From assembly GCA_017469785.1 (NCBI GenBank), contig JAFUFU010000007.1:31059-95058 (forward strand): a stretch of 64,000 nt of DNA, read 5' to 3'. Source of the stretch: Treponema sp. (lineage in GTDB: Bacteria; Spirochaetota; Spirochaetia; Treponematales; Treponemataceae). This document shows, one piece after another, positions 1-64,000 of the stretch (the stretch's first letter is position 1; each line of letters begins with the position of its first letter). The position numbers and the translations under genes were made by a program. The notes beneath the pieces are model-generated. The model saw nothing but the letters and a program-made list of their open reading frames with translations, made no database searches and was not told the origin of the DNA.

Positions 1-300
1 ACGAGTTTTTTTCCTGGAAGAGTACGGCTTCGCGCTCCTGTCTTTAAGGAAGCTGATTTGGTCGAAAAGGCCAGGTCTATCCTTGAAAAATCGGAGGCGA
101 TAAAAAAAGTCGAGCATAATCCCGTGACCGGGAGCGTGCTGATTGAATATAATCCTGCAAAAGTTCCCATGGAAAAACTCCTTCCCATGCAGGATTTCTT
201 TACCCGCCTGGCAAATGAAGCCCAGCATTTTGACGGCTCCAACCGGGAAAAAATTCTTTCCATGCTGGAGGAACTTGATGGAATTTTCGGCGGCTCTTAA
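1..300 (+). CDS. heavy-metal-associated (HMA_2-like) domain protein, 5' end outside window
   Basis: The reading frame is open from the first base, so the gene is cut by the window edge. A TTG at 58 could be read as a start, but the 19 codons before it fit the same domain (PGRVRLRAPVF), so I read the gene as partial. About 99 residues are visible. The GRVRLR strand followed by a helix and VEHNPVTGSVLIEYNP resembles the ferredoxin-like fold of HMA_2 proteins. No CxxC metal-binding pair is visible in this part. The stop overlaps the stop of the convergent AraC gene by a few bases. Metal binding is not shown. Confidence 0.6.
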   Translation, partial: TSFFPGRVRLRAPVFKEADLVEKARSILEKSEAIKKVEHNPVTGSVLIEYNPAKVPMEKLLPMQDFFTRLANEAQHFDGSNREKILSMLEELDGIFGGS

Positions 301-1190
301 GCCTTTCTCCTATAGGCCAGGGGAGTGCAGCCGAATTTTTCCTTAAAGGCCCTTATAAAATAGGAGATGTTGTCGAATCCGTTTTCCAATGCGATTCTGG
401 TGATTTCGCTCCTGCTTCCCTGAATTTCCTCCGCCGCCGCTTCCAGCCGGTAATCTTTCAGGTACTGGATATAGCTTGTGCCCGTCTGGCTCTTGAAAAA
501 GGTCATAAAGCGGCTTTCTGAAAGGGAGCAGATGGATGCGGCTTCTGCCACGCCGATTTTGTCAGCAAAGTGCTCCTGAGTGTAGGCGAGCACTTTTTTT
601 ATTTTTGCAGAGTTTTCCTCCTCCTTCCTGTTCTGGGACGACTCCCCGGAGCAGGCCAGATTTTCCTGAGTCAGAATAAAAAGAATCTCGTAGAGCCGGC
701 TTTTTATCATCAGCTCGTAACCCGAATAATTTTCTTCCCTGTGATTTATCAAATCTTGTGCCAGCTCGGCGATTCTTGTGGCGGAGCTGGAGCCGCTGAG
801 AAAAAAGCTTCGCACTCCTGTGCCGCAAGAAAGCTTTGACAGAAATTTCCTGTGGCAGTGGGATTCTGGATTTTCTTCAAGAAGAGAAAATGAGAAGAGA
901 ATGTTGAAATACTCAGTATAGTCCTTTTGATTTCTCTCTATTGAATGAATGGTGCCCGGCGGAATTATGACAAGGTCTCCCTTCTTACAAAGGCGGTTTT
1001 CCCCGTTTACCGTAAAAATTCCCTGACCGTAAGTGACCAGAATGATTTCGAATTCCTCGTGCCAGTGGAGGGGAAATCCTGAAAGCCATTCGGGAATCCT
1101 GGCGTGGTAAAGGGCATAGGGAAAGGTTTTCTTTCCGTGACTGACGTTTTCGTGTATGCTCTCCCTGTTTTTATTCATTCCCATTTTCAC
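297..1190 (-). CDS. AraC family transcriptional regulator with cupin sensor domain
   Basis: A 297-residue regulator. The N-terminal half is a cupin/AraC-ligand type domain (FPLHWHEEFEIILVTYG, then KGDLVIIPPGTIHSIE), which normally binds a small effector. The last 100 residues hold two helix-turn-helix units of the AraC/XylS class, the second with the typical ENGFDNISYFIRAFKEKFG signature. Length is usual for the family. It is divergent from the MATE exporter gene across 90 bp, so control of that gene is a reasonable guess. The effector is unknown. An alternative start lies four codons downstream (MNKNRES). Confidence 0.88.
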   Translation of the reverse strand: MKMGMNKNRESIHENVSHGKKTFPYALYHARIPEWLSGFPLHWHEEFEIILVTYGQGIFTVNGENRLCKKGDLVIIPPGTIHSIERNQKDYTEYFNILFSFSLLEENPESHCHRKFLSKLSCGTGVRSFFLSGSSSATRIAELAQDLINHREENYSGYELMIKSRLYEILFILTQENLACSGESSQNRKEEENSAKIKKVLAYTQEHFADKIGVAEAASICSLSESRFMTFFKSQTGTSYIQYLKDYRLEAAAEEIQGSRSEITRIALENGFDNISYFIRAFKEKFGCTPLAYRRKA

Positions 1191-1280
1191 TTCCTTTTCT
1201 TGATTTTAGTAGAATTGTGTTAAAAAGTTACGGTTTTTGGTCAAGTTTCTGTGATATTCTGATGTTATTATGCTATTATT

Positions 1281-2618
1281 ATGGAAAAAGATTTCAAGGA
1301 TAAGCTTTTTGAGATTGCTCTCCCTGTTACGGTGCAGAGTCTCATGCAGTCATCGCTCTCGCTCATAGACCAGATTATGATTGCTTCTTTGGGTAGCGAG
1401 TGCATAGCGGGAATTGGTCTGGCAGGAAAATTCATCTCCCTGTTCAGCGTTACTTTGGCCGCAATCATAACGGTCGCCGGGATTTTAATCTCCCAGTATT
1501 TCGGTGCGAGAAATGAGCGGGGAATCAGGGACAGTTTTTACCTGCCCCTGTACTTTTCGCTGATTCTTGTGCTGGTCTTTTCCCTTCTTTCGCTTTCCGC
1601 TCCCCAGCGGGTGATGGGCCTTTATTCCGGGGATGAGGTGACGGTTGCCAAGGCCGCCAGCTATCTTCGCCTGCGCTCGGCGGGATATTTACCCTCTGTC
1701 TTTACCCTGCTTGTCTCCTGCCTGCTCAGAAACATGAACAAGGCCCGGCTTCCTGCCATCGCTGGCGGTCTGTCGATTGTCGTAAACACGGTGATGAACT
1801 TCTTTTTGATTTATGGAATCGCTTTTTTCCCCCGTATGGAAGAAGAGGGGGCGGCCCTTGCCACGGTGATTTCTCAGCTTTGCGAAATGCTGCTGCTTGT
1901 CCTGCTTTTTGTCCGGGAGAAAAGGAGGCAAAAACTTTTCTTAAAGCCGGCCCTTGCCTTTTCGGGGGCTTTCGTAAAAAATGCCATGGCGATTCTCTTT
2001 CCGATTCTGCTGGGGGAGGCTTTGTGGGCGTTGAGCGAAAATATGTACGCGGTCATTTACGGTCACTTGGGCACGGAGTCTTGTGCCGCCATGACACTTA
2101 TGTACCCAATTCAGGGAATCGCAATCGGCGCTTTGTGCGGCCTTTCGGCGGCATCTGGCATTATCGTGGGAAATTCTCTGGGGGCAGGGGATGAGGAAAA
2201 GGCCTATTCTCAGGCAAAGGACTTCATTCGCCTTACGGTCATCGCGGGGCTGGCCATCTCTATTTTTGTCTGCGCCATCGCTCCTTTTTATGTGCGCCTC
2301 TTTAATGTCGCCCAAGAGACCCGCCTTGTCACTGTGAAAATCCTCTTTGCCTTTGCCCTTGTTTTTACGGCGAAAGTTTTTAATATGGTTGTCGGAGGCG
2401 GCGTTTTGCAGAGCGGCGGCCAGACGAAATTCATGACGGCCGTCAATATTATCGGCCCCTGGATTTTTGGCGTTCCCCTGGGATTCTTGAGCGCTTATGT
2501 CTTTAAACTTTCGATTTGGTGGGTGTATCTGATTCTATCAATGGAAGAATATGTGCGCCTTGCAATCAGCCTGTGGCTTTTTAAAAGCCGCCGCTGGATG
2601 AAAAACGTGGCGGTGTAG
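1281..2618 (+). CDS. MATE family efflux transporter
   Basis: A 445-residue membrane protein with about 12 hydrophobic segments in two homologous halves, as in MATE (multidrug and toxin extrusion) proteins that use Na+ or H+ gradients. The N-terminus (FEIALPVTVQSLMQSSLSLIDQIMI) and the internal GAARLPAIAGG-like and QSGGQTKF segments fit the family. It is divergent from the AraC regulator and is followed by a strong terminator at 2681-2719, so it is probably monocistronic. No good ribosome-binding site precedes ATG 1281. Substrate cannot be told from sequence. Confidence 0.88.
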   Translation: MEKDFKDKLFEIALPVTVQSLMQSSLSLIDQIMIASLGSECIAGIGLAGKFISLFSVTLAAIITVAGILISQYFGARNERGIRDSFYLPLYFSLILVLVFSLLSLSAPQRVMGLYSGDEVTVAKAASYLRLRSAGYLPSVFTLLVSCLLRNMNKARLPAIAGGLSIVVNTVMNFFLIYGIAFFPRMEEEGAALATVISQLCEMLLLVLLFVREKRRQKLFLKPALAFSGAFVKNAMAILFPILLGEALWALSENMYAVIYGHLGTESCAAMTLMYPIQGIAIGALCGLSAASGIIVGNSLGAGDEEKAYSQAKDFIRLTVIAGLAISIFVCAIAPFYVRLFNVAQETRLVTVKILFAFALVFTAKVFNMVVGGGVLQSGGQTKFMTAVNIIGPWIFGVPLGFLSAYVFKLSIWWVYLILSMEEYVRLAISLWLFKSRRWMKNVAV

Positions 2619-2680
2619 GAGCTGTATTCGCGAGTCTTCGCAAAATCCTCGCTTTCATTTTTTTTTCACTACATGAACCT

Positions 2681-2719
2681 GCTGTTCACGGCCTGCTATT
2701 GCCTGAACAGCTTTTTTTT
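2681..2719 (+). terminator. rho-independent terminator after the MATE gene
   Basis: Perfect 8-bp stem GCTGTTCA (2681-2688) with TGAACAGC (2704-2711), plus an inner GGC/GCC pairing, followed by eight T. It separates the MATE gene from the division cluster. Bases 2619-2680 hold nothing else I can identify. Confidence 0.85.
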
Positions 2720-2765
2720 GTCTTAAAAAAAAGCTGAAAAAAATTCATTATCGGCGTTTTTTAGG

Positions 2766-2794
2766 TTGACTTTAGTGAATTTGGGGGATAAAAT
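2766..2794 (+). promoter_or_regulatory. sigma70-type promoter of mraZ / division cluster
   Basis: TTGACT (2766-2771), 17-bp spacer, TAAAAT (2789-2794). Predicted transcription start is about 2801, immediately before the MraZ box repeats. Confidence 0.75.
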
Positions 2795-2804
2795 GATAAT
2801 CAAG

Positions 2805-2839
2805 TGGGAAATTGTGGGGTAAAGTGGTAAATAGTGGTA
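2805..2839 (+). promoter_or_regulatory. MraZ operator: four TGGNN repeats at 10-bp period
   Basis: TGGGA (2805), TGGGG (2815), TGGTA (2825) and TGGTA (2835), each followed by five bases, so all start exactly 10 bp apart. MraZ proteins are known to bind TGGGN repeats with 5-nt spacers in their own promoter region. The last repeat ends in the A of the mraZ ATG, so the box also occupies the translation initiation region. Confidence 0.8.
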
Positions 2840-3294
2840 TGGAGTTGTTGACCGGTGAGTACCGCAACACGCTGGATGAAAAGGGCAGGATCCTTTTTCC
2901 GACGAGATTGCGGAACGAATTGTTTGCTGATACAGACAAGAATGTCCTCATCGTCACACAATCCTTCGACCACTGTTTATGGCTTTATACTCCCGAAGAA
3001 TGGAAAAACATTTCGTCAAAGATTATGGAGACGGCCTCTCCCTTCAATGCGCGGAATTCTCTTGTTCTCCGACACTTTATCGCTCCCGCTCAGGAAATTG
3101 AGCTTGATAAAGCCGGACGCCTTTCTGTCCCGCAGAGCTTACGAGAGTATGCTCATCTTTCTAAGGATTGCGTGATTCTTGGAATCAACAGATATATGGA
3201 ACTGTGGGACGCCGAAAGCTACGGCAAGTACCTTTCTGAGAACGAGGATTCTCTAAAAGAAGCCGCCGAAGCTTTAAGCAGCATCAGTTTCTAA
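2839..3294 (+). CDS. mraZ: transcriptional regulator MraZ
   Basis: A 151-residue MraZ with two AbrB-like half domains. The first is LTGEYRNTLDEKGRILFP; the second is AQEIELDKAGRLSVPQSLREYA. MraZ forms rings and controls the division and cell wall cluster that it heads. I chose ATG 2839 because the conserved region starts there; in-frame TTG 2812 and GTG 2824 would put operator repeats inside the gene. No clear Shine-Dalgarno is visible since the operator fills that space. rsmH follows after an interspersed repeat. Confidence 0.93.
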   Translation: MELLTGEYRNTLDEKGRILFPTRLRNELFADTDKNVLIVTQSFDHCLWLYTPEEWKNISSKIMETASPFNARNSLVLRHFIAPAQEIELDKAGRLSVPQSLREYAHLSKDCVILGINRYMELWDAESYGKYLSENEDSLKEAAEALSSISF

Positions 3295-3301
3295 AAAAAA
3301 T

Positions 3302-3430
3302 AATCCACAGATTAGAAGGATTACCACAGATTATATGTTTTGTTATGTGAGTGATTTCGTGGTGAATACGAAATGCTTTCAATAAGGAGAAATCCTAATC
3401 TGTGAAAATCTGTGCATATCTGTGGATTAA
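3302..3430. repeat. ATCTGTG-type periodic inverted repeat, copy 1
   Basis: Left arm AATCCACAG...CCACAGATTA (3302-3332); right arm carries ATCTGTG three times at 10-bp period and ends TGTGGAT (3398-3427). The arms are mutually inverted and can form a long imperfect hairpin. It sits between mraZ and rsmH and ends about 25 bp before the rsmH start. Confidence 0.85.
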
Positions 3431-3455
3431 ATAAAAAAAAGTGGGATGTAAAAAG

Positions 3456-4448
3456 GTGGAAATCGTTCACACTCCGGTTTTGCTCGAAGAGTGCTTGTCT
3501 TATTTAAGCCCTGTCGGTGAAACTTTCGAAAAAAATGCATTTATGATTGACTCGACTCTCGGCGAAGGCGGCCACTCAAACGCATTTTTGTCTAAATTTC
3601 CAAGCCTTCACATTCTTGGACTCGACCGTGACAAAACAATTCAGGCTCGCGCGCGGGAACGGCTTTCTGTTTTCGGCGACCGCATGGATTTTTTCAACGG
3701 CTGGTTCAATGATTTCTACGCGAATTATCCCGCGGATAAAGAAAAGCCAAATCTCATCCTTTTTGATTTGGGAATCAGCGTCTATCACTATGAAAAAAGC
3801 GGCCGGGGATTTTCATTCCGTTATGACGAGCCGCTGGATATGCGTTTGAATTCTGGGGAAGGGGAGAGCGCATCTGACATCGTAAACAGCTGGCGGGAAG
3901 AAGAGCTCGCCAACATGATATATCTCTACAGTGACGAGAAGATGAGCCGGAGAATCGCCCGTGCAATAGTCGAGGCGCGGCAAGGCGGCAGAATCGAATC
4001 GTCAAAGCAGCTTGCGGACATCATTTTTAATGCGGTGCCTTCAAGCTATAAGCACGGAAATATTCACCCGGCGACGAGGACTTTTCAGGCCCTGAGAATC
4101 GCGGTGAATTCCGAGCTCAGGAGACTTCCCCAGGCCCTTCATGACGCATTCAATGTGCTTGAAGCCGGGGGAAAACTGGGGGTAATCACCTTCCATTCCC
4201 TGGAAGACCGGATCGTAAAGAATTACTTCCGTAATCTTGGGAAGCAGTGCATTTGCCCGCCACAGCAGGCCCAGTGTACTTGCGGCGGCTCTCCCTGTGC
4301 CCAGATTCTTACGCGAAAGCCGGTGGAGCCGACGGCGGAAGAGGTGAAGGTCAATTCCCCCAGCCGGAGCGCCAAGCTCCGTGTGGTGCGGAAACTGCGG
4401 GATGCTACTGAGCAGCACAGGCTTGCAATCGAAATGGAGGCGATGTAA
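3456..4448 (+). CDS. rsmH: 16S rRNA (cytosine(1402)-N(4))-methyltransferase
   Basis: RsmH (MraW) methylates N4 of C1402 in the 16S rRNA decoding site using S-adenosylmethionine. The N-terminus (VHTPVLLEECLSYL), the SAM loop DSTLGEGGHS and the C-terminal motif GGKLGVITFHSLEDRIVKNYF are all canonical. I prefer GTG 3456, which puts the conserved VHTPVLL four codons in and leaves GGGA about 10 bases upstream; GTG 3441 is the alternative. The usual second gene of a division cluster, 3 bp before ftsL. Confidence 0.93.
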   Translation: MEIVHTPVLLEECLSYLSPVGETFEKNAFMIDSTLGEGGHSNAFLSKFPSLHILGLDRDKTIQARARERLSVFGDRMDFFNGWFNDFYANYPADKEKPNLILFDLGISVYHYEKSGRGFSFRYDEPLDMRLNSGEGESASDIVNSWREEELANMIYLYSDEKMSRRIARAIVEARQGGRIESSKQLADIIFNAVPSSYKHGNIHPATRTFQALRIAVNSELRRLPQALHDAFNVLEAGGKLGVITFHSLEDRIVKNYFRNLGKQCICPPQQAQCTCGGSPCAQILTRKPVEPTAEEVKVNSPSRSAKLRVVRKLRDATEQHRLAIEMEAM

Positions 4449-4451
4449 ACG

Positions 4452-4739
4452 ATGAAAATCAGGCATGATACGAAATTGCGCTTTGTCGCTTATGCCGCGG
4501 TGGTTTTGATTCCCCTTTTGCTTGCTTTGGACGCTTTTCAGGCTCACCGTTATGCAAAACTCAAGAATGAGCTGGCGAAACTTGAGGCCAAGCAGATTGA
4601 AATCGTGGAGCAGAACCGAAAGCTGATTTCAGACATCAGCCTCCTTTCCAGCTCAGACCGCATCGAGCAAATCGCCGAAAACGAGCTTGGAATGCACAAG
4701 GCGAAAAGCGAGGACATCGTTCGGGTGGAAATAAAGTAA
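4452..4739 (+). CDS. ftsL: FtsL-like septum protein
   Basis: A 95-residue bitopic membrane protein with a short basic N-terminus, one hydrophobic segment (residues about 10-28) and a heptad-rich coiled coil (LKNELAKLEAKQIEIVEQN), ending with a DRIEQIAENELGM motif typical of FtsL. FtsL bridges FtsQ/FtsB and the septal synthase in the divisome. Its place directly after rsmH is where ftsL is normally found. Sequence conservation in this family is low, so the call rests on topology and synteny. Confidence 0.8.
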   Translation: MKIRHDTKLRFVAYAAVVLIPLLLALDAFQAHRYAKLKNELAKLEAKQIEIVEQNRKLISDISLLSSSDRIEQIAENELGMHKAKSEDIVRVEIK

Positions 4740-4895
4740 TCCACAGGTTACCAGGATTACCACAGATTAAAAATCGGGGGCGTTACGGGGGATTCCCCCG
4801 TAGAAGGGGTAGCGACCAACGAAGTGGGCGCGTAGGGGAAGACTTTTCCCTTCCTAAAAACTGAATCTGTGTAAATCTGTGAGAATCTGTGGATA
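4738..4895. repeat. ATCTGTG-type periodic inverted repeat, copy 2, with GC-rich centre
   Basis: Left arm begins AATCCACAG at the ftsL stop; right arm (4862-4894) has AATCTGTG three times at 10-bp period and ends GGATA. The centre (4777-4855) is GC-rich and holds a separate hairpin, ACGGGGG (4785-4791) with CCCCCGT (4795-4801). It ends about 20 bp before the murF start. Confidence 0.82.
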
Positions 4896-4914
4896 AAAAA
4901 AGGTGAATTGAAAA

Positions 4915-6408
4915 ATGACAGACGCTAGAAGTGCTGAAAATATAGAAAGTCTCTTGAAATTGTCGGAAACTCTTGAAGCAGTGGGAGGAGTTCTTTTGAA
5001 TCAGGATTTTGATTCTGAGAACTTTTGCTTCACGAGCGTTGTAACCGACAGCCGATTGGTGCGGGAAAATTCTCTCTTTGTCCCCCTTATCGGTGAATTT
5101 CAGGACGGGCATTCCTATGTTCCCAAGGCGCTTGAAAATGGCGCGTCTGTCGTTTTTATTTCTAAAAAAACATCTAAAAATCTCCTTGACGGCTTCAAAA
5201 ATGAGGCCGCCCATAACAAAAAAGTAGCCTTTATTCTGGTGGAGAACACGATGCGCGCCCTGCAGATGGCGGCGGCCGCCTATGTCCGTAAGTTTCCCCG
5301 TCTGATTCGCTGCGCTGTGACTGGTTCAAGCGGCAAAACCACGACGAAAGAGATTACGGCCTCAATTCTCCGCCAGAAATTTTCTGTAATCGCTACAAAA
5401 GGAAATTTCAATTCTGAGACGGGGCTTCCTCTCTCGGTTTTCAATATCCGGCCTGAGCATGAGCTGGGCCTCTTTGAGATGGGCATGAACCGTGTCAACG
5501 AAATCGGCGAGATTGCTGAGGTTTTCAAGCCTAACTACGCCATTATCACCAACATCGGAACGGCTCATATCGGCATTTTGGGAAGCCGTCAGAACATTGC
5601 CAGCGAAAAGAAAAAGATTTTCAATTACATAGATTCATTCGGGGCGGCTTTTATCCCCAAAGAAGATGACTTCGCTTCCTTCCTCGAAAAAGGCGTTAAG
5701 GGGAAAGTCGTAAAATACGGCCTCGATGCAGACCCAGGCGTAAAACTCGTGGTGGACGAGGGCTTGGCAGGAACAGTCTTCACCGTGGACGGTCTTCTCA
5801 TGCGTCTTTCTTTGCCCGGAAAGTACAATTTTTTGAACGCTTTGGGAGCAATCGCCCTTGCAAAAGAACTGGGCTGCACGGCTGAGCAAATCAAGGCCGG
5901 AATCGAAAGCCTCAAGCCTCTTGGTGGCCGCTCAACCCTTAAAAAGGGAAAATACACAGTCCTTGAAGACTGCTACAACGCAAACCCTGACTCAATGGAA
6001 AAAGCCCTCGACCTTTGCGCTGACACCAAAATCGAAGGCAAAAAGATTTATGTTCTCGGCGATATGCTGGAGCTTGGAGAAGAGTCAGAAGCGGCTCACT
6101 CAAAAATCGGCGAAAAGGCACTTCATTCCGATGCTGACATGATTGTTTTCTTCGGATTTGAAATGAACTACGCCTTTGAAAAAGCGGTCTCAATCGCCCA
6201 GAAAAAATCTTCCCTTGCCGACGAGAAAATCTCCTCTGTGCGCCTCATTTACATCGGAAACAAGGACGAGTCAGCAGTAGAAGACGCTGCAAAAGAAATC
6301 CTAGACTTCGCAGAAAACGGCGACCTTATCCTTTTGAAAGGCTCCCGTGGCATGGGCTTGGAGAGAATCCTGCCAAAAATCGGCATGGGTGAGGGGGTAT
6401 CCTCGTGA
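4915..6408 (+). CDS. murF: UDP-N-acetylmuramoyl-tripeptide--D-alanyl-D-alanine ligase
   Basis: A 497-residue Mur ligase that adds D-Ala-D-Ala to the UDP-MurNAc tripeptide in the cytoplasm. The N-terminal substrate domain (VVTDSRLVRENSLFVPLIGE) is followed by the ATP loop TGSSGKTT (residues 136-143) and the central EMGMNRVNEIGEIAEVF segment. The C-terminal domain has LEDCYNANPDSM and GDMLELGEES. Length is slightly above the usual 450. Its stop overlaps the ftsW start by 4 bp (GTGA), which suggests translational coupling. Confidence 0.95.
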   Translation: MTDARSAENIESLLKLSETLEAVGGVLLNQDFDSENFCFTSVVTDSRLVRENSLFVPLIGEFQDGHSYVPKALENGASVVFISKKTSKNLLDGFKNEAAHNKKVAFILVENTMRALQMAAAAYVRKFPRLIRCAVTGSSGKTTTKEITASILRQKFSVIATKGNFNSETGLPLSVFNIRPEHELGLFEMGMNRVNEIGEIAEVFKPNYAIITNIGTAHIGILGSRQNIASEKKKIFNYIDSFGAAFIPKEDDFASFLEKGVKGKVVKYGLDADPGVKLVVDEGLAGTVFTVDGLLMRLSLPGKYNFLNALGAIALAKELGCTAEQIKAGIESLKPLGGRSTLKKGKYTVLEDCYNANPDSMEKALDLCADTKIEGKKIYVLGDMLELGEESEAAHSKIGEKALHSDADMIVFFGFEMNYAFEKAVSIAQKKSSLADEKISSVRLIYIGNKDESAVEDAAKEILDFAENGDLILLKGSRGMGLERILPKIGMGEGVSS

Positions 6409-7571
6409 ATTTCAGCATAGTTGCCGACCGCCCCTTGGAAAATTACAAAAAGTGTGACATTTCCTTGATTCTCCTTACGGTTCTTCTCTGGGGAATCGGT
6501 ATGTTTACCCTTTATGTCTGCTCTGGAAACTATGGAATGAGAGCCTTCAACGATTCTCTTTATTTCGTAAAGCGTCAGATGATAAGCTCTTGTGCCGGTT
6601 TCATGCTCTTCATTGTCTTTGCCACCTTCAACATGGACACAATCAAGCGCTTCCTTCCCCTCATGGTTGTGATAGCCCTGATTCTTTCCATCATGACTTT
6701 TATTCCGGGAGTCGGTGTGGAGCGAAATGGTGCCCGGCGCTGGATACGCCTCGGTTTTACCACTTTTCAGCCTTCTGAGATGGTGAAATTCGTTATCGTC
6801 CTTTATCTTGCAAATTATTTTGAGAAACAGGCAAAAATCGTCGACGCTTTTGATAAGACCGTTTTTCCGGCTGTTCTCGTCTGTTTCATTCTCGTTGGCT
6901 CCATAGCCGCCCAGTCGGATTTGTCAACGTCTGTCTTTGTCGCAGCCCTTGCGATTCTTCTTTTCATCGTTTCCGGATCAAAAATTTTCTGGCTTGTTCC
7001 GGTGATGTCGATTGTGATTCCTCTGTCGGCCCTGTTCGTTTTCCTTGAGCCTTACCGCTTGAACCGAATCATCGGATTCCTGGATCAGGACAGCTACCTT
7101 CAGACTTTGAATTATCAGACTTATGCGGCCCGACGCGCCATCTCTGCCGGAGGATTCTGGGGACAGGGTCTGGGTTCCAATCTTTCCCGAATCAACTCAA
7201 TCCCGGAAATCCAGTCGGATTACATTTTTGCAGGCTGGGCCGAGTCAATGGGCTATTTTGGCGTCATCGTTTATTTTGCCATTCTTGTCTTTTTTGCCTG
7301 GCGCGGACTTCATTGCTCTGTTACGACAAAAAGCCGTTTCGCGTCGGTGGCAGCTTTCGGATTTACGGTTTCGATTGTCGCCCAGTCTGTGATGAACGTT
7401 GCGGTTGTCGGCGGAGTTATTCCAACCACGGGTGTTCCGCTTCCCTTCTTTTCATCGGGAGGCTCTTCCATTCTCTTTACCCTGGCTTCCGCAGGTTTTT
7501 TAGTAAATGCTTCCCGTAATGAAATCGGGTTAAATGACGATATTGAAATTGAAGAGGTGCTTTATGAGTGA
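6405..7571 (+). CDS. ftsW: peptidoglycan glycosyltransferase FtsW
   Basis: A 388-residue SEDS protein with about ten membrane segments. Family marks include GARRWIRLGFTTFQPSEMVKF, QSDLSTS, and the C-terminal PTTGVPLPFFSSGGSS signature. FtsW polymerises septal glycan with a partner class B transpeptidase, whose gene is not in this cluster. The GTG start overlaps murF by 4 bp, and the 3' end overlaps ftsQ by 8 bp. Confidence 0.93.
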   Translation: MNFSIVADRPLENYKKCDISLILLTVLLWGIGMFTLYVCSGNYGMRAFNDSLYFVKRQMISSCAGFMLFIVFATFNMDTIKRFLPLMVVIALILSIMTFIPGVGVERNGARRWIRLGFTTFQPSEMVKFVIVLYLANYFEKQAKIVDAFDKTVFPAVLVCFILVGSIAAQSDLSTSVFVAALAILLFIVSGSKIFWLVPVMSIVIPLSALFVFLEPYRLNRIIGFLDQDSYLQTLNYQTYAARRAISAGGFWGQGLGSNLSRINSIPEIQSDYIFAGWAESMGYFGVIVYFAILVFFAWRGLHCSVTTKSRFASVAAFGFTVSIVAQSVMNVAVVGGVIPTTGVPLPFFSSGGSSILFTLASAGFLVNASRNEIGLNDDIEIEEVLYE

Positions 7572-8427
7572 TTTTATTATGCAGGGGTTTGAGAATTTTG
7601 AAGTTCATGGCTCTAGAAAAAGGAAGGTTGTGTCTGACTCGAAAATGACTGCGGTGAAAATCTTTGCCGCGATTTTTGGAATTTTGCTCGTCTGTGAGCT
7701 GTGCGTGTATTTTTTTGTCGTTCCCTGCCTTGATACGGTCGAAATCTCATGGAGCGGGCTTTCATCATATACAAAAGAAAGCATGAACAGCGTCATCTCT
7801 CCATGCGCGAACAAGAAATTCATGAATTTCAGCGTCAGCGAGGCAAAATCACTTGTAATGTCCGTTCCCGGCGTTGAAAGTGTCCGGATTTACAAACGCT
7901 TCCCCAACAAAGTGAATATTCAGGTGAACGAGCGAAAACCGGTCGCAATGACTTTCGTTTCAAGCAACGGGCGTACGATTCCTGTTGAAATCGACAAGAA
8001 CGGCGTGCTTTTCAACGGAACGGCAAATTCTGCGAATTCTGACACATCTCTTCCTTTAATTTCTGGAATTCCTGTCGAAAATATACCAGAGGGAATGAGA
8101 ATTCCTCAAAAGTATCGTGCTTTGATGGAACAGATTGACACGATTCGATCTCTTTCGCAGAATTATTTTGCAGCTGTTTCTGAGATTCATGTGATTCCCA
8201 AGGAATACGGCAACTATGAGCTGGTGCTTTATCCGATTCACTCTCGGACACGAATCCTTACCGGACGGCAGCTGAACGAAAAATCCCTGCAGTATATGAT
8301 GGTCGCACTCGATGTCGTAAATGATTTAAACCAGGATGTTGACGAAATCGATCTTCGCTACGGTTCTGTGTCTTATCGCTCAAAATCTGATGCACGTCAA
8401 AGGGGAACAGGAGAATTCGGTGAGTAA
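7564..8427 (+). CDS. ftsQ: cell division protein FtsQ/DivIB
   Basis: A 287-residue bitopic protein with a cytoplasmic N-terminus, one membrane helix (residues about 27-50) and a POTRA domain (VSEAKSLVMSVPGVESVRIYKRFPNKVNIQVNERKPVA), typical of FtsQ. It links FtsL/FtsB to late divisome proteins. ATG 7564 has GAGG nine bases upstream and overlaps the ftsW stop by 8 bp; an earlier TTG at 7534 lies deep in ftsW and is less likely. Its 3' end overlaps ftsA by 8 bp. Confidence 0.87.
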   Translation: MSDFIMQGFENFEVHGSRKRKVVSDSKMTAVKIFAAIFGILLVCELCVYFFVVPCLDTVEISWSGLSSYTKESMNSVISPCANKKFMNFSVSEAKSLVMSVPGVESVRIYKRFPNKVNIQVNERKPVAMTFVSSNGRTIPVEIDKNGVLFNGTANSANSDTSLPLISGIPVENIPEGMRIPQKYRALMEQIDTIRSLSQNYFAAVSEIHVIPKEYGNYELVLYPIHSRTRILTGRQLNEKSLQYMMVALDVVNDLNQDVDEIDLRYGSVSYRSKSDARQRGTGEFGE

Positions 8428-9673
8428 TATTGTTGTTGGGCTGGACATCGGAACTTGTTTTGTTCGCGCGGTTATTGGCGTCATAAACGATGACAGAAGT
8501 GTTGAGATTGTCGACGTGGCCAAAAAGCCTTCGGCTGGCTGCCTGCGTAACGGAACGATTGTCAATATTGAGGCGACAAAGCAGTGCATCCGTGAGGTTA
8601 TTGACGAAGTAGAGCAGAATACTGGTCTTGAAGTTCAGTCATGCGTCACGGGAATTGGTGGTGTCCAAATCGAAAGCATAAACTCAAAGGGTGCGGTTGC
8701 GATTTCTTCATACGGAAAAAGCGAGCGGGCAATCACCGAAGACGATGTGAAGCGCGTTATTGATTGCGCAAACTCAATAAAAATTCCCCTTGACCGAAAA
8801 TTGCTTCACGTCATTCCCCAGCAGTATATTATCGATGGTACGGACGGATTCAAGAATCCGGTGAACAATATCGCAATCCGCCTTGAAGCCGACGTGCATA
8901 TCATAACGGCAAGCAGGACGGCGGTGCAGAATATCACGACCTGTGTTGAACAGACGAAATATCAGCTGGACGAGGTCATGCTCAAGACCCTGGCCTGTAC
9001 GGAAGCCGTCATGATTGAGGATGAGAAAAAACTTGGCTCTATCCTTATTGATATCGGCGGCGGCACCACTGATGTTGTCGTGGTCCTGAACGACGCGCCT
9101 ATCTGTACCTGCTCAATTCCGATTGGCGGAAATCTCGTCACAAATGACATCGGAATCGTAAAGGGAATTCCACCTGCGACGGCCGAAAAAATCAAGATAG
9201 AGCATGGCTGCTGCTGGCTTCCTTTAGTTGAAAACGAAAATGAGGAAGTTTTGATTCCGGGATTCGGCAGCCGCAGCACAGAGCTTACGACAAAGGTTGA
9301 ATTATGCCAGATTATCTATCCAAGAATGGAAGAAATCTTTACAATGGTAAGGGATGAAATCGCACGGCGTCTCTCAGCTATGCAGCTTTCAGGCAGCATT
9401 ATCCTTACAGGCGGCGGGGCTCAGTTGAGCGGTGCTGTTGAAATGGCCCAGAGCGTTTTCGGAACTTCATCGGTACGTCTTGGATATCCCCAGAGTCTTG
9501 GCGGCATGGAAGACAAATACCGGGTTCCTGAATATGCGACGGCAGTAGGCTTGATTTTGGCCCATAAGGACCATGTTCAGCAGGAAAAGCGGCATTCAAA
9601 AAAACGCGAGCCGTCGGTTCCTAAGAGGGAAGGCGAAAGTAAATTCCAAAAGTTCTTGAAAAAGTTCTTTTAA
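8420..9673 (+). CDS. ftsA: cell division protein FtsA
   Basis: A 417-residue actin-fold ATPase that tethers FtsZ to the membrane. Visible marks are VVGLDIGTCFVRAVIG (phosphate 1), LIDIGGGTTDVVVV (phosphate 2) and IILTGGGAQLSGAVEMA (adenosine loop). The C-terminus KFQKFLKKFF is an amphipathic membrane-targeting helix. GTG 8420 is chosen because it is preceded by AGGAG with 7-base spacing and starts right before the family core; it overlaps ftsQ by 8 bp. Confidence 0.94.
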   Translation: MSNIVVGLDIGTCFVRAVIGVINDDRSVEIVDVAKKPSAGCLRNGTIVNIEATKQCIREVIDEVEQNTGLEVQSCVTGIGGVQIESINSKGAVAISSYGKSERAITEDDVKRVIDCANSIKIPLDRKLLHVIPQQYIIDGTDGFKNPVNNIAIRLEADVHIITASRTAVQNITTCVEQTKYQLDEVMLKTLACTEAVMIEDEKKLGSILIDIGGGTTDVVVVLNDAPICTCSIPIGGNLVTNDIGIVKGIPPATAEKIKIEHGCCWLPLVENENEEVLIPGFGSRSTELTTKVELCQIIYPRMEEIFTMVRDEIARRLSAMQLSGSIILTGGGAQLSGAVEMAQSVFGTSSVRLGYPQSLGGMEDKYRVPEYATAVGLILAHKDHVQQEKRHSKKREPSVPKREGESKFQKFLKKFF

Positions 9674-9714
9674 AAATATTAAATTACAAAATCAGTTGTA
9701 GGTGGGAGGACAAC

Positions 9715-11121
9715 ATGAGTTTTGAATATGAAGTCGTAAAGGCTGCGGGAACAGATGCCCCGGCTTTGAACACTGCAAGCCCGACAAAAATCAAGGTCGT
9801 TGGATGCGGCGGTTGTGGTGGAAATGCCGTAAATACAATGATTGAAAGCGGTGTTGGCGGCGTAGAATTTATTGCCATGAACACTGACCTTCAGGCACTC
9901 AGCCAGAATAAAGCACAGTACAAAATCCAGATTGGTCAAAAGCTGGCAGGCGGCCTTGGAGCTGGCGGAAAGCCGGAAGTAGGCGAAGAGTCTGCAAAAG
10001 AGCAGCAGGAGCAGATTAAAGAGCTTCTTAAAGATTCCGACATGGTATTTATCACTGCCGGAATGGGTGGCGGAACTGGAACTGGTTCTGCTCCGGTCGT
10101 CGCAAAAATCGCCCGTGAGCTTGGTGCTCTTACCGTTGCCGTCGTTACCACGCCTTTCAAATTCGAGGGAAAAGTGCGAATGACCCACGCTGAGGAAGGT
10201 GTCAGAAAGCTCCGTGACGAAGTTGATTCCCTTATTGCCATTCCCAATGAACTCATTCTTAAAGACACTGAAAAACGTCTCTCGGTGAAAAATGCCTTCA
10301 TCATCATTAATGACATCCTTCGGCAGGGTGTCCAGGGCATCTCTGACATCATCACGAAACCGGGGCTTGTAAACCGTGACTTCCGTGATGTGGAGTCAGT
10401 CATGAAGGGGCAGGGAGATGCAATCCTTGGAATCGGTGTGGGCGAAGGCGACAACCGTGCCGTGGATGCGGCCCATAACGCAATCAACAACCGTCTTTTG
10501 GTGGATACGAACATCGACGGCGCCAAGAATGTCCTGATTAACATCTGCGGAAACGATGATGTTGCAATGTCAGAATGTAACGAAATCGCACAGATTATCA
10601 CCGAACGGGCAAATCCTGACGCTACAGTCCTCTGGGGGCAGGTTCTGGATGAATCAATGGACGACAAAATCAGCGTCACAGTCATCGCCACTGGCTTCAA
10701 CAAGGCTTGTGCCGAAAAGAATCCCGAAATTCAGAAAGTCGAGGCTCAGATTAACTCTGACACTATTCCTGTCGGTGAATTTGAGAAAATCGGCAAAAGA
10801 ACGCCTATTGTCACAGCCGCTGCTCTCGAAAAAAAGAACGATTTCCTGTCCGGAATCTTCGGAAACGAGCAGATTTACGAGGATGATAAATCAGGCATAA
10901 AAGGAACGGCATCTTCAGCAAGAGAAGAAACATCTTCAGAAAAAAAGGATTTTATCTCTGATTTTGCCCGCGACTCCCTGAGCCAGCCTAAAATGCAGTC
11001 GAGTGGAAGTCCTCTCATACCTCCGGCAGGTTTTTCCGGACTTGGTGACATGGAGCAGCCTGCCGTATGGCGCAGGAACCTTGAGGGGCTTTCACGGACA
11101 ATCAATTTCGGTAAAAAATAA
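9715..11121 (+). CDS. ftsZ: cell division protein FtsZ
   Basis: A 468-residue tubulin-like GTPase that forms the Z ring. GTP-binding marks are VVGCGGCGGNAVNTM near residue 30 and GGGTGTG at residues 118-124; the T7 synergy loop region NRDFRDVESVM is present. A variable linker (residues about 370-445) precedes the C-terminal peptide QPAVWRRNLEGLSRTINFG, which should contact FtsA. A strong Shine-Dalgarno GGGAGG precedes ATG 9715. Confidence 0.96.
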   Translation: MSFEYEVVKAAGTDAPALNTASPTKIKVVGCGGCGGNAVNTMIESGVGGVEFIAMNTDLQALSQNKAQYKIQIGQKLAGGLGAGGKPEVGEESAKEQQEQIKELLKDSDMVFITAGMGGGTGTGSAPVVAKIARELGALTVAVVTTPFKFEGKVRMTHAEEGVRKLRDEVDSLIAIPNELILKDTEKRLSVKNAFIIINDILRQGVQGISDIITKPGLVNRDFRDVESVMKGQGDAILGIGVGEGDNRAVDAAHNAINNRLLVDTNIDGAKNVLINICGNDDVAMSECNEIAQIITERANPDATVLWGQVLDESMDDKISVTVIATGFNKACAEKNPEIQKVEAQINSDTIPVGEFEKIGKRTPIVTAAALEKKNDFLSGIFGNEQIYEDDKSGIKGTASSAREETSSEKKDFISDFARDSLSQPKMQSSGSPLIPPAGFSGLGDMEQPAVWRRNLEGLSRTINFGKK

Positions 11122-11133
11122 AACGGGCATATA

Positions 11134-12048
11134 ATGACCATCGAAAGTCTGCTTCTTCGGTTTCATAGTGATATGGTCTCCGTCGAGCGTCTTTCAGAGA
11201 ATTCCGCTTTGACCTACGAGGAATGTGCAAAAATCTTTCTGCACTGGCTCGTGCGTGAGCAGGTTAAGCTTGCAGATGTCAATCCGCAAGTTCTGCTCTC
11301 TTACCTGATATGGCGGAGAACTGAACAGAAATGCGACGAGCTTACTATCGCCAAGGATATTTCAGGAATCCGCTCGCTCGGCTCCTATCTCGTCAGGCAA
11401 AAAATATGGAAAGAAAACCATGCGATGCTGCTTGACCGTCCTAAGGCATCCCGCAGTCTTCCAAAGGTGCTTTCAGTGGAACAGGTGGACAAGCTGCTGG
11501 ATTCAATTGATACCAGCGATCCCCTCGGCGTCCGTGACCGTGCCCTTTTTGAGCTGATTTATTCGTGCGGGCTTCGGATTAGTGAGGCCGCAACGCTGAA
11601 AGTTGAAAACCTGCATCTGAGGGAGCGGCTCCTTATCGTCCGCGGAAAAGGCGACAAGGAGAGGATGGTTCCATTTGGTGAGAACGCAAAAAACAGGCTG
11701 TTGGAATATCTTGAGAATGTGCGTCCGCTTCTGGTCGGAAATAGAGTCGTGAGCGAGGTTTTTGTAAACTATCGCGGAGAACCGCTGAGCCGCAAGGGCA
11801 TCTGGAAGAATTTCAAGGCTCTTGAAGTGAAGGCCGGAGTCTTTGCAAAAGTCCACACTCTCAGGCATTCCTTTGCCACCCATCTGCTTGCCGGAGGAAT
11901 GGACTTGCGCAGCGTGCAGGAACTTCTGGGACATTCAGATTTGGCGACGACGACCATATATACCCATGTTGACGACAAGCAGCTCCGCGAGGGGCACAGG
12001 GAATTTTTCCCTGGTCATACTGATAAATCCAAGAATTCGGAGGATTAA
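11134..12048 (+). CDS. xerC: Xer-type tyrosine recombinase (first copy)
   Basis: A 304-residue tyrosine recombinase with an N-terminal SAM-like core-binding domain and a C-terminal catalytic domain. Catalytic residues are visible in SCGLRISEAATL (Arg), HTLRHSFATHLL (His-x-x-Arg), LLGHSDLATTTIYTHV (His and nucleophile Tyr). Xer pairs resolve chromosome dimers at dif. It lies 12 bp after ftsZ and 2 bp before a lipoprotein gene, so is probably in the division operon. A second Xer lies at 15982; which is XerC and which is XerD cannot be decided here. Confidence 0.85.
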   Translation: MTIESLLLRFHSDMVSVERLSENSALTYEECAKIFLHWLVREQVKLADVNPQVLLSYLIWRRTEQKCDELTIAKDISGIRSLGSYLVRQKIWKENHAMLLDRPKASRSLPKVLSVEQVDKLLDSIDTSDPLGVRDRALFELIYSCGLRISEAATLKVENLHLRERLLIVRGKGDKERMVPFGENAKNRLLEYLENVRPLLVGNRVVSEVFVNYRGEPLSRKGIWKNFKALEVKAGVFAKVHTLRHSFATHLLAGGMDLRSVQELLGHSDLATTTIYTHVDDKQLREGHREFFPGHTDKSKNSED

Positions 12049-12050
12049 CC

Positions 12051-12791
12051 ATGAAAAAGCATTACAAAACTTTTTTCGCGCTTTCATTTGCGATGTTTGT
12101 CTTGTGCGGATGTACAAAGTCAAATAAATCAATTATCAGAATGCAGAAACTGGAAGAAGGCATTGATTCTCCTGTAACCGAAGCCGAGCTGAAAGAAGCC
12201 ATTCAGAAATACGAGAACCGAATCGCCGACATGCAGCTTGCTTCAAGTCAGGTCGGAATCTGGTACAAGATGCTGGCTGTCCGTTATCTGGATTCAAAGC
12301 CTCCGATGTATGGGGAAGCCCTCAAGTATTTTCAGAAAGCCCTGCAGTTTTATCCCACAAATCAGAATCTTTATTACTATGTAGGACTCTGCGCAGGGTA
12401 TATGTCAAAGGCGAGCCTTGATTTCAAGGCAGAAGGAACGGCGACGACCACAGAGAAGTACAATTACCTGAAGCTGGCGGAGAGCGCCTATCTCCGGGCA
12501 ATTGAGCTTGAGCCGAAATACGGTCGTGCTCTTTATGGACTTGGAATCCTGTATGTGTTTGAGCTGGGCCAGAGTGAAAAAGCCATTCCTCATCTTGAGA
12601 AACTTCTTTCATTTGATACACGTAATTTCGATGCGATGTTCGTGCTTGCGAAAGCCTATTATGATCAGAATGAATTTGATAAGGCTGTAAGTCTCTATGA
12701 CAGGATTCTTGCCCAGTCAAAATCTGAGCAGAAAAAAGCAGATGCAGCCACAAACAAGAAAATAGTTCTTGACGCTTCATACAGTAAATAA
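12051..12791 (+). CDS. TPR-repeat lipoprotein
   Basis: A 246-residue lipoprotein. The signal peptide ends in the lipobox VLCGC, with Cys21 as the lipidated residue. The rest is helical with tetratricopeptide-like repeats (YGEALKYFQKALQFYPTNQN; SAYLRAIELEPKYGRALYGLG; KAIPHLEKLLSFDTRNFDA; DKAVSLYDRILAQ), a scaffold for protein contacts. It follows xerC by 2 bp and precedes dprA by 13 bp. Role unknown; a periplasmic or outer-membrane scaffold is likely. Confidence 0.85.
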   Translation: MKKHYKTFFALSFAMFVLCGCTKSNKSIIRMQKLEEGIDSPVTEAELKEAIQKYENRIADMQLASSQVGIWYKMLAVRYLDSKPPMYGEALKYFQKALQFYPTNQNLYYYVGLCAGYMSKASLDFKAEGTATTTEKYNYLKLAESAYLRAIELEPKYGRALYGLGILYVFELGQSEKAIPHLEKLLSFDTRNFDAMFVLAKAYYDQNEFDKAVSLYDRILAQSKSEQKKADAATNKKIVLDASYSK

Positions 12792-12804
12792 TTATTTTTA
12801 AGGA

Positions 12805-13785
12805 ATGAGCATAAAAACTCAAAGCTTATTCCCTGATGAATCAATAGCGCGTCTGATTGCCTCGGACGCGACATTTTTGACTACCCGCGAAAAGATTCTT
12901 TTTTTCAAAAAAATCGCTTCCCTGCCGGAAAATCAAATTCTCTCACTTTCAATTGATGACATTTCTTTTTGCGTAAAGCGCGTCTTTTCCCGTGTAAAAT
13001 GGAATCCTGCTGAATCGCTCAAGAAAGCCCGGTTTTCCCTGAAAATCATGGTCAGTCAGGATATCCATGTTTCCAGCATCCTTGATTCTGATTATCCAGC
13101 CATGCTTCGCGAAATGCGGGATCCCCCCTTTCTGCTTTTTTATCGCGGAAATCTTTCGCTGCTGAACAGACCTTGCGTCTCCATCGTGGGAAGCCGCCGC
13201 GCTTCCATGCATGCTCTCAGCGCTGCCAGTGATTTTGCGAAAGCCGCCTGTGACGACGGATTATGCGTCGTGAGCGGGCTTGCGTTCGGTATTGATGCCG
13301 CAGGCCATAAGGGGGCTTTGCTTTCGCAAAATGCGGCGACCTGTGCGGTCCTTCCCAGCGGAATAGACACGGTTACGCCTAGAAGCCATACCCGTCTTGC
13401 TGCGAAAATCCTTGAGCGCGGTGGGCTGATTGTCTCTGAATATCTGCCGGGAACACCTCCCGTGCAGTTCCGCTACGTGCAGCGCAACAGGATTATCGCG
13501 GCTCTGTCATCCGCGACTATTGTTGTTCAGGCTCCTTGCGGCAGCGGTGCAATGATTACGGCTGGTCTTGCCCTTGACTATAATCGTGAAGTTTTCTTCC
13601 ATAATGAATGTTTTTCCCGTGAAGCACTTGCAATAAATCGAGATTCGGAATTACAATGGAAGAAACTTGTTATGCAAGGAAAAAATGTCGGATATAAGCT
13701 GAATGATTCTCCTAAGTCCTTTGTGGATGACGGAGCCTCAGTTGTTGCAGATTATATTCATTTTAAGGAACTGATGTATGGCTAA
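12805..13785 (+). CDS. dprA: DNA-processing protein DprA/Smf
   Basis: A 326-residue protein with a Rossmann-like DprA core: PCVSIVGSRRAS, VVSGLAFGIDAAGHKGAL, AVLPSGIDTVTP, GGLIVSEYLPGTPP, FRYVQRNRIIAALS. DprA loads RecA on single-stranded DNA during transformation and is also found in bacteria not known to be competent. The C-terminal winged helix seen in some homologues appears missing or short. It overlaps topA by 8 bp. Confidence 0.92.
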   Translation: MSIKTQSLFPDESIARLIASDATFLTTREKILFFKKIASLPENQILSLSIDDISFCVKRVFSRVKWNPAESLKKARFSLKIMVSQDIHVSSILDSDYPAMLREMRDPPFLLFYRGNLSLLNRPCVSIVGSRRASMHALSAASDFAKAACDDGLCVVSGLAFGIDAAGHKGALLSQNAATCAVLPSGIDTVTPRSHTRLAAKILERGGLIVSEYLPGTPPVQFRYVQRNRIIAALSSATIVVQAPCGSGAMITAGLALDYNREVFFHNECFSREALAINRDSELQWKKLVMQGKNVGYKLNDSPKSFVDDGASVVADYIHFKELMYG

Positions 13786-15949
13786 GTCAAAAGAAAGTGC
13801 TTCAAAAATTTCCCAGAAAGAATCCACGCTGGTTATCGTAGAATCCCCTGCAAAAGCTACAACCATAGAAAAATATCTCGGGCCAGGCTATACGGTAAAG
13901 GCTTCAATGGGTCACTTGATTGATTTGCCTAAATCGCGGCTTGCCGTTAATGTGGAGAACGATTTCCAACCGGAATACATCACTGTCCGGGGCCGTGCCA
14001 AGCTTTTAAAAGAACTTCAGAAAGACGCAAAAAAATCAAATCATGTTCTGCTGGCTTCCGATAACGACCGAGAGGGAGAGGCAATCGCCTGGCATCTGAA
14101 CAACGCGCTTAAAGACAAAACCGACGCTGACATCAAGAGAATCGTCTTCAACGAAATCACTCCTGTGGCAATCAAAGAGGCCGTTAAGCACCCCGGCGAA
14201 ATCGTCGAGAGCAAGGTAAATGCCCAGAAAGCCCGCCGTGTCCTTGACCGTCTGGTGGGCTACAATTTGAGCCCAATTTTGTGGGAAAAGGTAAAGAACG
14301 GCCTGAGCGCGGGCCGGGTTCAGTCTGTCGCACTCCGCCTCATTTGTGAGCGCGAAAAGGAAGTCGAAGATTTTATCCCGGAAGAATACTGGACTCTCGA
14401 AGCTGATTTCCAGAAGGGAAAGACCAAATTCACGGCTCAGCTGGCCAAATACAAGGGCGAGAATCCCGAATTAAAGAGCGAAAAAGCCGTCAACGAAATC
14501 ATCGAAGAAATCAAGAATTCAGAGTGCCGAGTCAGCGATGTTAAAGTCACCGAAAAGACTGTCCGCCCCAAGGCTCCTTTCACCACATCAAAAATGCAGC
14601 AGGCGGCGGCAAACCGCCTGGGCTTTACTTCACGAAAGACCATGCAGATTGCCCAGCAGCTCTACGAAGGCATCCAGATGGGGCAGAATCGTGTTGGTCT
14701 TATCACTTATATGCGAACCGACTCCGTACGAATCTCTCAGACCGCTTTGGATGAGGTGCGTGAATGGATTGGAAAGGAGTATCCCTCAAATCTTCCCGAA
14801 GAGCCGATTCACTATGCCGTGGGGAAAAGCGCCCAGGATGCCCATGAGTGTATCCGCCCCACTTATTCCCGCTACACGCCTGATTATGTAAAAGACTATC
14901 TCACCCGCGATCAGCTGCGCCTTTATACAATCATCTGGGAGCGGTTCGTATCAAGCCAGATGACCAATGCGAAAACCGCCACTACTTCTGTGGAAATCCT
15001 TGCCGGCGACGCCCTTTTCCGTGTGAGCGCGAGCAAATTGGTGGAGAAGGGCTTTTATTCAGTCATCAAATTGCTTTCTTCAAAAGAAGATGTCACGGGA
15101 AATCTTCCTTCCCTCAAAAAAGACGAGGTTCTTGAGTCAAGCCACGCCTTCTACCCTGAGCAGCATTTTACCCAGGGACCTGCCCGCTATTCTGACGCTT
15201 CAATCGTCCGCACCCTTGAAGAAAAGGGAATCGGCCGACCTTCAACATACGCGCCGATTATTTCCGTCCTTCTTGACCGCTACTATGTAACCCGAAATAA
15301 CAAGCAGCTTATGCCGACTATTTTAGGCAAGATGATTTGTAAGATTCTGGTTGAGGCCTTTCCTGATGTAATCAACGAGCATTTCACCGCTGATGTGGAA
15401 AATACCCTGGATAAAGTAGAGCAGGGCGGCATCGTATGGAACAACATGATCCGCGACTTCTACGGTCCTTTCAAAAAACGCTGTGATGAAGTGGAAACTT
15501 CCGTTGAAAGCATAAAGGGCTTCCTTGACGAGCCGACGGACAAAGTCTGTGACAAGTGCGGAAAGCCCATGGTCAAAAAACTCGGACGCTTCGGCTACTT
15601 CCTTGCCTGCTCAGGCTTCCCTGAGTGCCATAATACAAAGTCAATTCCTCTGGCAAAATGCCCGAAAGAAGGCTGTGACGGCGAAATCGTAGCCCGAAAA
15701 ACAAAGGGCAGGGGCAAGGAATTCTACGGCTGCACCAACTACCCCAAGTGCGATTTTATCTCTCACTTCAAGCCTTTGGACAATCAGTATTGCCCTAAAT
15801 GCGGCTGGTTCTTGGTAGAAAAATTCGACAAAAAGAACGGAAACTACAAGTCATGCATCAATCCAGATTGCGATTATCTCCATTCCGCTGACGATGAGGG
15901 GATTGATGAGTCCGACGCAAAGAAATTCGCTGAAATGGCCGCTGAATAA
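13778..15949 (+). CDS. topA: DNA topoisomerase I
   Basis: A 723-residue type IA topoisomerase that relaxes negative supercoils. The TOPRIM domain is at the N-terminus (LVIVESPAKATTIEKYLG, LASDNDREGEAIAWHL). The catalytic tyrosine is Tyr311 in TYMRTDSVRIS. Three C-terminal four-cysteine zinc ribbons start at CDKCGKPMVKKLG, CPKEGCDGEIVARK and CPKCGWFLVEK; the third ends CINPDC. ATG 13778 overlaps dprA by 8 bp. Confidence 0.96.
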   Translation: MAKSKESASKISQKESTLVIVESPAKATTIEKYLGPGYTVKASMGHLIDLPKSRLAVNVENDFQPEYITVRGRAKLLKELQKDAKKSNHVLLASDNDREGEAIAWHLNNALKDKTDADIKRIVFNEITPVAIKEAVKHPGEIVESKVNAQKARRVLDRLVGYNLSPILWEKVKNGLSAGRVQSVALRLICEREKEVEDFIPEEYWTLEADFQKGKTKFTAQLAKYKGENPELKSEKAVNEIIEEIKNSECRVSDVKVTEKTVRPKAPFTTSKMQQAAANRLGFTSRKTMQIAQQLYEGIQMGQNRVGLITYMRTDSVRISQTALDEVREWIGKEYPSNLPEEPIHYAVGKSAQDAHECIRPTYSRYTPDYVKDYLTRDQLRLYTIIWERFVSSQMTNAKTATTSVEILAGDALFRVSASKLVEKGFYSVIKLLSSKEDVTGNLPSLKKDEVLESSHAFYPEQHFTQGPARYSDASIVRTLEEKGIGRPSTYAPIISVLLDRYYVTRNNKQLMPTILGKMICKILVEAFPDVINEHFTADVENTLDKVEQGGIVWNNMIRDFYGPFKKRCDEVETSVESIKGFLDEPTDKVCDKCGKPMVKKLGRFGYFLACSGFPECHNTKSIPLAKCPKEGCDGEIVARKTKGRGKEFYGCTNYPKCDFISHFKPLDNQYCPKCGWFLVEKFDKKNGNYKSCINPDCDYLHSADDEGIDESDAKKFAEMAAE

Positions 15950-15981
15950 AATCTCCTGGCGAATCTGCCGATAATAAAGGC

Positions 15982-16884
15982 ATGACTGTTTCTGAAGCAA
16001 TTGAAGAGTTTCTCTCATACATACAGTCTGTGCGCGTTCTTTCGGCCAATACGGTCACGGCGTGCAGAAATGACTTGTATCAGTTTAAAGTAATGCCATT
16101 TATCGGAGCGACCCGGGAAATCTCAAGCATTGTACTTGAAGACCTGAAGCAGTGCGTAGGCTTGCTTTCCAAAAAAAAGCGTTCTGCCGCCTCAATCAAC
16201 AGGTTCATTTCATCGGTGCGTTCCCTTTTTGCCTATTGCCGGAAATATGGTCATCTTTCAGTAAATGTGGCCTTGGATTTCAAGACGATCAAAAATCCCA
16301 AAAAACTTCCCAGATTCATGACCGGGGATGAAATCGACAGACTTTGCCGCGAACCCGAAACAAATGAGCTGCTGTGGGAAAAACGGGACAAGGCTCTTTT
16401 TGAGATGCTTTATTCTTCTGGCTGTCGTGCCTCGGAAATCGTTTCCCTCACCCTTGATGATTTTAACGGCGATTATTCCTCAGCAATCGTAACCGGTAAG
16501 GGAAGCAAGGACAGGCGTGTCTATTTTGAAAAGGACGCCCAGGATGCCCTGAAAGCCTATCTTGAGGATCGGAAGAAACGTTTTGGAGACGCTGACCTGG
16601 AGAGACACGTTTTCTTGAACCAGAGGGGCGGTCCTCTTACGACCGGCGGACTCCGGCTGATTATCTCTCGTTATTCTGGAAGCGAGGGAACCAAGCATCA
16701 TGTCTCCCCCCATGCCTTTCGCCATACTTTCGCCACTGCCATGATTACCAACGGAGCCGACGTGCGCATGGTACAGGAACTGCTTGGTCACTCAAGCATT
16801 TCCACTACCCAGCGATACACCCACATCAGCACAGAAAAAATGATTGAGATGTACAACAAGGCCCATCCTCATGGAGGAAATTAG
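15982..16884 (+). CDS. xerD: Xer-type tyrosine recombinase (second copy)
   Basis: A 300-residue tyrosine recombinase with a SAM-like N-terminal domain and the catalytic set SSGCRASEIVSL (Arg), HAFRHTFATAMI (His-x-x-Arg), LLGHSSISTTQRYTHI (His, Tyr). It sits between topA and hslV, a place where Xer/CodV genes are often found beside hslVU. Together with the gene at 11134 it may form the XerC/XerD pair. The xerD symbol is a working label only. Confidence 0.82.
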   Translation: MTVSEAIEEFLSYIQSVRVLSANTVTACRNDLYQFKVMPFIGATREISSIVLEDLKQCVGLLSKKKRSAASINRFISSVRSLFAYCRKYGHLSVNVALDFKTIKNPKKLPRFMTGDEIDRLCREPETNELLWEKRDKALFEMLYSSGCRASEIVSLTLDDFNGDYSSAIVTGKGSKDRRVYFEKDAQDALKAYLEDRKKRFGDADLERHVFLNQRGGPLTTGGLRLIISRYSGSEGTKHHVSPHAFRHTFATAMITNGADVRMVQELLGHSSISTTQRYTHISTEKMIEMYNKAHPHGGN

Positions 16885-16898
16885 ATACGTTTTTTTTC

Positions 16899-16927
16899 TT
16901 GCCGACAACCTTTTTTTCGATTATCTT
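16899..16927 (+). promoter_or_regulatory. candidate hslV promoter
   Basis: TTGCCG (16899-16904), 17-bp spacer, TATCTT (16922-16927). The -10 ends 7 bases before the hslV ATG, and no Shine-Dalgarno is present, so a leaderless transcript is predicted. Confidence 0.4.
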
Positions 16928-16933
16928 TAATAT

Positions 16934-17473
16934 ATGGAAAAGGTTGAAATTCGAAGCACCACCGTCATTGCGGTAAAGCGAAACGGAAAGGTGGCTATGG
17001 CGGGGGACGGTCAGGTTACCCTGGGAAATACAGTCTGCAAGGGCAATGCCCGAAAAGTGCGCAAAATCTACAACGGAAAGATTCTCACGGGTTTTGCAGG
17101 CAGCGTCGCCGACGCATTCACTTTGCTTGATAAATTCGAAGAAAAAATCAAGGAATTCAACGGGGACTTGACAAGAAGTGCCGTTGAGCTTGCAAAAATG
17201 TGGCGAACAGACAGAATGTACCAGAAACTTGAGGCCATGCTGATTGTAGCCGATTCCAGCAAGATTCTTTTGATTTCAGGCGATGGGAATGTCATCGAGC
17301 CTGAGAACGATGTTCTTGCCATCGGAAGCGGCGGAAACTATGCCTATTCAGCGGCCCTGGCCTACCTTGATTCAAGCGACCTTGGCGCAAGGGAAATCGC
17401 CGAGCGAAGCCTGAAAATCGCCGGAAACATTTGTATCTACACAAACAATAACATCACCGTAGAAGAGATTTAA
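16934..17473 (+). CDS. hslV: ATP-dependent protease subunit HslV
   Basis: A 179-residue proteasome-beta-like peptidase of the HslUV complex. After a short propeptide (MEKVEIRS) comes [24 protein letters not shown], so the catalytic N-terminal Thr would be residue 9 after processing. Later marks are [17 protein letters not shown] and the SGDGNVIEP loop. hslU follows after a repeat element. No ribosome-binding site is visible before ATG 16934. Confidence 0.95.
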
Positions 17474-17584
17474 ATCCACAGATTGGCACAGATAAGCACA
17501 GATTATGTAAAATAAAAAAATCCTTAAAGAAATACGTTCGTATGTAAATACAAAATCTGTGAAAATCTGTGTGAATCTGTGGAT
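17473..17584. repeat. ATCTGTG-type periodic inverted repeat, copy 3
   Basis: Left arm AATCCACAGATTGGCACAGAT starting at the hslV stop; right arm (17554-17584) carries AATCTGTG three times at 10-bp period and ends GGATA. It fills the hslV-hslU gap and ends about 20 bp before the hslU ATG. Confidence 0.85.
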
Positions 17585-17604
17585 AAAAGTAAAAGAGGAA
17601 TTTT

Positions 17605-18969
17605 ATGTCTATCGAAGGACTTACACCTAAGCAGATTGTTGAAAAACTGGATGCCTATATTATCGGGCAGGACAAGGCTAAAAAGGCGGTGGCCGTTGCT
17701 CTCCGTAACAGAATCCGCCGTATTCATCTTTCTGATGATATCAGGGATGAGGTTGCGCCCAAAAATATCCTCATGATCGGGCCTACGGGCGTCGGTAAGA
17801 CTGAAATTGCCCGCCGCCTGGCCAAACTCGTGAACGCTCCTTTCATCAAGGTTGAGGCCACAAAATACACTGAAGTGGGCTATGTTGGCCGTGATGTTGA
17901 GTCTATGGTTCGTGACTTAATGGCAGTTGGCTTCAATAATGTCAAAAAAGAAGTCGAGGACTCAATGAGGGAGGCAAGCCTTCCCAAAGTCGAGGAAAAA
18001 TTGCTCGATCTTCTTCTTCCCGGAAGCGGCGACAAAAAAGAAGATGAAAAAGGCGAGGGCGAAAAGAAAGAAATCGCTCCGCTTGACAACTCTACGAGAG
18101 AAAAATTCCGCCAGATGCTCCGTGAGGGTAAACTTGAAGACCGCGAGGTTGAGCTTACCGTAAAAAGGCAGAACACAATGCCCAGCATGGAAATTATCGC
18201 AGGCGGCTCAATGGACGACTTGCAGAGCGGCATGATGGAAATCCAGAACATGCTTTCAGGCCGCAATCACAAAAAGAAGACCCTTTCTGTCCGGGAAGCG
18301 CGAAAAATTCTCACCGAAGAAGTCTTGGACTCAATGATTGACGCTGACAAAGTGGCAGACAAGGCAAAAGAGCGGGTAGAGCAGAGCGGAATCATCTTTA
18401 TCGACGAAATCGATAAAATCGCCACCAAAAACGCCAATTCCAGCGGTCAGGTGAGCCGGGAGGGCGTTCAGCGGGACATCCTTCCTATCGTTGAAGGCTC
18501 TAAAGTCAACACGAAATTCGGAGTGGTGGACACGACACACATTCTCTTTATCGCGGCGGGAGCTTTCAGCCTTGCAGCCCCCAGCGATTTGATTCCTGAA
18601 TTGCAGGGGCGTTTCCCTCTCAGAGTTGAGCTGGAATCTCTTTCAAAGGCTGACTTCAAGCGTATCCTCACCGAGCCGAAAAATGCCCTTACCAAGCAGT
18701 ATTCGGCTTTGCTGGCAACGGAAGGCGTGAATATCGTCTTTACAGAGGATTCAATCGACCGCATGAGCGAAATCGCCGAGGAATTGAACAGCCGCAGCGA
18801 GAATATCGGAGCGCGTCGCCTTCACACAATCATGGAAAAAGTCCTTGAGGAAATCAGCTTTGACGCCGACGAGCATGAGGGCGAGACCTTGAACGTGGAT
18901 GCAAAATATGTAGACGAAAAACTTACCGGAGTCGTCAAGGATCAGGATTTGAGCCGTTACATATTATAG
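17605..18969 (+). CDS. hslU: ATP-dependent protease ATPase subunit HslU
   Basis: A 454-residue AAA+ unfoldase that feeds substrates to HslV. It begins [31 protein letters not shown]. Walker A is GPTGVGKT (residues 59-66), Walker B is [11 protein letters not shown], and the sensor 2 region is [22 protein letters not shown]. The C-terminal DQDLSRYIL tail matches the HslU end that docks into HslV. A charged low-complexity insert is visible around residues 140-155. The start has GAGGAA 7 bases upstream. Confidence 0.97.
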
Positions 18970-18983
18970 TTTTTTTTTAAACT

Positions 18984-19044
18984 CAGATGTCGCCGGTTGT
19001 CAGAAAATAGCTTTTGGGAATCTGCGACATCTGTGTAATCTGTG
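18984..19044. repeat. degenerate ATCTGTG-type repeat, copy 4
   Basis: CAGATGTCGC (18984-18993) is the exact inverse of GCGACATCTG (19024-19033), and the right side continues with GTGTAATCTGTGG. It is a shorter variant of the family seen elsewhere in the window, again ending just before a start codon (TTG 19062). Confidence 0.6.
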
Positions 19045-19061
19045 GTTGAAAAGGATCGATT

Positions 19062-20255
19062 TTGACCGATATCGAGAATCTTGAGCAGATAATTTCTCGC
19101 ACCTTTGGGATTCAAAAGACAATCCGTAACAAGGCCAATACCAATTCCTGCATTTCCCCCCTCAACCGCAGCCCCCATAATCTCTTTGCCAAGAATTTTC
19201 TGGCCCGGCTCTGCCGACTCAATCAGAAATTCAGGGGGGAGCCTTTGGCCCTGAACGACATTGCCGAGCGGGTCAAGAATATCGGCGAGGCCAGGAATTC
19301 CGGCTGGGCGGGGCCTTACTCGGAGCTGGTGGCCTTGGATTTTTACTCCCAGTTCTCGGAATTTTTCAGCCTGTCTTACATAAATCAGCTTCCCATAAAA
19401 AATCACCGCAAGTCAATTCCCGCGCGAAACGGTCAGAAGGAAGTCATAGACATTGACTTATGCCTGCACCTGCGCCATGATCTGGTTTTCACCGACGTGA
19501 AAAGCTTCAACTGCATCCACCAGAACATTCTGGACGAGGTGATTGAAACCGTGGAGGAATACTCTCTGGTCACTCTTGGCAAAAGCGTCATGATTGGCGT
19601 GGACAACCTTTCAAGCCTTGACTACACCGAGGTAAAATCCCACCTGGGCTACGAAAAACGGAAAATTTACTACGAGCTGACCAACGCGGTGAGCGAAAAC
19701 CGCCGCGTCCTTCACTATGAGTCAAAGACTGGCATAGTTTTCACCTTCCGCATCGAATATTCTGACAGCATCAGCACGGTAAAGGAGTATTCCCCCTTCG
19801 CCATGGCAGAGGCCTACAAGTACAAATTCCTTGACTACGGCTCAAAGCTCTTGGACGACCAGTATTCCATGATTACCATGGTCAGAAATCCCTATTTCAA
19901 CGATGAGACCGTGGATTTCGGCGACTTCAACAACACCTTCTACCGCTCCCTTGCCCGCCGAACTTTCATCGAGCTGAACCGCATGAAAGATGACGCCGCC
20001 CGCTACTCTTCAAGCTACGGTCAGGGCAGAATCCGCGTGCGTGACGTGGCAAAGAATCTGGCGGGAATAATCTTCATTGATGACGAAAGCCCTTCCGTGG
20101 AGGATGAGGTCAAGCTTTACGCGGCTTACGTCTACCTGAACCCCAACTATGCCGTCAAAAAGCCCCTGACAATCCGCAAGCTGGAAAAATACTTCCGCAA
20201 CGAGCGTGAGAGCCAGATAAAGGACTTCGATGATTTCAAGTGGGATAATTATTAG
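19062..20255 (+). CDS. hypothetical protein with PD-(D/E)XK-like nuclease motif
   Basis: A 397-residue soluble protein I do not recognise by family. TTG 19062 is the likely start, with AAAGGA about 8 bases upstream. The order Glu88 (PYSELVALDF), Asp132 (VIDIDLCLHL) and Asp145-Val-Lys147 (VFTDVKSF) fits the PD-(D/E)XK nuclease core, where D and (D/E)xK are carried on neighbouring beta strands. No signal peptide or membrane segment. It stands alone between hslU and a PARG-like gene. A role in restriction or repair is inference only. Confidence 0.6.
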   Translation: MTDIENLEQIISRTFGIQKTIRNKANTNSCISPLNRSPHNLFAKNFLARLCRLNQKFRGEPLALNDIAERVKNIGEARNSGWAGPYSELVALDFYSQFSEFFSLSYINQLPIKNHRKSIPARNGQKEVIDIDLCLHLRHDLVFTDVKSFNCIHQNILDEVIETVEEYSLVTLGKSVMIGVDNLSSLDYTEVKSHLGYEKRKIYYELTNAVSENRRVLHYESKTGIVFTFRIEYSDSISTVKEYSPFAMAEAYKYKFLDYGSKLLDDQYSMITMVRNPYFNDETVDFGDFNNTFYRSLARRTFIELNRMKDDAARYSSSYGQGRIRVRDVAKNLAGIIFIDDESPSVEDEVKLYAAYVYLNPNYAVKKPLTIRKLEKYFRNERESQIKDFDDFKWDNY

Positions 20256-20270
20256 GTCATAATTTTACGG

Positions 20271-20379
20271 CGCTCCCCGCTGACGCGGGTCGGGGGTTCC
20301 GTGGCTTGCTAACGCGCGGTGCCGCCCACGCTACGCTTAAAGGGCGCACTGGCTTCGCCACCACTCCATCCCCTAGCGC
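20271..20379. repeat. GC-rich interspersed repeat, family 2, copy A
   Basis: Starts CGCTCCCCGCTGACGCGGGT and ends CTCCATCCCCTAGCG. A related copy lies at 54244-54341 with the same beginning, the shared GCTAACGC centre and the same end. It sits in the 162-bp gap before the PARG-like gene. Confidence 0.7.
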
Positions 20380-20417
20380 ATGAAAGCAAAGCAAGGAGTT
20401 CTTTATAGGAGGCATTT

Positions 20418-21275
20418 ATGGGACGAATTGAAAATATCGCTGTCTTTGAGGACAGCATTGCTTTGGTTGAGGGCAGCGAGCGTTTGAAAGAGGCCGTAAG
20501 GAAGAGCCGGAAAAGCCAGCTTTTTATCCGCGAAAAAGATTCCCTGCCTTATGGGGCGAAAAATCCCCGCTTTGAAGGCGATGCTAAAATCATCGTGAGC
20601 AAAAAACGCACTTTCGAGGCGGCTCAAGACTATGCTGGAAAGGGCGACAGGGTCTGCGTCCTCAATTTTGCCTCTGCCTCCGAGCCGGGCGGCGGGGTAG
20701 TGAGCGGGGCAGGCGCGCAGGAAGAATGTCTCTGCCGCGTTTCAAGCCTTTACTTTACCCTGGACACCGACGAAAACTGGAAGCGGTTCTATACTCCCCA
20801 CAGAAAAAAGCACAACCCCATCCACAACGATGACATCCTCTACACAAAAGACATTATCGTCTTTAAGACGGACACTGCGAACCCGGTTCGGATGGCGGAA
20901 AGCGACTGGTATTCCTGCGACGTGATTACCTGTGCGGCCCCAAATTTAAGGCCGAGACCCAGTAACCGCTACAACTCCGGCGACGGCGACAGGCAGCTTT
21001 TGCTTTCGGACGAGGAGTTGAAGGAAGTGCATGAAAAGCGGGACAGGCGGATTTTTGATGTCGCCCTTCAGCAGAAAGTCGATGTGCTTGTGCTGGGGGC
21101 ATTCGGTTGCGGAGCATTCATGAACAAGCCTTCCGTAGTGGCCGAAGTCATGCTTTCTCTGGCAAAAGAATATGCCCGCTCCTTTAAGGTCATTGAATTC
21201 GCGGTCTATTGCCCGCCCTTTGACGATTCCAATTACCGTGAATTTGTGGAAGCGGCGGAAAGGCTGGGGTTATAA
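20418..21275 (+). CDS. microbial poly(ADP-ribose) glycohydrolase-like macrodomain protein (TIGR02452 type)
   Basis: A 285-residue protein. The signature GGGVVSGAGAQEE (Gly91-Gly93, then Gln101-Glu102-Glu103) matches the PARG catalytic loop GGG-x(6-8)-QEE. NFASASEPGG before it and LGAFGCGAFMN near residue 230 bind ADP-ribose in this family. The enzyme should remove ADP-ribose from modified proteins or nucleic acid in the cytoplasm. GGAGG at 20408 serves the ATG. No ADP-ribosyltransferase gene is seen beside it; a role in defence or stress is a guess. Confidence 0.85.
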   Translation: MGRIENIAVFEDSIALVEGSERLKEAVRKSRKSQLFIREKDSLPYGAKNPRFEGDAKIIVSKKRTFEAAQDYAGKGDRVCVLNFASASEPGGGVVSGAGAQEECLCRVSSLYFTLDTDENWKRFYTPHRKKHNPIHNDDILYTKDIIVFKTDTANPVRMAESDWYSCDVITCAAPNLRPRPSNRYNSGDGDRQLLLSDEELKEVHEKRDRRIFDVALQQKVDVLVLGAFGCGAFMNKPSVVAEVMLSLAKEYARSFKVIEFAVYCPPFDDSNYREFVEAAERLGL

Positions 21276-21318
21276 AAAAAGCTGGCTGTTCGCCAAGAGC
21301 GGCAGTCAGCTTTTTTTT
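21274..21318. terminator. bidirectional terminator
   Basis: AAAAAAAGCTGGCTG (21274-21288) pairs with CAGTCAGCTTTTTTTT (21304-21318), with A-run and T-run on the two sides, so it can stop transcription from both convergent genes (the PARG-like gene and the 54-residue gene). Confidence 0.85.
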
Positions 21319-21319
21319 G

Positions 21320-21484
21320 TTACATTCTTCCGGCTTCTCTTTCCTGTTTTTCCCAGTCAGCTTTAGGCAGATATTCCACAACTACTTTTCCGTCAATCTC
21401 ATTGACCTTAGTCATGGCATACTGCTCGTAATTCTGGATGAGCCAGTTGTCATAAGCCGTCCAGGTGTCAAATGTCTCGGTCAT
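21320..21484 (-). CDS. small conserved-looking protein, 54 residues
   Basis: Begins MTETFDTWTAYDNWLIQNY and ends WEKQEREAGRM. It is acidic and aromatic-rich with no signal peptide. AAGGA lies 6 bases before the ATG, and the gene runs into a good bidirectional terminator, so it is probably real. No family is recognised. A CTCTGTG-type repeat lies just upstream on its side, as for several other genes here. Confidence 0.65.
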   Translation of the reverse strand: MTETFDTWTAYDNWLIQNYEQYAMTKVNEIDGKVVVEYLPKADWEKQEREAGRM

Positions 21485-21497
21485 AAAATTCCTTTTT

Positions 21498-21590
21498 AAA
21501 TTCCTCACAGAGCTTAGGAGCGCACAGAGAATTAAAGGATTAGAGATAAAATAATCTCTCTGTGAACTCTGTGCCCTCTGTGAGGAATTT
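21498..21590. repeat. CTCTGTG-type periodic inverted repeat, copy 5
   Basis: Left arm AAATTCCTCACAGAGC (21498-21513); right arm (21557-21590) has CTCTGTG three times at 9-bp period and ends GAGGAATTT. This subfamily has a 9-bp period, unlike the 10-bp copies. It lies between ilvD and the small gene, about 14 bp before the latter's ATG on the minus strand. Confidence 0.85.
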
Positions 21591-21600
21591 TTTCCTTTTT

Positions 21601-23292
21601 CTATTGTAAGATTGCTCCCTTGTCAGCGGAAGAGACCAGCTTTGCGTAGCGGGCAAGGTAGCCTGTCTTTACTTTTGGCTCCGGGGCGACCCATGCGGCC
21701 TTTCGCTTGGCAAGCTCTTCATCGCTTACATCAAGGTGAATCTTGTAGTTGTTGATGTCCAGGGTGATTTTGTCTCCTTCCTGAACCAGGGCGATAGGTC
21801 CTCCCACAGCGGCTTCCGGCGAGCAGTGGCCAAGGCTTGCTCCCCGGGTTGCTCCTGAGAATCGTCCGTCTGTAATCAAGGCGACCTGCTTGTCTAAGCC
21901 CTGACCTGCCAGTGCTGCTGTGACGGCGAGCATTTCACGCATACCGGGGCCGCCCTTTGGGCCTTCGTAGCGGATTACCACAACATCGCCCGGGTGAATC
22001 TGTGCTTTCTGAACGGCTTCCATTGCCTCGCTCTCGTCGTTGAAGACTCGGGCAGGGCCTGTGTGAAGCATAAGCTCCTTTGCGCAGGCGCTTCGCTTTA
22101 CGACAGTGCCGTTGGGAGCAAGGTTTCCGAAGAGAATCGCGATTCCGCCGTTATCAGAATATGGGTTTTCAATCGGACGCAGGATCTCAGGATTTCGGTT
22201 TTTCACGCCCTTGATGTTCTCGGCGATTGTCTTTCCTGTGGCCGTGATAAGGTCTGTGTGGATAAGGTTTTTCTTTGCAAGCTCAGCCAAAACTGCCTGA
22301 ACGCCGCCAGCATCGTCAAGCTCGCACATGAAGGTGTGGCCGGCTGGAGCTAAGTGGCAGAGGTTTGGAGTTCGGTTTGAAATCTCGTTTACTTCGTGAA
22401 GGTCGAGGCTAAGGCCTGCCTCGTGCATGATGGCCGGAACATGGAGCATTGTGTTTGAAGAGCAGCCTAAAGCCATGTCTGCGGCAAGGGCGTTCTCAAA
22501 ATTCTCTTTTGTCATCATCTTGCGGGCTGTGATTCCCCGCTTGTACATTTCCATGACCTGCATTCCGGCGTGTTTTGCAAGCTGGATTCGCCGTCCTGTA
22601 ACGGCAGGAATCGTTCCGTTTCCGGGTAAGCCCAATCCCAAAACCTCGGTGAGGCAGTTCATTGAGTTTGCGGTGAACATTCCTGAGCAGGCACCGCAGC
22701 CAGGGCAGGCATACTGGGCAAGCTCGTTAAGCTGATCTTCGGTAACTTTTCCGACAGCTAGTCCTCCTACAGCCTCAAACATATCCGTTAAAGAAAGATT
22801 TTTGCCGGAATAAGGATTTGACGCGTCGTGACCAGGCAAGTGACCTGGCATCATAGGACCGCCGGAAACGAAAACCGTCGGTAAGTCCAGACGGGCGGCC
22901 GCCATGAGCATACCCGGAACGATTTTGTCACAGTTTGGAATCATAACCAAAGCGTCAAACTGATGGGCCTTTGCCACGCACTCAACTGAGTCAGCGATTA
23001 ATTCTCGGGTGACCAGAGAATATTTCATACCCTCGTGGCCCATGGCGATACCGTCACAGACACCGATTGCAGGGAATTCCACTGGAGTACCGCCAGCCAA
23101 GCGCACGCCAGCCTTAACGGCCTCTGCGATGCGGTCAAGCTCAATGTGACCCGGAATCAGCTCGTTCTTTGCGCAGATGATTCCAACCATTGGCTGGGCA
23201 AGCTCTTCATCAGTGTAGCCCGATGCATAAAAAAGAGAGCGGTGCGGAGCGCGAGCCGTTCCCACAATTGCGTTATCAGATTTTTTTGCCAT
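21601..23292 (-). CDS. ilvD: dihydroxy-acid dehydratase
   Basis: A 563-residue iron-sulfur dehydratase that makes 2-keto acids in valine and isoleucine synthesis. Cluster and active-site marks include [38 protein letters not shown] and the C-terminal [17 protein letters not shown]. The ATG at 23292 has GAGG 6-9 bases upstream and gives the usual length; a longer frame to 23385 has no ribosome site. ilvB lies 1.8 kb away on the other strand, with an ATP-grasp gene between. Confidence 0.96.
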
Positions 23293-23340
23293 AATGTACC
23301 TCGTTTTATTGTTCGGATTATTATATAGAGTGAATTGTAT

Positions 23341-23488
23341 TGCGTAAAGTGAAATATTTGAAAGCGGGTATTGCGAATTTTGCAATAATATGAATACGGA
23401 AAAATCACAGATTTTTCCGAGAGTCGCTCAAAAGTCGTCTCACGACTTTTGCCGGCTTCGCCGTCGTTCCCTATGCGTAAAGTGAAAT
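23341..23488. repeat. segment flanked by 15-bp direct repeats holding two perfect hairpins
   Basis: TGCGTAAAGTGAAAT occurs at 23341-23355 and 23474-23488. Between them are two perfect palindromes: CGGAAAAATC/GATTTTTCCG (23397-23419) and CAAAAGTCGT/ACGACTTTTG (23429-23451), each a 10-bp stem with a 3-base loop. They lie downstream of the ATP-grasp gene on its strand and could terminate it. The direct repeats suggest insertion or tandem duplication. Confidence 0.6.
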
Positions 23489-23518
23489 GTATTAAAGAAG
23501 GTGATGATTTTTTTTGCA

Positions 23519-24937
23519 TTACACTGGCTTGTCACACAAAGAAAGCGCTCTCTCAAAAAAATGCTCTTCCGCCACATCAGAAAACCTCTCCCGCAGGTCA
23601 AGAAGATTTTCCTTTAACTCTGTGGCTGTCTCTCCTGTCAAAATGACCTCGCAATATCCCTGCTCCCGAATCTGCCTAGCCGCCCGGTTCTTAATCTGGT
23701 TCACGAAAGCGGTGTAGGGCAGTGCATTCAATTCCAGAAGTCGCTCTTTTGGCAGAATCGGGAACTTTATGTTCACGGTGGGCTTAAACTGAAAACCAAA
23801 TCTCTGTGAACTCTGTGCGCTCTGTGAGGAATTTATTAAATTCTCAAAGATTACTTCGCTCAAATAAAGTCCCGCGCTGGCGGCGTAAGTGGTGCTCATG
23901 CCGGAAAGCCGGGGATTTACCTCAACCACGAACCATTTTTCCCCGGTGAAAACCAAATCCACCTGGGCGATTCCGTCCAGCTTCAAGGCCTTTGCCAGTT
24001 TCAAAAGCATTTTGCGTAATTCCGAAAGCTTGTATTTTTCATTGAGGGCTTCATTCTCTTCTAGGAATGGCCCGATTTTTACGCTCTGCTTAGGGCTGGT
24101 GATTCCGTACTGATTCACGCTGAACAAAAAGGGCGGAAGAATCTTGTAGTCGCCTTCGCCGCTTTTTCCGTCGAAAGTGCCGGCGCTTGTGCCGTAAATC
24201 TCGCAGCCGAACTGGTCTCCGCTAATCATTTCTTCTATTATTCTGTCTGATGTGGTCTTTTTTGAGCGCAAGATTCCCAGAGCCTCTTCGAAATTATTCA
24301 CCACGTCCGCGCCGAAAGAGCTTAATCCCGTGGTGTCTTTTATAATCACCGGAAATCTGAGTTTCTTGATTTGATGGAAAATGGCGTCACGGTAGACATT
24401 GCTTTTGGTTTCGGGGCGGTTCCCCGCGTTTATGAAAAGCTCGTGGTGCAAGTGTACGGCCTTTGCATGATTCACGCTGATTCCGTCTGAATTGATTTTC
24501 TCAAAAAAATTGTGGCTTTCCCACTTGTCAAAACAAATCAGCGCGCTTTCTACCGGGTGACAAATCGTTCTGATTCCTGTTTTCCGCAAAAAATCTGCCA
24601 CCATTGCGTCTTTTACCGTGAGCCAGTCGTAGGGGGTGACATAAAAAGAGAGGGCAATGGCCAAATCCGGCTTTAAATCCGCAAGTTCCTCAGCGATTTT
24701 CTTTTCTGAATCGTTTTGAATAAGATGATATTGAATTTTTTCGGATTTTTGCGCGATTTCGTTCCCTTTCAAGTCAAGCATAAACATTCCGGGAAGCTGG
24801 CTTGCAATCACAAATTCATGCTCAGGCTGTTTTTTTGCGAGAGAATCCCACTGCTCAGCCCAAGAGGGTAGCGTTTTGGTCAAAATTTTCTCGCCGTCGT
24901 ATAGGCTTGAGTTTGTGGAATAAAAAAGAATGCGCAT
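23519..24937 (-). CDS. ATP-grasp family protein
   Basis: A 472-residue protein with an ATP-grasp fold: FPVIIKDTTGLSSFGADVV for the nucleotide lysine strand and WFVVEVNPRLSGMSTTYAA for the metal-binding Glu/Asn strand. This resembles carbamoyl-phosphate synthase and D-Ala-D-Ala ligase-like enzymes that join an acid to an amine. The substrate is unknown. Codons from about residue 366 (NSSQSAQSSQRF) are encoded by an arm of the CTCTGTG repeat, just after the ATP-grasp core. It lies between ilvD and the divergent ilvB. Confidence 0.75.
   Translation of the reverse strand: MRILFYSTNSSLYDGEKILTKTLPSWAEQWDSLAKKQPEHEFVIASQLPGMFMLDLKGNEIAQKSEKIQYHLIQNDSEKKIAEELADLKPDLAIALSFYVTPYDWLTVKDAMVADFLRKTGIRTICHPVESALICFDKWESHNFFEKINSDGISVNHAKAVHLHHELFINAGNRPETKSNVYRDAIFHQIKKLRFPVIIKDTTGLSSFGADVVNNFEEALGILRSKKTTSDRIIEEMISGDQFGCEIYGTSAGTFDGKSGEGDYKILPPFLFSVNQYGITSPKQSVKIGPFLEENEALNEKYKLSELRKMLLKLAKALKLDGIAQVDLVFTGEKWFVVEVNPRLSGMSTTYAASAGLYLSEVIFENLINSSQSAQSSQRFGFQFKPTVNIKFPILPKERLLELNALPYTAFVNQIKNRAARQIREQGYCEVILTGETATELKENLLDLRERFSDVAEEHFFERALSLCDKPV
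23801..23834. repeat. intragenic arm of the CTCTGTG repeat, copy 6
   Basis: This stretch matches the right arm of copy 5 (21557-21590) at 33 of 34 bases by eye. It lies inside the ATP-grasp coding sequence and is read on the minus strand as SSQSAQSSQ. Its 9-bp period keeps the codon frame. Confidence 0.85.
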
Positions 24938-25089
24938 GATTAAAAATTACCATATTTTTCGTAATTTGTGTGAAATTATTTTCATGAGACGTCTCTCCAT
25001 TGCTGCCTCTCATTTCCATTGCTCCAATCGTGAAAATTCGTTAAAATTAACCTCAATTAAAATCACAAAGTAAGATTGAGGGATTTTTA

Positions 25090-26811
25090 ATGAAAATCAA
25101 CGGATCACAAATAGTTATTGAATGCCTTGTAGAGCAGGGTGTAGACACAGTTTTCGGCTATCCTGGCGGTAATATCCTTAATATTTACGACGCTTTGTAC
25201 AAAAATTCAGACCGAATCAATCATATTCTCACCGCCCACGAACAGGCAGCTGCCCACGCTGCAGACGGCTATGCCCGTACCACCGGAAAAGTCGGTGTTT
25301 GCATGGCGACGAGCGGTCCTGGAGCCACAAACCTTGTCACAGGCATAGCCACCGCTTACATGGACTCAATTCCAGTCGTCGCAATCACCTGTAATGTCGG
25401 CACTCCCTTGCTCGGAAAAGACACTTTTCAGGAAATCGACATCACAGGCGTAACCCTTCCAATCACCAAGCATAATTTCATCGTTAAAGATGTAAAAGAT
25501 TTGGCAAAAACTTTCCGTGAAGCCTTTATCATCGCAAAATCAGGCAGGCCGGGGCCGGTTCTCATCGACATCCCAAAAGATGTCACCGCAAAGGAATGTG
25601 AATTCGAGCCTCTTAAAAAAGGCGATAGTGGCCTTGACTCTCTTGTTTCAGAGAATTTAAATTTCTCACGGGTAGTGCGCGTTGCCGTCCCCACAGACGA
25701 AGAAATAAAAAGGGCAGCGGAAATCATCAATAAGTCAGAGCGGCCTGTCATCTATGCAGGCGGTGGCGTTAAAATCTCCGGAGCCGAAAAAGAACTCCTT
25801 GAATTCGCCGAAAAAGCCCAGATTCCAGTGGCGGAAAGCCTTATGGGCCGCGATGTATTCCCGGCAAGCCACCCCCTCTGCACTTGGATGGTGGGTATGC
25901 ACGGAACGAGGGCCAGCAATATGGCTGTTACCGAAAGTGATTTGGTTCTTGCCCTTGGCTCAAGGTTCAGCGACCGCGTAATTGGAAATCCAAAAACATT
26001 CGCCGAGCACGCCACTGTCTTCCATATCGACATTGACCCAGCAGAAATCAACAAGAACATTCCGGCTCAGGAGCAGCTTGTAGGCGATGTAAAGGCAATT
26101 CTTACCCGCCTGCTTCCTCTTATCGAAAAACGCGAGCACAAAGACTGGCTCAAAAAAGTCGACGAATGGAAAAAGGAAGTTCCTGCCTGCTATTCAGAAG
26201 TCAAAAAAGACTCAATCAACCCTAAATTCATGCTTGAAACCGTGCACAAGTACGCCGGTGACGACGCCTACATCACAACAGAGGTCGGTCAGCACCAGAT
26301 GTGGACTGCTCAGTTTTACCCCTTCGGAAAGCCCCGCCGCTTTGTTACTTCCGGTGGCCTGGGAACCATGGGCTTCGGTACCGGAGCCGCAATGGGAATT
26401 CAGGTCGCCCATCCTTCTGCCCGCGTCGTTCACATCGCAGGTGACGGCTCATTCCGCATGAACTGTAACGAGCTTTGCACGATTGCCCGCTACGGCCTTC
26501 CAATCGTCATTGTTCTCGTAAACAACGGCACTTTGGGTAATGTGCGGGTATGGCAGAAACTCTTCTACGAAAAACGCTATAGCCACACCACGCTTGATTT
26601 TGGCCCTGACTGGGAAAAACTTGCCGACGCTTACGGAGTAGGCTACTATAAGGCGGGCAACAACGACGAATTCGACAAAGAATTCAAAAAAGCCTTTGAA
26701 AGCCACAAACCCTGTATCGTTGACGCCAGAGTTGACATCGACGAGATGATTCTTCCAATGGCAATCCCCGGAAAGCCAATCGACGACCAGATGATGAGCT
26801 GGGACAATTAG
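25090..26811 (+). CDS. ilvB: acetolactate synthase, large (catalytic) subunit
   Basis: A 573-residue thiamine-diphosphate enzyme that joins two pyruvates (or pyruvate and 2-ketobutyrate). The N-terminal domain has VFGYPGGNILNIYDAL and the catalytic Glu in LTAHEQAAAHAADGYAR. The C-terminal ThDP/Mg motif is GDGSFRMNCNELCTIARYGLP with VNNGTLGNVR. The ATG has GAGGG upstream. No ilvN regulatory subunit or ilvC follows; a terminator comes directly after, so the small subunit must be elsewhere or missing. The 150-bp divergent region upstream holds no clear leader peptide. Confidence 0.95.
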   Translation: MKINGSQIVIECLVEQGVDTVFGYPGGNILNIYDALYKNSDRINHILTAHEQAAAHAADGYARTTGKVGVCMATSGPGATNLVTGIATAYMDSIPVVAITCNVGTPLLGKDTFQEIDITGVTLPITKHNFIVKDVKDLAKTFREAFIIAKSGRPGPVLIDIPKDVTAKECEFEPLKKGDSGLDSLVSENLNFSRVVRVAVPTDEEIKRAAEIINKSERPVIYAGGGVKISGAEKELLEFAEKAQIPVAESLMGRDVFPASHPLCTWMVGMHGTRASNMAVTESDLVLALGSRFSDRVIGNPKTFAEHATVFHIDIDPAEINKNIPAQEQLVGDVKAILTRLLPLIEKREHKDWLKKVDEWKKEVPACYSEVKKDSINPKFMLETVHKYAGDDAYITTEVGQHQMWTAQFYPFGKPRRFVTSGGLGTMGFGTGAAMGIQVAHPSARVVHIAGDGSFRMNCNELCTIARYGLPIVIVLVNNGTLGNVRVWQKLFYEKRYSHTTLDFGPDWEKLADAYGVGYYKAGNNDEFDKEFKKAFESHKPCIVDARVDIDEMILPMAIPGKPIDDQMMSWDN

Positions 26812-26850
26812 GAATGAGGAATTAGCAATGCTGATTCCTGATAAAAGAAA

Positions 26851-26897
26851 AACGCCCGGTTTCACGAAAAAAATCGTGTCACCGGGCGTTTTCGTTT
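26851..26897. terminator. rho-independent terminator after ilvB
   Basis: ACGCCCGGT (26852-26860) pairs with ACCGGGCGT (26881-26889); an inner CACGA/TCGTG pairing extends the stem. T-rich sequence follows, and the upstream A-run makes it usable from the aldolase side as well. Confidence 0.85.
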
Positions 26898-26976
26898 TGA
26901 CGTATCTGCGTGCATCCGCGTCTAAATTCACGGGAGGGCAAGGCAATGTCCCGTCCCGCAATTCCTGCTCATCGGA

Positions 26977-27975
26977 CTAGTCCAAAGCGTGTCCTGCTGA
27001 ACCGAGAACATCAACGCACTTGTGCATGTACATCTTTTTGAGCTCTTCGCGGGCTGGTGCGAGGTACTGGCGTGGATCGAAGTCTCCCGGATGCTCTGCG
27101 AAATGCTTTCGGATTGCGGCTGTCATTGCAAGACGGCCGTCTGAGTCGATGTTGATTTTGCAGACAGCTGATTTTGCGGCCTTGCGGAGCTGTTCTTCAG
27201 GGATACCGACTGAGTCAGGGATCTTTCCGCCGTACTGCTCGATGATTTTTACATATTCTACTGGAACTGATGATGAGCCGTGGAGTACGATTGGGAAGCC
27301 AGGAAGCTTTTTTTCAATTGCTTCGAGGACATCAAAAGCCAATGGTGGCGGAATGAGGACTCCGTCCGGAGTTCGTGTGCACTGAGCCGGTGTGAATTTG
27401 CAGCGTCCGTGTGATGTTCCGATTGAAATTGCCAGGGAATCGCATCCTGTTTTTGATGTGAAGTCAACAACTTCTTCCGGTTTTGTGTATTTTGATTCTT
27501 CCGCAGCGACGTCGTCTTCAACGCCACCGAGAACACCAAGCTCTGCTTCAACGGTAACATCGTGTGCATGAGCATATTCTACGACTTTTTTTGTGAGCGC
27601 AACGTTCTCGTCATAAGGAAGAGCCGAGCCGTCAATCATAACAGAAGAAAATCCGTTGTCGATACAGTCTTTTGCAACTTCAAAGTTTGGACCGTGGTCA
27701 AGGTGGAGTACGATAGGAATATCGCAGCCAAGTTCATGAGCGTACTCAACGGCACCACGAGCCATGTTGCGAAGAATATTCGCATTTGCGTACTGGCGCG
27801 CACCTTTTGAAACCTGAAGGATAACCGGCGATTTTGTCTCGACGCAAGCCATGATGATAGCCTGCATCTGCTCCATATTATTGAAGTTGAATGCCGGGAT
27901 AGCATATCCGCCTTTGATTGCTTTTGCGAACAAATCTCTTGTGTTCACCAAGCCAAGTTCTTTGTAGCTAGTCAT
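26977..27975 (-). CDS. fba: class II fructose-bisphosphate aldolase
   Basis: A 332-residue zinc-dependent aldolase of glycolysis. Marks include the start GGYAIPAFNFNNMEQMQAI, the zinc and catalytic segment PIVLHLDHGPNFE, DGSALPYDENVALTKKVVEYAH, EAELGVLGGVEDDV and LHGSSSVP. AGGAG lies 6-7 bases before the ATG at 27975. It has its own promoter, divergent from the flaA promoter. It would take the triose end of galactose catabolism, though it is not linked to that locus. Confidence 0.95.
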   Translation of the reverse strand: MTSYKELGLVNTRDLFAKAIKGGYAIPAFNFNNMEQMQAIIMACVETKSPVILQVSKGARQYANANILRNMARGAVEYAHELGCDIPIVLHLDHGPNFEVAKDCIDNGFSSVMIDGSALPYDENVALTKKVVEYAHAHDVTVEAELGVLGGVEDDVAAEESKYTKPEEVVDFTSKTGCDSLAISIGTSHGRCKFTPAQCTRTPDGVLIPPPLAFDVLEAIEKKLPGFPIVLHGSSSVPVEYVKIIEQYGGKIPDSVGIPEEQLRKAAKSAVCKINIDSDGRLAMTAAIRKHFAEHPGDFDPRQYLAPAREELKKMYMHKCVDVLGSAGHALD

Positions 27976-28022
27976 AGAATCTCCTAAAATCCTTTTGGAT
28001 TTATTACAAACTGTATGCTATA

Positions 28023-28051
28023 ATAGTAAGTTGAAAACGCGAAAAAATCAA
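28023..28051 (-). promoter_or_regulatory. candidate promoter of fba
   Basis: On the minus strand TTGATT (28046-28051), 17-bp spacer, TACTAT (28023-28028). It lies about 50 bp before the fba start. Confidence 0.5.
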
Positions 28052-28140
28052 GAAGATGTCGGTTTTGTCTAAGAAATATTTTCTATCCGGGGGTGAGATT
28101 TTGTAAAAGATAAAAAAATAAAAATAGTCTTTCAAATAGT

Positions 28141-28169
28141 TTGACAAAGATGTGTGTTAGAAATATAAT
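28141..28169 (+). promoter_or_regulatory. consensus sigma70 promoter of the flaA pair
   Basis: TTGACA (28141-28146), 17-bp spacer, TATAAT (28164-28169): both hexamers are perfect consensus. It predicts a strong promoter with a leader of about 95 bases before flaA at 28270. Confidence 0.88.
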
Positions 28170-28269
28170 GACTAATGATTTTGTGTAGTTTCCGTAAACT
28201 TCTGCCGATATTACAGAATAACGGTGACTTTTTTGGAAAAAGCACAGATTAACGAAAAAGGAGTTTTGA

Positions 28270-29070
28270 ATGAAAAAAGGCGTAGTAGTCTTTACTAGTT
28301 TTGCATTCCTGCTCGCGCTCTCTATCCCAGCAGTTGCACAACCTAGCTCAAAGGCCGTAGAAACAAGAATTATCGATAACTTTGATAATGTTGGTTCTCA
28401 AGATTATCAGGTACCGGGCAAAACGGTTAACAGCACAGAAACGCACAACTGGACATGGAATGTTCAGGCAAGCCACTATATTGATAAAGAGAATGGCTTC
28501 CCGAAGATGGATTATTTTGATGGACAGCCGAACTCGCTCAAATTGTTCAATAAAGAAGGTGATTCTCCAAAAGTTCTCGGTGTTCAGACAAGTTATCTTC
28601 GTAAAGGTGAGAACTGGTTTGAGGTATACCCGGAAAATGACGGAAAACCATACGAGATTCCTTTTGTTGGTACTGTCACTCAGGTGGATTTCTGGGTTTG
28701 GGGCGCAAATTACCTCTATTTCATTGATCTCTTGATTCGTGATGCAGATGGACGAGTTTATACTCTCCCGGCTGGTAATCTCGCTTTCAATGGTTGGCGA
28801 AACGTAATCGTTCCGATTCCGTCATATATCCGCCAGCATTCACGATTGCGCTCTGGCCCTACAACGATGACATTCGTTGGATTCCGAGTCCGCACTGATC
28901 CTGATGAATATGTCGATAACTTTAATATCTTCTTCGATCAGCTCAAGTTCTCTACAAATGCTTTGAGCAATGTATTCGATGGATATGAACTTAAGAATGT
29001 TGATTTTGGTGATTCTGGCTCAAATGGTAGCTCAAGCGCTTCGTCAACATCACAAGGAGATGCTAAATAA
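28270..29070 (+). CDS. flaA: flagellar filament outer layer (sheath) protein FlaA, first paralogue
   Basis: A 266-residue exported protein with a signal peptide ending AVAQ (cleavage near residue 24). The body has FlaA features: DNFDNVG, VLGVQTSYLRKGENWFEVYPENDG, FWVWGANYLYFIDLLIRDADG, GWRNVIVPIPSYI and VGFRVRTDPDE. FlaA coats the FlaB core of spirochaete periplasmic flagella. The tail is Gly/Ser-rich. GGAG precedes the ATG. Its stop overlaps the next start (TAATG), so the two flaA genes are coupled. Confidence 0.9.
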   Translation: MKKGVVVFTSFAFLLALSIPAVAQPSSKAVETRIIDNFDNVGSQDYQVPGKTVNSTETHNWTWNVQASHYIDKENGFPKMDYFDGQPNSLKLFNKEGDSPKVLGVQTSYLRKGENWFEVYPENDGKPYEIPFVGTVTQVDFWVWGANYLYFIDLLIRDADGRVYTLPAGNLAFNGWRNVIVPIPSYIRQHSRLRSGPTTMTFVGFRVRTDPDEYVDNFNIFFDQLKFSTNALSNVFDGYELKNVDFGDSGSNGSSSASSTSQGDAK

Positions 29071-29798
29071 TGAAAAAGTTACTTACAGTTGCAATGGCAT
29101 TGGCACTTTCTGCCGCAGTTTTTGCACAGGATAGAACAGATGATAATCAAAGTCTTGCTTCACCAGATCCAACGGTGATTGGTAATGATTCAGCTCGTCA
29201 GGCTCTCCGTGAAGTTTCTGTAGACCGTTATGAGCTCGAGGGAAGCTGGAATGCTCACATTTCGCCTGATAATGGCGTTATCAATGTCCGCCTTTTTGAC
29301 GGCAATCCTCTTGCAAAAGAGCCGCTTAAGGGTGAGGAAGATGCTGAGGATTCTAAAGTTCTTGGTGTTAAAGTTGAGTTCTTCCATCGTGGTGTAAACT
29401 CGTTCTTCATCAAATCAGCTCGCCCGATTCCAATCGAAGGTGTGACAAAGACTATCTCGATTTGGGCTGCTGGTCGTAACATGAATCATGATATGTATGT
29501 CCTTGTTCAGGACTATAACGGCAATAACTTCGAGTTGTTCCTTGGTTCACTCGGATTCTCTGGTTGGAAAAAGATGTCTGTGGCTGTTCCGCCGACTCCG
29601 GATGGAGAACATGGAATCATTCAGTCATCTGCATATAACGGTGTAAAACCGGGCCTTCGTATCGTTGGTTTCCGAATTGACTGTAACCCGATGCTCGCTC
29701 GCGGTACATACTACTTGTATCTTGATGATCTTCGTGCTGTTACCGATCTCTATGACCTTGAGAATCGTGACGAAGACGATATGAACGATGACTGGTAG
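29070..29798 (+). CDS. flaA: flagellar filament outer layer (sheath) protein FlaA, second paralogue
   Basis: A 242-residue paralogue of the preceding gene, with a signal peptide ending FAQ (near residue 20). Shared marks are KVLGVKVEFFHRGVNSFFI, ISIWAAGRNMNHDMYVLVQDYNG, GFSGWKKMSVAVPP and VGFRIDCNPMLARGTYYLYLDD. The acidic tail DEDDMNDDW differs from its partner. It starts within the stop of the first flaA and ends before a terminator, so the pair forms one unit. Confidence 0.9.
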   Translation: MKKLLTVAMALALSAAVFAQDRTDDNQSLASPDPTVIGNDSARQALREVSVDRYELEGSWNAHISPDNGVINVRLFDGNPLAKEPLKGEEDAEDSKVLGVKVEFFHRGVNSFFIKSARPIPIEGVTKTISIWAAGRNMNHDMYVLVQDYNGNNFELFLGSLGFSGWKKMSVAVPPTPDGEHGIIQSSAYNGVKPGLRIVGFRIDCNPMLARGTYYLYLDDLRAVTDLYDLENRDEDDMNDDW

Positions 29799-29827
29799 TC
29801 TTTTATAGAATACCAGATTGTTGAAAG

Positions 29828-29853
29828 CCCGCTGATTTTTCGGCGGGTTTTTT
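29828..29853 (+). terminator. terminator of the flaA unit
   Basis: CCCGCTG (29828-29834) pairs with CGGCGGG (29841-29847) with one G-T pair, loop ATTTTT, then a six-T run. Confidence 0.85.
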
Positions 29854-29887
29854 GTTTTAAATGTGTCTGTCTTTTTTATCTGTTCGC

Positions 29888-29916
29888 TTGTATCTGTCAG
29901 CTTTTAATTGTAAAAT
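29888..29916 (+). promoter_or_regulatory. candidate fliG1 promoter
   Basis: TTGTAT (29888-29893), 17-bp spacer, TAAAAT (29911-29916). The -10 ends 9 bases before the ATG, and no Shine-Dalgarno is present, so the message may be leaderless. Confidence 0.5.
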
Positions 29917-29924
29917 AGTGTTCT

Positions 29925-31232
29925 ATGAATCTGAATAATTTTAGGCTCAGTGCATATCAGAATGCATCAAATAAATCACCTGATGAAAAAACAGAATCAG
30001 ATAAAAGAAATCAACAAGTATCCGATGCGGGATTTGTAAAATCTGCTGTTTTTCCCGTGGTGGAAAAACAAGCGGCTTCAGCAGGGAATGCCCATAAGAC
30101 AATAAATGAGATTTTTGATAAACGTTTTTTTCCTCAGCTGAGCGATAAAAATTTTCAGGGAAACGAGTCGGCCAGAATTGCAGCTAAAGCTCTTACGTCT
30201 GGTGGCTTGATAAAGGTCCCCGAACAGCCAAAAGAAAAAAATGGAAAGGAAAATATTTACCGTCGCGTCGCAAAATTCCTTATGCTTATCGGCGTAGACG
30301 AGGCTGCGAAAATCCTTCCTCATTTAAGCGAGGAGCAAACTGAAAAAATTATTCCTGAAATCGCGTCTATTCGGTATGTTGAGCCGGAGGAGGCTCAGGA
30401 AATTTTGCAGGAATTCCAGGGGCTTGTAAAACAGGCTCGTGAGGGGGGCGGGCTTGATACTGCACGTGCGATTCTTGAGAAGGCTTTTGGTACTCACAAG
30501 GCAGGTGTCATCCTTGAAAAAACTGCGACTCAAATATCAGGAAAGCCCTTTGAGTATCTTGCAGAGGCTGACAGTGATCGGGTTTCTCTGCTTTTGAAGG
30601 ATGAATCTAATGCTGTCAAGGCGCTTGTGCTTTCCTACTTGAATCCGAAAATATCGGCGGCCGTAATAAATTCTCTTGAAACCGAAGATAAAAAAGATGT
30701 TGTTATGCGTCTTGCAAAACTTACGAAAATTTCACCGGAAATCGTTCAGCGTGTAGATAAAGCCTTGCAGGAAAAAATGAACCATCTTGCGGCCTCTAAG
30801 TCCGATTCAATTGACGGAAAAAGTATACTTGCGCAGATTCTCAAAAAAATGAGTCCCGAGGCAGAGGAAGGAATCCTCAATAATCTTGCCGAACAGGATT
30901 CTGCACTTGGCGAGGATCTTAGGGAGCGTCTTTTTACCACTGAAGATATTATTAATGCTGACGACCGATTTATTCAGGATAGGCTTCAGAATATGGACGA
31001 GGAGGAAATCGCATATCTTATCGCGACCAAAAAAGATGATTTTCGCGAAAAAATTCTTGGCAATGTTTCTGAAAACAGACGGAAATCAATACTTGAGACT
31101 GAGCGCTTTTTGTATCCCATGCGAAAAAGTGATTGTGAAAAGGCGACTTCTCAGTTTTTCTCCGTGCTTCGCCGGGCTTATGAGGACGGTGAATTGTATA
31201 TAAAAGGTAGGGATGACGAGCAGTATGTCTGA
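29925..31232 (+). CDS. fliG1: FliG1-like flagellar motor switch paralogue
   Basis: A 435-residue protein longer than standard FliG (about 340). A 90-residue polar N-terminal extension is followed by a FliG-like segment (KFLMLIGVDEAAKILPHLSEEQTEKIIPEIASIRYVEPEE), the middle domain (TARAILEKAFGTHKAGVILEKT, PFEYLAEADSDRVSLLLKDE) and a C-terminal domain. Spirochaetes usually have a true motor FliG (FliG2) and a second FliG1; length and extension fit FliG1. Its 3' end overlaps the peptidase gene by 20 bp. Confidence 0.8.
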   Translation: MNLNNFRLSAYQNASNKSPDEKTESDKRNQQVSDAGFVKSAVFPVVEKQAASAGNAHKTINEIFDKRFFPQLSDKNFQGNESARIAAKALTSGGLIKVPEQPKEKNGKENIYRRVAKFLMLIGVDEAAKILPHLSEEQTEKIIPEIASIRYVEPEEAQEILQEFQGLVKQAREGGGLDTARAILEKAFGTHKAGVILEKTATQISGKPFEYLAEADSDRVSLLLKDESNAVKALVLSYLNPKISAAVINSLETEDKKDVVMRLAKLTKISPEIVQRVDKALQEKMNHLAASKSDSIDGKSILAQILKKMSPEAEEGILNNLAEQDSALGEDLRERLFTTEDIINADDRFIQDRLQNMDEEEIAYLIATKKDDFREKILGNVSENRRKSILETERFLYPMRKSDCEKATSQFFSVLRRAYEDGELYIKGRDDEQYV

Positions 31233-34200
31233 TGTGTTAAAAAAAGGTGATGTCTATAAGTCTTTTGATGTTGTGAATGTGTTTGATATTCCTGATTATC
31301 ACTCGACGGCTTTTCATTTACGTCACAGAAAAACCGGACTTGAAGTATTTCACATGCTGAATGATGACAATGAAAATCTTTTTGCCTTTGCCTTCAGGAC
31401 TCCAAATACAAAGGCAAATGGACTTGCCCATATTATCGAGCATTCCGTGCTTTGTGGCTCAGAAAAATATCCGCTAAAAGATCCATTTGTGATTATGTCT
31501 AATCAGAGCGTGAAAACTTATCTGAACGCCATGACTTATTCAGATAAAACGGTGTATCCGGCAAGTTCAATTGCGAAAACTGATTATTTTAATCTTATGT
31601 CGGTTTATGGAGATGCTGTTTTTTTCCCGCGGCTGGACAAAGAGATTTTTATGCAGGAAGCGCATCGGCTTGAGGTTGATGAGAACGGAACGCCTTCGAT
31701 TCAAGGAGTCGTGTATAACGAGATGAAAGGAAGTTATTCTTCCTTTGAGTCTGTCGCGGCGGATATTTCCTTGGCAAGCCTTCTGAAAGGTTCGATTTAC
31801 GAAAAAGATTCCGGTGGCGACCCTCTTGAAATTCCAGACGTTTCATACGAAGAATTTCGTAAATTCCATGAAAGATGGTATCGCCCTGAGAATTGTTTTG
31901 TCTTTTTGTATGGCAATATTCCGACTGTTGAGCAGCTTGATTTCTTGCAAGAGCAGTTTTTGACGCGTCTTGAAAAAAAATATCCTGATATTGACGTGTC
32001 AGAAGATGCCCGGAAAAAACGGATTGATGATTTCTTGAAGCTTGTGACACCGCGGGCCGTTACGGAGCCTTTTACTCTGTATGCGGAGGGCCCAAGCGGA
32101 GACGGGGAGTTGTTGAATACTGTTCTGGTAAACTGGCTTGTAGGACGTTCGGAAAACGCTCTCTCTGCGACGGAGAAAATTGTTCTGACAGGGATTTTGT
32201 GCAACCACGACGGCTCGCCTCTTCAAAAGGCGTTGATTGAAAGTTCGCTTGGAGAGGATCTTGCTCCCCAGAACGGCCTTTTCGGTTCCATTTACACCAC
32301 GACTCTTACGGTTGGCCTTCGCGGTGTAAAAAATGGCGATGAAAAGAAACTGGAATCTCTGGTGCTTGATGCGGTCCGAAATCTCGTTGAAAACGGAATC
32401 CCGAAGAAAGACATCGAATCTACCCTCATGACGATGGAATTTTCCCATCGTGAGATAAAGCGGGGGCATGGACCTTATGCGATTTCTTTGATGGCCCGTC
32501 CGATTTACGGCTGGTTGTATGGCGATGGATTGGAAAATCAAATCAGGCTCAGGTCTCATCTTGAGACAATCCGCAAGAGAATCGAAAGCGACGACTCTTA
32601 TATTCCAAGTCTCTTGAAAAAATATCTCCTTGATAATCCTGCTCGTTCTTTGGTGGTAGTTACGCCGTCAAAAAATTATGGCAAGAATCGGGAGCTGGCA
32701 GAGGAAAAAAGGATAGAAGAACTTTTTAAGAATACGACGCTTGAGGCCGTAAAAAAGGCAAACGATGAACTGCATGCCTTTCAGGCTGGCACTGATGATG
32801 CTTCATGCCTGCCTCATCTGCGCCCCGGGGATTTCATCATTGACGGAAAGCCTGTAATGAACAGGCCGGAAACGATTTTGGATACTGTTTCAGGCATTGA
32901 CGGAAGTGATGTTCCCTTTATAAAAAATATCGAGAACACGAACGGAATCATTTATTTTGATGTGGGATTTCCTGTTGATTTACTTGCAAGCAGCGATTAT
33001 CCTGTGCTTCCGGCCTTCGCAGACTGTGTTACCGAGTGCGGATGGAAAAATCTCAACTGGGCGCAAACGGCGGAAGAGTGTGCCCTTCATACAGGCGGGC
33101 TCGGAGCATCCCTTCTAACGATGCAGGGACCTGATACTGTGCTGTCAAGAAAATTCTCGGCCTGTCATAACTGGATTGGCCGTGACTGGCTTATTTTCAG
33201 GATGTCCATGCTTGAGGAGCAGGCAGGACCGGCTCTTTCTCTTCTTAGGGACTGTCTTCTTGGGACTGATTTTTCTGATGAGAAGCGGATAAAGGATATT
33301 CTTACGGAAAGTCGCAATGATTTTGAATCATCTGTTGTTCCTGATGGGCATGTTTTTGTTTCGACACGGGTCTGGTGCCGGCATTCGAGAAAAAATGCCG
33401 TCGATGAAATCTGGAATGGACTGAGCCAATACTTTACAATTAAGCAGCTTGCCGATAAGCCTGTTTCAGACATGACGAAAATTTTCCGAAGAATCTTTTC
33501 TGAGCTAAAAAGAAGCGGCGCTTTCATACATGCCACGGCTGAGAAGTCTGGCTTTGAAAAGCTCTCAGTCTTGCTTCCTGAATTTATAAACAGCGTGCAG
33601 CTTTGTGCTCCGCGGAATCAGCGTGTTTATGATGATTCTGAGTTTTATGTCCTTACTGAGCAAGATGGCGAGGGAGGGGGTGACGAGTCCTCCGAGTGTT
33701 TCGTCACTTCGTCGCAGGTTGGTTACGCCTCAGAATGCATACCGGCTTCCCGGTATGATGACGCGAACAGCTTTGCGGAGGAGGTCTGTAGCCACTGGCT
33801 TTCAAACAATCTCCTCTGGGAAAAAATCAGGACGATTGGCGGCGCGTACGGTGCTTTCTGCAATGCTGAACCTATGTCAGGCGCGCTTATTTTTACATCT
33901 TACAGGGATCCTCTTCCATTTGATTCATGCGCTGCTTTTGAGGAATGCCTGAAAGCAGCCGGAGAAATTGATTTTTCTGATGAGGATGTGGTTCGTGCTG
34001 TCATGGGCTGTTACAGTCATTTTATCCAGCCCCAATCGCCAAAAGGCCGTGGCTCAAGCGCGCTTACCAGGCTGCTTTACGGAATCATGGATGAGGACCG
34101 GGAGCGTAAAATCCTTGGAATCCTTCATACGGATGCGAAGGCCCTGCGGGAGGGATTCAGACGGTTGTTTGAGAATGCGACTTCTGTAAAACAGCAAAAA

Positions 34201-34284
34201 TTGAAGAAAAAAGCTGTAATTTGTGGAGAAAAAGCGCTTTCTGAAGCGGGTTTTGCTGGAAAAATACTTCATCTGCCGTTATAA
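31213..34284 (+). CDS. M16C family peptidase (presequence protease-like)
   Basis: A 1023-residue zinc peptidase with four M16 domains. The inverted zinc motif is HIIEH (residues 73-77) in GLAHIIEHSVLCGSEKYPLKDPF, with the distal Glu region GVVYNEMKGSYSSFES. Size and motif match presequence protease/insulinase M16C enzymes that degrade small unfolded peptides in a closed chamber. No signal peptide is seen, so it is likely cytoplasmic. ATG 31213 lies 20 bp inside fliG1; ATG 31225 is an alternative. Confidence 0.9.
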   Translation: MTSSMSDVLKKGDVYKSFDVVNVFDIPDYHSTAFHLRHRKTGLEVFHMLNDDNENLFAFAFRTPNTKANGLAHIIEHSVLCGSEKYPLKDPFVIMSNQSVKTYLNAMTYSDKTVYPASSIAKTDYFNLMSVYGDAVFFPRLDKEIFMQEAHRLEVDENGTPSIQGVVYNEMKGSYSSFESVAADISLASLLKGSIYEKDSGGDPLEIPDVSYEEFRKFHERWYRPENCFVFLYGNIPTVEQLDFLQEQFLTRLEKKYPDIDVSEDARKKRIDDFLKLVTPRAVTEPFTLYAEGPSGDGELLNTVLVNWLVGRSENALSATEKIVLTGILCNHDGSPLQKALIESSLGEDLAPQNGLFGSIYTTTLTVGLRGVKNGDEKKLESLVLDAVRNLVENGIPKKDIESTLMTMEFSHREIKRGHGPYAISLMARPIYGWLYGDGLENQIRLRSHLETIRKRIESDDSYIPSLLKKYLLDNPARSLVVVTPSKNYGKNRELAEEKRIEELFKNTTLEAVKKANDELHAFQAGTDDASCLPHLRPGDFIIDGKPVMNRPETILDTVSGIDGSDVPFIKNIENTNGIIYFDVGFPVDLLASSDYPVLPAFADCVTECGWKNLNWAQTAEECALHTGGLGASLLTMQGPDTVLSRKFSACHNWIGRDWLIFRMSMLEEQAGPALSLLRDCLLGTDFSDEKRIKDILTESRNDFESSVVPDGHVFVSTRVWCRHSRKNAVDEIWNGLSQYFTIKQLADKPVSDMTKIFRRIFSELKRSGAFIHATAEKSGFEKLSVLLPEFINSVQLCAPRNQRVYDDSEFYVLTEQDGEGGGDESSECFVTSSQVGYASECIPASRYDDANSFAEEVCSHWLSNNLLWEKIRTIGGAYGAFCNAEPMSGALIFTSYRDPLPFDSCAAFEECLKAAGEIDFSDEDVVRAVMGCYSHFIQPQSPKGRGSSALTRLLYGIMDEDRERKILGILHTDAKALREGFRRLFENATSVKQQKLKKKAVICGEKALSEAGFAGKILHLPL

Positions 34285-34315
34285 TTTACATATATTTTTA
34301 TGGGAGTTTCTTTTT

Positions 34316-34537
34316 ATGAAGAATGACAAATTTGAACGATGCATAAAAATGATGCGCCAGCTTGTTTCTGACATTCAGGGCGCACCGCTTCCTAGCGAAG
34401 ATTTGGAGCCAGAACTTTACCGGATTTGGTATGAGCATGTCCAGAGTGCGGGCATGGAGTGTCTCCAGTATCTTGATGACAATTTCCCCCTTGAAAAGGA
34501 AGACATTGACAGCACTTTGAATAAATTCCTCAAATAA
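34316..34537 (+). CDS. hypothetical protein, 73 residues
   Basis: Starts MKNDKFERCIKMMRQLVSDI and ends DSTLNKFLK; helical, acidic, no signal peptide. GGGAG lies about 10 bases before ATG 34316; a longer frame from 34223 overlaps the peptidase gene and lacks a ribosome site. Family unknown. It follows the peptidase by 31 bp and may be in its operon. Confidence 0.6.
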   Translation: MKNDKFERCIKMMRQLVSDIQGAPLPSEDLEPELYRIWYEHVQSAGMECLQYLDDNFPLEKEDIDSTLNKFLK

Positions 34538-34634
34538 AATTTAAATATTCTTCCCTGCTAAAGTTAAATTCTAAACTTGACGAAAATATAAGAAGATAGT
34601 CGGTTTTATATTGATTGGTTTGGTAGGCAGCAGT

Positions 34635-35801
34635 ATGGCAGGTTCAAAAGTTAGTAAACGCATTGATCAGTATGTGCTCCGTGGAAAGTTACGTCAGGAA
34701 GGCTTTGAACGGTGGCGATATGTTTTTTCAGCTTTTAACAAACTTACCGGAGATGAGCGGATTTTTTTTGTTGAGCTTTATATTGTTAATCCTGGTATTT
34801 CTCCAAAAGCAGCTGTTTTAAGTCAAAAATCCAGACTTGCGCTTTCCGAGTCAGATTTACAGTATGCTCTCGCCGGTACGGCATCTGCTGCACATGCAAA
34901 TGACGAGCTTGAGGTTATGCCTTCGTATGTGCTTGTCAAGGCCGGTGTGTTCGGAGCTAACGGCAAGCACATGAATAAATTTCTCGCATCGAATCAGTTT
35001 ACGTTTGTCCGCAATAGCGAGACTTTCAAGGCTGGTGATTGTCTGTTCGGTCCCGCGTCACTTTCGGGTACGGTGCTTGTTTCTCCGCAGGATTTGCGTG
35101 TTAAACCGGAACTCCTTTGCAATGCCGGTGTAATGAGCTGGGATTTGAAATATGACCGCCAGATTGAAAGCGGTCCCATGTACAACCGTAAGAAAACTGT
35201 ATGGATGCCCGTCGGATTAAAAGTATTGTTTTCTGGCTCAGTGACTCTTGACGGTCAGGAATACATCGTGATTCCCAAAAATGCCGGTGGTTACATAGAC
35301 AAGAGCTGGGGTGAAAAGCCCAAATCTCCTTATTTTCACGTTTCTTCCGTTAAATTGATCAGCCTTATTACGGGAAAACCCATGTTCAATTCTTGTTTTG
35401 CCCTTGAGGGAGAATTCGGGGGTAAACTGTGCGCGTCAATTGTAATGGATGGTGTGAGATATTCCATCGAAAACCGCAAGATATTCAGAAAGAACGCTAT
35501 AATCCATGACTGCTCCCAGATTACTGACTCAATTGAAGGTGACAAAGTTCACTGGACGGTCAGCATTCATAAGGGAAAATTCGTAATCGACATTGATTTG
35601 TACTGCAAGGGAAATCAAATGTTTGTCCGTGATTATGAAATGCCTCAGGGAAAACGAACCCTTCTGAAAGTCTTGGGCGGATGTGGTAGTGGTGAGATTC
35701 GTGTGTATAAAAAAATCAAAAAAAATCTTGAGCTGCTGGAGCATGCAAGCGTAAGGGATGCAATCTGTGAATTCGGACAGTCTGAGGAAGTTGGAAAATA
35801 A
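34635..35801 (+). CDS. hypothetical protein, tocopherol-cyclase/lipocalin-like
   Basis: A 388-residue soluble protein. The segments MSWDLKYD, MPVGLKVLFSGSVTLDGQEY and NAGGYIDKSWGEKPKSPYFHVSS recall the tocopherol cyclase-like fold (two lipocalin-type beta barrels), in which a Lys-x-Trp-Gly motif follows the first barrel. Bacterial members act on or bind lipids; the substrate here is unknown. ATG 34635 is chosen for the AGG 7-8 bases upstream; TTG starts at 34611 and 34620 are possible. Followed by a weak terminator. Confidence 0.55.
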   Translation: MAGSKVSKRIDQYVLRGKLRQEGFERWRYVFSAFNKLTGDERIFFVELYIVNPGISPKAAVLSQKSRLALSESDLQYALAGTASAAHANDELEVMPSYVLVKAGVFGANGKHMNKFLASNQFTFVRNSETFKAGDCLFGPASLSGTVLVSPQDLRVKPELLCNAGVMSWDLKYDRQIESGPMYNRKKTVWMPVGLKVLFSGSVTLDGQEYIVIPKNAGGYIDKSWGEKPKSPYFHVSSVKLISLITGKPMFNSCFALEGEFGGKLCASIVMDGVRYSIENRKIFRKNAIIHDCSQITDSIEGDKVHWTVSIHKGKFVIDIDLYCKGNQMFVRDYEMPQGKRTLLKVLGGCGSGEIRVYKKIKKNLELLEHASVRDAICEFGQSEEVGK

Positions 35802-35802
35802 C

Positions 35803-35825
35803 GGAAGCGGCTGCGCCTTCTTTTG
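35803..35825 (+). terminator. weak terminator after the 34635 gene
   Basis: GAAG-CG (35804-35809) pairs with CG-C-CTTC (35814-35820) with one bulge, then TTTTT. Only moderately stable. Confidence 0.4.
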
Positions 35826-35867
35826 TGTCTGATTATCTGTTTTTTTTATTTCTTTTTTCCTGTATCA

Positions 35868-35896
35868 TTGACAAGATTCATCAAAAATAATATCAT
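35868..35896 (+). promoter_or_regulatory. promoter of the rimP-nusA-infB operon
   Basis: TTGACA (35868-35873), 17-bp spacer, TATCAT (35891-35896). Predicted start is about 35903, giving a leader of nearly 90 bases before rimP. Confidence 0.75.
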
Positions 35897-35924
35897 GAAT
35901 CTAACATTTTAATAGAAATATTTT

Positions 35925-35953
35925 AATGGACTCGCAAAAACGAGTCCATTTTT
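35925..35953 (+). terminator. terminator-type hairpin in the rimP leader (candidate attenuator)
   Basis: AATGGACTCG (35925-35934) pairs perfectly with CGAGTCCATT (35941-35950), loop CAAAAA, followed by further T. It lies between the operon promoter and the rimP start, so it is transcribed in the leader and could stop transcription before the first gene. Confidence 0.8.
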
Positions 35954-35991
35954 ATTTAGGACTTGCTCCGTGTCATCGGGGGAGGGGTTTT

Positions 35992-36465
35992 GTGGATTAC
36001 ATTCCTTTGAGTTCTTATCCGCATTATAGTGAATGCGAAAAAATCGTAAGTGATATGGGCTTTCATCTTGTGGAGCTGAAAATTTCTCCGCAGAATGGTG
36101 TCACGCATATTCTTGCCACAATCACAGGCTCTGATGCAAGCGTAAATATCGGTGTGAATGATTGTTCACGGGTGCACAAAGTTCTGCTTCCGGCTCTCGA
36201 AGAGCTCTTGGGAACTGACAATACCTACATGGAGCTTACGTCGCCCGGTATGGAGCGTAATATCAAAAACGCGGCGGAATTCTCGCTTTTTTTGGGACGC
36301 ATTATCCGCGTGTACGACAAAACAGTCACTGATTGGGTTGAGGGGGTGCTGAAAGCTGCTGATTCCCAGTCTTTAACTTTGGAAGAAACAAAAGAAGATG
36401 GAACTTTGGAGTCAAAGGTCTTCTCTTTTGAAAATATAGCTAAAGCAAAATTTATTCATTTGTAG
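35992..36465 (+). CDS. rimP: ribosome maturation factor RimP
   Basis: A 157-residue protein needed for 30S subunit maturation. It has the RimP pattern: CEKIVSDMGFHLVELKI, a DCSRVHKVLLPALEEL segment and the YMELTSPGMERNIKNAAEFSLFLG signature, then a small SH3-like C-terminal domain. I chose GTG 35992, which is preceded by GGGGAGGGG; an ATG at 35926 is in the same frame but sits in the terminator hairpin. It is the first gene of the operon with nusA 13 bp downstream. Confidence 0.87.
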   Translation: MDYIPLSSYPHYSECEKIVSDMGFHLVELKISPQNGVTHILATITGSDASVNIGVNDCSRVHKVLLPALEELLGTDNTYMELTSPGMERNIKNAAEFSLFLGRIIRVYDKTVTDWVEGVLKAADSQSLTLEETKEDGTLESKVFSFENIAKAKFIHL

Positions 36466-36478
36466 TAGGAGGCTCGAT

Positions 36479-37939
36479 ATGTCAGAAATGGCAGATGCAA
36501 TCCGTGAACTGACTCAGGAAAAAGGTTTTTCATTGGATTCAGTCAAACAGACTATTGAGAACACTTTGCGTGCGGCTTACAAGCGTACATTCGGTACTGC
36601 TGATAACTGCATTGTTACTTTCGCTGATGATATGTCAGATGTCACCATTGCTTCACGAAAAACAATCGTTGACGGTGTGTATGATCCGGTTACTGAAATT
36701 GAGCTGGAAGATGCGCTCAAGCTTTCACCTGAGTGCGAGCTTGGAGATGAAATTGACATTGTCGTTGATCCAAAATCCTTTGATCGCTCTGCTGTTTCTG
36801 TAGGAAAGCAGGAGACGCACAAGGGTTTGAACGAATCATTCAAAGATAAGCTTTATAATGAATACAAGGATAAAGTCGGTGAGATTATCATCGGTTATTT
36901 CCAGCGCGAGTACAACGGCAACATCTATGTTGATTTGGGAAAAGTCGAGGGTGTCCTGCCTAAAAAATATCAGTCTCCGCGTGAGGTTTATCAAAAGAAT
37001 GACCGAATCAAGGCTTTCATCGTAGATCTTAAGCGGATTTCCTCTGGATTGCAGCTTGTTTTGAGCCGAAGCGATCCGAAATTCGTTCAGTCTATCCTTG
37101 AGCTTGAAGTTCCTGAAATCCAGGATAAGACTGTTGAAATCAAAAAGATTGTCCGCGATGCCGGATATCGAACAAAAATCGCTGTTGCCACTACAAAAGA
37201 GGATGTGGATCCGGTCGGTTCTTGTGTAGGTCCCAAGGGTATGCGTATTCAGAATGTTATCCGCGAGCTTGAAGGCGAGAAAATCGACGTGCTTCGCTAC
37301 TCAGATGATCCTGTAGTCTTCATCAAAAATGCGCTTTCTCCTGCTGAAGTCAACAAAGTCGTTATCCTTGACGACGAAAAGAAAACCGCCCTTGCAATCG
37401 TAAATGACGAACAGTTCTCTGTTGCAATCGGTAAAAACGGCCAGAACGTTCGCCTTGCAAACCGCCTCTGCGACTGGAGCATTGATGTTAAGACCGAGGA
37501 GCAGGCTGCGGAAATGAATCTCACTGAGATTACGACACGCCGCGCACAGGAATTGTTCAGCAATACTGATTCTTCTGCTGAGCCTGAGGAAATATCGGTT
37601 ATTGCGGATCTTCAGGGCGTAAATCAGGAGGTCGTCGCGAAACTCCGTGAGGCTGGCTATGAGGATATCGAGAAATTCGCTGTGGCTTATGAGAATGGCG
37701 AGCTTGACAACCTTGAAGGACTTACGGCAGAAGAACTTGCTGAAGTCAACAAGATTGTGCATAACTCAGTTGAGTTTGTCGAAGAAGAGGATTCTGAACC
37801 TGCTCCATCTGAAAATGAAAATACAAGCGAAGAGGAAGAAGAATACTTCTGTCCTGAATGTGGTGCAAAAATCACGCTTGACATGACACGTTGTCCATCA
37901 TGCGGCGTTGAATTCGAATTTGAAGAGGACGAAGAGTAA
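36479..37939 (+). CDS. nusA: transcription termination/antitermination factor NusA with C-terminal zinc ribbon
   Basis: A 486-residue NusA: N-terminal RNA polymerase-binding domain, S1 domain (KVGEIIIGYFQREYNGNIYVDLGKVEGVLPKKYQ), two KH domains (PVGSCVGPKGMRIQNVIRELEGEKIDV; FSVAIGKNGQNVRLANRL) and a helix-hairpin-helix region. After an acidic linker it ends in CxxC-x10-CxxC (Cys458, 461, 472, 475), a zinc ribbon not found in typical NusA. AGGAGG before the ATG is strong. Confidence 0.95.
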   Translation: MSEMADAIRELTQEKGFSLDSVKQTIENTLRAAYKRTFGTADNCIVTFADDMSDVTIASRKTIVDGVYDPVTEIELEDALKLSPECELGDEIDIVVDPKSFDRSAVSVGKQETHKGLNESFKDKLYNEYKDKVGEIIIGYFQREYNGNIYVDLGKVEGVLPKKYQSPREVYQKNDRIKAFIVDLKRISSGLQLVLSRSDPKFVQSILELEVPEIQDKTVEIKKIVRDAGYRTKIAVATTKEDVDPVGSCVGPKGMRIQNVIRELEGEKIDVLRYSDDPVVFIKNALSPAEVNKVVILDDEKKTALAIVNDEQFSVAIGKNGQNVRLANRLCDWSIDVKTEEQAAEMNLTEITTRRAQELFSNTDSSAEPEEISVIADLQGVNQEVVAKLREAGYEDIEKFAVAYENGELDNLEGLTAEELAEVNKIVHNSVEFVEEEDSEPAPSENENTSEEEEEYFCPECGAKITLDMTRCPSCGVEFEFEEDEE

Positions 37940-37957
37940 GAGGTTTAATAGAGGAAT

Positions 37958-40645
37958 ATGGCGGAAGAAGCTGAAAAAAAACCAGAATTTGTTTTACGGA
38001 AGAAGAAGCCTGAGCCTGCAGCTGAGAATGCAAAAAATGAATCTTCTTCAACACCGGCAAAGAAAAAAATTGTCATAAAAAAGAAGACTCCTGCGGCAGA
38101 TGGTAAGGCTGATGCAAACTCGGAAGAGCGGGCTAAAAACGGCGTTCATGTCGTTGTCAAAAAAAGCACGCCGGCTCCTTCCGCTGCCCCGAAATCTCAG
38201 GAAACACCGGAAAAGCCTCATAATAATGAAGCTCGTCCTGCGAAGTCTTTTGAGCTTAATTCTGCCCGCCCGAACGTAAAGGCAGGAAATCTCTCGGGCT
38301 CTCGACAGAACGGCTATAACCGTGGCGGCTACAATAATGGTGGTTACAATAATCGCGGTGGATATGGTCAGAACGGGGGACGTAGCGGTGGGTTTACCGG
38401 TGCACAGGCCCGTGAAGGTTACCAGAACCGTGAGCGTGATAATAACCGTCAGCAGGGCTACAACCGCGGCGGCTACGGTCAGGCAGGTCAGGGCGGAAAC
38501 CGTCCGAACGGCGGCTTTAATCGTGGATTCAACGGTCAGGGCGGACAGGGGCGACCTGGATTTGGTCAGGGACGTCCCGGTTTCAATGGCGGAAATCGTC
38601 CGGGATTCGGCGGAAACCGACCTGTTGGGGGTGGATTTGCCCCCCGTGGCGGATTTGCTCCTGCTCCTATTCCGGCTCCCAATGCAGGAAAGAAACAGTT
38701 TAAAGGCAAAAAACAGGTCTACGGTCAGCGTAAAGATAAAGAAGAACTCTTTGACGAGGAAGAGCTTTATAAGAAGAAGCAAGTCACGCAGGCCAGCGTA
38801 GTACCAAAGCAGATTGATATCATGGAGTCAATCTCTGTCTCTGATCTTGCCAAGAAGATGAATCTTAAGGCTGGTGACATCATTGCCAAACTCATGGGAA
38901 TGGGTATGATGGTAACAATCAACCAGTCAATCGACAGTGATACGGCAACCCTTCTTGCGGCTGAGTATGATTGTGAAGTTCATCTTGTCAGCTTGTACGA
39001 TGAGACCGTTATTGAAAGTGATGTCGGTGAGGAAGAAAACCTTAAATTCAGACCGCCAATCGTTACTGTCATGGGACACGTTGACCACGGTAAGACCAAG
39101 ACTCTTGATGCAATCCGAAAAACCAATGTCGCGGCCGGAGAGGCTGGCGGTATCACTCAGAAAATTGGTGCTTATCAGGTCCATACCGAAAAAGGAACAA
39201 TTACATTCCTTGATACTCCGGGTCACGAAGCATTCACCATGATGCGTGCCCGCGGTGCCCAGATTACGGATATCGTTGTTCTGGTCGTTGCGGCTGACGA
39301 TGGAGTTATGCCTCAGACTCTCGAGGCTTTGAGCCATGCAAAAGACGCAAAAGTTCCGATTATCGTTGCAGTCAACAAAATTGATAAGCCGGACGCAAAT
39401 CCTGAGAACGTCATGACCCAGCTTTCAAATCAGGGACTGACTCCTGAGGAATGGGGCGGCGATACTCAGTATGTCAAGATTTCTGCGCTTAAAGGTCAGG
39501 GAATTGATGACCTTCTTGATGCAATTCTTCTTCAGGCTGAAATCCTTGAGCTTAAGGCTCCGTATGATACTCGCGCGGAAGGTAAAGTCATCGAGTCTCG
39601 TGTCGATCAGGGCCGTGGTGTGGTGGCTTCTGTGGTTGTTCAGAGCGGTACGCTTTCTGTCGGCGATCCTTTTGTCGCGGGAATTTACTCTGGCCGTGTA
39701 AGAGCTATGTTCAATGACCGTGGTGAAAAGGTAACTGAGGCGCTTCCAAGCATGCCTGTTGAGGTTCTTGGCCTTGACGATATGCCGAATGCCGGTGACC
39801 CCTTCCAGGTCACAGAGACCGAAAAGGATGCCCGCGCAATTTCTGCAAAGCGGCAGGAACTCAAGCGCTTTGAGGCTGCAAAGGCTGTCAAGAAAGTCAA
39901 TCTTGAGAACCTTGTTTCAACGATTCAGGCCAGCGAAATCAAAGAGCTTAAAGTTATCATAAAGGCTGACTTGCAGGGCTCTGCAGAAGCCCTCAAAACG
40001 AGCCTCGAAAAGCTTTCTACTCCTGAAATCCGCTTGAATGTCATTCATTCTTCTGCTGGTGCTATCAACGAGTCTGATGTTACCCTTGCCGCCGCCGACG
40101 GAAACGCAATCCTCATCGGATTCAACGTTCGCCCGACTCCAAAGGCAAAATTGCTTGCCGAGCAGGAAAAGGTCGATATCCGAAAATACAACATCATTTA
40201 CAAGTGTGTGGAAGAAATCACCCTTGCAATGGAAGGAATGCTCAAGCCTGATACAAAAGAAGAAGTCACTGGTCAGGTTGAAGTCCGAAATACATTCAAG
40301 GTTCCGAAGGTTGGTGTCATCGCCGGCTGTTACGTTACCGAGGGTGTTGTTAAACGAACAAGCTCAGTCAACCTTATCCGCGACGGAATCGTCAAATACA
40401 CTGGCAAAATCACTTCTCTCAAACGCTTCAAGGATGATGCAAAAGAAGTCACCTACGGATTTGAGTGTGGTATCGGTCTTGAAAACTGGCAGGACATTCA
40501 GGAAGGCGATATTTTCGAAGTCTTCGAGTATGTTGAGATTGCCCGAAAACTCGGGGACTCAATCGCAAAAGAGAAGGAAGCGGCCGCTAAAGCTGCGGCA
40601 GAGACTTCTGATTCGAATGCTGAGAGCGTCGCTTCTGAGGAATAA
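37958..40645 (+). CDS. infB: translation initiation factor IF-2
   Basis: An 895-residue GTPase that brings initiator tRNA to the 30S subunit. The N-terminus is Lys/Glu-rich, then residues about 115-245 are a Gly/Arg/Asn/Gln-rich stretch with repeated NRGGY, NNGGY and GRPGF units. The IF-2 N domain and G domain follow: GHVDHGKT (G1), DTPGHEAF (G3), NKID (G4). The C-terminal domains include DLQGSAEALKTSL and VGVIAGCYVTEGVVKR. It starts 19 bp after nusA. Confidence 0.96.
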   Translation: MAEEAEKKPEFVLRKKKPEPAAENAKNESSSTPAKKKIVIKKKTPAADGKADANSEERAKNGVHVVVKKSTPAPSAAPKSQETPEKPHNNEARPAKSFELNSARPNVKAGNLSGSRQNGYNRGGYNNGGYNNRGGYGQNGGRSGGFTGAQAREGYQNRERDNNRQQGYNRGGYGQAGQGGNRPNGGFNRGFNGQGGQGRPGFGQGRPGFNGGNRPGFGGNRPVGGGFAPRGGFAPAPIPAPNAGKKQFKGKKQVYGQRKDKEELFDEEELYKKKQVTQASVVPKQIDIMESISVSDLAKKMNLKAGDIIAKLMGMGMMVTINQSIDSDTATLLAAEYDCEVHLVSLYDETVIESDVGEEENLKFRPPIVTVMGHVDHGKTKTLDAIRKTNVAAGEAGGITQKIGAYQVHTEKGTITFLDTPGHEAFTMMRARGAQITDIVVLVVAADDGVMPQTLEALSHAKDAKVPIIVAVNKIDKPDANPENVMTQLSNQGLTPEEWGGDTQYVKISALKGQGIDDLLDAILLQAEILELKAPYDTRAEGKVIESRVDQGRGVVASVVVQSGTLSVGDPFVAGIYSGRVRAMFNDRGEKVTEALPSMPVEVLGLDDMPNAGDPFQVTETEKDARAISAKRQELKRFEAAKAVKKVNLENLVSTIQASEIKELKVIIKADLQGSAEALKTSLEKLSTPEIRLNVIHSSAGAINESDVTLAAADGNAILIGFNVRPTPKAKLLAEQEKVDIRKYNIIYKCVEEITLAMEGMLKPDTKEEVTGQVEVRNTFKVPKVGVIAGCYVTEGVVKRTSSVNLIRDGIVKYTGKITSLKRFKDDAKEVTYGFECGIGLENWQDIQEGDIFEVFEYVEIARKLGDSIAKEKEAAAKAAAETSDSNAESVASEE

Positions 40646-40648
40646 GCT

Positions 40649-41050
40649 ATGGGTGAATTCAGAATGTTGAAACTTGGGGAGCAAATCCGCGAGGAAATCT
40701 CCAAGTTGATTGGTCTGCAGAAGGTAAAAGACCCCCGGGTCTCGACTTTTCTCACTATAAATCGTGTCGAGGTTGCCAGAGATTTGGCCTATGCAACGGT
40801 TTATGTTTCCAGCTTCCTCAATGAATCGCAGGTTAAAAAAGGCGTTGAGGGCTTGAATTCAGCCGCCGGCTTTATTCAGTCTTCAATTGCCAAAAAACTT
40901 TCGATTTATAAATTTCCGCGTCTTACTTTTGTTGTTGATACGAGCATAAAAGAAGGATTTGACATGGTTAACAAGTTGAATCGTCTTGAGGCGGAAGAAA
41001 AACAGATTCAAGAGGAAAAAGCCTCGCAGAATGAAAAAGAATCAGAATAA
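40649..41050 (+). CDS. rbfA: ribosome-binding factor A
   Basis: A 133-residue KH-type 30S maturation factor. Marks are LGEQIREEISKLIGLQKVKDPRVS, VEVARDLAYATVYVSSF and SIAKKLSIYKFPRLTFVVDTS. The Glu/Lys-rich tail overlaps the truB-ribF start by 20 bp. ATG 40649 follows infB by 4 bp; ATG 40664 is a possible later start. Confidence 0.93.
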   Translation: MGEFRMLKLGEQIREEISKLIGLQKVKDPRVSTFLTINRVEVARDLAYATVYVSSFLNESQVKKGVEGLNSAAGFIQSSIAKKLSIYKFPRLTFVVDTSIKEGFDMVNKLNRLEAEEKQIQEEKASQNEKESE

Positions 41051-42779
41051 CGAAATTTCCGGCATTGTTCTCTTGAAAAAACAGGCCGGAAAAACAAGTT
41101 TTTCTTCTCTTTCTTCCGTAAAGCGTGCGCTGGGTACGACGAAGGTCGGACACACAGGTACGCTTGATTCATTTGCGGACGGTCTTCTGGTCGTTCTCGT
41201 TGGCCGTCTGACTCATCTGGTTCCACATATTACGAATTTCGATAAAACATATCAGGCTTTAATAGAATTCGGAACTGAGACAGATACGCTGGATCCTACG
41301 GGACTGGTTGTCAAGACTGGAAAAATTCCAAGTCGTGAAGAGCTGCTTGCTGTTTTGCCCGATTTTTTTGGCGAGACAGAGCAGATTCCACCGGCTTACA
41401 GCGCCCTTCATGTTGACGGAAAGCGTGCTAGTGATTTGGTCCGGGAGGGAAAGTCTGTTGAGCTGAAAGCCCGCAAAATTACGATTTCATCTATTAGTTT
41501 AATTGATTATTATGGTAACTTCGCGCTTGTCGAGGTTTCTTGCTCAAAAGGAACATACATACGCTCTTTGGCCCGGGATATCGCTGCTCGATGCGGCACG
41601 GTTGCCCATTTAAAGGAGCTTCATCGCACTCGGGTAGGGCCCTTCCTTTTAAAAAATGCAGTCACCGAAGATTCTGTTTCATCAGCTTCGCTTATTTCTC
41701 TTACGCCGGAGATTGCTTCTCTCTGTGGCATGGATTCAATGGTTATTTCATCGGGGGCTGTTGCGGATTTTAGTACTGGCCGCCCCTTGAAAAATCGCTG
41801 GTTTATCCGTGATTTCGAGTCAGAGGGAAAGAGTCGTGAAAAAGCTGTTTTTTATCCGGACGGAGTTTTTGCAGGTGTGCTTACCTGCTCGATCGTTAAG
41901 AACCGTGCGCGTCTGTCCTATGGGTTCGTGGTTCCTAAAATTCAGAAAATGAAGATATATTCTTGGGAGCAGATTTCTAATGGAAAATTCTCTTGTGATT
42001 TCAGGGAAAAGGGAGTTGCCCTTACCATAGGCAGCTTTGACGGCTCTCATTTGGGGCACAGGGCTTTGTTTGACGCTGTTGTTTCCAGAAAAGATCAGTT
42101 CGTTCCAGGAGTTCTGACTTTTACGAGGTCGCTGCGCGGATATAAGAACCCTGATTCCTATGAGGGAGATGTGGTTTCCATTTCTCAAAAACTGGAAAAT
42201 CTTTCCTCTCAGGGGTTTGCATTTGCCATAGTCATTGACTTTTCTGCTGAATTCGGTAGAATTGAAGGACTTGATTTTCTATCTGTGCTCGTGAAGAATT
42301 GCGGGCTGAAGTATCTGGCCGAAGGAAGTGATTTCCATTGCGGATACAGAGGCTCAACAGGCATGGATGAAATCAAAAAAATCGCAGGTGAACTTGGCTT
42401 TTCTGTTGATACGATTGGCTCCGTTATTTTTGAGGGGGAGAGGGTCTCTTCTTCGCGAATCCGCTCATGTATCCTCAAAAAAGATTTTGCCTTTGCCGAG
42501 TCCATGCTTTTGAAGCCTTTTGAGCTTGACTGTACAGGCTGGTTTTGGCACAAAGAAAGCGAAAATGTCATTTCGGCTGCGAAATACGGCGAGCAGCTTT
42601 TGCCGCCTGACGGAGTGTACCGGGTAATGGTACATTTCTATGACTTTTGTCAAAAATCTGGTGAAGCACAAAACAGCCGTGCTGCCATATCTGATTGTAC
42701 ATTAGAGAATGGGAATCTTCGCCTCGCATTCTCTGATAATTTAATCAGTGGCTTTGTACGGTCAGTTCAGTTCTTATAA
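41031..42779 (+). CDS. truB: fused tRNA pseudouridine(55) synthase TruB and FAD synthetase RibF
   Basis: A 582-residue fusion. Residues about 1-230 are TruB: GIVLLKKQAGKTSFSSLSSVK, GHTGTLDSFADGLL with the catalytic Asp, and YSALHVDGKRASDLVREGK. Residues from about 328 are the RibF adenylyltransferase: ALTIGSFDGSHLGHRALFD, then GERVSSSRIRSCI. The riboflavin kinase half is short and lacks the G-x-PTAN motif, keeping only LLPPDGVYRVMV, so kinase activity is doubtful. ATG 41031 is the probable start; ATG 40986 is possible. rpsO follows, as in the usual truB-ribF-rpsO order. Confidence 0.88.
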   Translation: MKKNQNNEISGIVLLKKQAGKTSFSSLSSVKRALGTTKVGHTGTLDSFADGLLVVLVGRLTHLVPHITNFDKTYQALIEFGTETDTLDPTGLVVKTGKIPSREELLAVLPDFFGETEQIPPAYSALHVDGKRASDLVREGKSVELKARKITISSISLIDYYGNFALVEVSCSKGTYIRSLARDIAARCGTVAHLKELHRTRVGPFLLKNAVTEDSVSSASLISLTPEIASLCGMDSMVISSGAVADFSTGRPLKNRWFIRDFESEGKSREKAVFYPDGVFAGVLTCSIVKNRARLSYGFVVPKIQKMKIYSWEQISNGKFSCDFREKGVALTIGSFDGSHLGHRALFDAVVSRKDQFVPGVLTFTRSLRGYKNPDSYEGDVVSISQKLENLSSQGFAFAIVIDFSAEFGRIEGLDFLSVLVKNCGLKYLAEGSDFHCGYRGSTGMDEIKKIAGELGFSVDTIGSVIFEGERVSSSRIRSCILKKDFAFAESMLLKPFELDCTGWFWHKESENVISAAKYGEQLLPPDGVYRVMVHFYDFCQKSGEAQNSRAAISDCTLENGNLRLAFSDNLISGFVRSVQFL

Positions 42780-42817
42780 TTCCAGATGAAATTTTATAAA
42801 TTTTTAAGGAGTAAGTA

Positions 42818-43087
42818 ATGGCACTTACAAAAGAAACAACTGCTGCAGTAATCAGCAAGTTCGGCGCAAATGAGGCCGACACAGGTAACACAAAAGTTCA
42901 GATCGCTCTTCTTACAGAACGAATCAAGCAGCTTACCGCACACACTCAGAACTTTCCGAAAGACACGAACTGCAAGCGCGCTTTGCTCAAAGTAATCGGT
43001 GCTCGCCGATCTCTTCTCAAATATCTCCAGAGAAAAGATCTTGAGACATATCGCTCACTTATTAAAGAGCTTGGTCTGAGAAAATAA
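42818..43087 (+). CDS. rpsO: 30S ribosomal protein S15
   Basis: An 89-residue S15 of standard length, binding the central domain of 16S rRNA. Typical segments are NTKVQIALLTERIKQLTAHTQ, RRSLLKYLQRKDLETYRSLIKELGLRK. AAGGAG precedes the ATG. It ends the translation operon before a terminator. Confidence 0.97.
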   Translation: MALTKETTAAVISKFGANEADTGNTKVQIALLTERIKQLTAHTQNFPKDTNCKRALLKVIGARRSLLKYLQRKDLETYRSLIKELGLRK

Positions 43088-43098
43088 GTCTTCCTTTC

Positions 43099-43135
43099 AA
43101 ATCCCATCAGGCTTTTGTCTGGTGGGATTTTTTTT
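43099..43135 (+). terminator. terminator of the rimP-rpsO operon
   Basis: AATCCCATCAG (43099-43109) pairs with CTGGTGGGATT (43119-43129), one G-T pair, then a seven-T run. Confidence 0.9.
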
Positions 43136-43246
43136 GTCTCTTTTGGAATCTTTTTCATTGATTATTATCATATAATAGTTTAAAATTATATCGCTATTAT
43201 ATTTAAAACATGCATCGGATGTAGTGATGTGTGTAGGAGTAAAATT

Positions 43247-45352
43247 ATGTCTGTAGAAAGAGTAACCTACAAGATTGGAGATTCCGAGCTTATCCTTGAG
43301 ACTGGAAAAATCGGTAAACAGGCAAACGGTTGTGTATACGCGCAGTATGCTGGAGCCGCAATCGTTGCTACAGTTTGTGCTTCGTCAGAAGTAAAAGAGG
43401 GACTGGATTTTGTTCCCGTTACAGTTGAGTACAATGAGAAATACTATGCCGCCGGTAAAATTCCTGGCGGTTTCATCAAGCGCGAAGGACGACCAAAGGA
43501 CAAAGAAATCTTGGTTTCCCGTCTCATTGACCGCCCTATGCGCCCGCTTTTTGAAGTAAGCTTTGGCCGTGAAATCCAGATTGTTCCGACTTGCGTTTCA
43601 TCAGACGGAATCAATCCGCCGGATATTCTGGCAGTAATCGCTTCTTCTGCGGCTGTCTCAATCTCTGATATTCCTTTCCATGGCCCGGTTGCAGCTGCCC
43701 GCGTCGCTTATATCAACGGCGAGTATGTAATCAATCCTACATTCCAGCAGCAGGAAAAGGCTCAGCTTGAAATCGTAGTTGCCGGTACAAAAGACGGCTT
43801 CACTATGGTTGAGGGTGGTGCAAACGAAGTCTCAGAAGACATCATGCTTGGAGCCCTTGAAAAGGCTCAGGGCTTCATCACGGCAATGTGTGAGCTTCAG
43901 GAGCAGCTTGTGGCTAAATGCGGCAAGGAAAAGCTTCCTCTCGCACCTCTCAATGTTGAGCTTGAGAACAAAGAGGCAATCATCGCCGAGGCAACACCTC
44001 TTCTCGAAAAGGCTTGCTTCCAGGACGGCAAAATGAACCGTGGCAAGGCAATTTCTGAGGTTAAAAAACAGGTCGTCGCAAACCACGCAGAGCAGCTTTC
44101 TGACGAAATCCAGAAAAAGCTCTTCGACGCTTGCTTCGATGACATTCAGTACAATCTTCTCCGTAAATCAATCCTTGACAAAGGCTTGCGAATCGACGGA
44201 CGAAAATGCAACGAAATCCGCCCTATTACATGTGAGGTCAATGTTCTCCCTCGTCCTCATGGTTCGGCTCTCTTCACTCGTGGCGAAACACAGTCTCTGG
44301 CTGTCACCACTTTGGGAACTGCCCTTGACGCACAGGTTCTTGATGACATCGACGGAGAGAGAAGCGAAAACTTCATCCTCCACTACAACTTCCCGCCATA
44401 TTCTGTCGGTGAGACCGGCCGCCTGACTACTGGCCGCCGCGAAATCGGTCACGGAAACTTGGCCCGCCGCTCTCTGGCACCAATGATTCCCCCGATGTCA
44501 GAATTCCCTTACACAATCCGTGTGGTTTCTGAAATCATGGAGTCAAACGGCTCGTCTAGCCAGGCTTCAACCTGCGGCGGCTGTCTTTCATTGCTTGCCG
44601 CTGGCGTTCCGATGAAGAAAATGGTCGCTGGTATCGCAATGGGCTTGATTACGGAGCCAGAGGGCGACAATCCTTACGGCCGCTACGAGATTCTTTCTGA
44701 CATCTTGGGTGAGGAAGATCACTTGGGCGACATGGACTTCAAGGTTGCAGGTACAAAAGACGGTATCACTGGTTTCCAGATGGACATCAAGATTGCCGGC
44801 GTTACCACTGAAATCATGAAAAAGGCTCTTGCTCAGGCAAAAGAAGGCCGCTTGCACATTCTTTCAATCATGGAAAAGTGCATCGACAAGCCTCAGCCAA
44901 TCAGCCCCTTCGCACCGAAAATCCTCACAATGAAGATTGCTCCCGATAAGATCGGCGCCCTCATCGGACCTGGCGGAAAGAACATCAAGGCTCTCTGCGC
45001 TCAGTACGGCGTTACAATCAACACCGAGGACGACGGAACCGTTCAGATTTACGGCAAAACCGGAAAGTCTGCCGAGGAAGCCAAATTGGCTGTCAAAGGC
45101 ATCTGTGAGGATCCTGAAGTCGGTCTTATTTACAACGGAACTGTCAAAAGAATCATGGAATTCGGCGCTTTCGTTGAAATTTTGCCGGGAAAAGAAGGTC
45201 TCTGCCACATCTCAAAACTCTCTCGCGGTCGCGTAGAAAAGGTAACTGATGTGCTCAAAGAAGGCCAGCAGATTCCTGTTAAGCTCCTTGAAGTCGACAA
45301 GCAGGGGCGCCTTAATCTTTCTTATATCGATGCTCTTGAAGCTCAGAAATAA
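43247..45352 (+). CDS. pnp: polyribonucleotide nucleotidyltransferase (PNPase)
   Basis: A 701-residue phosphorolytic 3'-5' exoribonuclease. Two RNase PH-like halves (start YKIGDSELILETGKIGKQANG; second half RPHGSALFTRGETQSLAVTTLGT, with GSSSQASTCGG), then KH (MKIAPDKIGALIGPGGKNIKAL) and S1 (GTVKRIMEFGAFVEILPGKEGLCHIS). GTAGGAGT lies 6 bases before ATG 43247, which I prefer to GTG 43229. Next to rpsO as in many bacteria, but with its own AT-rich promoter region. Confidence 0.97.
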   Translation: MSVERVTYKIGDSELILETGKIGKQANGCVYAQYAGAAIVATVCASSEVKEGLDFVPVTVEYNEKYYAAGKIPGGFIKREGRPKDKEILVSRLIDRPMRPLFEVSFGREIQIVPTCVSSDGINPPDILAVIASSAAVSISDIPFHGPVAAARVAYINGEYVINPTFQQQEKAQLEIVVAGTKDGFTMVEGGANEVSEDIMLGALEKAQGFITAMCELQEQLVAKCGKEKLPLAPLNVELENKEAIIAEATPLLEKACFQDGKMNRGKAISEVKKQVVANHAEQLSDEIQKKLFDACFDDIQYNLLRKSILDKGLRIDGRKCNEIRPITCEVNVLPRPHGSALFTRGETQSLAVTTLGTALDAQVLDDIDGERSENFILHYNFPPYSVGETGRLTTGRREIGHGNLARRSLAPMIPPMSEFPYTIRVVSEIMESNGSSSQASTCGGCLSLLAAGVPMKKMVAGIAMGLITEPEGDNPYGRYEILSDILGEEDHLGDMDFKVAGTKDGITGFQMDIKIAGVTTEIMKKALAQAKEGRLHILSIMEKCIDKPQPISPFAPKILTMKIAPDKIGALIGPGGKNIKALCAQYGVTINTEDDGTVQIYGKTGKSAEEAKLAVKGICEDPEVGLIYNGTVKRIMEFGAFVEILPGKEGLCHISKLSRGRVEKVTDVLKEGQQIPVKLLEVDKQGRLNLSYIDALEAQK

Positions 45353-45417
45353 GCGAACAGAAATTACTGAATGAGCGTGAAAATTAAGGCGCTCAATCCT
45401 TGTGATTTTTGCTTATA

Positions 45418-45455
45418 AGAGAATTTTCCACTGGAAAATTCTCTCTTTGTTTTTA
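45418..45455 (+). terminator. first terminator after pnp
   Basis: AGAGAATTTTCC (45418-45429) pairs perfectly with GGAAAATTCTCT (45433-45444), loop ACT, then T-rich sequence. Confidence 0.75.
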
Positions 45456-45456
45456 C

Positions 45457-45483
45457 CCCGCCTTGAAGTGCGGGTTTTTTTTT
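45457..45483 (+). terminator. second terminator after pnp
   Basis: CCCGC (45457-45461) pairs with GCGGG (45470-45474) and is followed by nine T. Two terminators in a row isolate pnp from the galactose locus. Confidence 0.85.
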
Positions 45484-45567
45484 GCGTAAACTTTATGCTT
45501 CTTCAAAATTGGCTATTGCACTTTGGAAGTCTCCCCAGAAGCGGGGGTGCAGGCTGTTTGACCAAGC

Positions 45568-45708
45568 TCATTCTTTTGTAGAAATCTTTTTTCCGTAGTG
45601 AAGGTGTGCGAGAAAGCCTTCCTCGTCAACTATGGCCATGTAATAGCCGATGTGGTCATTTTCAAGGCCGAAGCCCCTGTTTTTTTCTTCATAAGTAATT
45701 TTCCTTTT
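45568..45708 (-). pseudogene. remnant of a GH36-type alpha-galactosidase N-terminus
   Basis: On the minus strand the open stretch reads ITYEEKNRGFGLEND followed by HIGYYMAIVDEEGFLAHLHY and GKKI, then ends at TGA (45568-45570). This matches the start of GH36 alpha-galactosidases (a short strand, LxND-x-SY, then GxLxHLYYGKKI). There is no ATG in frame; a TAA at 45709 precedes it, and the upstream coding seems to continue in another frame (RLTGIKKGK). Only about 45 residues remain of some 720, so it is a decayed gene fragment. Confidence 0.6.
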
Positions 45709-45789
45709 TTAATCCCAGTGAGTCTGTAAAAAAAATCCATATTGTTCAAGCCCGGGCTGAGGAAAGGCAGATGAAGCTTAATTTTTTTC

Positions 45790-45818
45790 TTGACAAATTG
45801 TGCAATCGGTTGCACAAT
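45790..45818 (+). promoter_or_regulatory. promoter and LacI-type operator of galT
   Basis: TTGACA (45790-45795), 17-bp spacer, CACAAT (45813-45818). The perfect operator ATTGTGCAA-TCGG-TTGCACAAT (45797-45818) fills the spacer and covers the -10. The -10 ends 6 bases before the galT ATG, which predicts a leaderless message. Confidence 0.82.
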
Positions 45819-45823
45819 GAGAT

Positions 45824-47347
45824 ATGAGCATTTGTATTCACCATGAACTGAACAGACTTGCCGCCTACGGACTTAAGGCAGGCCTTTTTGAAAAGGAAGA
45901 TTTAGCATTCGTAAAGAACCAATTCCTTCTTCTGCTGAACCTTGATGGATTTGAGAATGACGACGAAGTTGCCGCTGTTCCCGAAGTTGAGATTTCTGAC
46001 CTTGAGGATATCCTGAAAAATATCCTTGATTATGCCGTGTCTCATAATCTTATCGGTGGCGACGGCACTGTTTACCGTGATTTGTTTGACACCCGGCTGA
46101 TGAGCGTGATGGTTGACCGACCGTCTAATATCATCAGGAAATTTAATGAGCTTTACGCCGAATCTCCGAAAAAGGCGACGGATTTCTTCTATAAATTATC
46201 TCAGGATTCTGACTATATCCGCCGTTACCGTGTGTGCAAGGATTTGAAATGGGTTTCAAAAACTCAGTACGGCGATATGGACATTACCATTAATCTTTCC
46301 AAGCCCGAAAAAGACCCCAAGGCAATCGCTGCCGCCAAGCTTATGAAACAGTCTGGCTACCCGAAGTGCCTTTTGTGCAAGGAAAACGAAGGCTATGCTG
46401 GGCGTGTAAATCATCCGGCCCGGGAAAATCACCGCATTATTCCGATTGAACTTGCGGGCGAGAAGTGGGGCTTCCAGTATTCACCTTATGTTTACTACAA
46501 CGAGCACTGTATCGTGTTTAATTATGAGCACACTCCCATGCTTATCTCAAAAAAGACTTTCCAAAGGCTCCTTGATTTTGTTGATAAATTTCCCCATTAT
46601 ACAATCGGAAGCAACGCGGATTTGCCGATTGTCGGTGGCTCAATCCTCACCCATGACCATTTCCAGGGCGGTGCCTATGAATTCCCCATGGCAAAGGCTC
46701 CTGTGGAAAAGGAATTCTCTGTCAAAGGCTATGAGGACGTAAAATGCGGCATCGTAAAATGGCCTATGAGCGTAATCCGCGTCTCCTCTGCAAAAAAAGA
46801 GCGGCTCGTGGAATTCGCTGAGCATGTGCTTGAAAAATGGCGGGCTTATACCGATGAAAACGCCTTTATCTTCGCTGAAACTGACGGCGAGAAGCACAAT
46901 ACCTTGAACCCCATTGCCCGCCGCCGTGGAAGCGACTTCGAGCTGGACTTGGTTTTGCGCAACAATATCACCACGAAGGAGCATCCGCTGGGCTTTTATC
47001 ATCCCCATGCGGAGCTTCACCACATCAAAAAGGAAAATATTGGCCTGATTGAGGTTATGGGTCTTGCAATCCTTCCGGGCCGGCTCAAGACAGAACTTTC
47101 TGAACTGACGGCCGCACTGAAAGAAGGACGCGATATTTCTTCTGACGAAAGTCTGGCAAAACACAGCGACTGGGTAGCCGAGCTGAAGCAGAAATATGAC
47201 TTTGCTTCCCTTTCACCGGATAAAATCGACGGAATTCTCAAGGACGAGATAGGACATGTCTTCTCCAAGGTTCTTGAGCATGCCGGCGTTTACAAATATA
47301 CAGAAGAAGGAAAAACGGCGTTCAAAAAATTCATTGAAACGCTGTAA
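45824..47347 (+). CDS. galT: UDP-glucose--hexose-1-phosphate uridylyltransferase, class II
   Basis: A 507-residue GalT of the Firmicutes-type class II. It exchanges UMP between UDP-glucose and galactose-1-phosphate in the Leloir pathway. Marks are SGYPKCLLCKENEGYAGR, the active-site stretch GGSILTHDHFQGGAYEFPM and YHPHAELHHIKKENIGLIEVMG. The start codon lies 6 bases after the -10 box with no Shine-Dalgarno. galM follows by 17 bp and galK by 9 more, forming a galT-galM-galK operon. Confidence 0.94.
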   Translation: MSICIHHELNRLAAYGLKAGLFEKEDLAFVKNQFLLLLNLDGFENDDEVAAVPEVEISDLEDILKNILDYAVSHNLIGGDGTVYRDLFDTRLMSVMVDRPSNIIRKFNELYAESPKKATDFFYKLSQDSDYIRRYRVCKDLKWVSKTQYGDMDITINLSKPEKDPKAIAAAKLMKQSGYPKCLLCKENEGYAGRVNHPARENHRIIPIELAGEKWGFQYSPYVYYNEHCIVFNYEHTPMLISKKTFQRLLDFVDKFPHYTIGSNADLPIVGGSILTHDHFQGGAYEFPMAKAPVEKEFSVKGYEDVKCGIVKWPMSVIRVSSAKKERLVEFAEHVLEKWRAYTDENAFIFAETDGEKHNTLNPIARRRGSDFELDLVLRNNITTKEHPLGFYHPHAELHHIKKENIGLIEVMGLAILPGRLKTELSELTAALKEGRDISSDESLAKHSDWVAELKQKYDFASLSPDKIDGILKDEIGHVFSKVLEHAGVYKYTEEGKTAFKKFIETL

Positions 47348-47364
47348 AATTTCAGGATACAACG

Positions 47365-48375
47365 ATGACCGAGTCAAAAAAACTGGATGATGGAGTCGTG
47401 CTTTACACTGTTTCACGGGAAAAAATCTCTTTTTCTGCGATGAATCTTGGCTGCACGATAACAAATCTTTTTGTGCCGAACAAAACTGGCGGCAAGACAG
47501 ACATTCTCTTGGGGTATGATACCCTTGACGGCTGGAAAAAAGGAACTGAGGCTCACAATGCGATTGTCGGGCGGGTTGCCAACAGAATCAGGGGTGCTGC
47601 CTTTACCCTTGACGGAGCAGACTATACTCTCGATAAAAATGACGGAGAAAACTGTCTGCATGGAGGAAAAACCCGCTATGAAAAGCTTCTTTGGAATTCA
47701 GAGCCTTTTTCTGACGATACCGGAGAGGGAATCCGTTTTACGCGTGTAAGTGCTGACGGGGAGCAGGGCTTTCCTGGAAGACTTTCCCTGTCCGTGACCT
47801 ATACTATTACGGCGGACAATGCTCTGCTTCTTGAGTATATGGCCCGGACTGACAAGGCGACTCCGATAAACCTCACCAATCATGCCTACTTTAACCTGAA
47901 TGGCAGAGGGAGCGTTCTTTCCCATAAACTTCAGTTGGATTGTGATTCTTATCTGGAGCTTGCCTCGGACGGAGCTCCCAGCGGAAAAATCCTTTCCGTA
48001 GAGGGGACTCCATTTGATTTCAGGAAGGAAAAACCTGTGGGACAGGATATAAAGGAAATCCCTCCCAGCGTCCGGGGGTATGATCATTGTATGGTCACTC
48101 ATGGGAATGAAAAAGGCCTCGTAAGATTCGGGGCTTTGTCTTCTGAGGAAAGCGGCATCAAGATGGAAATGTTCACGAATCAGCGGGGCGTTCACCTGTA
48201 TACAGCCAATTATATCGGTGGCGTCATAGGAAAAGGTGGTGTCAGGCACAATGCTCAGGATGGAATTTGCTTCGAGACGGAGCGCTTTCCGAATGCAATC
48301 AATGAGCCTGAATTTCCGACCTGTGTGCTGAGACCGGAAGAGACATATTGCTCTAAAACACTTTTGAAATTTTAG
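47365..48375 (+). CDS. galM: aldose 1-epimerase (galactose mutarotase)
   Basis: A 336-residue mutarotase that converts beta- to alpha-galactose, the galactokinase substrate. Marks are NAIVGRVANRIRGAAFTLDG, NCLHGGKTRYEK, the catalytic His region NLTNHAYFNLNG and the catalytic Glu region ICFETERFPNAINEPEFP. No signal peptide, so cytoplasmic. Middle gene of the galT-galM-galK operon. Confidence 0.94.
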   Translation: MTESKKLDDGVVLYTVSREKISFSAMNLGCTITNLFVPNKTGGKTDILLGYDTLDGWKKGTEAHNAIVGRVANRIRGAAFTLDGADYTLDKNDGENCLHGGKTRYEKLLWNSEPFSDDTGEGIRFTRVSADGEQGFPGRLSLSVTYTITADNALLLEYMARTDKATPINLTNHAYFNLNGRGSVLSHKLQLDCDSYLELASDGAPSGKILSVEGTPFDFRKEKPVGQDIKEIPPSVRGYDHCMVTHGNEKGLVRFGALSSEESGIKMEMFTNQRGVHLYTANYIGGVIGKGGVRHNAQDGICFETERFPNAINEPEFPTCVLRPEETYCSKTLLKF

Positions 48376-48384
48376 GAGAAAACT

Positions 48385-49578
48385 ATGGGACTGACAGAAA
48401 AAGAATACAATCCGAAGGATTTGCCTTCTGAATTTGTGAAGATGTATGGTGGAAACGAAGCTGATGTGGCGGTCTATGCATCTCCGGCCCGAATCAATAT
48501 TATCGGCGAGCATATCGACTACAACGGCGGAAAAGTCTTCCCGGCCGCCATTGACCGCTATCTGTATGTCGCGATACGAAAACGCGGAGATTCAAAAATC
48601 ATATACAACGATGTGCGCTTCCCCGGAACCTTCGAGTTTGATATCAACGATGACTTTGCCTTCGACAAAAAGAATGATTATGCAAATTATCTGAACGGAA
48701 TCCTGAGCCAGCTGAAAGCGAAAGGATATACCCTTGATTCAGGTTTTGAAATTCTCATGGTGAGCAATGTTCCTGCCGGGGGCGGTATTTCTTCTTCTTC
48801 TGCCTTGGAATGCGGATTTGCCTATGCTGTCAGCGAGACATTTAAGCTGGGGATTGACCGTATTGAAATTGCTAAGCTTGGCCAGATGTCCGAGCATAAT
48901 TTTATGAACGTGAACTGCGGAATCATGGATCAGTTTATAATCGCTACTGGCAAAAAAAATACGGCTGAAATGCTCGACTGCGCCACCCTCGATTATGAGT
49001 ATGCGCCTCTTGAGCTTGGCGACTACCGATTTGTGGTCATGAATACGAATAAAGTCCGCAAGCTGTCTGATTCTAAATACAATGAGCGCCGGAGCCAGTG
49101 CGAGCAGGCCCTGAAAATTCTGAATGAAAAGGGTGTGGCTGTTTCGGCCCTGTGTGAATTGACGCCTGCAAAATGGGAAGAAGTCAGGCATTTTGTAAGC
49201 GATGAAATCCTTCAGAAGCGGGCGAAACATTGTGTCTTTGAGAATCAGCGTGTCCTTGACGCTGTATCAGCACTTAAAGAAGGTAATCTGGAAAAACTCG
49301 GCTCTCTTTTGAATGCTTCACACGCTTCTCTTAAAACTGACTATGAGGTTACGGGCATCGAGCTTGATACCCTTGCCGAGACTGCCCAGAAGCAGGAGGG
49401 CTGCCTTGGAGCCAGAATGACTGGAGCCGGATTCGGCGGATGTGGAATCGCCCTGGTTCACAAGGACTGCGTGGATTCCTTCATCGAGAAGGTTCAGAAA
49501 GAATATACCGACAAAATCGGCTATGCGGCTGGATTCTTTGTCTGTGAGACCGGTGACGGTGTGAGCCGCATTAAATAG
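48385..49578 (+). CDS. galK: galactokinase
   Basis: A 397-residue GHMP kinase that phosphorylates galactose at C1. Marks are the galactokinase signature ASPARINIIGEHIDYNGG, the ATP loop PAGGGISSSSALECGFA, NCGIMDQF and the C-terminal GARMTGAGFGGCGIALV. AGGAG lies 8 bases before ATG 48385. Last gene of the operon, followed by a terminator. Confidence 0.95.
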   Translation: MGLTEKEYNPKDLPSEFVKMYGGNEADVAVYASPARINIIGEHIDYNGGKVFPAAIDRYLYVAIRKRGDSKIIYNDVRFPGTFEFDINDDFAFDKKNDYANYLNGILSQLKAKGYTLDSGFEILMVSNVPAGGGISSSSALECGFAYAVSETFKLGIDRIEIAKLGQMSEHNFMNVNCGIMDQFIIATGKKNTAEMLDCATLDYEYAPLELGDYRFVVMNTNKVRKLSDSKYNERRSQCEQALKILNEKGVAVSALCELTPAKWEEVRHFVSDEILQKRAKHCVFENQRVLDAVSALKEGNLEKLGSLLNASHASLKTDYEVTGIELDTLAETAQKQEGCLGARMTGAGFGGCGIALVHKDCVDSFIEKVQKEYTDKIGYAAGFFVCETGDGVSRIK

Positions 49579-49608
49579 CTTGAATGCCGAACTAGCATTG
49601 AGAATCTG

Positions 49609-49645
49609 AAGGCCCCTTGTGTTCAAAGCAGGGGGGCTTTTTTTT
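49609..49645 (+). terminator. terminator of the galTMK operon
   Basis: AAGGCCCC (49609-49616) pairs with GGGGCTTT (49633-49640) with one G-T pair, followed by a T run. Confidence 0.85.
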
Positions 49646-49677
49646 ATCAAAAAAATAAAAAAAATGTGAAATTATTG

Positions 49678-49733
49678 TTGACAATTTGAGCAATCGGTTG
49701 CACAATGATTATATGAGCAATCGGTTGCACAAT
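49678..49733 (+). promoter_or_regulatory. promoter and two tandem operators of the lacI-type gene
   Basis: TTGACA (49678-49683), 17-bp spacer, CACAAT (49701-49706), the same plan as galT. Operator 1 is 49685-49706 and operator 2 is 49712-49733; both contain GCAATCGGTTGCACAAT and their centres are 27 bp apart. They form a 27-bp tandem repeat. Operator 2 begins one base before ATG 49713 and is translated if that start is used. Confidence 0.82.
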
Positions 49734-50714
49734 TCTAATTTTACCATGGATGACATCGCATTGGAGCTGGGGCTTTCAAAAAGCACGGTTTCCAGAGCCT
49801 TGTCAGATTCAGGCAGAATTAGCATGGAGACAAAAAACAGGGTACGCGAATGCGCTAAAAGGCACGGGTTCAAGCCGAATCTTGTGGCCAAGGCTCTTGC
49901 AGGCAAAAAAACACTGAATATCGCGGCTGTCATGCCCTTTCAGGCCAGCGCAACGCAGATGATGTTCTTCCATGAGTGTCTTTCTGGAATCGTAAGCCGT
50001 GCTGCCCTTAGCGGTTACAGCGTGCTTGTGTGTATGACGGAAAGTTCAGAGAATGAAATATTGCAGAATGTTCTTTCCGACGGTAAGGTTGACGCTGTTG
50101 TCCTTACCCAGCTCAAGCATAACGATGAAAACGTCGCCCTGCTCAGGCGGCACGGTCTTCCCTTTGTTGTCATTGGTTCCGGAGCCGGCGATGATATTGT
50201 TCATGTCGACTCACGTATGAAAGAAAACTGCGCGCAGTTCACGGAGCTTGTGACTGAAAAACTTCCGGCTGCTTCACGGGTGCTTTTCGTATGCGGTTCC
50301 CTTGATATTGAGGCGAACAACAACCGTCTCTCCGGTTTCTTGTCCGGAATGGAGAGCGTGAAGGGCAAGGACGTGCAGTATGCGGTCTGTACGGAGCCCA
50401 GCGATGTGGCTGATGAGATTTCCCTAAAAAGCTGGAATCTCGTGCTTTGCTCTGACGACGTGGTCTGTATGCAGGTGGTTGAGATTCTGAATGAGAATCA
50501 TCTTGAAATCGGCAGGGATGTAAAAATCGCTTCGTTTCATGACAGTGTTCTTCTTGAATCTCACGTTCCGTCAATCAGCGCGGTGAAAGTTGACGCTTAT
50601 GCGCTTGGTGAAAAATCTTCCGAGCTTTCGCTTAATCTGGTGAAAGGCGAGAAGTGTGAATCTGTAAATTATGTAGACTGCTCTTTTGCCATGAGGGCAT
50701 CTACTGGTGAATAA
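49713..50714 (+). CDS. LacI family transcriptional regulator of the galactan locus
   Basis: A 333-residue regulator with an N-terminal helix-turn-helix (MDDIALELGLSKSTVSRALSDSGRIS) and hinge (KPNLVAKALAG), then a periplasmic-binding-type sugar domain ending SCEV-like SAVKVDAYALGEKSSELS. ATG 49713 lies 7 bases after the -10 box and would start a leaderless message, adding SNRLHNSNFT ahead of the domain; ATG 49746 gives the usual LacI start. Operators at its own and two nearby promoters suggest it controls the locus and itself. The inducer is probably galactose or a galacto-oligosaccharide. Confidence 0.88.
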   Translation: MSNRLHNSNFTMDDIALELGLSKSTVSRALSDSGRISMETKNRVRECAKRHGFKPNLVAKALAGKKTLNIAAVMPFQASATQMMFFHECLSGIVSRAALSGYSVLVCMTESSENEILQNVLSDGKVDAVVLTQLKHNDENVALLRRHGLPFVVIGSGAGDDIVHVDSRMKENCAQFTELVTEKLPAASRVLFVCGSLDIEANNNRLSGFLSGMESVKGKDVQYAVCTEPSDVADEISLKSWNLVLCSDDVVCMQVVEILNENHLEIGRDVKIASFHDSVLLESHVPSISAVKVDAYALGEKSSELSLNLVKGEKCESVNYVDCSFAMRASTGE

Positions 50715-50727
50715 AAAAGGAGTTCGT

Positions 50728-51930
50728 ATGAAAAGATGTGCTAAAATTGGAATGATTGTTTTGGGAGCCGCTGCTTTGCTGGCTTTTGCCTCATGCAAGG
50801 AAAAGCAGGCTGCAAACGGAAACGTCACTTTGACTGTGTGGGAATCAACAAACGGCCCTGATGAATTCATCAAACAGGCGGGGAAGGCTTTCGAGGCAAC
50901 CCACCCGAACGTAAAAATCAAGTTTGAGAATGTGGAGCTGGGAGACACGACGGGCCAGATGGCTCTTGACGGTCCTGCTGGAAAGGGCGCGGATGTATTT
51001 GTTGCCCCCCATGACAGGCTGGGGTCCCTTGTTTCTGGCGGACATGTGCTTCCGACGGCAAATCCTGACAAGGTTCGTTCTCGCATCCTTGCTTCATGTG
51101 CCAAGGCTCTGACTTATGATGGGACTCTTTATGGATATCCGGTTTCTGCCGAGACTTATGCCCTCTTCTACAACAAAAAACTGATTAACGAGAACGAGGT
51201 CCCCAAATCATGGGATGAGCTTGTCGAGTGGTCTGCAGAATTCAACAAGAAAAATCCTGGAAAATACGGTTTCGTTATGGACGCCGGAAACGCTTACTAC
51301 ACGATTATTTTCACCACAAAGGACGGAAACCGTCTCTTCGGAACTGACGGAAACGACCGCAACAATTCAAATATCAACTCCGCGAAATCAATTGAAGGCA
51401 TGAGATTCTTCCAGGGGCTCAAAAAAGTCCTTAATGTCTCTGCTTCTGACCTTGATACGGCTACCGTCGATGCGGCTTTCCAGTCAGGAAATGCGGCCAT
51501 GCACATCACTGGCCTGTGGAATGTAGTTCCTTTTGAAAAGGCCGGAATCGAGTTCGGCGTCGCGCCTCTTCCTTCTCTCCCGGGAGACACGACTCCGTCC
51601 GCCTCATTCAGCGGAACGCGCGCCATGTTCGTTTCTGCCTATTCTGACCACCCTGCTGAAGCAAACGAATTCGCTGAATTCCTTATCAGTGACGAGATGC
51701 AGCGTCTCCGATTCGACATTACTGGTGCTATTCCCAGCATTGACATTCCTCTGGACAGCCCTTATGCGAAAGGATTCTTGACTCAGCTTGAATATGCCTT
51801 CCCGATGCCGACAATCCCTGAGATGGCTATGTTCTGGGAAGCCATGAACAATGCCAGCAAGAATATCTGGGACGGAGCTGATCCTCAGACCGAACTTGAT
51901 GCTTGTAACGCGGCAATGGTTTCAAAATAA
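50728..51930 (+). CDS. sugar ABC transporter substrate-binding lipoprotein
   Basis: A 400-residue maltose-type (family 1) binding protein. The signal peptide ends in the lipobox AFASC with Cys23. Fold marks are VTLTVWESTNGPDEFIKQAGKAFEATHPNVKIKFENVEL, PVSAETYALFYNKKLI and AAMHITGLWNVVPFEKAGIEFGVAPLP. AAAGGAG lies 5 bases before ATG 50728. It lies 13 bp after the regulator gene and before two permease genes. Galacto-oligosaccharide binding is inferred from context. Confidence 0.9.
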   Translation: MKRCAKIGMIVLGAAALLAFASCKEKQAANGNVTLTVWESTNGPDEFIKQAGKAFEATHPNVKIKFENVELGDTTGQMALDGPAGKGADVFVAPHDRLGSLVSGGHVLPTANPDKVRSRILASCAKALTYDGTLYGYPVSAETYALFYNKKLINENEVPKSWDELVEWSAEFNKKNPGKYGFVMDAGNAYYTIIFTTKDGNRLFGTDGNDRNNSNINSAKSIEGMRFFQGLKKVLNVSASDLDTATVDAAFQSGNAAMHITGLWNVVPFEKAGIEFGVAPLPSLPGDTTPSASFSGTRAMFVSAYSDHPAEANEFAEFLISDEMQRLRFDITGAIPSIDIPLDSPYAKGFLTQLEYAFPMPTIPEMAMFWEAMNNASKNIWDGADPQTELDACNAAMVSK

Positions 51931-51976
51931 GGCTTGATTCATAAGACGTAATCTGTGGGACGTATTTCATAAGGGA

Positions 51977-52003
51977 ATCTCTAAAAATTGCAATTTTTGA
52001 GAT
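51977..52003 (+). other. hairpin between binding-protein and permease genes
   Basis: ATCTC (51977-51981) with GAGAT (51999-52003), and AAAAATTGCAATTTTT inside, with one bulge. It lies 23 bases before the permease start and may protect or partly terminate the upstream message. Confidence 0.5.
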
Positions 52004-52025
52004 ACCCATAATTTTGAGGTTGAAT

Positions 52026-53342
52026 ATGATTTTGAAAGATGATGCTTCAGATATGAAGAGAGTGACAAAAACCGCTTCATTGTTTATGGGACTTGCCCAT
52101 CTCCTCTATCTGAAAGATTACGTCAAGGGAGTGTTCTTTGCGCTGTGTGAGCTTGTCTTTCTTGCCTGCATTCCTTTGACTGTGAAAAAAATCATCGGGC
52201 TTATCACGCTTGGCTCTCCCCATCCTGAGCTTCCGATTAAAATGCGTGACAACTCGATTTTCATGCTGATTGACGGCATTTTGATTATCGCTGTCATCGC
52301 GATTTTTGTGATTGTCTATGTCCTGAGCGTAAAAAGCGCTCAGAACGGCTACGCTGAGTATTGCAGGACAGGCCGCTTCAAGAATCAGAAGGAACTCTTT
52401 GACAACGCAATGGGAAAATCTTTCCCGATTTTTGGTCTTGCGCCGGGCTTTGTCATGGTTCTGGTTTTCGTCGTCGTGCCTCTTATTTTCAGCATCGCTG
52501 TCGCCTTCACGAACTATTCGGATCCCTCCCATATCCCGCCGAACAATACGGTGGACTGGGTTGGATTCCAGAACTTTGTCGAGCTTCTCGGCGGTCAGAA
52601 AACCTGGTCTGTGGGATTCCTTCGTGTCGCCGTGTGGACGCTGATCTGGGCCGTGCTTTCGACCTTTACCTGCTATTTCGGCGGCCTGATTGTTGCGGTT
52701 CAGCTCAAGGAAATCAATTTCCGGATCGCTCCGGTTTTCCGCTTCATCTTCATCCTGCCTTACGCTGTTCCGGGTGTCGTTTCAATGCTTGTATGGAAAA
52801 ACCTGCTTAACGGCTCTTTCGGTATCGTAAACAGGACGCTGATGGCTCTCGGCTTGATTTCTAACCCGATTCCGTGGCTTGGAACGCCTTTCATGGCTCA
52901 GTTTACTTGTGTCATGGTGAATCTTTGGGCCGGATTCGGATACTTCATGCTCCTTTCAATGGGAACCATGACCGCAATCAGCGAGGATATGAATGAGGCC
53001 GCAAAAATTGACGGCGCGAACAGGCGGCAGATTTTCGCAAAAATCACGCTGCCTCTGGTTCTCTACCAGACGATGCCTCTTATCATCATGAGTTTCGCCC
53101 ACAACGTGAACAACTTCGGCGCGATTTACTTCCTTACTGGTGGCGCGCCGGCTGTATCAGATTCTACGACAACCCTGGCCGGAGGTACTGATATCCTTGT
53201 GTCATGGATTTACAAGCTGACGGTTACGCTCATGAAGTACAATTATGCATCGGTCATCGCGGTTATGATTTTCATCGTGCTTGCTCCGTTCGCTATATTC
53301 AACTTCAGAAATACAAAGGCTTATAAGGAAGGTTCAGTATGA
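52026..53342 (+). CDS. sugar ABC transporter permease (MalF type)
   Basis: A 438-residue permease with a long N-terminal region and about eight membrane segments. The cytoplasmic EAA loop that contacts the ATPase is MNEAAKIDGANRRQIFAKITLPL. The SPF- and TM layout matches MalF-like oligosaccharide permeases. ATG 52026 has GAGG 6-9 bases upstream. It overlaps the next gene by 4 bp. No ATPase gene is in the window, so a shared MsmK-type ATPase is likely. Confidence 0.9.
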   Translation: MILKDDASDMKRVTKTASLFMGLAHLLYLKDYVKGVFFALCELVFLACIPLTVKKIIGLITLGSPHPELPIKMRDNSIFMLIDGILIIAVIAIFVIVYVLSVKSAQNGYAEYCRTGRFKNQKELFDNAMGKSFPIFGLAPGFVMVLVFVVVPLIFSIAVAFTNYSDPSHIPPNNTVDWVGFQNFVELLGGQKTWSVGFLRVAVWTLIWAVLSTFTCYFGGLIVAVQLKEINFRIAPVFRFIFILPYAVPGVVSMLVWKNLLNGSFGIVNRTLMALGLISNPIPWLGTPFMAQFTCVMVNLWAGFGYFMLLSMGTMTAISEDMNEAAKIDGANRRQIFAKITLPLVLYQTMPLIIMSFAHNVNNFGAIYFLTGGAPAVSDSTTTLAGGTDILVSWIYKLTVTLMKYNYASVIAVMIFIVLAPFAIFNFRNTKAYKEGSV

Positions 53343-54181
53343 TAAAAGAACATGAAATGCATCAGTTCAACAAGACGATTATCTATCTGATTTTCTTGAT
53401 TGTATCGGTTTTCGTTATTTATCCACTGGTCTATGTTGTCAGCGGAGCCTTTGCGCCGGGAAACTCAATTGCCTCGCTGGACATCGTTCCGTTCAAGAAC
53501 GGAATCACCTTTGAGCACTTTGTGGAGTTGTTTACGAAAAATGATTACGGACGCTGGTTTTTGAACACGCTGCTCATCGCCGTAGAGACGAGTGCGGCGA
53601 CAGTGGTGATTTCATCCCTTTCGGCATACGTGTTCAGCCGCTTCACGTTCCGTTTCAAGAAATCTTTCCTGATGAGCCTGCTCATCCTTCAGATTTTCCC
53701 GAGCTTCGTCGGCATGATTGCTATCTACGTAATCCTGCTCAGAATCGGGGGCCTGGATACCCTCTGGGGACTGGTTTTGGTCTATACGGCGGGAAATATC
53801 CCCTACAACACGTGGATGGTCAAGAACTATATGGATACTGTCTCAAAGAGCCTTGACGAGGCTGCCAGAATCGACGGCGCGAGCCACTTCCGCGTGTTTG
53901 CCCAGATAATCATGCCTGTGGCAAAACCGATTATCACCTTCCTGGCTATCACAAGCTTCACGGCTCCATGGATGGATTTCATCTTCCCAAAGATGGTTCT
54001 CCGAAGCCCTGAGAATCAGACTCTGGCTCTCGGTCTCTTCGCCTTTGTGTCGGATAAAAAGAACGAATTCACGGTCTTTGCCGCTGGCTCACTGCTGGTA
54101 TCAATTCCTTTCGTGATTTTCTTCCTGGTCACTCAGAGAACGCTGATTTCAAGCTTTGGCGGCGCGGCGGTTAAGGAATAA
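53339..54181 (+). CDS. sugar ABC transporter permease (MalG type)
   Basis: A 280-residue permease with six membrane segments and the EAA loop LDEAARIDGASHFRVFAQIIMPVAKP. Partner of the preceding MalF-type protein; the 4-bp ATGA overlap suggests coupled translation. Ends just before a GC-rich repeat and the GH35 promoter. Confidence 0.92.
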   Translation: MIKEHEMHQFNKTIIYLIFLIVSVFVIYPLVYVVSGAFAPGNSIASLDIVPFKNGITFEHFVELFTKNDYGRWFLNTLLIAVETSAATVVISSLSAYVFSRFTFRFKKSFLMSLLILQIFPSFVGMIAIYVILLRIGGLDTLWGLVLVYTAGNIPYNTWMVKNYMDTVSKSLDEAARIDGASHFRVFAQIIMPVAKPIITFLAITSFTAPWMDFIFPKMVLRSPENQTLALGLFAFVSDKKNEFTVFAAGSLLVSIPFVIFFLVTQRTLISSFGGAAVKE

Positions 54182-54243
54182 AGCATAGCAAACACTGGAA
54201 GTATGGGGCAGGGGCAATCAATTCATCATTTTGAATTGACGGT

Positions 54244-54341
54244 CGCTCCCCGCTGTCGCGGGTCGGATGTTCCGCACTTCGCTAACGCTCATTCTTCCGC
54301 TTCGCTACAGAACGCCTGCGGCGGTGCTCCATATCCTAGCG
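54244..54341. repeat. GC-rich interspersed repeat, family 2, copy B
   Basis: Starts CGCTCCCCGCTGTCGCGGGT, has GCTAACGC in the centre and ends CTCCATATCCTAGCG, like copy A at 20271-20379. It lies in the gap before the GH35 promoter. Confidence 0.7.
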
Positions 54342-54350
54342 AAAAAAAAT

Positions 54351-54408
54351 TTGACAAATTGTGCAATCGGTTGCATAATATAATACAGGTGTGCGCAACC
54401 GATTGCAC
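54351..54408 (+). promoter_or_regulatory. promoter and two operators of the GH35-GH53 unit
   Basis: TTGACA (54351-54356), 17-bp spacer, CATAAT (54374-54379). Operator 1 ATTGTGCAA-TCGG-TTGCATAAT is 54358-54379. A second site in the opposite orientation, GTGCGCAACCGATTGCAC, is 54391-54408, centres 32 bp apart. The leader is nearly 50 bases and carries a Shine-Dalgarno before ATG 54427. Confidence 0.82.
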
Positions 54409-54426
54409 GGAAAAGGAAAAATTATT

Positions 54427-56607
54427 ATGGCTTATAGTTTTGACAATATCAGTATAATGAAAGATGGAAAACGCATATTTCCGATTATGGGAGAAATCCA
54501 TTATTCCCGCGTTCCCCGTGGGGAATGGAAAGAGCGTCTTCTCAAAATGAAAGCGGGTGGCGTTACTCTCGTTTCCAGCTATGTGATTTGGATTCACCAT
54601 GAAGAGATTGAGGGTGAATTTGACTGGACCGGCGACCGTGACCTCCGCGCTTTTATGGAGACTGTGAAAGAGTGCGGCATGAAAATGCTCCTGAGAATCG
54701 GTCCGTGGTGCCACGGGGAGGTCAGGAACGGCGGCTTCCCGGACTGGCTCCTTCACAAGGACTATGAGCCGCGAACGAACGACGAGCGGTATTTTGCCAT
54801 TGTCAAGAATTGGTATGAGCAAATCTACGCCCAGGTTAAGGATTTCATCTGTAATCCTGATGACAGCGCGACAAGCGAGAATCCCATTATCGGCGTTCAG
54901 ATTGAGAATGAATACGGACACTGCGGCGGCCTGTACGAGAAAGAGGGCGGTGAGGCCCATATGCGCCGCCTGCAGCAGATTGCCATCGAAAGCGGCTTTA
55001 AGGTAGCCCTTTATACAGCGACGGGCTGGGGCGGGGCATGGACTGGAGGAATGCTCCCGGTCATGGGCGGATATTGCGATGCTCCGTGGGATCAGCGCAC
55101 TTGTGAAATCGAGCCAAGCGGAAACTACACTTTCACCCATGAGAGAAACGACCACAATATCGGAAGCGACCACGGCTTCGGCTATGGAATCACTTTTGAC
55201 ATCGAGAAATTCCCTTATCTTACAGCGGAACTGGGCGGCGGCCTGCAGGTGACCGGACACCGGCGCACGATTGCCACGGCTAAGGATATCGCTGCCGTCG
55301 CGCTCTCAAAACTCGGCAGCGGCTGCAATCTCCTTGGCTTCTATATGTATACCGGCGGCACCAACCCTGAGGGAAAACTTACCACCCTGCAGGAATCCAG
55401 GGCAACCGGCTTCCTCAATGATTTACCGGTCAAGTCTTATGATTTCCGCGCTCCTGTCCGTGAATTCGGTCAGGTTTCAGATACCCTGCGGGAACTCAAG
55501 CTGCTTACATGCTTTACGGCCCAGTGGGGGGAGGATTTGTGCCCTCTTCCGGCTGAAATTCCTTCCGAAGTGAAGCCTGACGACTTGGAGACACTGCGCT
55601 ACGCATACAGAAGCGACTCGAAGCGCGGCTATCTTTTCGTGAACAATTATGTCCGTCACCATAAACTTGCCGAGCATTTGGCCGTCTCGCTGAAATCGCC
55701 GGACGGAAAAACCGAGCTGCCTCAGCTTGACATCCATGACGGAGACTTTTTCTTCCTTCCCTTCAACATGTGCTATGGAAATACGCTGGTCAGGACGGCG
55801 AGCGTCACGCCGTTTACGACAGTCAAGGATTCCTCAGGGGAGATTTATGTTTTCTACAGGCGGGAATGTGACAAAGCGACAGAAAAATTCTTTGATTTTG
55901 ACGGAAATTGCTCGTCGCGCTTCCTGGTTCTGGACCGAAAAGATGCCCTCAATTCATGGCGCATGAGCGACGGACGGCTTGTCATCACCGACGGTGATTC
56001 TTCCGCAATCGAGGATGAGAAAGGCAGAATCCAAATCATCGGCCGGGGAAAGGGCGAGGTGTGTGTCTATCCTGATTTTGAGTCTGCTCCTGATGGATTC
56101 AGAAAAATCGGCGAGAAGAACATGAATGTTGCTTGTGACATGGCCGAAGTTCCTTTTGCGGTTTATGCCGCTGAAAAATCAGGCTCTGAGAACGAGATGA
56201 AGGGCGGAATGCTTCCGTCTGAGAAAATCGGGGCGGAAGACGGAATTGTCTCTTACAGGCTTAATCTTTCCGAGCCAATGACACTTCTGGCCTCAAAAAA
56301 AGATTCGGTTTCTGACTGCTTCCTTTCACTGGATTATACGGGGGAGAAGGCATCTCTCTACGAGCTGAAAGACGGCGCTAAAAAACTCCTTCTCGACAAC
56401 TTCTACCTTGGCGAGGATTATCCCTGGGAAATCGGCCTGAAACGCTTTGTCGGCTCGGGAATCGATTTCAAAAATCTTGTACTGGAGATTACCCCGCTTA
56501 AGAAAAACGCGGAAATCTACATAGAAAAGTGGCCTGAATTCAGCGGCCGTGAATCGGCTGTGCTGCATTCTGTGAATTACGAGTTTGAGCGAACTTTTAC
56601 ACTGTAA
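54427..56607 (+). CDS. GH35 beta-galactosidase
   Basis: A 726-residue glycoside hydrolase family 35 enzyme. The N-terminal TIM barrel begins FPIMGEIHYSRVPRGEWKERLLKMKAGGVT. The acid/base is Glu162 in VQIENEYGHCGG, and the nucleophile is Glu268 in YLTAELGGG. The C-terminal part is a beta-sandwich. No signal peptide, so it should cleave imported galacto-oligosaccharides in the cytoplasm. AAGGA precedes ATG 54427; the in-frame GTG 54391 lies in operator 2 and is not favoured. Its stop is followed directly by the GH53 region. Confidence 0.92.
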   Translation: MAYSFDNISIMKDGKRIFPIMGEIHYSRVPRGEWKERLLKMKAGGVTLVSSYVIWIHHEEIEGEFDWTGDRDLRAFMETVKECGMKMLLRIGPWCHGEVRNGGFPDWLLHKDYEPRTNDERYFAIVKNWYEQIYAQVKDFICNPDDSATSENPIIGVQIENEYGHCGGLYEKEGGEAHMRRLQQIAIESGFKVALYTATGWGGAWTGGMLPVMGGYCDAPWDQRTCEIEPSGNYTFTHERNDHNIGSDHGFGYGITFDIEKFPYLTAELGGGLQVTGHRRTIATAKDIAAVALSKLGSGCNLLGFYMYTGGTNPEGKLTTLQESRATGFLNDLPVKSYDFRAPVREFGQVSDTLRELKLLTCFTAQWGEDLCPLPAEIPSEVKPDDLETLRYAYRSDSKRGYLFVNNYVRHHKLAEHLAVSLKSPDGKTELPQLDIHDGDFFFLPFNMCYGNTLVRTASVTPFTTVKDSSGEIYVFYRRECDKATEKFFDFDGNCSSRFLVLDRKDALNSWRMSDGRLVITDGDSSAIEDEKGRIQIIGRGKGEVCVYPDFESAPDGFRKIGEKNMNVACDMAEVPFAVYAAEKSGSENEMKGGMLPSEKIGAEDGIVSYRLNLSEPMTLLASKKDSVSDCFLSLDYTGEKASLYELKDGAKKLLLDNFYLGEDYPWEIGLKRFVGSGIDFKNLVLEITPLKKNAEIYIEKWPEFSGRESAVLHSVNYEFERTFTL

Positions 56608-56643
56608 ATGAGTCGTCAAAGTATAGAAAAAAGGAGGAAAAAA

Positions 56644-58617
56644 ATGTTGAGGAGAAAGCAATTGAAACAAATCGTTGCGGCAACAACTGTTCTGTTGAGC
56701 TTTCTGCCGGTTTATTCTGCAGGAAAGGCGAGTGACGCTGTAAAACAGAAGATTCTGGTCGAAAAAGTTGACGGTCTTCGTGAGGATTTCATGAAAGGCC
56801 TCGACATCAGTATGATTGACCAAATCGAGAAAACCGGCGGAAAATTCTACAATGCCCGCGGCGAAGAAGAGGATATTTTTCAGATTATAAAAGACAACGG
56901 CGTGAACTATGTCCGAATCCGATTATGGAACAATCCGACTTATGAGGAAGACCAGTATGATAAAAACGGTAAACTCACGGCGAAGAAAGGCGACAAGATG
57001 GGCGGCGGTGACAACACCGTTGAGACGGATATCCGCATCGCCAAACGAATCAAGGCCGCCGGTCTGAAATTCATGCTGGACTTTCACTATTCTGACTTCT
57101 GGGCTGACCCGGGAAAGCAGTATATGCCGCAGGACTGGAAAAACTTAACGGCAAAGCAGCTTGAGGATACCGTTGAGAAATTCACCCGGGAAACCATTGA
57201 CCGCTTTACGGCTGAGGGCGCGACTCCTGACAGCGTTCAGATTGGAAACGAGCTTAACTCCGGCTTCATGTGGCCGATCGGACAGACATGGAGCGAGGAC
57301 AAGAATGCAAAAATCGGCGGCATGAAAGAATTTATGCGGCTTCTTGACCGTGCTTCAAAGGGTGTCCGCGGGGCAAAAGGCGGAAAAGACATCAAAATCA
57401 TCGTTCACCTTGCTGATGGCGGAAAACAGGACCTTTATAAATATGTCTTCGACAACGTAAAAAAGGCAAAAATTGACTATGACATCATCGGCCTTTCATT
57501 CTATCCCTACTGGCACGGTTCAATGGAAGAGCTGAAGGCAAATCTTGAGATGCTTTCAAAACGCTACGGCAAGGAAATGGCCGTAGTTGAGACCGCTTAC
57601 GCATTCACTGAAGAGAACGGCGATTTCCAGGGAAATGTCTTCCAGGTTTACAGCGATGACGCCCACGGCTATGTTCCAAGCGTTCAGGGACAGGCGACTG
57701 AAATCCGAGACGTGATTGCGACCGTAGCCGGCGTGAAGGGCGGTGTCGGCGTCTTCTACTGGGAAGCTGACTCGATTCTCTGGAAGGGCGCAAATCTTTC
57801 TGCGACAGAGGGAAACACTTGGGAAAATCAGGCCTTGTTCAGCTTCGACGGAAAAGTCCTTCCCTCAATGGCGGTCTGGAACCTCGTCAGCGGAAAGGGT
57901 GAAGTAGAAAATGTCTGGGGCGGCTCTGCAAAGAACGGCTCTTCATTCGCTCCTTATGCCCTTGCGGAAGCTGTTGAAATCACTGTGAAACCGGGAGAAA
58001 TTCCGCCGCTTCCTGCAAAAGTCAAGGTCATCTATTCAAACGACAGCGAAGGCATTGTTGACGTAAAATGGGAAACCATCGACTGGAAAAAACAGAAAGC
58101 CGGCAAGGTCAATGTGGAGGGAAGTATTTCTGGGCAGACCTTCAAGGCAAAGGCTGAGGTGACGCTCTCGGACCGCACGAACATCATCGAGGACCCGTCA
58201 TTTGAAAGCGGAAAAATGGGAAAATGGAAGCTCAACGGTCCCGGAGCCGCCTGTTTCATGGAGAACAACAAAGGTAACGCCCGGACAGGAAAATGGACTT
58301 ACAAATACTGGCTTGCAAGCGGTTTCCGCTCTGTTCTCTCACAGACCTTCACCGACATCGAAAACGGCACTTACGAGCTTTCGGTCTGGGCTATGGGTGG
58401 CGGCGGAGAAAACAATATCCGTCTCTTTGCTGCCGGCTACGACGGCACGGTCAAGCAGATTACTTCAAAAATCAACAACACCGGCTGGAACGACTGGCAT
58501 CAGTATAAAATCCGCATTCCGGTCAGCACGAACAACGTGACGGTCGGAATCTACCTGGACACTGCACCCGATTGCTGGGGCAATTTTGACGATATCGAAC
58601 TTGTCAAAGTCGATTAA
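56644..58617 (+). CDS. secreted GH53 endo-beta-1,4-galactanase with Ig-like and carbohydrate-binding modules
   Basis: A 657-residue protein with a signal peptide (cleavage near YSAGKA). The GH53 domain runs from FMKGLDISMIDQIEKTGGKFYN to about residue 420. Acid/base Glu203 in VQIGNELNSG; nucleophile Glu316 in VVETAYAF. An Ig-like domain (VKVIYSNDSEGIVDVKWETI) and a C-terminal module (NIIEDPSFESGKMGKW...DCWGNFDDIELV) resembling the galactan-binding CBM61 follow. GGAGG before ATG 56644 decides the start; ATG 56608 abuts the GH35 stop. Confidence 0.9.
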   Translation: MLRRKQLKQIVAATTVLLSFLPVYSAGKASDAVKQKILVEKVDGLREDFMKGLDISMIDQIEKTGGKFYNARGEEEDIFQIIKDNGVNYVRIRLWNNPTYEEDQYDKNGKLTAKKGDKMGGGDNTVETDIRIAKRIKAAGLKFMLDFHYSDFWADPGKQYMPQDWKNLTAKQLEDTVEKFTRETIDRFTAEGATPDSVQIGNELNSGFMWPIGQTWSEDKNAKIGGMKEFMRLLDRASKGVRGAKGGKDIKIIVHLADGGKQDLYKYVFDNVKKAKIDYDIIGLSFYPYWHGSMEELKANLEMLSKRYGKEMAVVETAYAFTEENGDFQGNVFQVYSDDAHGYVPSVQGQATEIRDVIATVAGVKGGVGVFYWEADSILWKGANLSATEGNTWENQALFSFDGKVLPSMAVWNLVSGKGEVENVWGGSAKNGSSFAPYALAEAVEITVKPGEIPPLPAKVKVIYSNDSEGIVDVKWETIDWKKQKAGKVNVEGSISGQTFKAKAEVTLSDRTNIIEDPSFESGKMGKWKLNGPGAACFMENNKGNARTGKWTYKYWLASGFRSVLSQTFTDIENGTYELSVWAMGGGGENNIRLFAAGYDGTVKQITSKINNTGWNDWHQYKIRIPVSTNNVTVGIYLDTAPDCWGNFDDIELVKVD

Positions 58618-58660
58618 GCGTGTCATTTCGTGAATGTTGGAATCAAAAAGAGGATTTTTT

Positions 58661-60517
58661 ATGAAAGTAAAAAAGAATATGATAAAACGAACGGCATCCC
58701 TCCTTGCGGCAGTCTGCCTTTCTTCGACGGTATTCGCGCAGGAAGCCAATGACGGATTCATCGTTCCCTTGAACGAGGATTTCTCAAAGCCAGCCCAGCA
58801 GACAGCGGGAATCGGTGACAGCCTGCCTGCCTCAAACAAGGAGGCAGCGCCAGCAGGCAAATTCTCCAACCTCAGCATGGGCTTGTGGGTTCAGACACAG
58901 AACGTGAACGAGTCTCTTATCCGCAATGTCTCTGACAGCAAAAAGAAAGGCTATGAATTCGACAATTCCCACTTCAAGACAGAGGCAAACTGGTGGTTCT
59001 GGGGAAACGTGAGCGAGAATGTCTTCCTTTCTTCTGAAATCTCAGTCCTGAATTTCGATAAAACTCTTTATCAGGAAAATACCTATGCGGCAAACGTGCC
59101 TGACGTGACATGGGCTGATGGCGCCCAGTCAGTTGCCGAAATGTTCTCCTCACCCTACAAAAAAGGAAACGATGAGGGCCTTGGGTATTTCAAGAAAATG
59201 GCCGTAAACCTGACGACTCCCTATGTGATCACAAAATTCGGTTACGGAGACGTGGGCGAGGACAGCGGAATGTCTCATTTCGACGGAATCTTCAATGTCA
59301 TTGACTATAAGGACTGGAACGGATACACAGAAATCAAGAACGGACCAGAGATCCAGCAGTTCGGTGACTTCAAGGTAGACGCTGCTGCCGGATTCAGTGA
59401 TAAAGTCGATAATTACGGAACCTACGATTACATCGACGTGAAATACGCTGACAAGGCGGAGATTGCTTTCACGTTCGGAAGTTCTTCTACAGAAGAGCAG
59501 CTTTTCTTCTATAATAAAACGAATACAAACGCTTTCTCGGCTTATGCCGCCTTCAATCCTCTTGAGAACCTCAAGCTTGAGGCCCACTTGCTCGGTACAT
59601 TCGGAACAGGCGATGACATGGAGCTTGGAAAGGACACTCTCGCCTATGCCGGCCGCGTCTCTTGGAAAGCCGACACATGGAAGGCAAGCATCATGCAGAG
59701 CCTTGCAGGTCTCAAAGTTGATTCTGTCTGGGGCTCTGATGGTGAAGTCTATGATGACATCAACGCCAACACTGCCACGACACAGTTTGACGCTGAAAAA
59801 TCATTCGCTGACCTTAAAACACCGCTCACGCTTGCCCTCGATCAGGGATTCACGTACACCCTCAATGATGACAGCGATACGGGCGCATACGATGGAATGC
59901 TTTCGTTCAGGACGGAGCCTTACGCCGACATTGACGTGAGCGAGCTTCTTGGAAAGAATCTCACTGTAGGAGTGTACGGAGTGATGTCATTCGACAAGCT
60001 CTCAAAGAACCAGAGCGAGGACAAGAATCTGGTCACATCTTTCAACGAGGGTGGTATCGAACTTGTCACAGAAAACGCGATTCCTTTCGTAAAAAAGACC
60101 TCGTTTGACTATGCAATCAAACGGGAATTCGGCGACTGGGAAAGCGGCTCAAGCTATCCCCTCAACATCACATACCACTCAATCATGCTCAACTCAGATA
60201 TTACGGACCGCCTCAGCGTGACATTCGGCTCAGTCGTGCGTGACGACAAGACAGACGACAAAGACCTGACTGTTCCGTTCGCATTTGCAATGGGAGCAAG
60301 CATTAAGGACCTTCCTCTTCCGGGAAAACCGATGCTCTGGGCTCACTTCACATACAGTATGTTCCCCTACACGGACACGAACTACAACCTGCGAAGATAC
60401 GACGAGGAGAACTCAAAATACGCGCACCGAACATATCTGCTTAATGAGCTTGACGGCAGCGAGGACAACTGCAAGTACAAGAGCCGTGTCAGCCTTGGTC
60501 TTGTTTGGGATTTGTAA
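58661..60517 (+). CDS. outer-membrane beta-barrel protein of the galactan locus
   Basis: A 618-residue exported protein with a signal peptide ending STVFAQ. The rest is rich in alternating aromatic and polar strands (NWWFWGNVSENVFLSSEIS, KLEAHLLGTFG, AFTFGSSS) and ends with an aromatic strand SRVSLGLVWDL, typical of an outer-membrane barrel C-terminus. I do not recognise a family. Position between GH53 and lipoprotein genes suggests a porin for galacto-oligosaccharides. GAGG lies upstream of ATG 58661. Confidence 0.75.
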   Translation: MKVKKNMIKRTASLLAAVCLSSTVFAQEANDGFIVPLNEDFSKPAQQTAGIGDSLPASNKEAAPAGKFSNLSMGLWVQTQNVNESLIRNVSDSKKKGYEFDNSHFKTEANWWFWGNVSENVFLSSEISVLNFDKTLYQENTYAANVPDVTWADGAQSVAEMFSSPYKKGNDEGLGYFKKMAVNLTTPYVITKFGYGDVGEDSGMSHFDGIFNVIDYKDWNGYTEIKNGPEIQQFGDFKVDAAAGFSDKVDNYGTYDYIDVKYADKAEIAFTFGSSSTEEQLFFYNKTNTNAFSAYAAFNPLENLKLEAHLLGTFGTGDDMELGKDTLAYAGRVSWKADTWKASIMQSLAGLKVDSVWGSDGEVYDDINANTATTQFDAEKSFADLKTPLTLALDQGFTYTLNDDSDTGAYDGMLSFRTEPYADIDVSELLGKNLTVGVYGVMSFDKLSKNQSEDKNLVTSFNEGGIELVTENAIPFVKKTSFDYAIKREFGDWESGSSYPLNITYHSIMLNSDITDRLSVTFGSVVRDDKTDDKDLTVPFAFAMGASIKDLPLPGKPMLWAHFTYSMFPYTDTNYNLRRYDEENSKYAHRTYLLNELDGSEDNCKYKSRVSLGLVWDL

Positions 60518-60528
60518 GGAGGTGTAAA

Positions 60529-61005
60529 ATGAAATTGGAAAACGAAAAATCTAAAATGAAAGCAGCACGGAACTTTCTTCTTGCTCTGGTACTGCCTTTT
60601 TGCCTTGCCATGACACTGACATCATGCGCCGATGAGGACGGACTGCATGACCAGAATGCCCTTCAAGTGACATTCGAATTCACCGGTTTTGGCGATGACA
60701 TTTCAGGCTCATATTCAATTCCAGGAAACTTCGATTCTTGGGACAACACCACCGCTGATGTCAGTCTTTCAAAAGGAGCCGGAACATCGGAAGTCATTGC
60801 GATTTCTGACAGCAATATCCAGTTCTCTCTCTGTCCGGTTGATGAATGGACTCGCCCATGGTATATCGAAGGCGCTGTTGAGGGAAACGGAAGCGATGGC
60901 GGAAAAATGTGGAACTTCTATATCGACGGCCTTGATTTGGATGCCGGTGAAGTCACGATTCTTGTAGATGCAAGCTCTGGAACTGCCGTTCCTGTCGTGA
61001 AATAG
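60529..61005 (+). CDS. lipoprotein, putative surface glycan-binding
   Basis: A 158-residue lipoprotein: signal segment with lipobox LTSC (Cys33), then a single small beta domain (VTFEFTGFGDDISGSYSIPGNFDSW...WYIEGAVEGNGSDGGKMWNFYIDG). GGAGGTG precedes ATG 60529; ATG 60556 is a later option. Unknown family; starch-binding-like sandwich folds look similar (SYSIPGNFDSW). Located between the barrel protein and another lipoprotein, so glycan binding is inferred from context. Confidence 0.75.
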   Translation: MKLENEKSKMKAARNFLLALVLPFCLAMTLTSCADEDGLHDQNALQVTFEFTGFGDDISGSYSIPGNFDSWDNTTADVSLSKGAGTSEVIAISDSNIQFSLCPVDEWTRPWYIEGAVEGNGSDGGKMWNFYIDGLDLDAGEVTILVDASSGTAVPVVK

Positions 61006-61018
61006 GGAGAAAAAGAAA

Positions 61019-62503
61019 ATGAGAAAAGTGAAAACAGATAACGTAAAAATGAGAAACAGACTTCTTGCCGCATTCGGAACCCTCTCGCTCCTTTTCGCCT
61101 TTGCCTCTTGTGACCAGCTTCAGGACGAACTTTCCAGCGAGCAGCTCAAAGACCAGAAATCTGGAATCGGAACTGTAAGCGCAAGCTCCACAACCTACTA
61201 TTACGATGGTAGCGAAAATGACAGCGTGAAAGGCAAAGAGGCTCATCTTGTGCTTGACCTTTCCCAGATTGCGGACGCCACAGATGCCGCCGTAAAATAC
61301 ACCCTTGAATACTCAATCGGCTCTGACTCGGACAAAGTGGAATATTCTTCTGCAGGAAGCCTTGCCGGAACCTTGAGCGATTCAAAGACTAAGTATTACA
61401 TTAACCTCGCCCCCGCGATAAACCTGATTGACGGCACCGGGGAGCCTGCATACGGCGACATCGCCTACACATTCATCCTTTCAGGACTCACGAATGCAAG
61501 CGGAAACGACTACAACGGCCGTTCCTTCCCCTCATTCTCAAAAACAGTGAAATTTGCCCCTCTCTATACGACAGATTCGCTGGAATTCTCTTCAAAATCA
61601 CTGCCAGTCGGCTCTGAAATCAAGATTCCCCTGAACGGAGAAATCAGCGAGGTCGCTGAGACTGTAACTGCTGCTGTAACGAGCGGTTCAGTTACGGCGA
61701 ATTTCACGGCAAAAGTGTCGTCTGACGGAAAAGCAATCGTCCTGACATCAAAAAACGACCTTTCAGGCGAGGAATTCACGCTAGATTTCACCATCACAGG
61801 AATCAAACCCGTCGGAGCAAAGGAAGAGTATAGCCACACCTTCAGCGGAGTGAAGTTCATTCCGACTAATGTGACACTGGACGGAGTTCTTGACGAGGAT
61901 TTATGGTCTGCAAGTTATGTTGCCACAAGCGCTGACAGTTATTCAGCCGCAAATACCTACCAGAATATTAAAAAGGTCTCTGTAGTTGATGATGGCTTGA
62001 ATCTTTATGTTGCGGTGGAATTTGCGGAAACTCCTGGTGGTAATAAAACAAACATACAACTTTCTTTTGACACCGGTGCTGATAACGGAAGTACAAGCGA
62101 TGATGGTGCTTGGATGACACCTGCAACAACGACGACATTCTCGAACGGAACTTTGGATTTCAAGGCTTATGAGAATATCGCTTGGGTTGCAGATAATGCC
62201 ACAAATCAACGTGAGTTGAGCAACTTGTCGGCTTCAGGAGTCTGTGGTCCGGAGTGGAATTCTGTGGCAAACTGTTATACAAATGATTCAAAAATCATAG
62301 AGTATTCAATCAAACTCACAGAGCTTGGTGTTTCTTCTTCTGATAAAGTGAAATTGTTTGTTTCAATTTCACAATATGAGTATACGTCAGAAAATACTGA
62401 AACTCTTCTTGATTGTGTTCCAGCTTCTGCTGCAAGTGTAACTGACTCAGGTCAGTCGGTGGCGGTTGATTTCTCAAAAGCTCTGGAATACACGATTCAG
62501 TAA
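61019..62503 (+). CDS. lipoprotein with CBM9-like C-terminal module
   Basis: A 494-residue lipoprotein with lipobox FASC (Cys31). Residues about 50-290 form Ig-like beta domains. From about residue 290, VTLDGVLDEDLWSASYVAT...NLYVAVEF and an internal IEYSIKLTEL resemble the CBM9/DOMON-like carbohydrate-binding fold (DGxxDExxW start). GGGAG lies upstream of ATG 61019. Likely displayed on the cell surface to bind galactan or its fragments. Confidence 0.75.
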   Translation: MRKVKTDNVKMRNRLLAAFGTLSLLFAFASCDQLQDELSSEQLKDQKSGIGTVSASSTTYYYDGSENDSVKGKEAHLVLDLSQIADATDAAVKYTLEYSIGSDSDKVEYSSAGSLAGTLSDSKTKYYINLAPAINLIDGTGEPAYGDIAYTFILSGLTNASGNDYNGRSFPSFSKTVKFAPLYTTDSLEFSSKSLPVGSEIKIPLNGEISEVAETVTAAVTSGSVTANFTAKVSSDGKAIVLTSKNDLSGEEFTLDFTITGIKPVGAKEEYSHTFSGVKFIPTNVTLDGVLDEDLWSASYVATSADSYSAANTYQNIKKVSVVDDGLNLYVAVEFAETPGGNKTNIQLSFDTGADNGSTSDDGAWMTPATTTTFSNGTLDFKAYENIAWVADNATNQRELSNLSASGVCGPEWNSVANCYTNDSKIIEYSIKLTELGVSSSDKVKLFVSISQYEYTSENTETLLDCVPASAASVTDSGQSVAVDFSKALEYTIQ

Positions 62504-62512
62504 ATAATTCCC

Positions 62513-62543
62513 ATGCGTTCGCCTGTAGTTGCGGACGCATTTT
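62513..62543 (+). terminator. hairpin between lipoprotein and second GH53 gene
   Basis: ATGCGTTCGC (62513-62522) pairs with GCGGACGCAT (62531-62540) with one T-G pair, then TTT. A partial terminator or attenuator within the cluster. Confidence 0.55.
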
Positions 62544-62569
62544 ACGACTATCCTGATAGGGAGGTTTTT

Positions 62570-64000
62570 ATGAAAAAAATTGCTTCTTACGTCTGGAAAG
62601 GCCTTTTTCTGACACTGATTCCGGCATTTCTGGCCCTTTCCGGTTGTACGAACGATATAGACAGCGCGAGTACCGTTCTCGGCATTGACAGCAGCGCCGA
62701 TGATGCCTCGGCTCTGAACGACAACGACGGAAAAAGCGACAAGGACACGCGCAAGGATTACGGTTCCAATGATGGCTCGGGCTCGTCAGTCATTGATTTC
62801 GGAGACAACTTCATCCGAGGATTCGACGCGAGCGCGGTGGATTACTTTGAGAATGTCTACGCTTCATCGAATAATTGGACAGACAAAAACTGGTACGACA
62901 CGGACGGAACGCAGAAGGATATTTTTGTCCTGCTTGCAGAGCATGGCTTTAACACAATCCGTTTGCGTGTGTGGGTTGATCCAAGTGTTACAAGTACGAT
63001 TTCAAACGATTCTGTGTGGCCGACTTCTACGAATGTGGAAAACGCATGGAAAAATGGTGACAGCACTAAAGAGCGAGCCGCAGCGCTCGCAAAACGCGCA
63101 AAAGCGGCTGGCATGAAAGTTCTTCTTGACTTCCACCTTTCGGACTATTGGACAGACCCGTCCGTTCAGCTCATTCCAGAATCTTGGCAGTCTGTTACAA
63201 GTGCGGAGGAAATGAAAGAAAAACTCACTTCTCATATAACTGAAGTGCTCCAATATATGAAAGATAACTCTGTGACCCCGGACTATGTACAGGTAGGCAA
63301 CGAGATTGACAGAGGAATCCTTGTTGATGCGTCCGTAGACGCTGGCACAAGTCCGAAGACGGCGACTTCGGCGGATTCTTCAATCAGTGGTGGAATTAGT
63401 TCAGATAACTTCAAAACATATCTCAAAGCTGGATGTGATGCCGTACGTGATTTTGATAACGATATAAAAATCATAATTCATATTACGGCAAAGAATTCTG
63501 ATGGATTTGCGAAAGTTGAAGCATCTGGCGCAGACTACGATATTATTGGCCTTTCGTATTATTCGTGGGAAAATCACGGAACAATGGATGAACTTATCGC
63601 AAAAATCGGAAACTTGGAGAGCACATATAATAAAAAAGTCCTGGTTGTGGAAACTTCGTTTGCTGCAAAAGATTACGAAAATAATGAGCACATGACCCAG
63701 GCAGCAACGAATTTAAGCGCAAAGAATTATTCCGATGTCACGATAGAGAGCAATGCTGTTGTTCCTTCGGAAGATGTTCAGAAAGCAATTCTTCGCCACA
63801 CCATGCAGGAAGTCTATGATGCAGGTGGAATAGGAATCTGTATTTGGGGTGGCGAGCGGCGCGATTATCAGTACGGACTTTTCGACTGGGAGGGAAAAGC
63901 CTTTGCTGGAATCGACGCATTCAACTACAAACCCGCCGACGGTTACCCGACCGAGAATTCATCAGACGGCAACTCTTCTGACAATACGGGGGGGGGGTAC
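62570..64000 (+). CDS. lipoprotein GH53 endo-beta-1,4-galactanase, 3' end outside window
   Basis: Open from ATG 62570 (GGGAGG upstream) to the window end, 477 codons, no stop yet. Lipobox ALSGC (Cys26), then a Ser/Asp-rich linker and a GH53 domain from FIRGFDASAVDYFENVYASS. Acid/base Glu245 in VQVGNEIDRG; nucleophile Glu361 in VVETSFAAK. After PADGYPTENSSDGNSSDN the frame reaches a ten-G tract coding Gly-Gly-Gly, probably a linker to further modules. A surface-anchored counterpart of the secreted GH53 gene. Confidence 0.88.
   Translation, partial: MKKIASYVWKGLFLTLIPAFLALSGCTNDIDSASTVLGIDSSADDASALNDNDGKSDKDTRKDYGSNDGSGSSVIDFGDNFIRGFDASAVDYFENVYASSNNWTDKNWYDTDGTQKDIFVLLAEHGFNTIRLRVWVDPSVTSTISNDSVWPTSTNVENAWKNGDSTKERAAALAKRAKAAGMKVLLDFHLSDYWTDPSVQLIPESWQSVTSAEEMKEKLTSHITEVLQYMKDNSVTPDYVQVGNEIDRGILVDASVDAGTSPKTATSADSSISGGISSDNFKTYLKAGCDAVRDFDNDIKIIIHITAKNSDGFAKVEASGADYDIIGLSYYSWENHGTMDELIAKIGNLESTYNKKVLVVETSFAAKDYENNEHMTQAATNLSAKNYSDVTIESNAVVPSEDVQKAILRHTMQEVYDAGGIGICIWGGERRDYQYGLFDWEGKAFAGIDAFNYKPADGYPTENSSDGNSSDNTGGGY
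63988..63997 (+). repeat. ten-G homopolymer in the GH53 lipoprotein gene
   Basis: Ten consecutive G in coding sequence, three bases from the window end. Such tracts are prone to slippage; sequencing error or contig-end artefact is also possible. Confidence 0.6.

Follow-up and report, generated by a model that had tools for sequence, protein, structure and literature searches.

In all likelihood the stretch of DNA analysed here (the window, 64,000 nucleotides of a Treponema sp. contig) belongs to a Treponema-like spirochaete of the gut or rumen and carries a regulon for beta-1,4-galactan governed by a LacI-type repressor, a reading to which we give a probability of about 0.85. Its regulatory side is well supported by the sequence: as a sequence-only reading of this DNA had proposed, one LacI-type gene accompanies an operator common to galT-galM-galK, the lacI-transporter genes, and the GH35-GH53 genes, and the galactan-specific parts are present (three GH53). 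That galactan is the inducer and the substrate we infer from the gene families. In the literature surfaced by our search, spirochaete uptake of plant polysaccharides across the outer membrane is poorly described, and no title dealt with galactan regulons of spirochaetes or with a protein joining CBM48 or GH53 to a barrel. With its defined operators, the regulon can be put to the test. The locus also brings to light a candidate family of pores, which has no Pfam name and whose barrel part has no solved relative, and natural fusions that join enzyme and barrel. A predicted leaderless repressor, with an operator as part of its own message, makes it a simple system for study.

Gene content and extent of the system

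GH53 enzymes cut beta-1,4-galactan, GH35 enzymes remove terminal galactose, and GalM, GalK, and GalT form the Leloir route. The genes named from sequence alone—GalT, an aldose epimerase, GalK, a LacI-type protein, a solute-binding protein, two permeases, GH35, and two GH53—are borne out by Pfam (Table 1). PF07745 matches over most of the GH53 length (E 2.6e-110, positions 1-339 of 340), and also in GH53b, which the contig end cuts (E 3.7e-64, positions 3-308). Both parts of the regulator, the N-terminal LacI HTH (PF00356) and the periplasmic-binding-like core (PF13377), score above cut-off. The CBM_4_9 match of GH53a is below its Pfam cut-off; this enzyme also matches PDB 2xom, titled arabinogalactan endo-galactosidase, and we take its 2xom-like module to be a galactan-binding CBM61.

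Signal peptides and lipoboxes were called by eye or by simple pattern. Lipoboxes seen by eye on GH53b, GH53c, lipo1, and lipo2 agree with the proposal that the system works from cell surface to cytoplasm. GH53a fits it less well: its signal peptide looks ordinary and lacks a lipobox, and some relatives have it as a fusion with the barrel. GH35 is taken as cytoplasmic because no signal peptide was seen.

The system had also been called self-contained, which is wrong because GH53c (with a sixth operator), galE, and the likely ABC ATPase all lie elsewhere in the genome. The only UgpC/MsmX-type ATPase and the only galE above cut-off in this genome are both outside the set's locus, and the three GH53 genes in all are GH53a, GH53b, and the unlinked GH53c. 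The preference for ABC import over SusCD stands: an ABC importer is encoded, and the genome's two TonB-plug matches are on other contigs (C10 and C50). In relatives, a further operator-bearing lipoprotein gene follows GH53b; its counterpart here would fall past the contig end.

Table 1. Genes, promoters, and operators of the predicted regulon in the window.
Feature	Positions	Strand	Evidence and remarks
galT promoter	45790..45823	+	TTGACA 45790-45795, operator core 45802-45813, -10 CACAAT 45813-45818, 5 nt, ATG; predicted leaderless
galT, galactose-1-phosphate uridylyltransferase, 507 aa	45824..47347	+	Pfam PF01087/PF02744
galM, aldose 1-epimerase	47365..48375	+	Pfam PF01263
galK, galactokinase	48385..49578	+	Pfam PF10509/PF00288/PF08544
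lacI-type promoter	49678..49728	+	TTGACA 49678-49683, operator 1 49690-49701, -10 CACAAT 49701-49706, 6 nt, ATG 49713
LacI-family regulator, 333 aa	49713..50714	+	Pfam PF00356/PF13377; ATG 49713 preferred, next in-frame ATG 49746
lacI operator 2	49717-49728	+	within regulator codons 2-6
ABC solute-binding lipoprotein	50728..51930	+	Pfam PF01547/PF13416
ABC permease 1	52026..53342	+	Pfam PF00528
ABC permease 2	53339..54181	+	Pfam PF00528
GH35 promoter	54351..54406	+	TTGACA 54351-54356, operator 54363-54374, -10 CATAAT 54374-54379
Second GH35 operator, inverted	54395-54406	-	in predicted 5' leader, 32 bp from first
GH35 beta-galactosidase	54427..56607	+	Pfam PF01301; no signal peptide by eye
GH53a endo-beta-1,4-galactanase	56644..58617	+	Big_4 and CBM_4_9/CBM61-like modules; Pfam; PDB 9fli, 2xom
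Presumed outer-membrane beta-barrel, 618 aa	58661..60517	+	galactan branch of a family without Pfam name
lipo1, small lipoprotein	60529..61005	+	probably CBM20/48-like beta-sandwich
lipo2, lipoprotein	61019..62503	+	variable C-terminal part; no Pfam match for window copy
GH53b lipoprotein galactanase	62570..64000	+	Pfam PF07745; cut by end of contig C6, which is the window end

An operator restricted to the set

The common operator core claimed for three promoters is real, and there are five exact GCAATCGGTTGC sites there rather than three (at 45802, 49690, 49717, and 54363 on the forward strand and at 54395 on the reverse). It overlaps the -35/-10 region as had been described: the first core of each promoter lies between TTGACA and CACAAT or CATAAT, with a 17-bp spacer. 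The operators are palindromic, and LacI-family operators in general resemble the TTGYGCAAYCGRTTGCRCAA-like site. The genome-wide search proposed as a check found exact GCAAYCGRTTGC in six places of the 3.24 Mb genome, for a chance expectation of about 0.7 given base composition: the five window sites and a single one beyond them, C23:70183, which precedes GH53c. The 20-bp form of the operator, allowing up to three mismatches, is found in five places, all within these six, and its reversed control has 0 matches in this genome at the same threshold. Of 16 sites with one mismatch, 12 were examined as added regulon members, and 11 of them, over 200 bases into long ORFs, were set aside as background. 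One such site, L010:2458, is at the very start of an ORF.

Across the genus, 12 of 146 genomes contain a strict 18-bp operator, with 36 sites in total. According to the locus maps, all 36 sites are at galT/galM, the lacI gene or a homologue, GH35, GH53, or a lipoprotein gene of the set; the reversed control gave 0 sites in all 146 genomes. An orthologue of the regulator (at least 55% identity) is present in 10 of the 12 genomes with the operator versus 4 of the 134 others. Three genomes with the orthologue and without the strict site (G028, G068, and G095) do have the core at set genes, but flanked differently; in G143, which also has the orthologue, the strict site is replaced by a changed core. 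No galT operator was seen in the part read of Treponema zioleckii kT3 (locus L061/L077).

Promoter geometry and predicted leaderless starts

Among promoters selected for TTGAC 4-9 bases before the core, 35 of 36 have the 17-bp spacer; the standard layout is not shown by the GH35 sites in L045, L051, and L052 or the galT sites in L076 and L070. An ATG stands 5-7 nt past the -10 box in 28 of 35 operator promoters versus 4 of 142 others, counts that are taken across related genomes and hence are not independent. The galT and lacI mRNAs are predicted to be leaderless, with the ATG 5-7 nt after the -10 box. In L049 the lacI gene has two ATGs, one at distance 0 and one at 6, and the lipoprotein gene of L043 has one at 6; its true start may be later. 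Among 17 lacI homologues, which include the divergent ones of G121 (31% identity) and G010 (39%), the operator lies within codons 2-6 in 12 (including two single-mismatch copies and one whose core is changed), is degenerate in one, and is lost in four along with the SNRL-type peptide.

A presumed barrel family associated with glycan-active modules

At a threshold of 0.001, Pfam matches none of the window copies of the barrel, lipo1, and lipo2, and members of these families give only scattered weak matches up to E=1, with no TonB Plug for the barrel and no SusD for lipo1 and lipo2. The barrel has a signal peptide by eye, followed by a conserved DGFxVPLxEDF-like motif, and a barrel part of about 500-650 residues. 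Its predicted model, of about 24 strands, is poor (pLDDT 57); Foldseek with this model gave 18 matches at E<=0.001, each to a protein of the outer membrane or another part of the envelope, with TM values of about 0.23-0.29 against the model. ScrY (1a0t and 1oh2) is on the list of fold matches. Profile searches of the PDB returned nothing with the galactan barrels, and with the wider family they returned matches to the CBM48 part only.

The barrel gene lies between those of GH53a and lipo1, and GH53a and barrel form a single open frame in four genomes. In the genus, GH53 is found in 25 of 25 genomes with a barrel and in 35 of 121 without. Barrels of the same class in starch loci carry an N-terminal CBM48 of about 80 residues: all seven that were scanned match AMPK1_CBM or CBM_48 above the Pfam cut-off, and the L107 barrels carry CBM48 by our own profile. 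Starch-type loci numbered 23, of which five supplied the reference enzymes, so the independent count is 14/18; the 59 loci used as controls were not drawn at random but come mostly from the operator and galactan loci of the same genus. The galactan barrels lack CBM48 and group together with a support of 100/100 in a tree rooted at midpoint for drawing only. Among the matches listed from 392 genomes of the phylum, with at most three candidates scored per genome, full-length family members are found only in the window's own class. The profile matches in at least 148 of the 392 genomes, a tally that is not a count of barrels because many matches, in other classes, are short stretches of CBM48 only.

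These associations of barrels with a glycan-binding or glycan-cutting part, carried or adjoining, suggest how large sugars may enter. On the function and topology that we propose, the barrel would be a pore in the outer membrane that lacks a plug and is coupled to an enzyme or a binding module; for the pore step alone the odds are close to even. With odds somewhat against it, we tentatively extend this to spirochaetes at large, which may own a distinct TonB-independent device for glycan uptake through the outer membrane: a large barrel with CBM48 (starch) or GH53-CBM61 (galactan) fused to its N-terminus or coded beside it, and a CBM-like lipoprotein, feeding ABC importers. The galactan branch would have lost the ancestral CBM48 once, and in some species the endo-enzyme would have been fused to the pore. 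If so, cleavage where the polymer enters the pore could act as a ratchet that draws it inward.

A model of regulation and uptake

As judged from the sites, the regulator, predicted to be the repressor of the regulon, would sit on the TTGYGCAAYCGRTTGCRCAA-like sites when galacto-oligosaccharide is lacking. At galT, lacI, and GH35 these sites fall in the spacer from -35 to -10, at GH53c directly behind -10, and many are followed by a second one downstream. Repression would shut off galTMK, the regulator's own transporter operon, the run GH35-GH53a-barrel-lipo1-lipo2-GH53b, and the unlinked GH53c. With substrate present, the surface lipoproteins GH53b, GH53c, lipo1, and lipo2 would bind and cut galactan, the plug-less barrel would let the pieces in, and GH53a, whose gene adjoins that of the barrel or, in some relatives, is fused with it, would trim them at the pore. 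Short oligomers would then be imported by the ABC transporter, galactose freed by GH35, and galactose processed by GalM, GalK, and GalT. The regulator and GalT would be made from leaderless mRNAs, the regulator's second operator overlapping its own first codons.

Alternative readings

The sites could be a shared element bound by another LacI-family protein of the genome, as their likeness to generic LacI-family operators might suggest. Six core-only sites lie away from genes of the set in G084, G095, and G143 (L065, L066, L067, L069, L072, and L073). They lack the TG..CA flanks and were left out of the regulon counts; two are inside ORFs, and L066, L069, L072, and L073 are upstream of non-set genes, in one case of an operon resembling those for ABC sugar transporters. 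Other LacI-type regulators may therefore use the bare core as well. For the operator itself we hold this very improbable: the 20-bp site is limited to the set in its own genome, the strict site tracks the orthologue of this regulator, and the two sites by lacI in G143 bear the same changed core. It is also quite unlikely that lacI starts at ATG 49746, with the second operator merely in a 5' leader. That start leaves enough for the DNA-binding domain, and by eye no Shine-Dalgarno sequence tells the two ATGs apart, but the frame is open from the first ATG in 17 of 17 homologues, including those with one extra codon (G100, G041, and others), and galT has the same 5-7 nt spacing.

Two further alternatives concern what the system handles and what the barrel does. 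The regulon might answer to free galactose or another galactoside, such as the beta-galactosides of milk or mucin, with galactan one of several substrates. The presence of galTMK in the regulon and the fact that GH35 is not galactan-specific lend this some weight, but three GH53 genes behind operators, one of them unlinked, and the 2xom-like module of GH53a make it doubtful, and we favour galactan. The barrel, for its part, might be an export device of the autotransporter or two-partner type that carries GH53a to the surface. Fusions have the passenger first and one signal peptide, as passenger-barrel proteins would, and where the two are separate each has its own signal peptide, as partners in two-partner secretion do. 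Nevertheless, the barrel part is larger than a classic autotransporter beta-domain, none of 8 members has a POTRA, TpsB, or autotransporter Pfam match up to E=1, and the starch-locus relatives have only the short CBM48 ahead of the barrel, making export unlikely relative to entry of galactan pieces.

Comparison with known systems

The gan operon of Bacillus subtilis likewise encodes enzymes for galactan together with two permeases and a binding protein, with the beta-galactosidase GanA, a GH42, where GH35 is found here. The GanR/ganSPQAB system also resembles ours in its LacI-like repressor and paired inverted-repeat sites. The GanR site is AGTAAA-N4-TTTACT, upstream of -35 (PMC5472308), unlike the repeated site here, which has the GCAAYCGRTTGC core, is TTGYGCAAYCGRTTGCRCAA-like, and lies in the spacer. 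As in a GanR-type system, GH53 stands behind a LacI-type operator, in the GH35-GH53 run and at the unlinked GH53c. Unlike in B. subtilis, the regulon includes galTMK, a presumed outer-membrane barrel with lipoproteins, and predicted leaderless promoters.

In SusCD loci of Bacteroidota, glycoside hydrolases are clustered and jointly controlled with surface lipoproteins and a beta-barrel of the outer membrane, an arrangement like the one described here with its presumed barrel. They differ from it in that our barrel lacks a TonB plug, the lipoproteins have no SusD match, and import is by ABC transporter. The sugar porins LamB and ScrY offer another parallel, as the presumed outer-membrane barrel here would likewise be substrate-linked and stand beside an ABC importer. 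Unlike them, members of the present family carry an N-terminal CBM48 or GH53, and the barrel part has no PDB sequence match by profile.

E. coli offers precedents for an operator inside the coding region of a LacI-family gene in purR autoregulation and the internal gal operator, and lambda cI one for a leaderless repressor mRNA. Here both features come together in operator 2, which forms codons 2-6 of a repressor predicted to be leaderless; galT has the leaderless layout too.

Operator sites and gene content

The sequence-only reading had proposed that three promoters share an operator core, which was borne out by five exact copies of GCAATCGGTTGC in the window (see table; G, L and C numbers denote genomes, loci and contigs of the window's own genome, respectively). 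At each promoter TTGACA and CACAAT/CATAAT flank the first copy, and the palindrome TTGTGCAATCGGTTGCACAA reaches with its right arm into the -10 box. The genome-wide search that the same reading had called for (3,236,427 bases, 63 contigs, ~0.7 sites expected by chance) found six exact degenerate cores: the five in the window and an unlinked one starting 53 bases 5' of the ATG of GH53c, a 580-aa RicinB-GH53 lipoprotein. The genome thus gave an independent test, in which the operator led to a third galactanase. At GH53c and its G020 orthologue the likely -10 box comes first and the operator after it. Among the 16 one-mismatch sites of the genome, 12 were inspected: 11 lie deep within ORFs and one at an ORF start.

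Pfam identified GalT, GalM, GalK, LacI, a substrate-binding protein (SBP), two permeases, GH35, and the galactanases GH53a (also with Big_4 and a sub-threshold CBM_4_9) and GH53b. Solved GH53 enzymes align with GH53a, and PDB 2xom, which we take to be the T. maritima CBM61, aligns with its C-terminal part. Contrary to the earlier claim, the regulon is not self-contained, because an ATPase above the UgpC cut-off and galE are both encoded on other contigs.

Positions of the features
Feature	Sequence	Position	Remark
Operator core	window	45802
lacI operator 1 core	window	49690
lacI operator 2 core	window	49717	region 49713-49748
Operator core	window	54363
Operator core	window	54395	reverse
lipo2	window	61019-62503
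Sixth core	C23	70183	before GH53c
UgpC-type ATPase	C46	27114
galE	C16	9375
CBM48-barrel paralogue	L110	7459-9624	C52:68461
GH53-barrel fusion	L085	3935-7612
GH53-barrel fusion	L086	3903-7556
GH53-barrel fusion	L087	431-4114
GH53-barrel fusion	L088	1-3535	cut by contig end
Fast-changing lipoprotein	L038	5323-6843	double operator
Fast-changing lipoprotein	L041	8339-9526
Fast-changing lipoprotein	L043	7099-9435	double operator
Fast-changing lipoprotein	L046	6391-7842	double operator
Fast-changing lipoprotein	L081	4656-6287	double operator

Conservation across the genus

The strict 18-bp site TGNGCAAYCGRTTGCNCA occurs 36 times in 12 of 146 genus genomes, and its reversed control is absent from all 146. 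When mapped, each of the 36 sites proves to be at a gene of the set, namely galT or galM, lacI, GH35, GH53c or a lipoprotein gene; this last is found after GH53b in three genomes and on its own in G038. The lacI of G121 is a 31% homologue adjoining a 67-72% similar transporter. Regulator orthologues (at least 55% identity) were found in 14/146 genomes, including 10 of the 12 with strict sites; the other four have relaxed sites at set genes (G028, G068, G095) or a changed core (G143). Treponema zioleckii kT3 and MAGs from ruminants are among the named records, so we regard the organism as a Treponema, broadly defined, of rumen or gut.

Six core-only sites lie outside set genes in G084, G095 and G143. 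Four of them, bare cores with other flanks in L066, L069, L072 and L073, are upstream of non-set genes, the last before an operon resembling an ABC sugar transporter; these four are perhaps sites of other LacI-type regulators. G084 has two operator-bearing galT genes (L055 and L064, 99% and 86% identical to that of the window) and is possibly a mixed assembly.

Promoter layout and predicted regulation

Where TTGAC lies 4-9 bases ahead of the core, 35 of 36 distinct promoters have a 17-bp spacer, a count leaving out promoters of other layout (GH35 in L045, L051 and L052; GH53c; some relaxed sites). Across 750 kb from the window and related DNA, an ATG opening a frame of at least 100 codons lies 5-7 nt after the -10 box in 28/35 operator promoters (exactly 6 nt in 24) vs 4/142 promoters without operator, one of the four being that of the G121 regulator, where the core occurs only in the coding start. 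Since the letters between -10 box and ATG differ and their number is nearly constant, we predict that the transcripts of galT and lacI start at the ATG itself.

The second lacI operator spans codons 2-6 in 12 of 17 homologues (with one mismatch each in G041 and G028, and in G143 the changed core of its own operator 1), is degenerate in G010, and is missing in UBA4326, G093, G095 and G068. These four have also lost the SNRL-type peptide, yet 10-11 residues still precede the conserved TMDD, which suggests selection on the DNA site rather than on the peptide.

Beyond the sites, genes, synteny, fusions and tree grouping read in the genomes, we infer repression, an inducer, leaderless translation, a pore function for the barrel, and the side on which GH53a acts. 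B. subtilis GanR, which acts through inverted repeats in pairs, has beta-1,4-galactobiose as its inducer (PMC5472308). The predicted Treponema regulon resembles that of GanR in its regulation and its paired sites, but has another operator and layout.

The barrel, its fusions and the lipoproteins

The order GH53a-barrel-lipo1-lipo2-GH53b is maintained even without a LacI orthologue (e.g., G001, L080). The barrel, a presumed outer-membrane protein, occurs in 25/146 genus genomes, all 25 of which encode GH53, vs 35 of the 121 others. GH53-Big4-CBM and barrel form a single open frame in G010, G080, G129 and G043 (the last two appear near-identical, and the G043 barrel end is cut by the contig). 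A lost stop codon was ruled out as the cause, because the barrel has lost its own signal peptide but retains its motif, altered, as a linker (DGFKVDL, DSFAIDL, DTFYVDL).

A simple pattern called lipoboxes in GH53b (10/10), lipo1 (24/24), lipo2 (18/21), GH53c (2/2), SBP (13/19), GH35 (1/16) and barrel (0/22). The GH53a signal peptide looks ordinary; of its 4 calls in 27 rows, two are genes that do not occupy the GH53a position and the other two have a cysteine within the signal core. The N-terminal half of lipo2 is conserved and its C-terminal parts differ among relatives. Most of the fast-changing lipoproteins, which bear operators of their own, come last in the galactan cluster, and the four scanned had no Pfam match.

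A wider barrel family

With the galactan-barrel profile, 23 of the 392 phylum genomes had homologues. Five of the first seven divergent loci (L102, L103, L104, L106, L109) adjoin GH13, GH57 or pullulanase genes (Pfam), and in all seven barrels the N-terminal part matches AMPK1_CBM at a score over the Pfam cut-off. With a wider profile on the same 392 genomes, the full-length barrels among the matches listed all belonged to the class of the window itself, which we take to be Spirochaetia, and the matches listed from other classes were CBM48 stretches. In the window's own genome, GH13-like genes adjoin a CBM48-barrel paralogue of the starch type. Of the 23 CBM48-barrel loci, 19 contain a starch-enzyme-like gene (14/18 without the loci that supplied references), vs 0/59 other loci, mostly from the same genus. 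From the maps, a lipoprotein under 300 aa neighbours the barrel in 15/23 loci, and genes like the window SBP, with one or two permeases, lie near it in six (L111, L112, L113, L116, L118, and L119, which is cut off past the SBP).

Even-stranded porins usually have both termini toward the periplasm. Were this so for the barrel, a fused GH53a or CBM48 would be placed at the inner opening, where it would trim the chain as it enters or hold on to it. With the barrel as an exporter, GH53a would act outside. We prefer the pore with periplasmic termini, because several CBM48 members adjoin sugar-importer genes. The outer-membrane part resembles SusCD in its presumed role only and differs in the features that define SusCD; TonB plug matches in the window's own genome are on C10 and C50 only. 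Beside the GanR-like regulon, a pore family would be the bolder reading.

An unrooted tree of 48 barrels has a branch (support 100/100) that sets the 22 lacking CBM48 apart from the others; these 22 all come from GH53 loci and adjoin the CBM48 barrel of the GH13 locus L102. Fused and unfused forms are intermixed (L099 next to L087), so by this tree fusions were formed or broken up on more than one occasion. The CBM48-barrel gene of L118 (G107) is interrupted by two in-frame stops.
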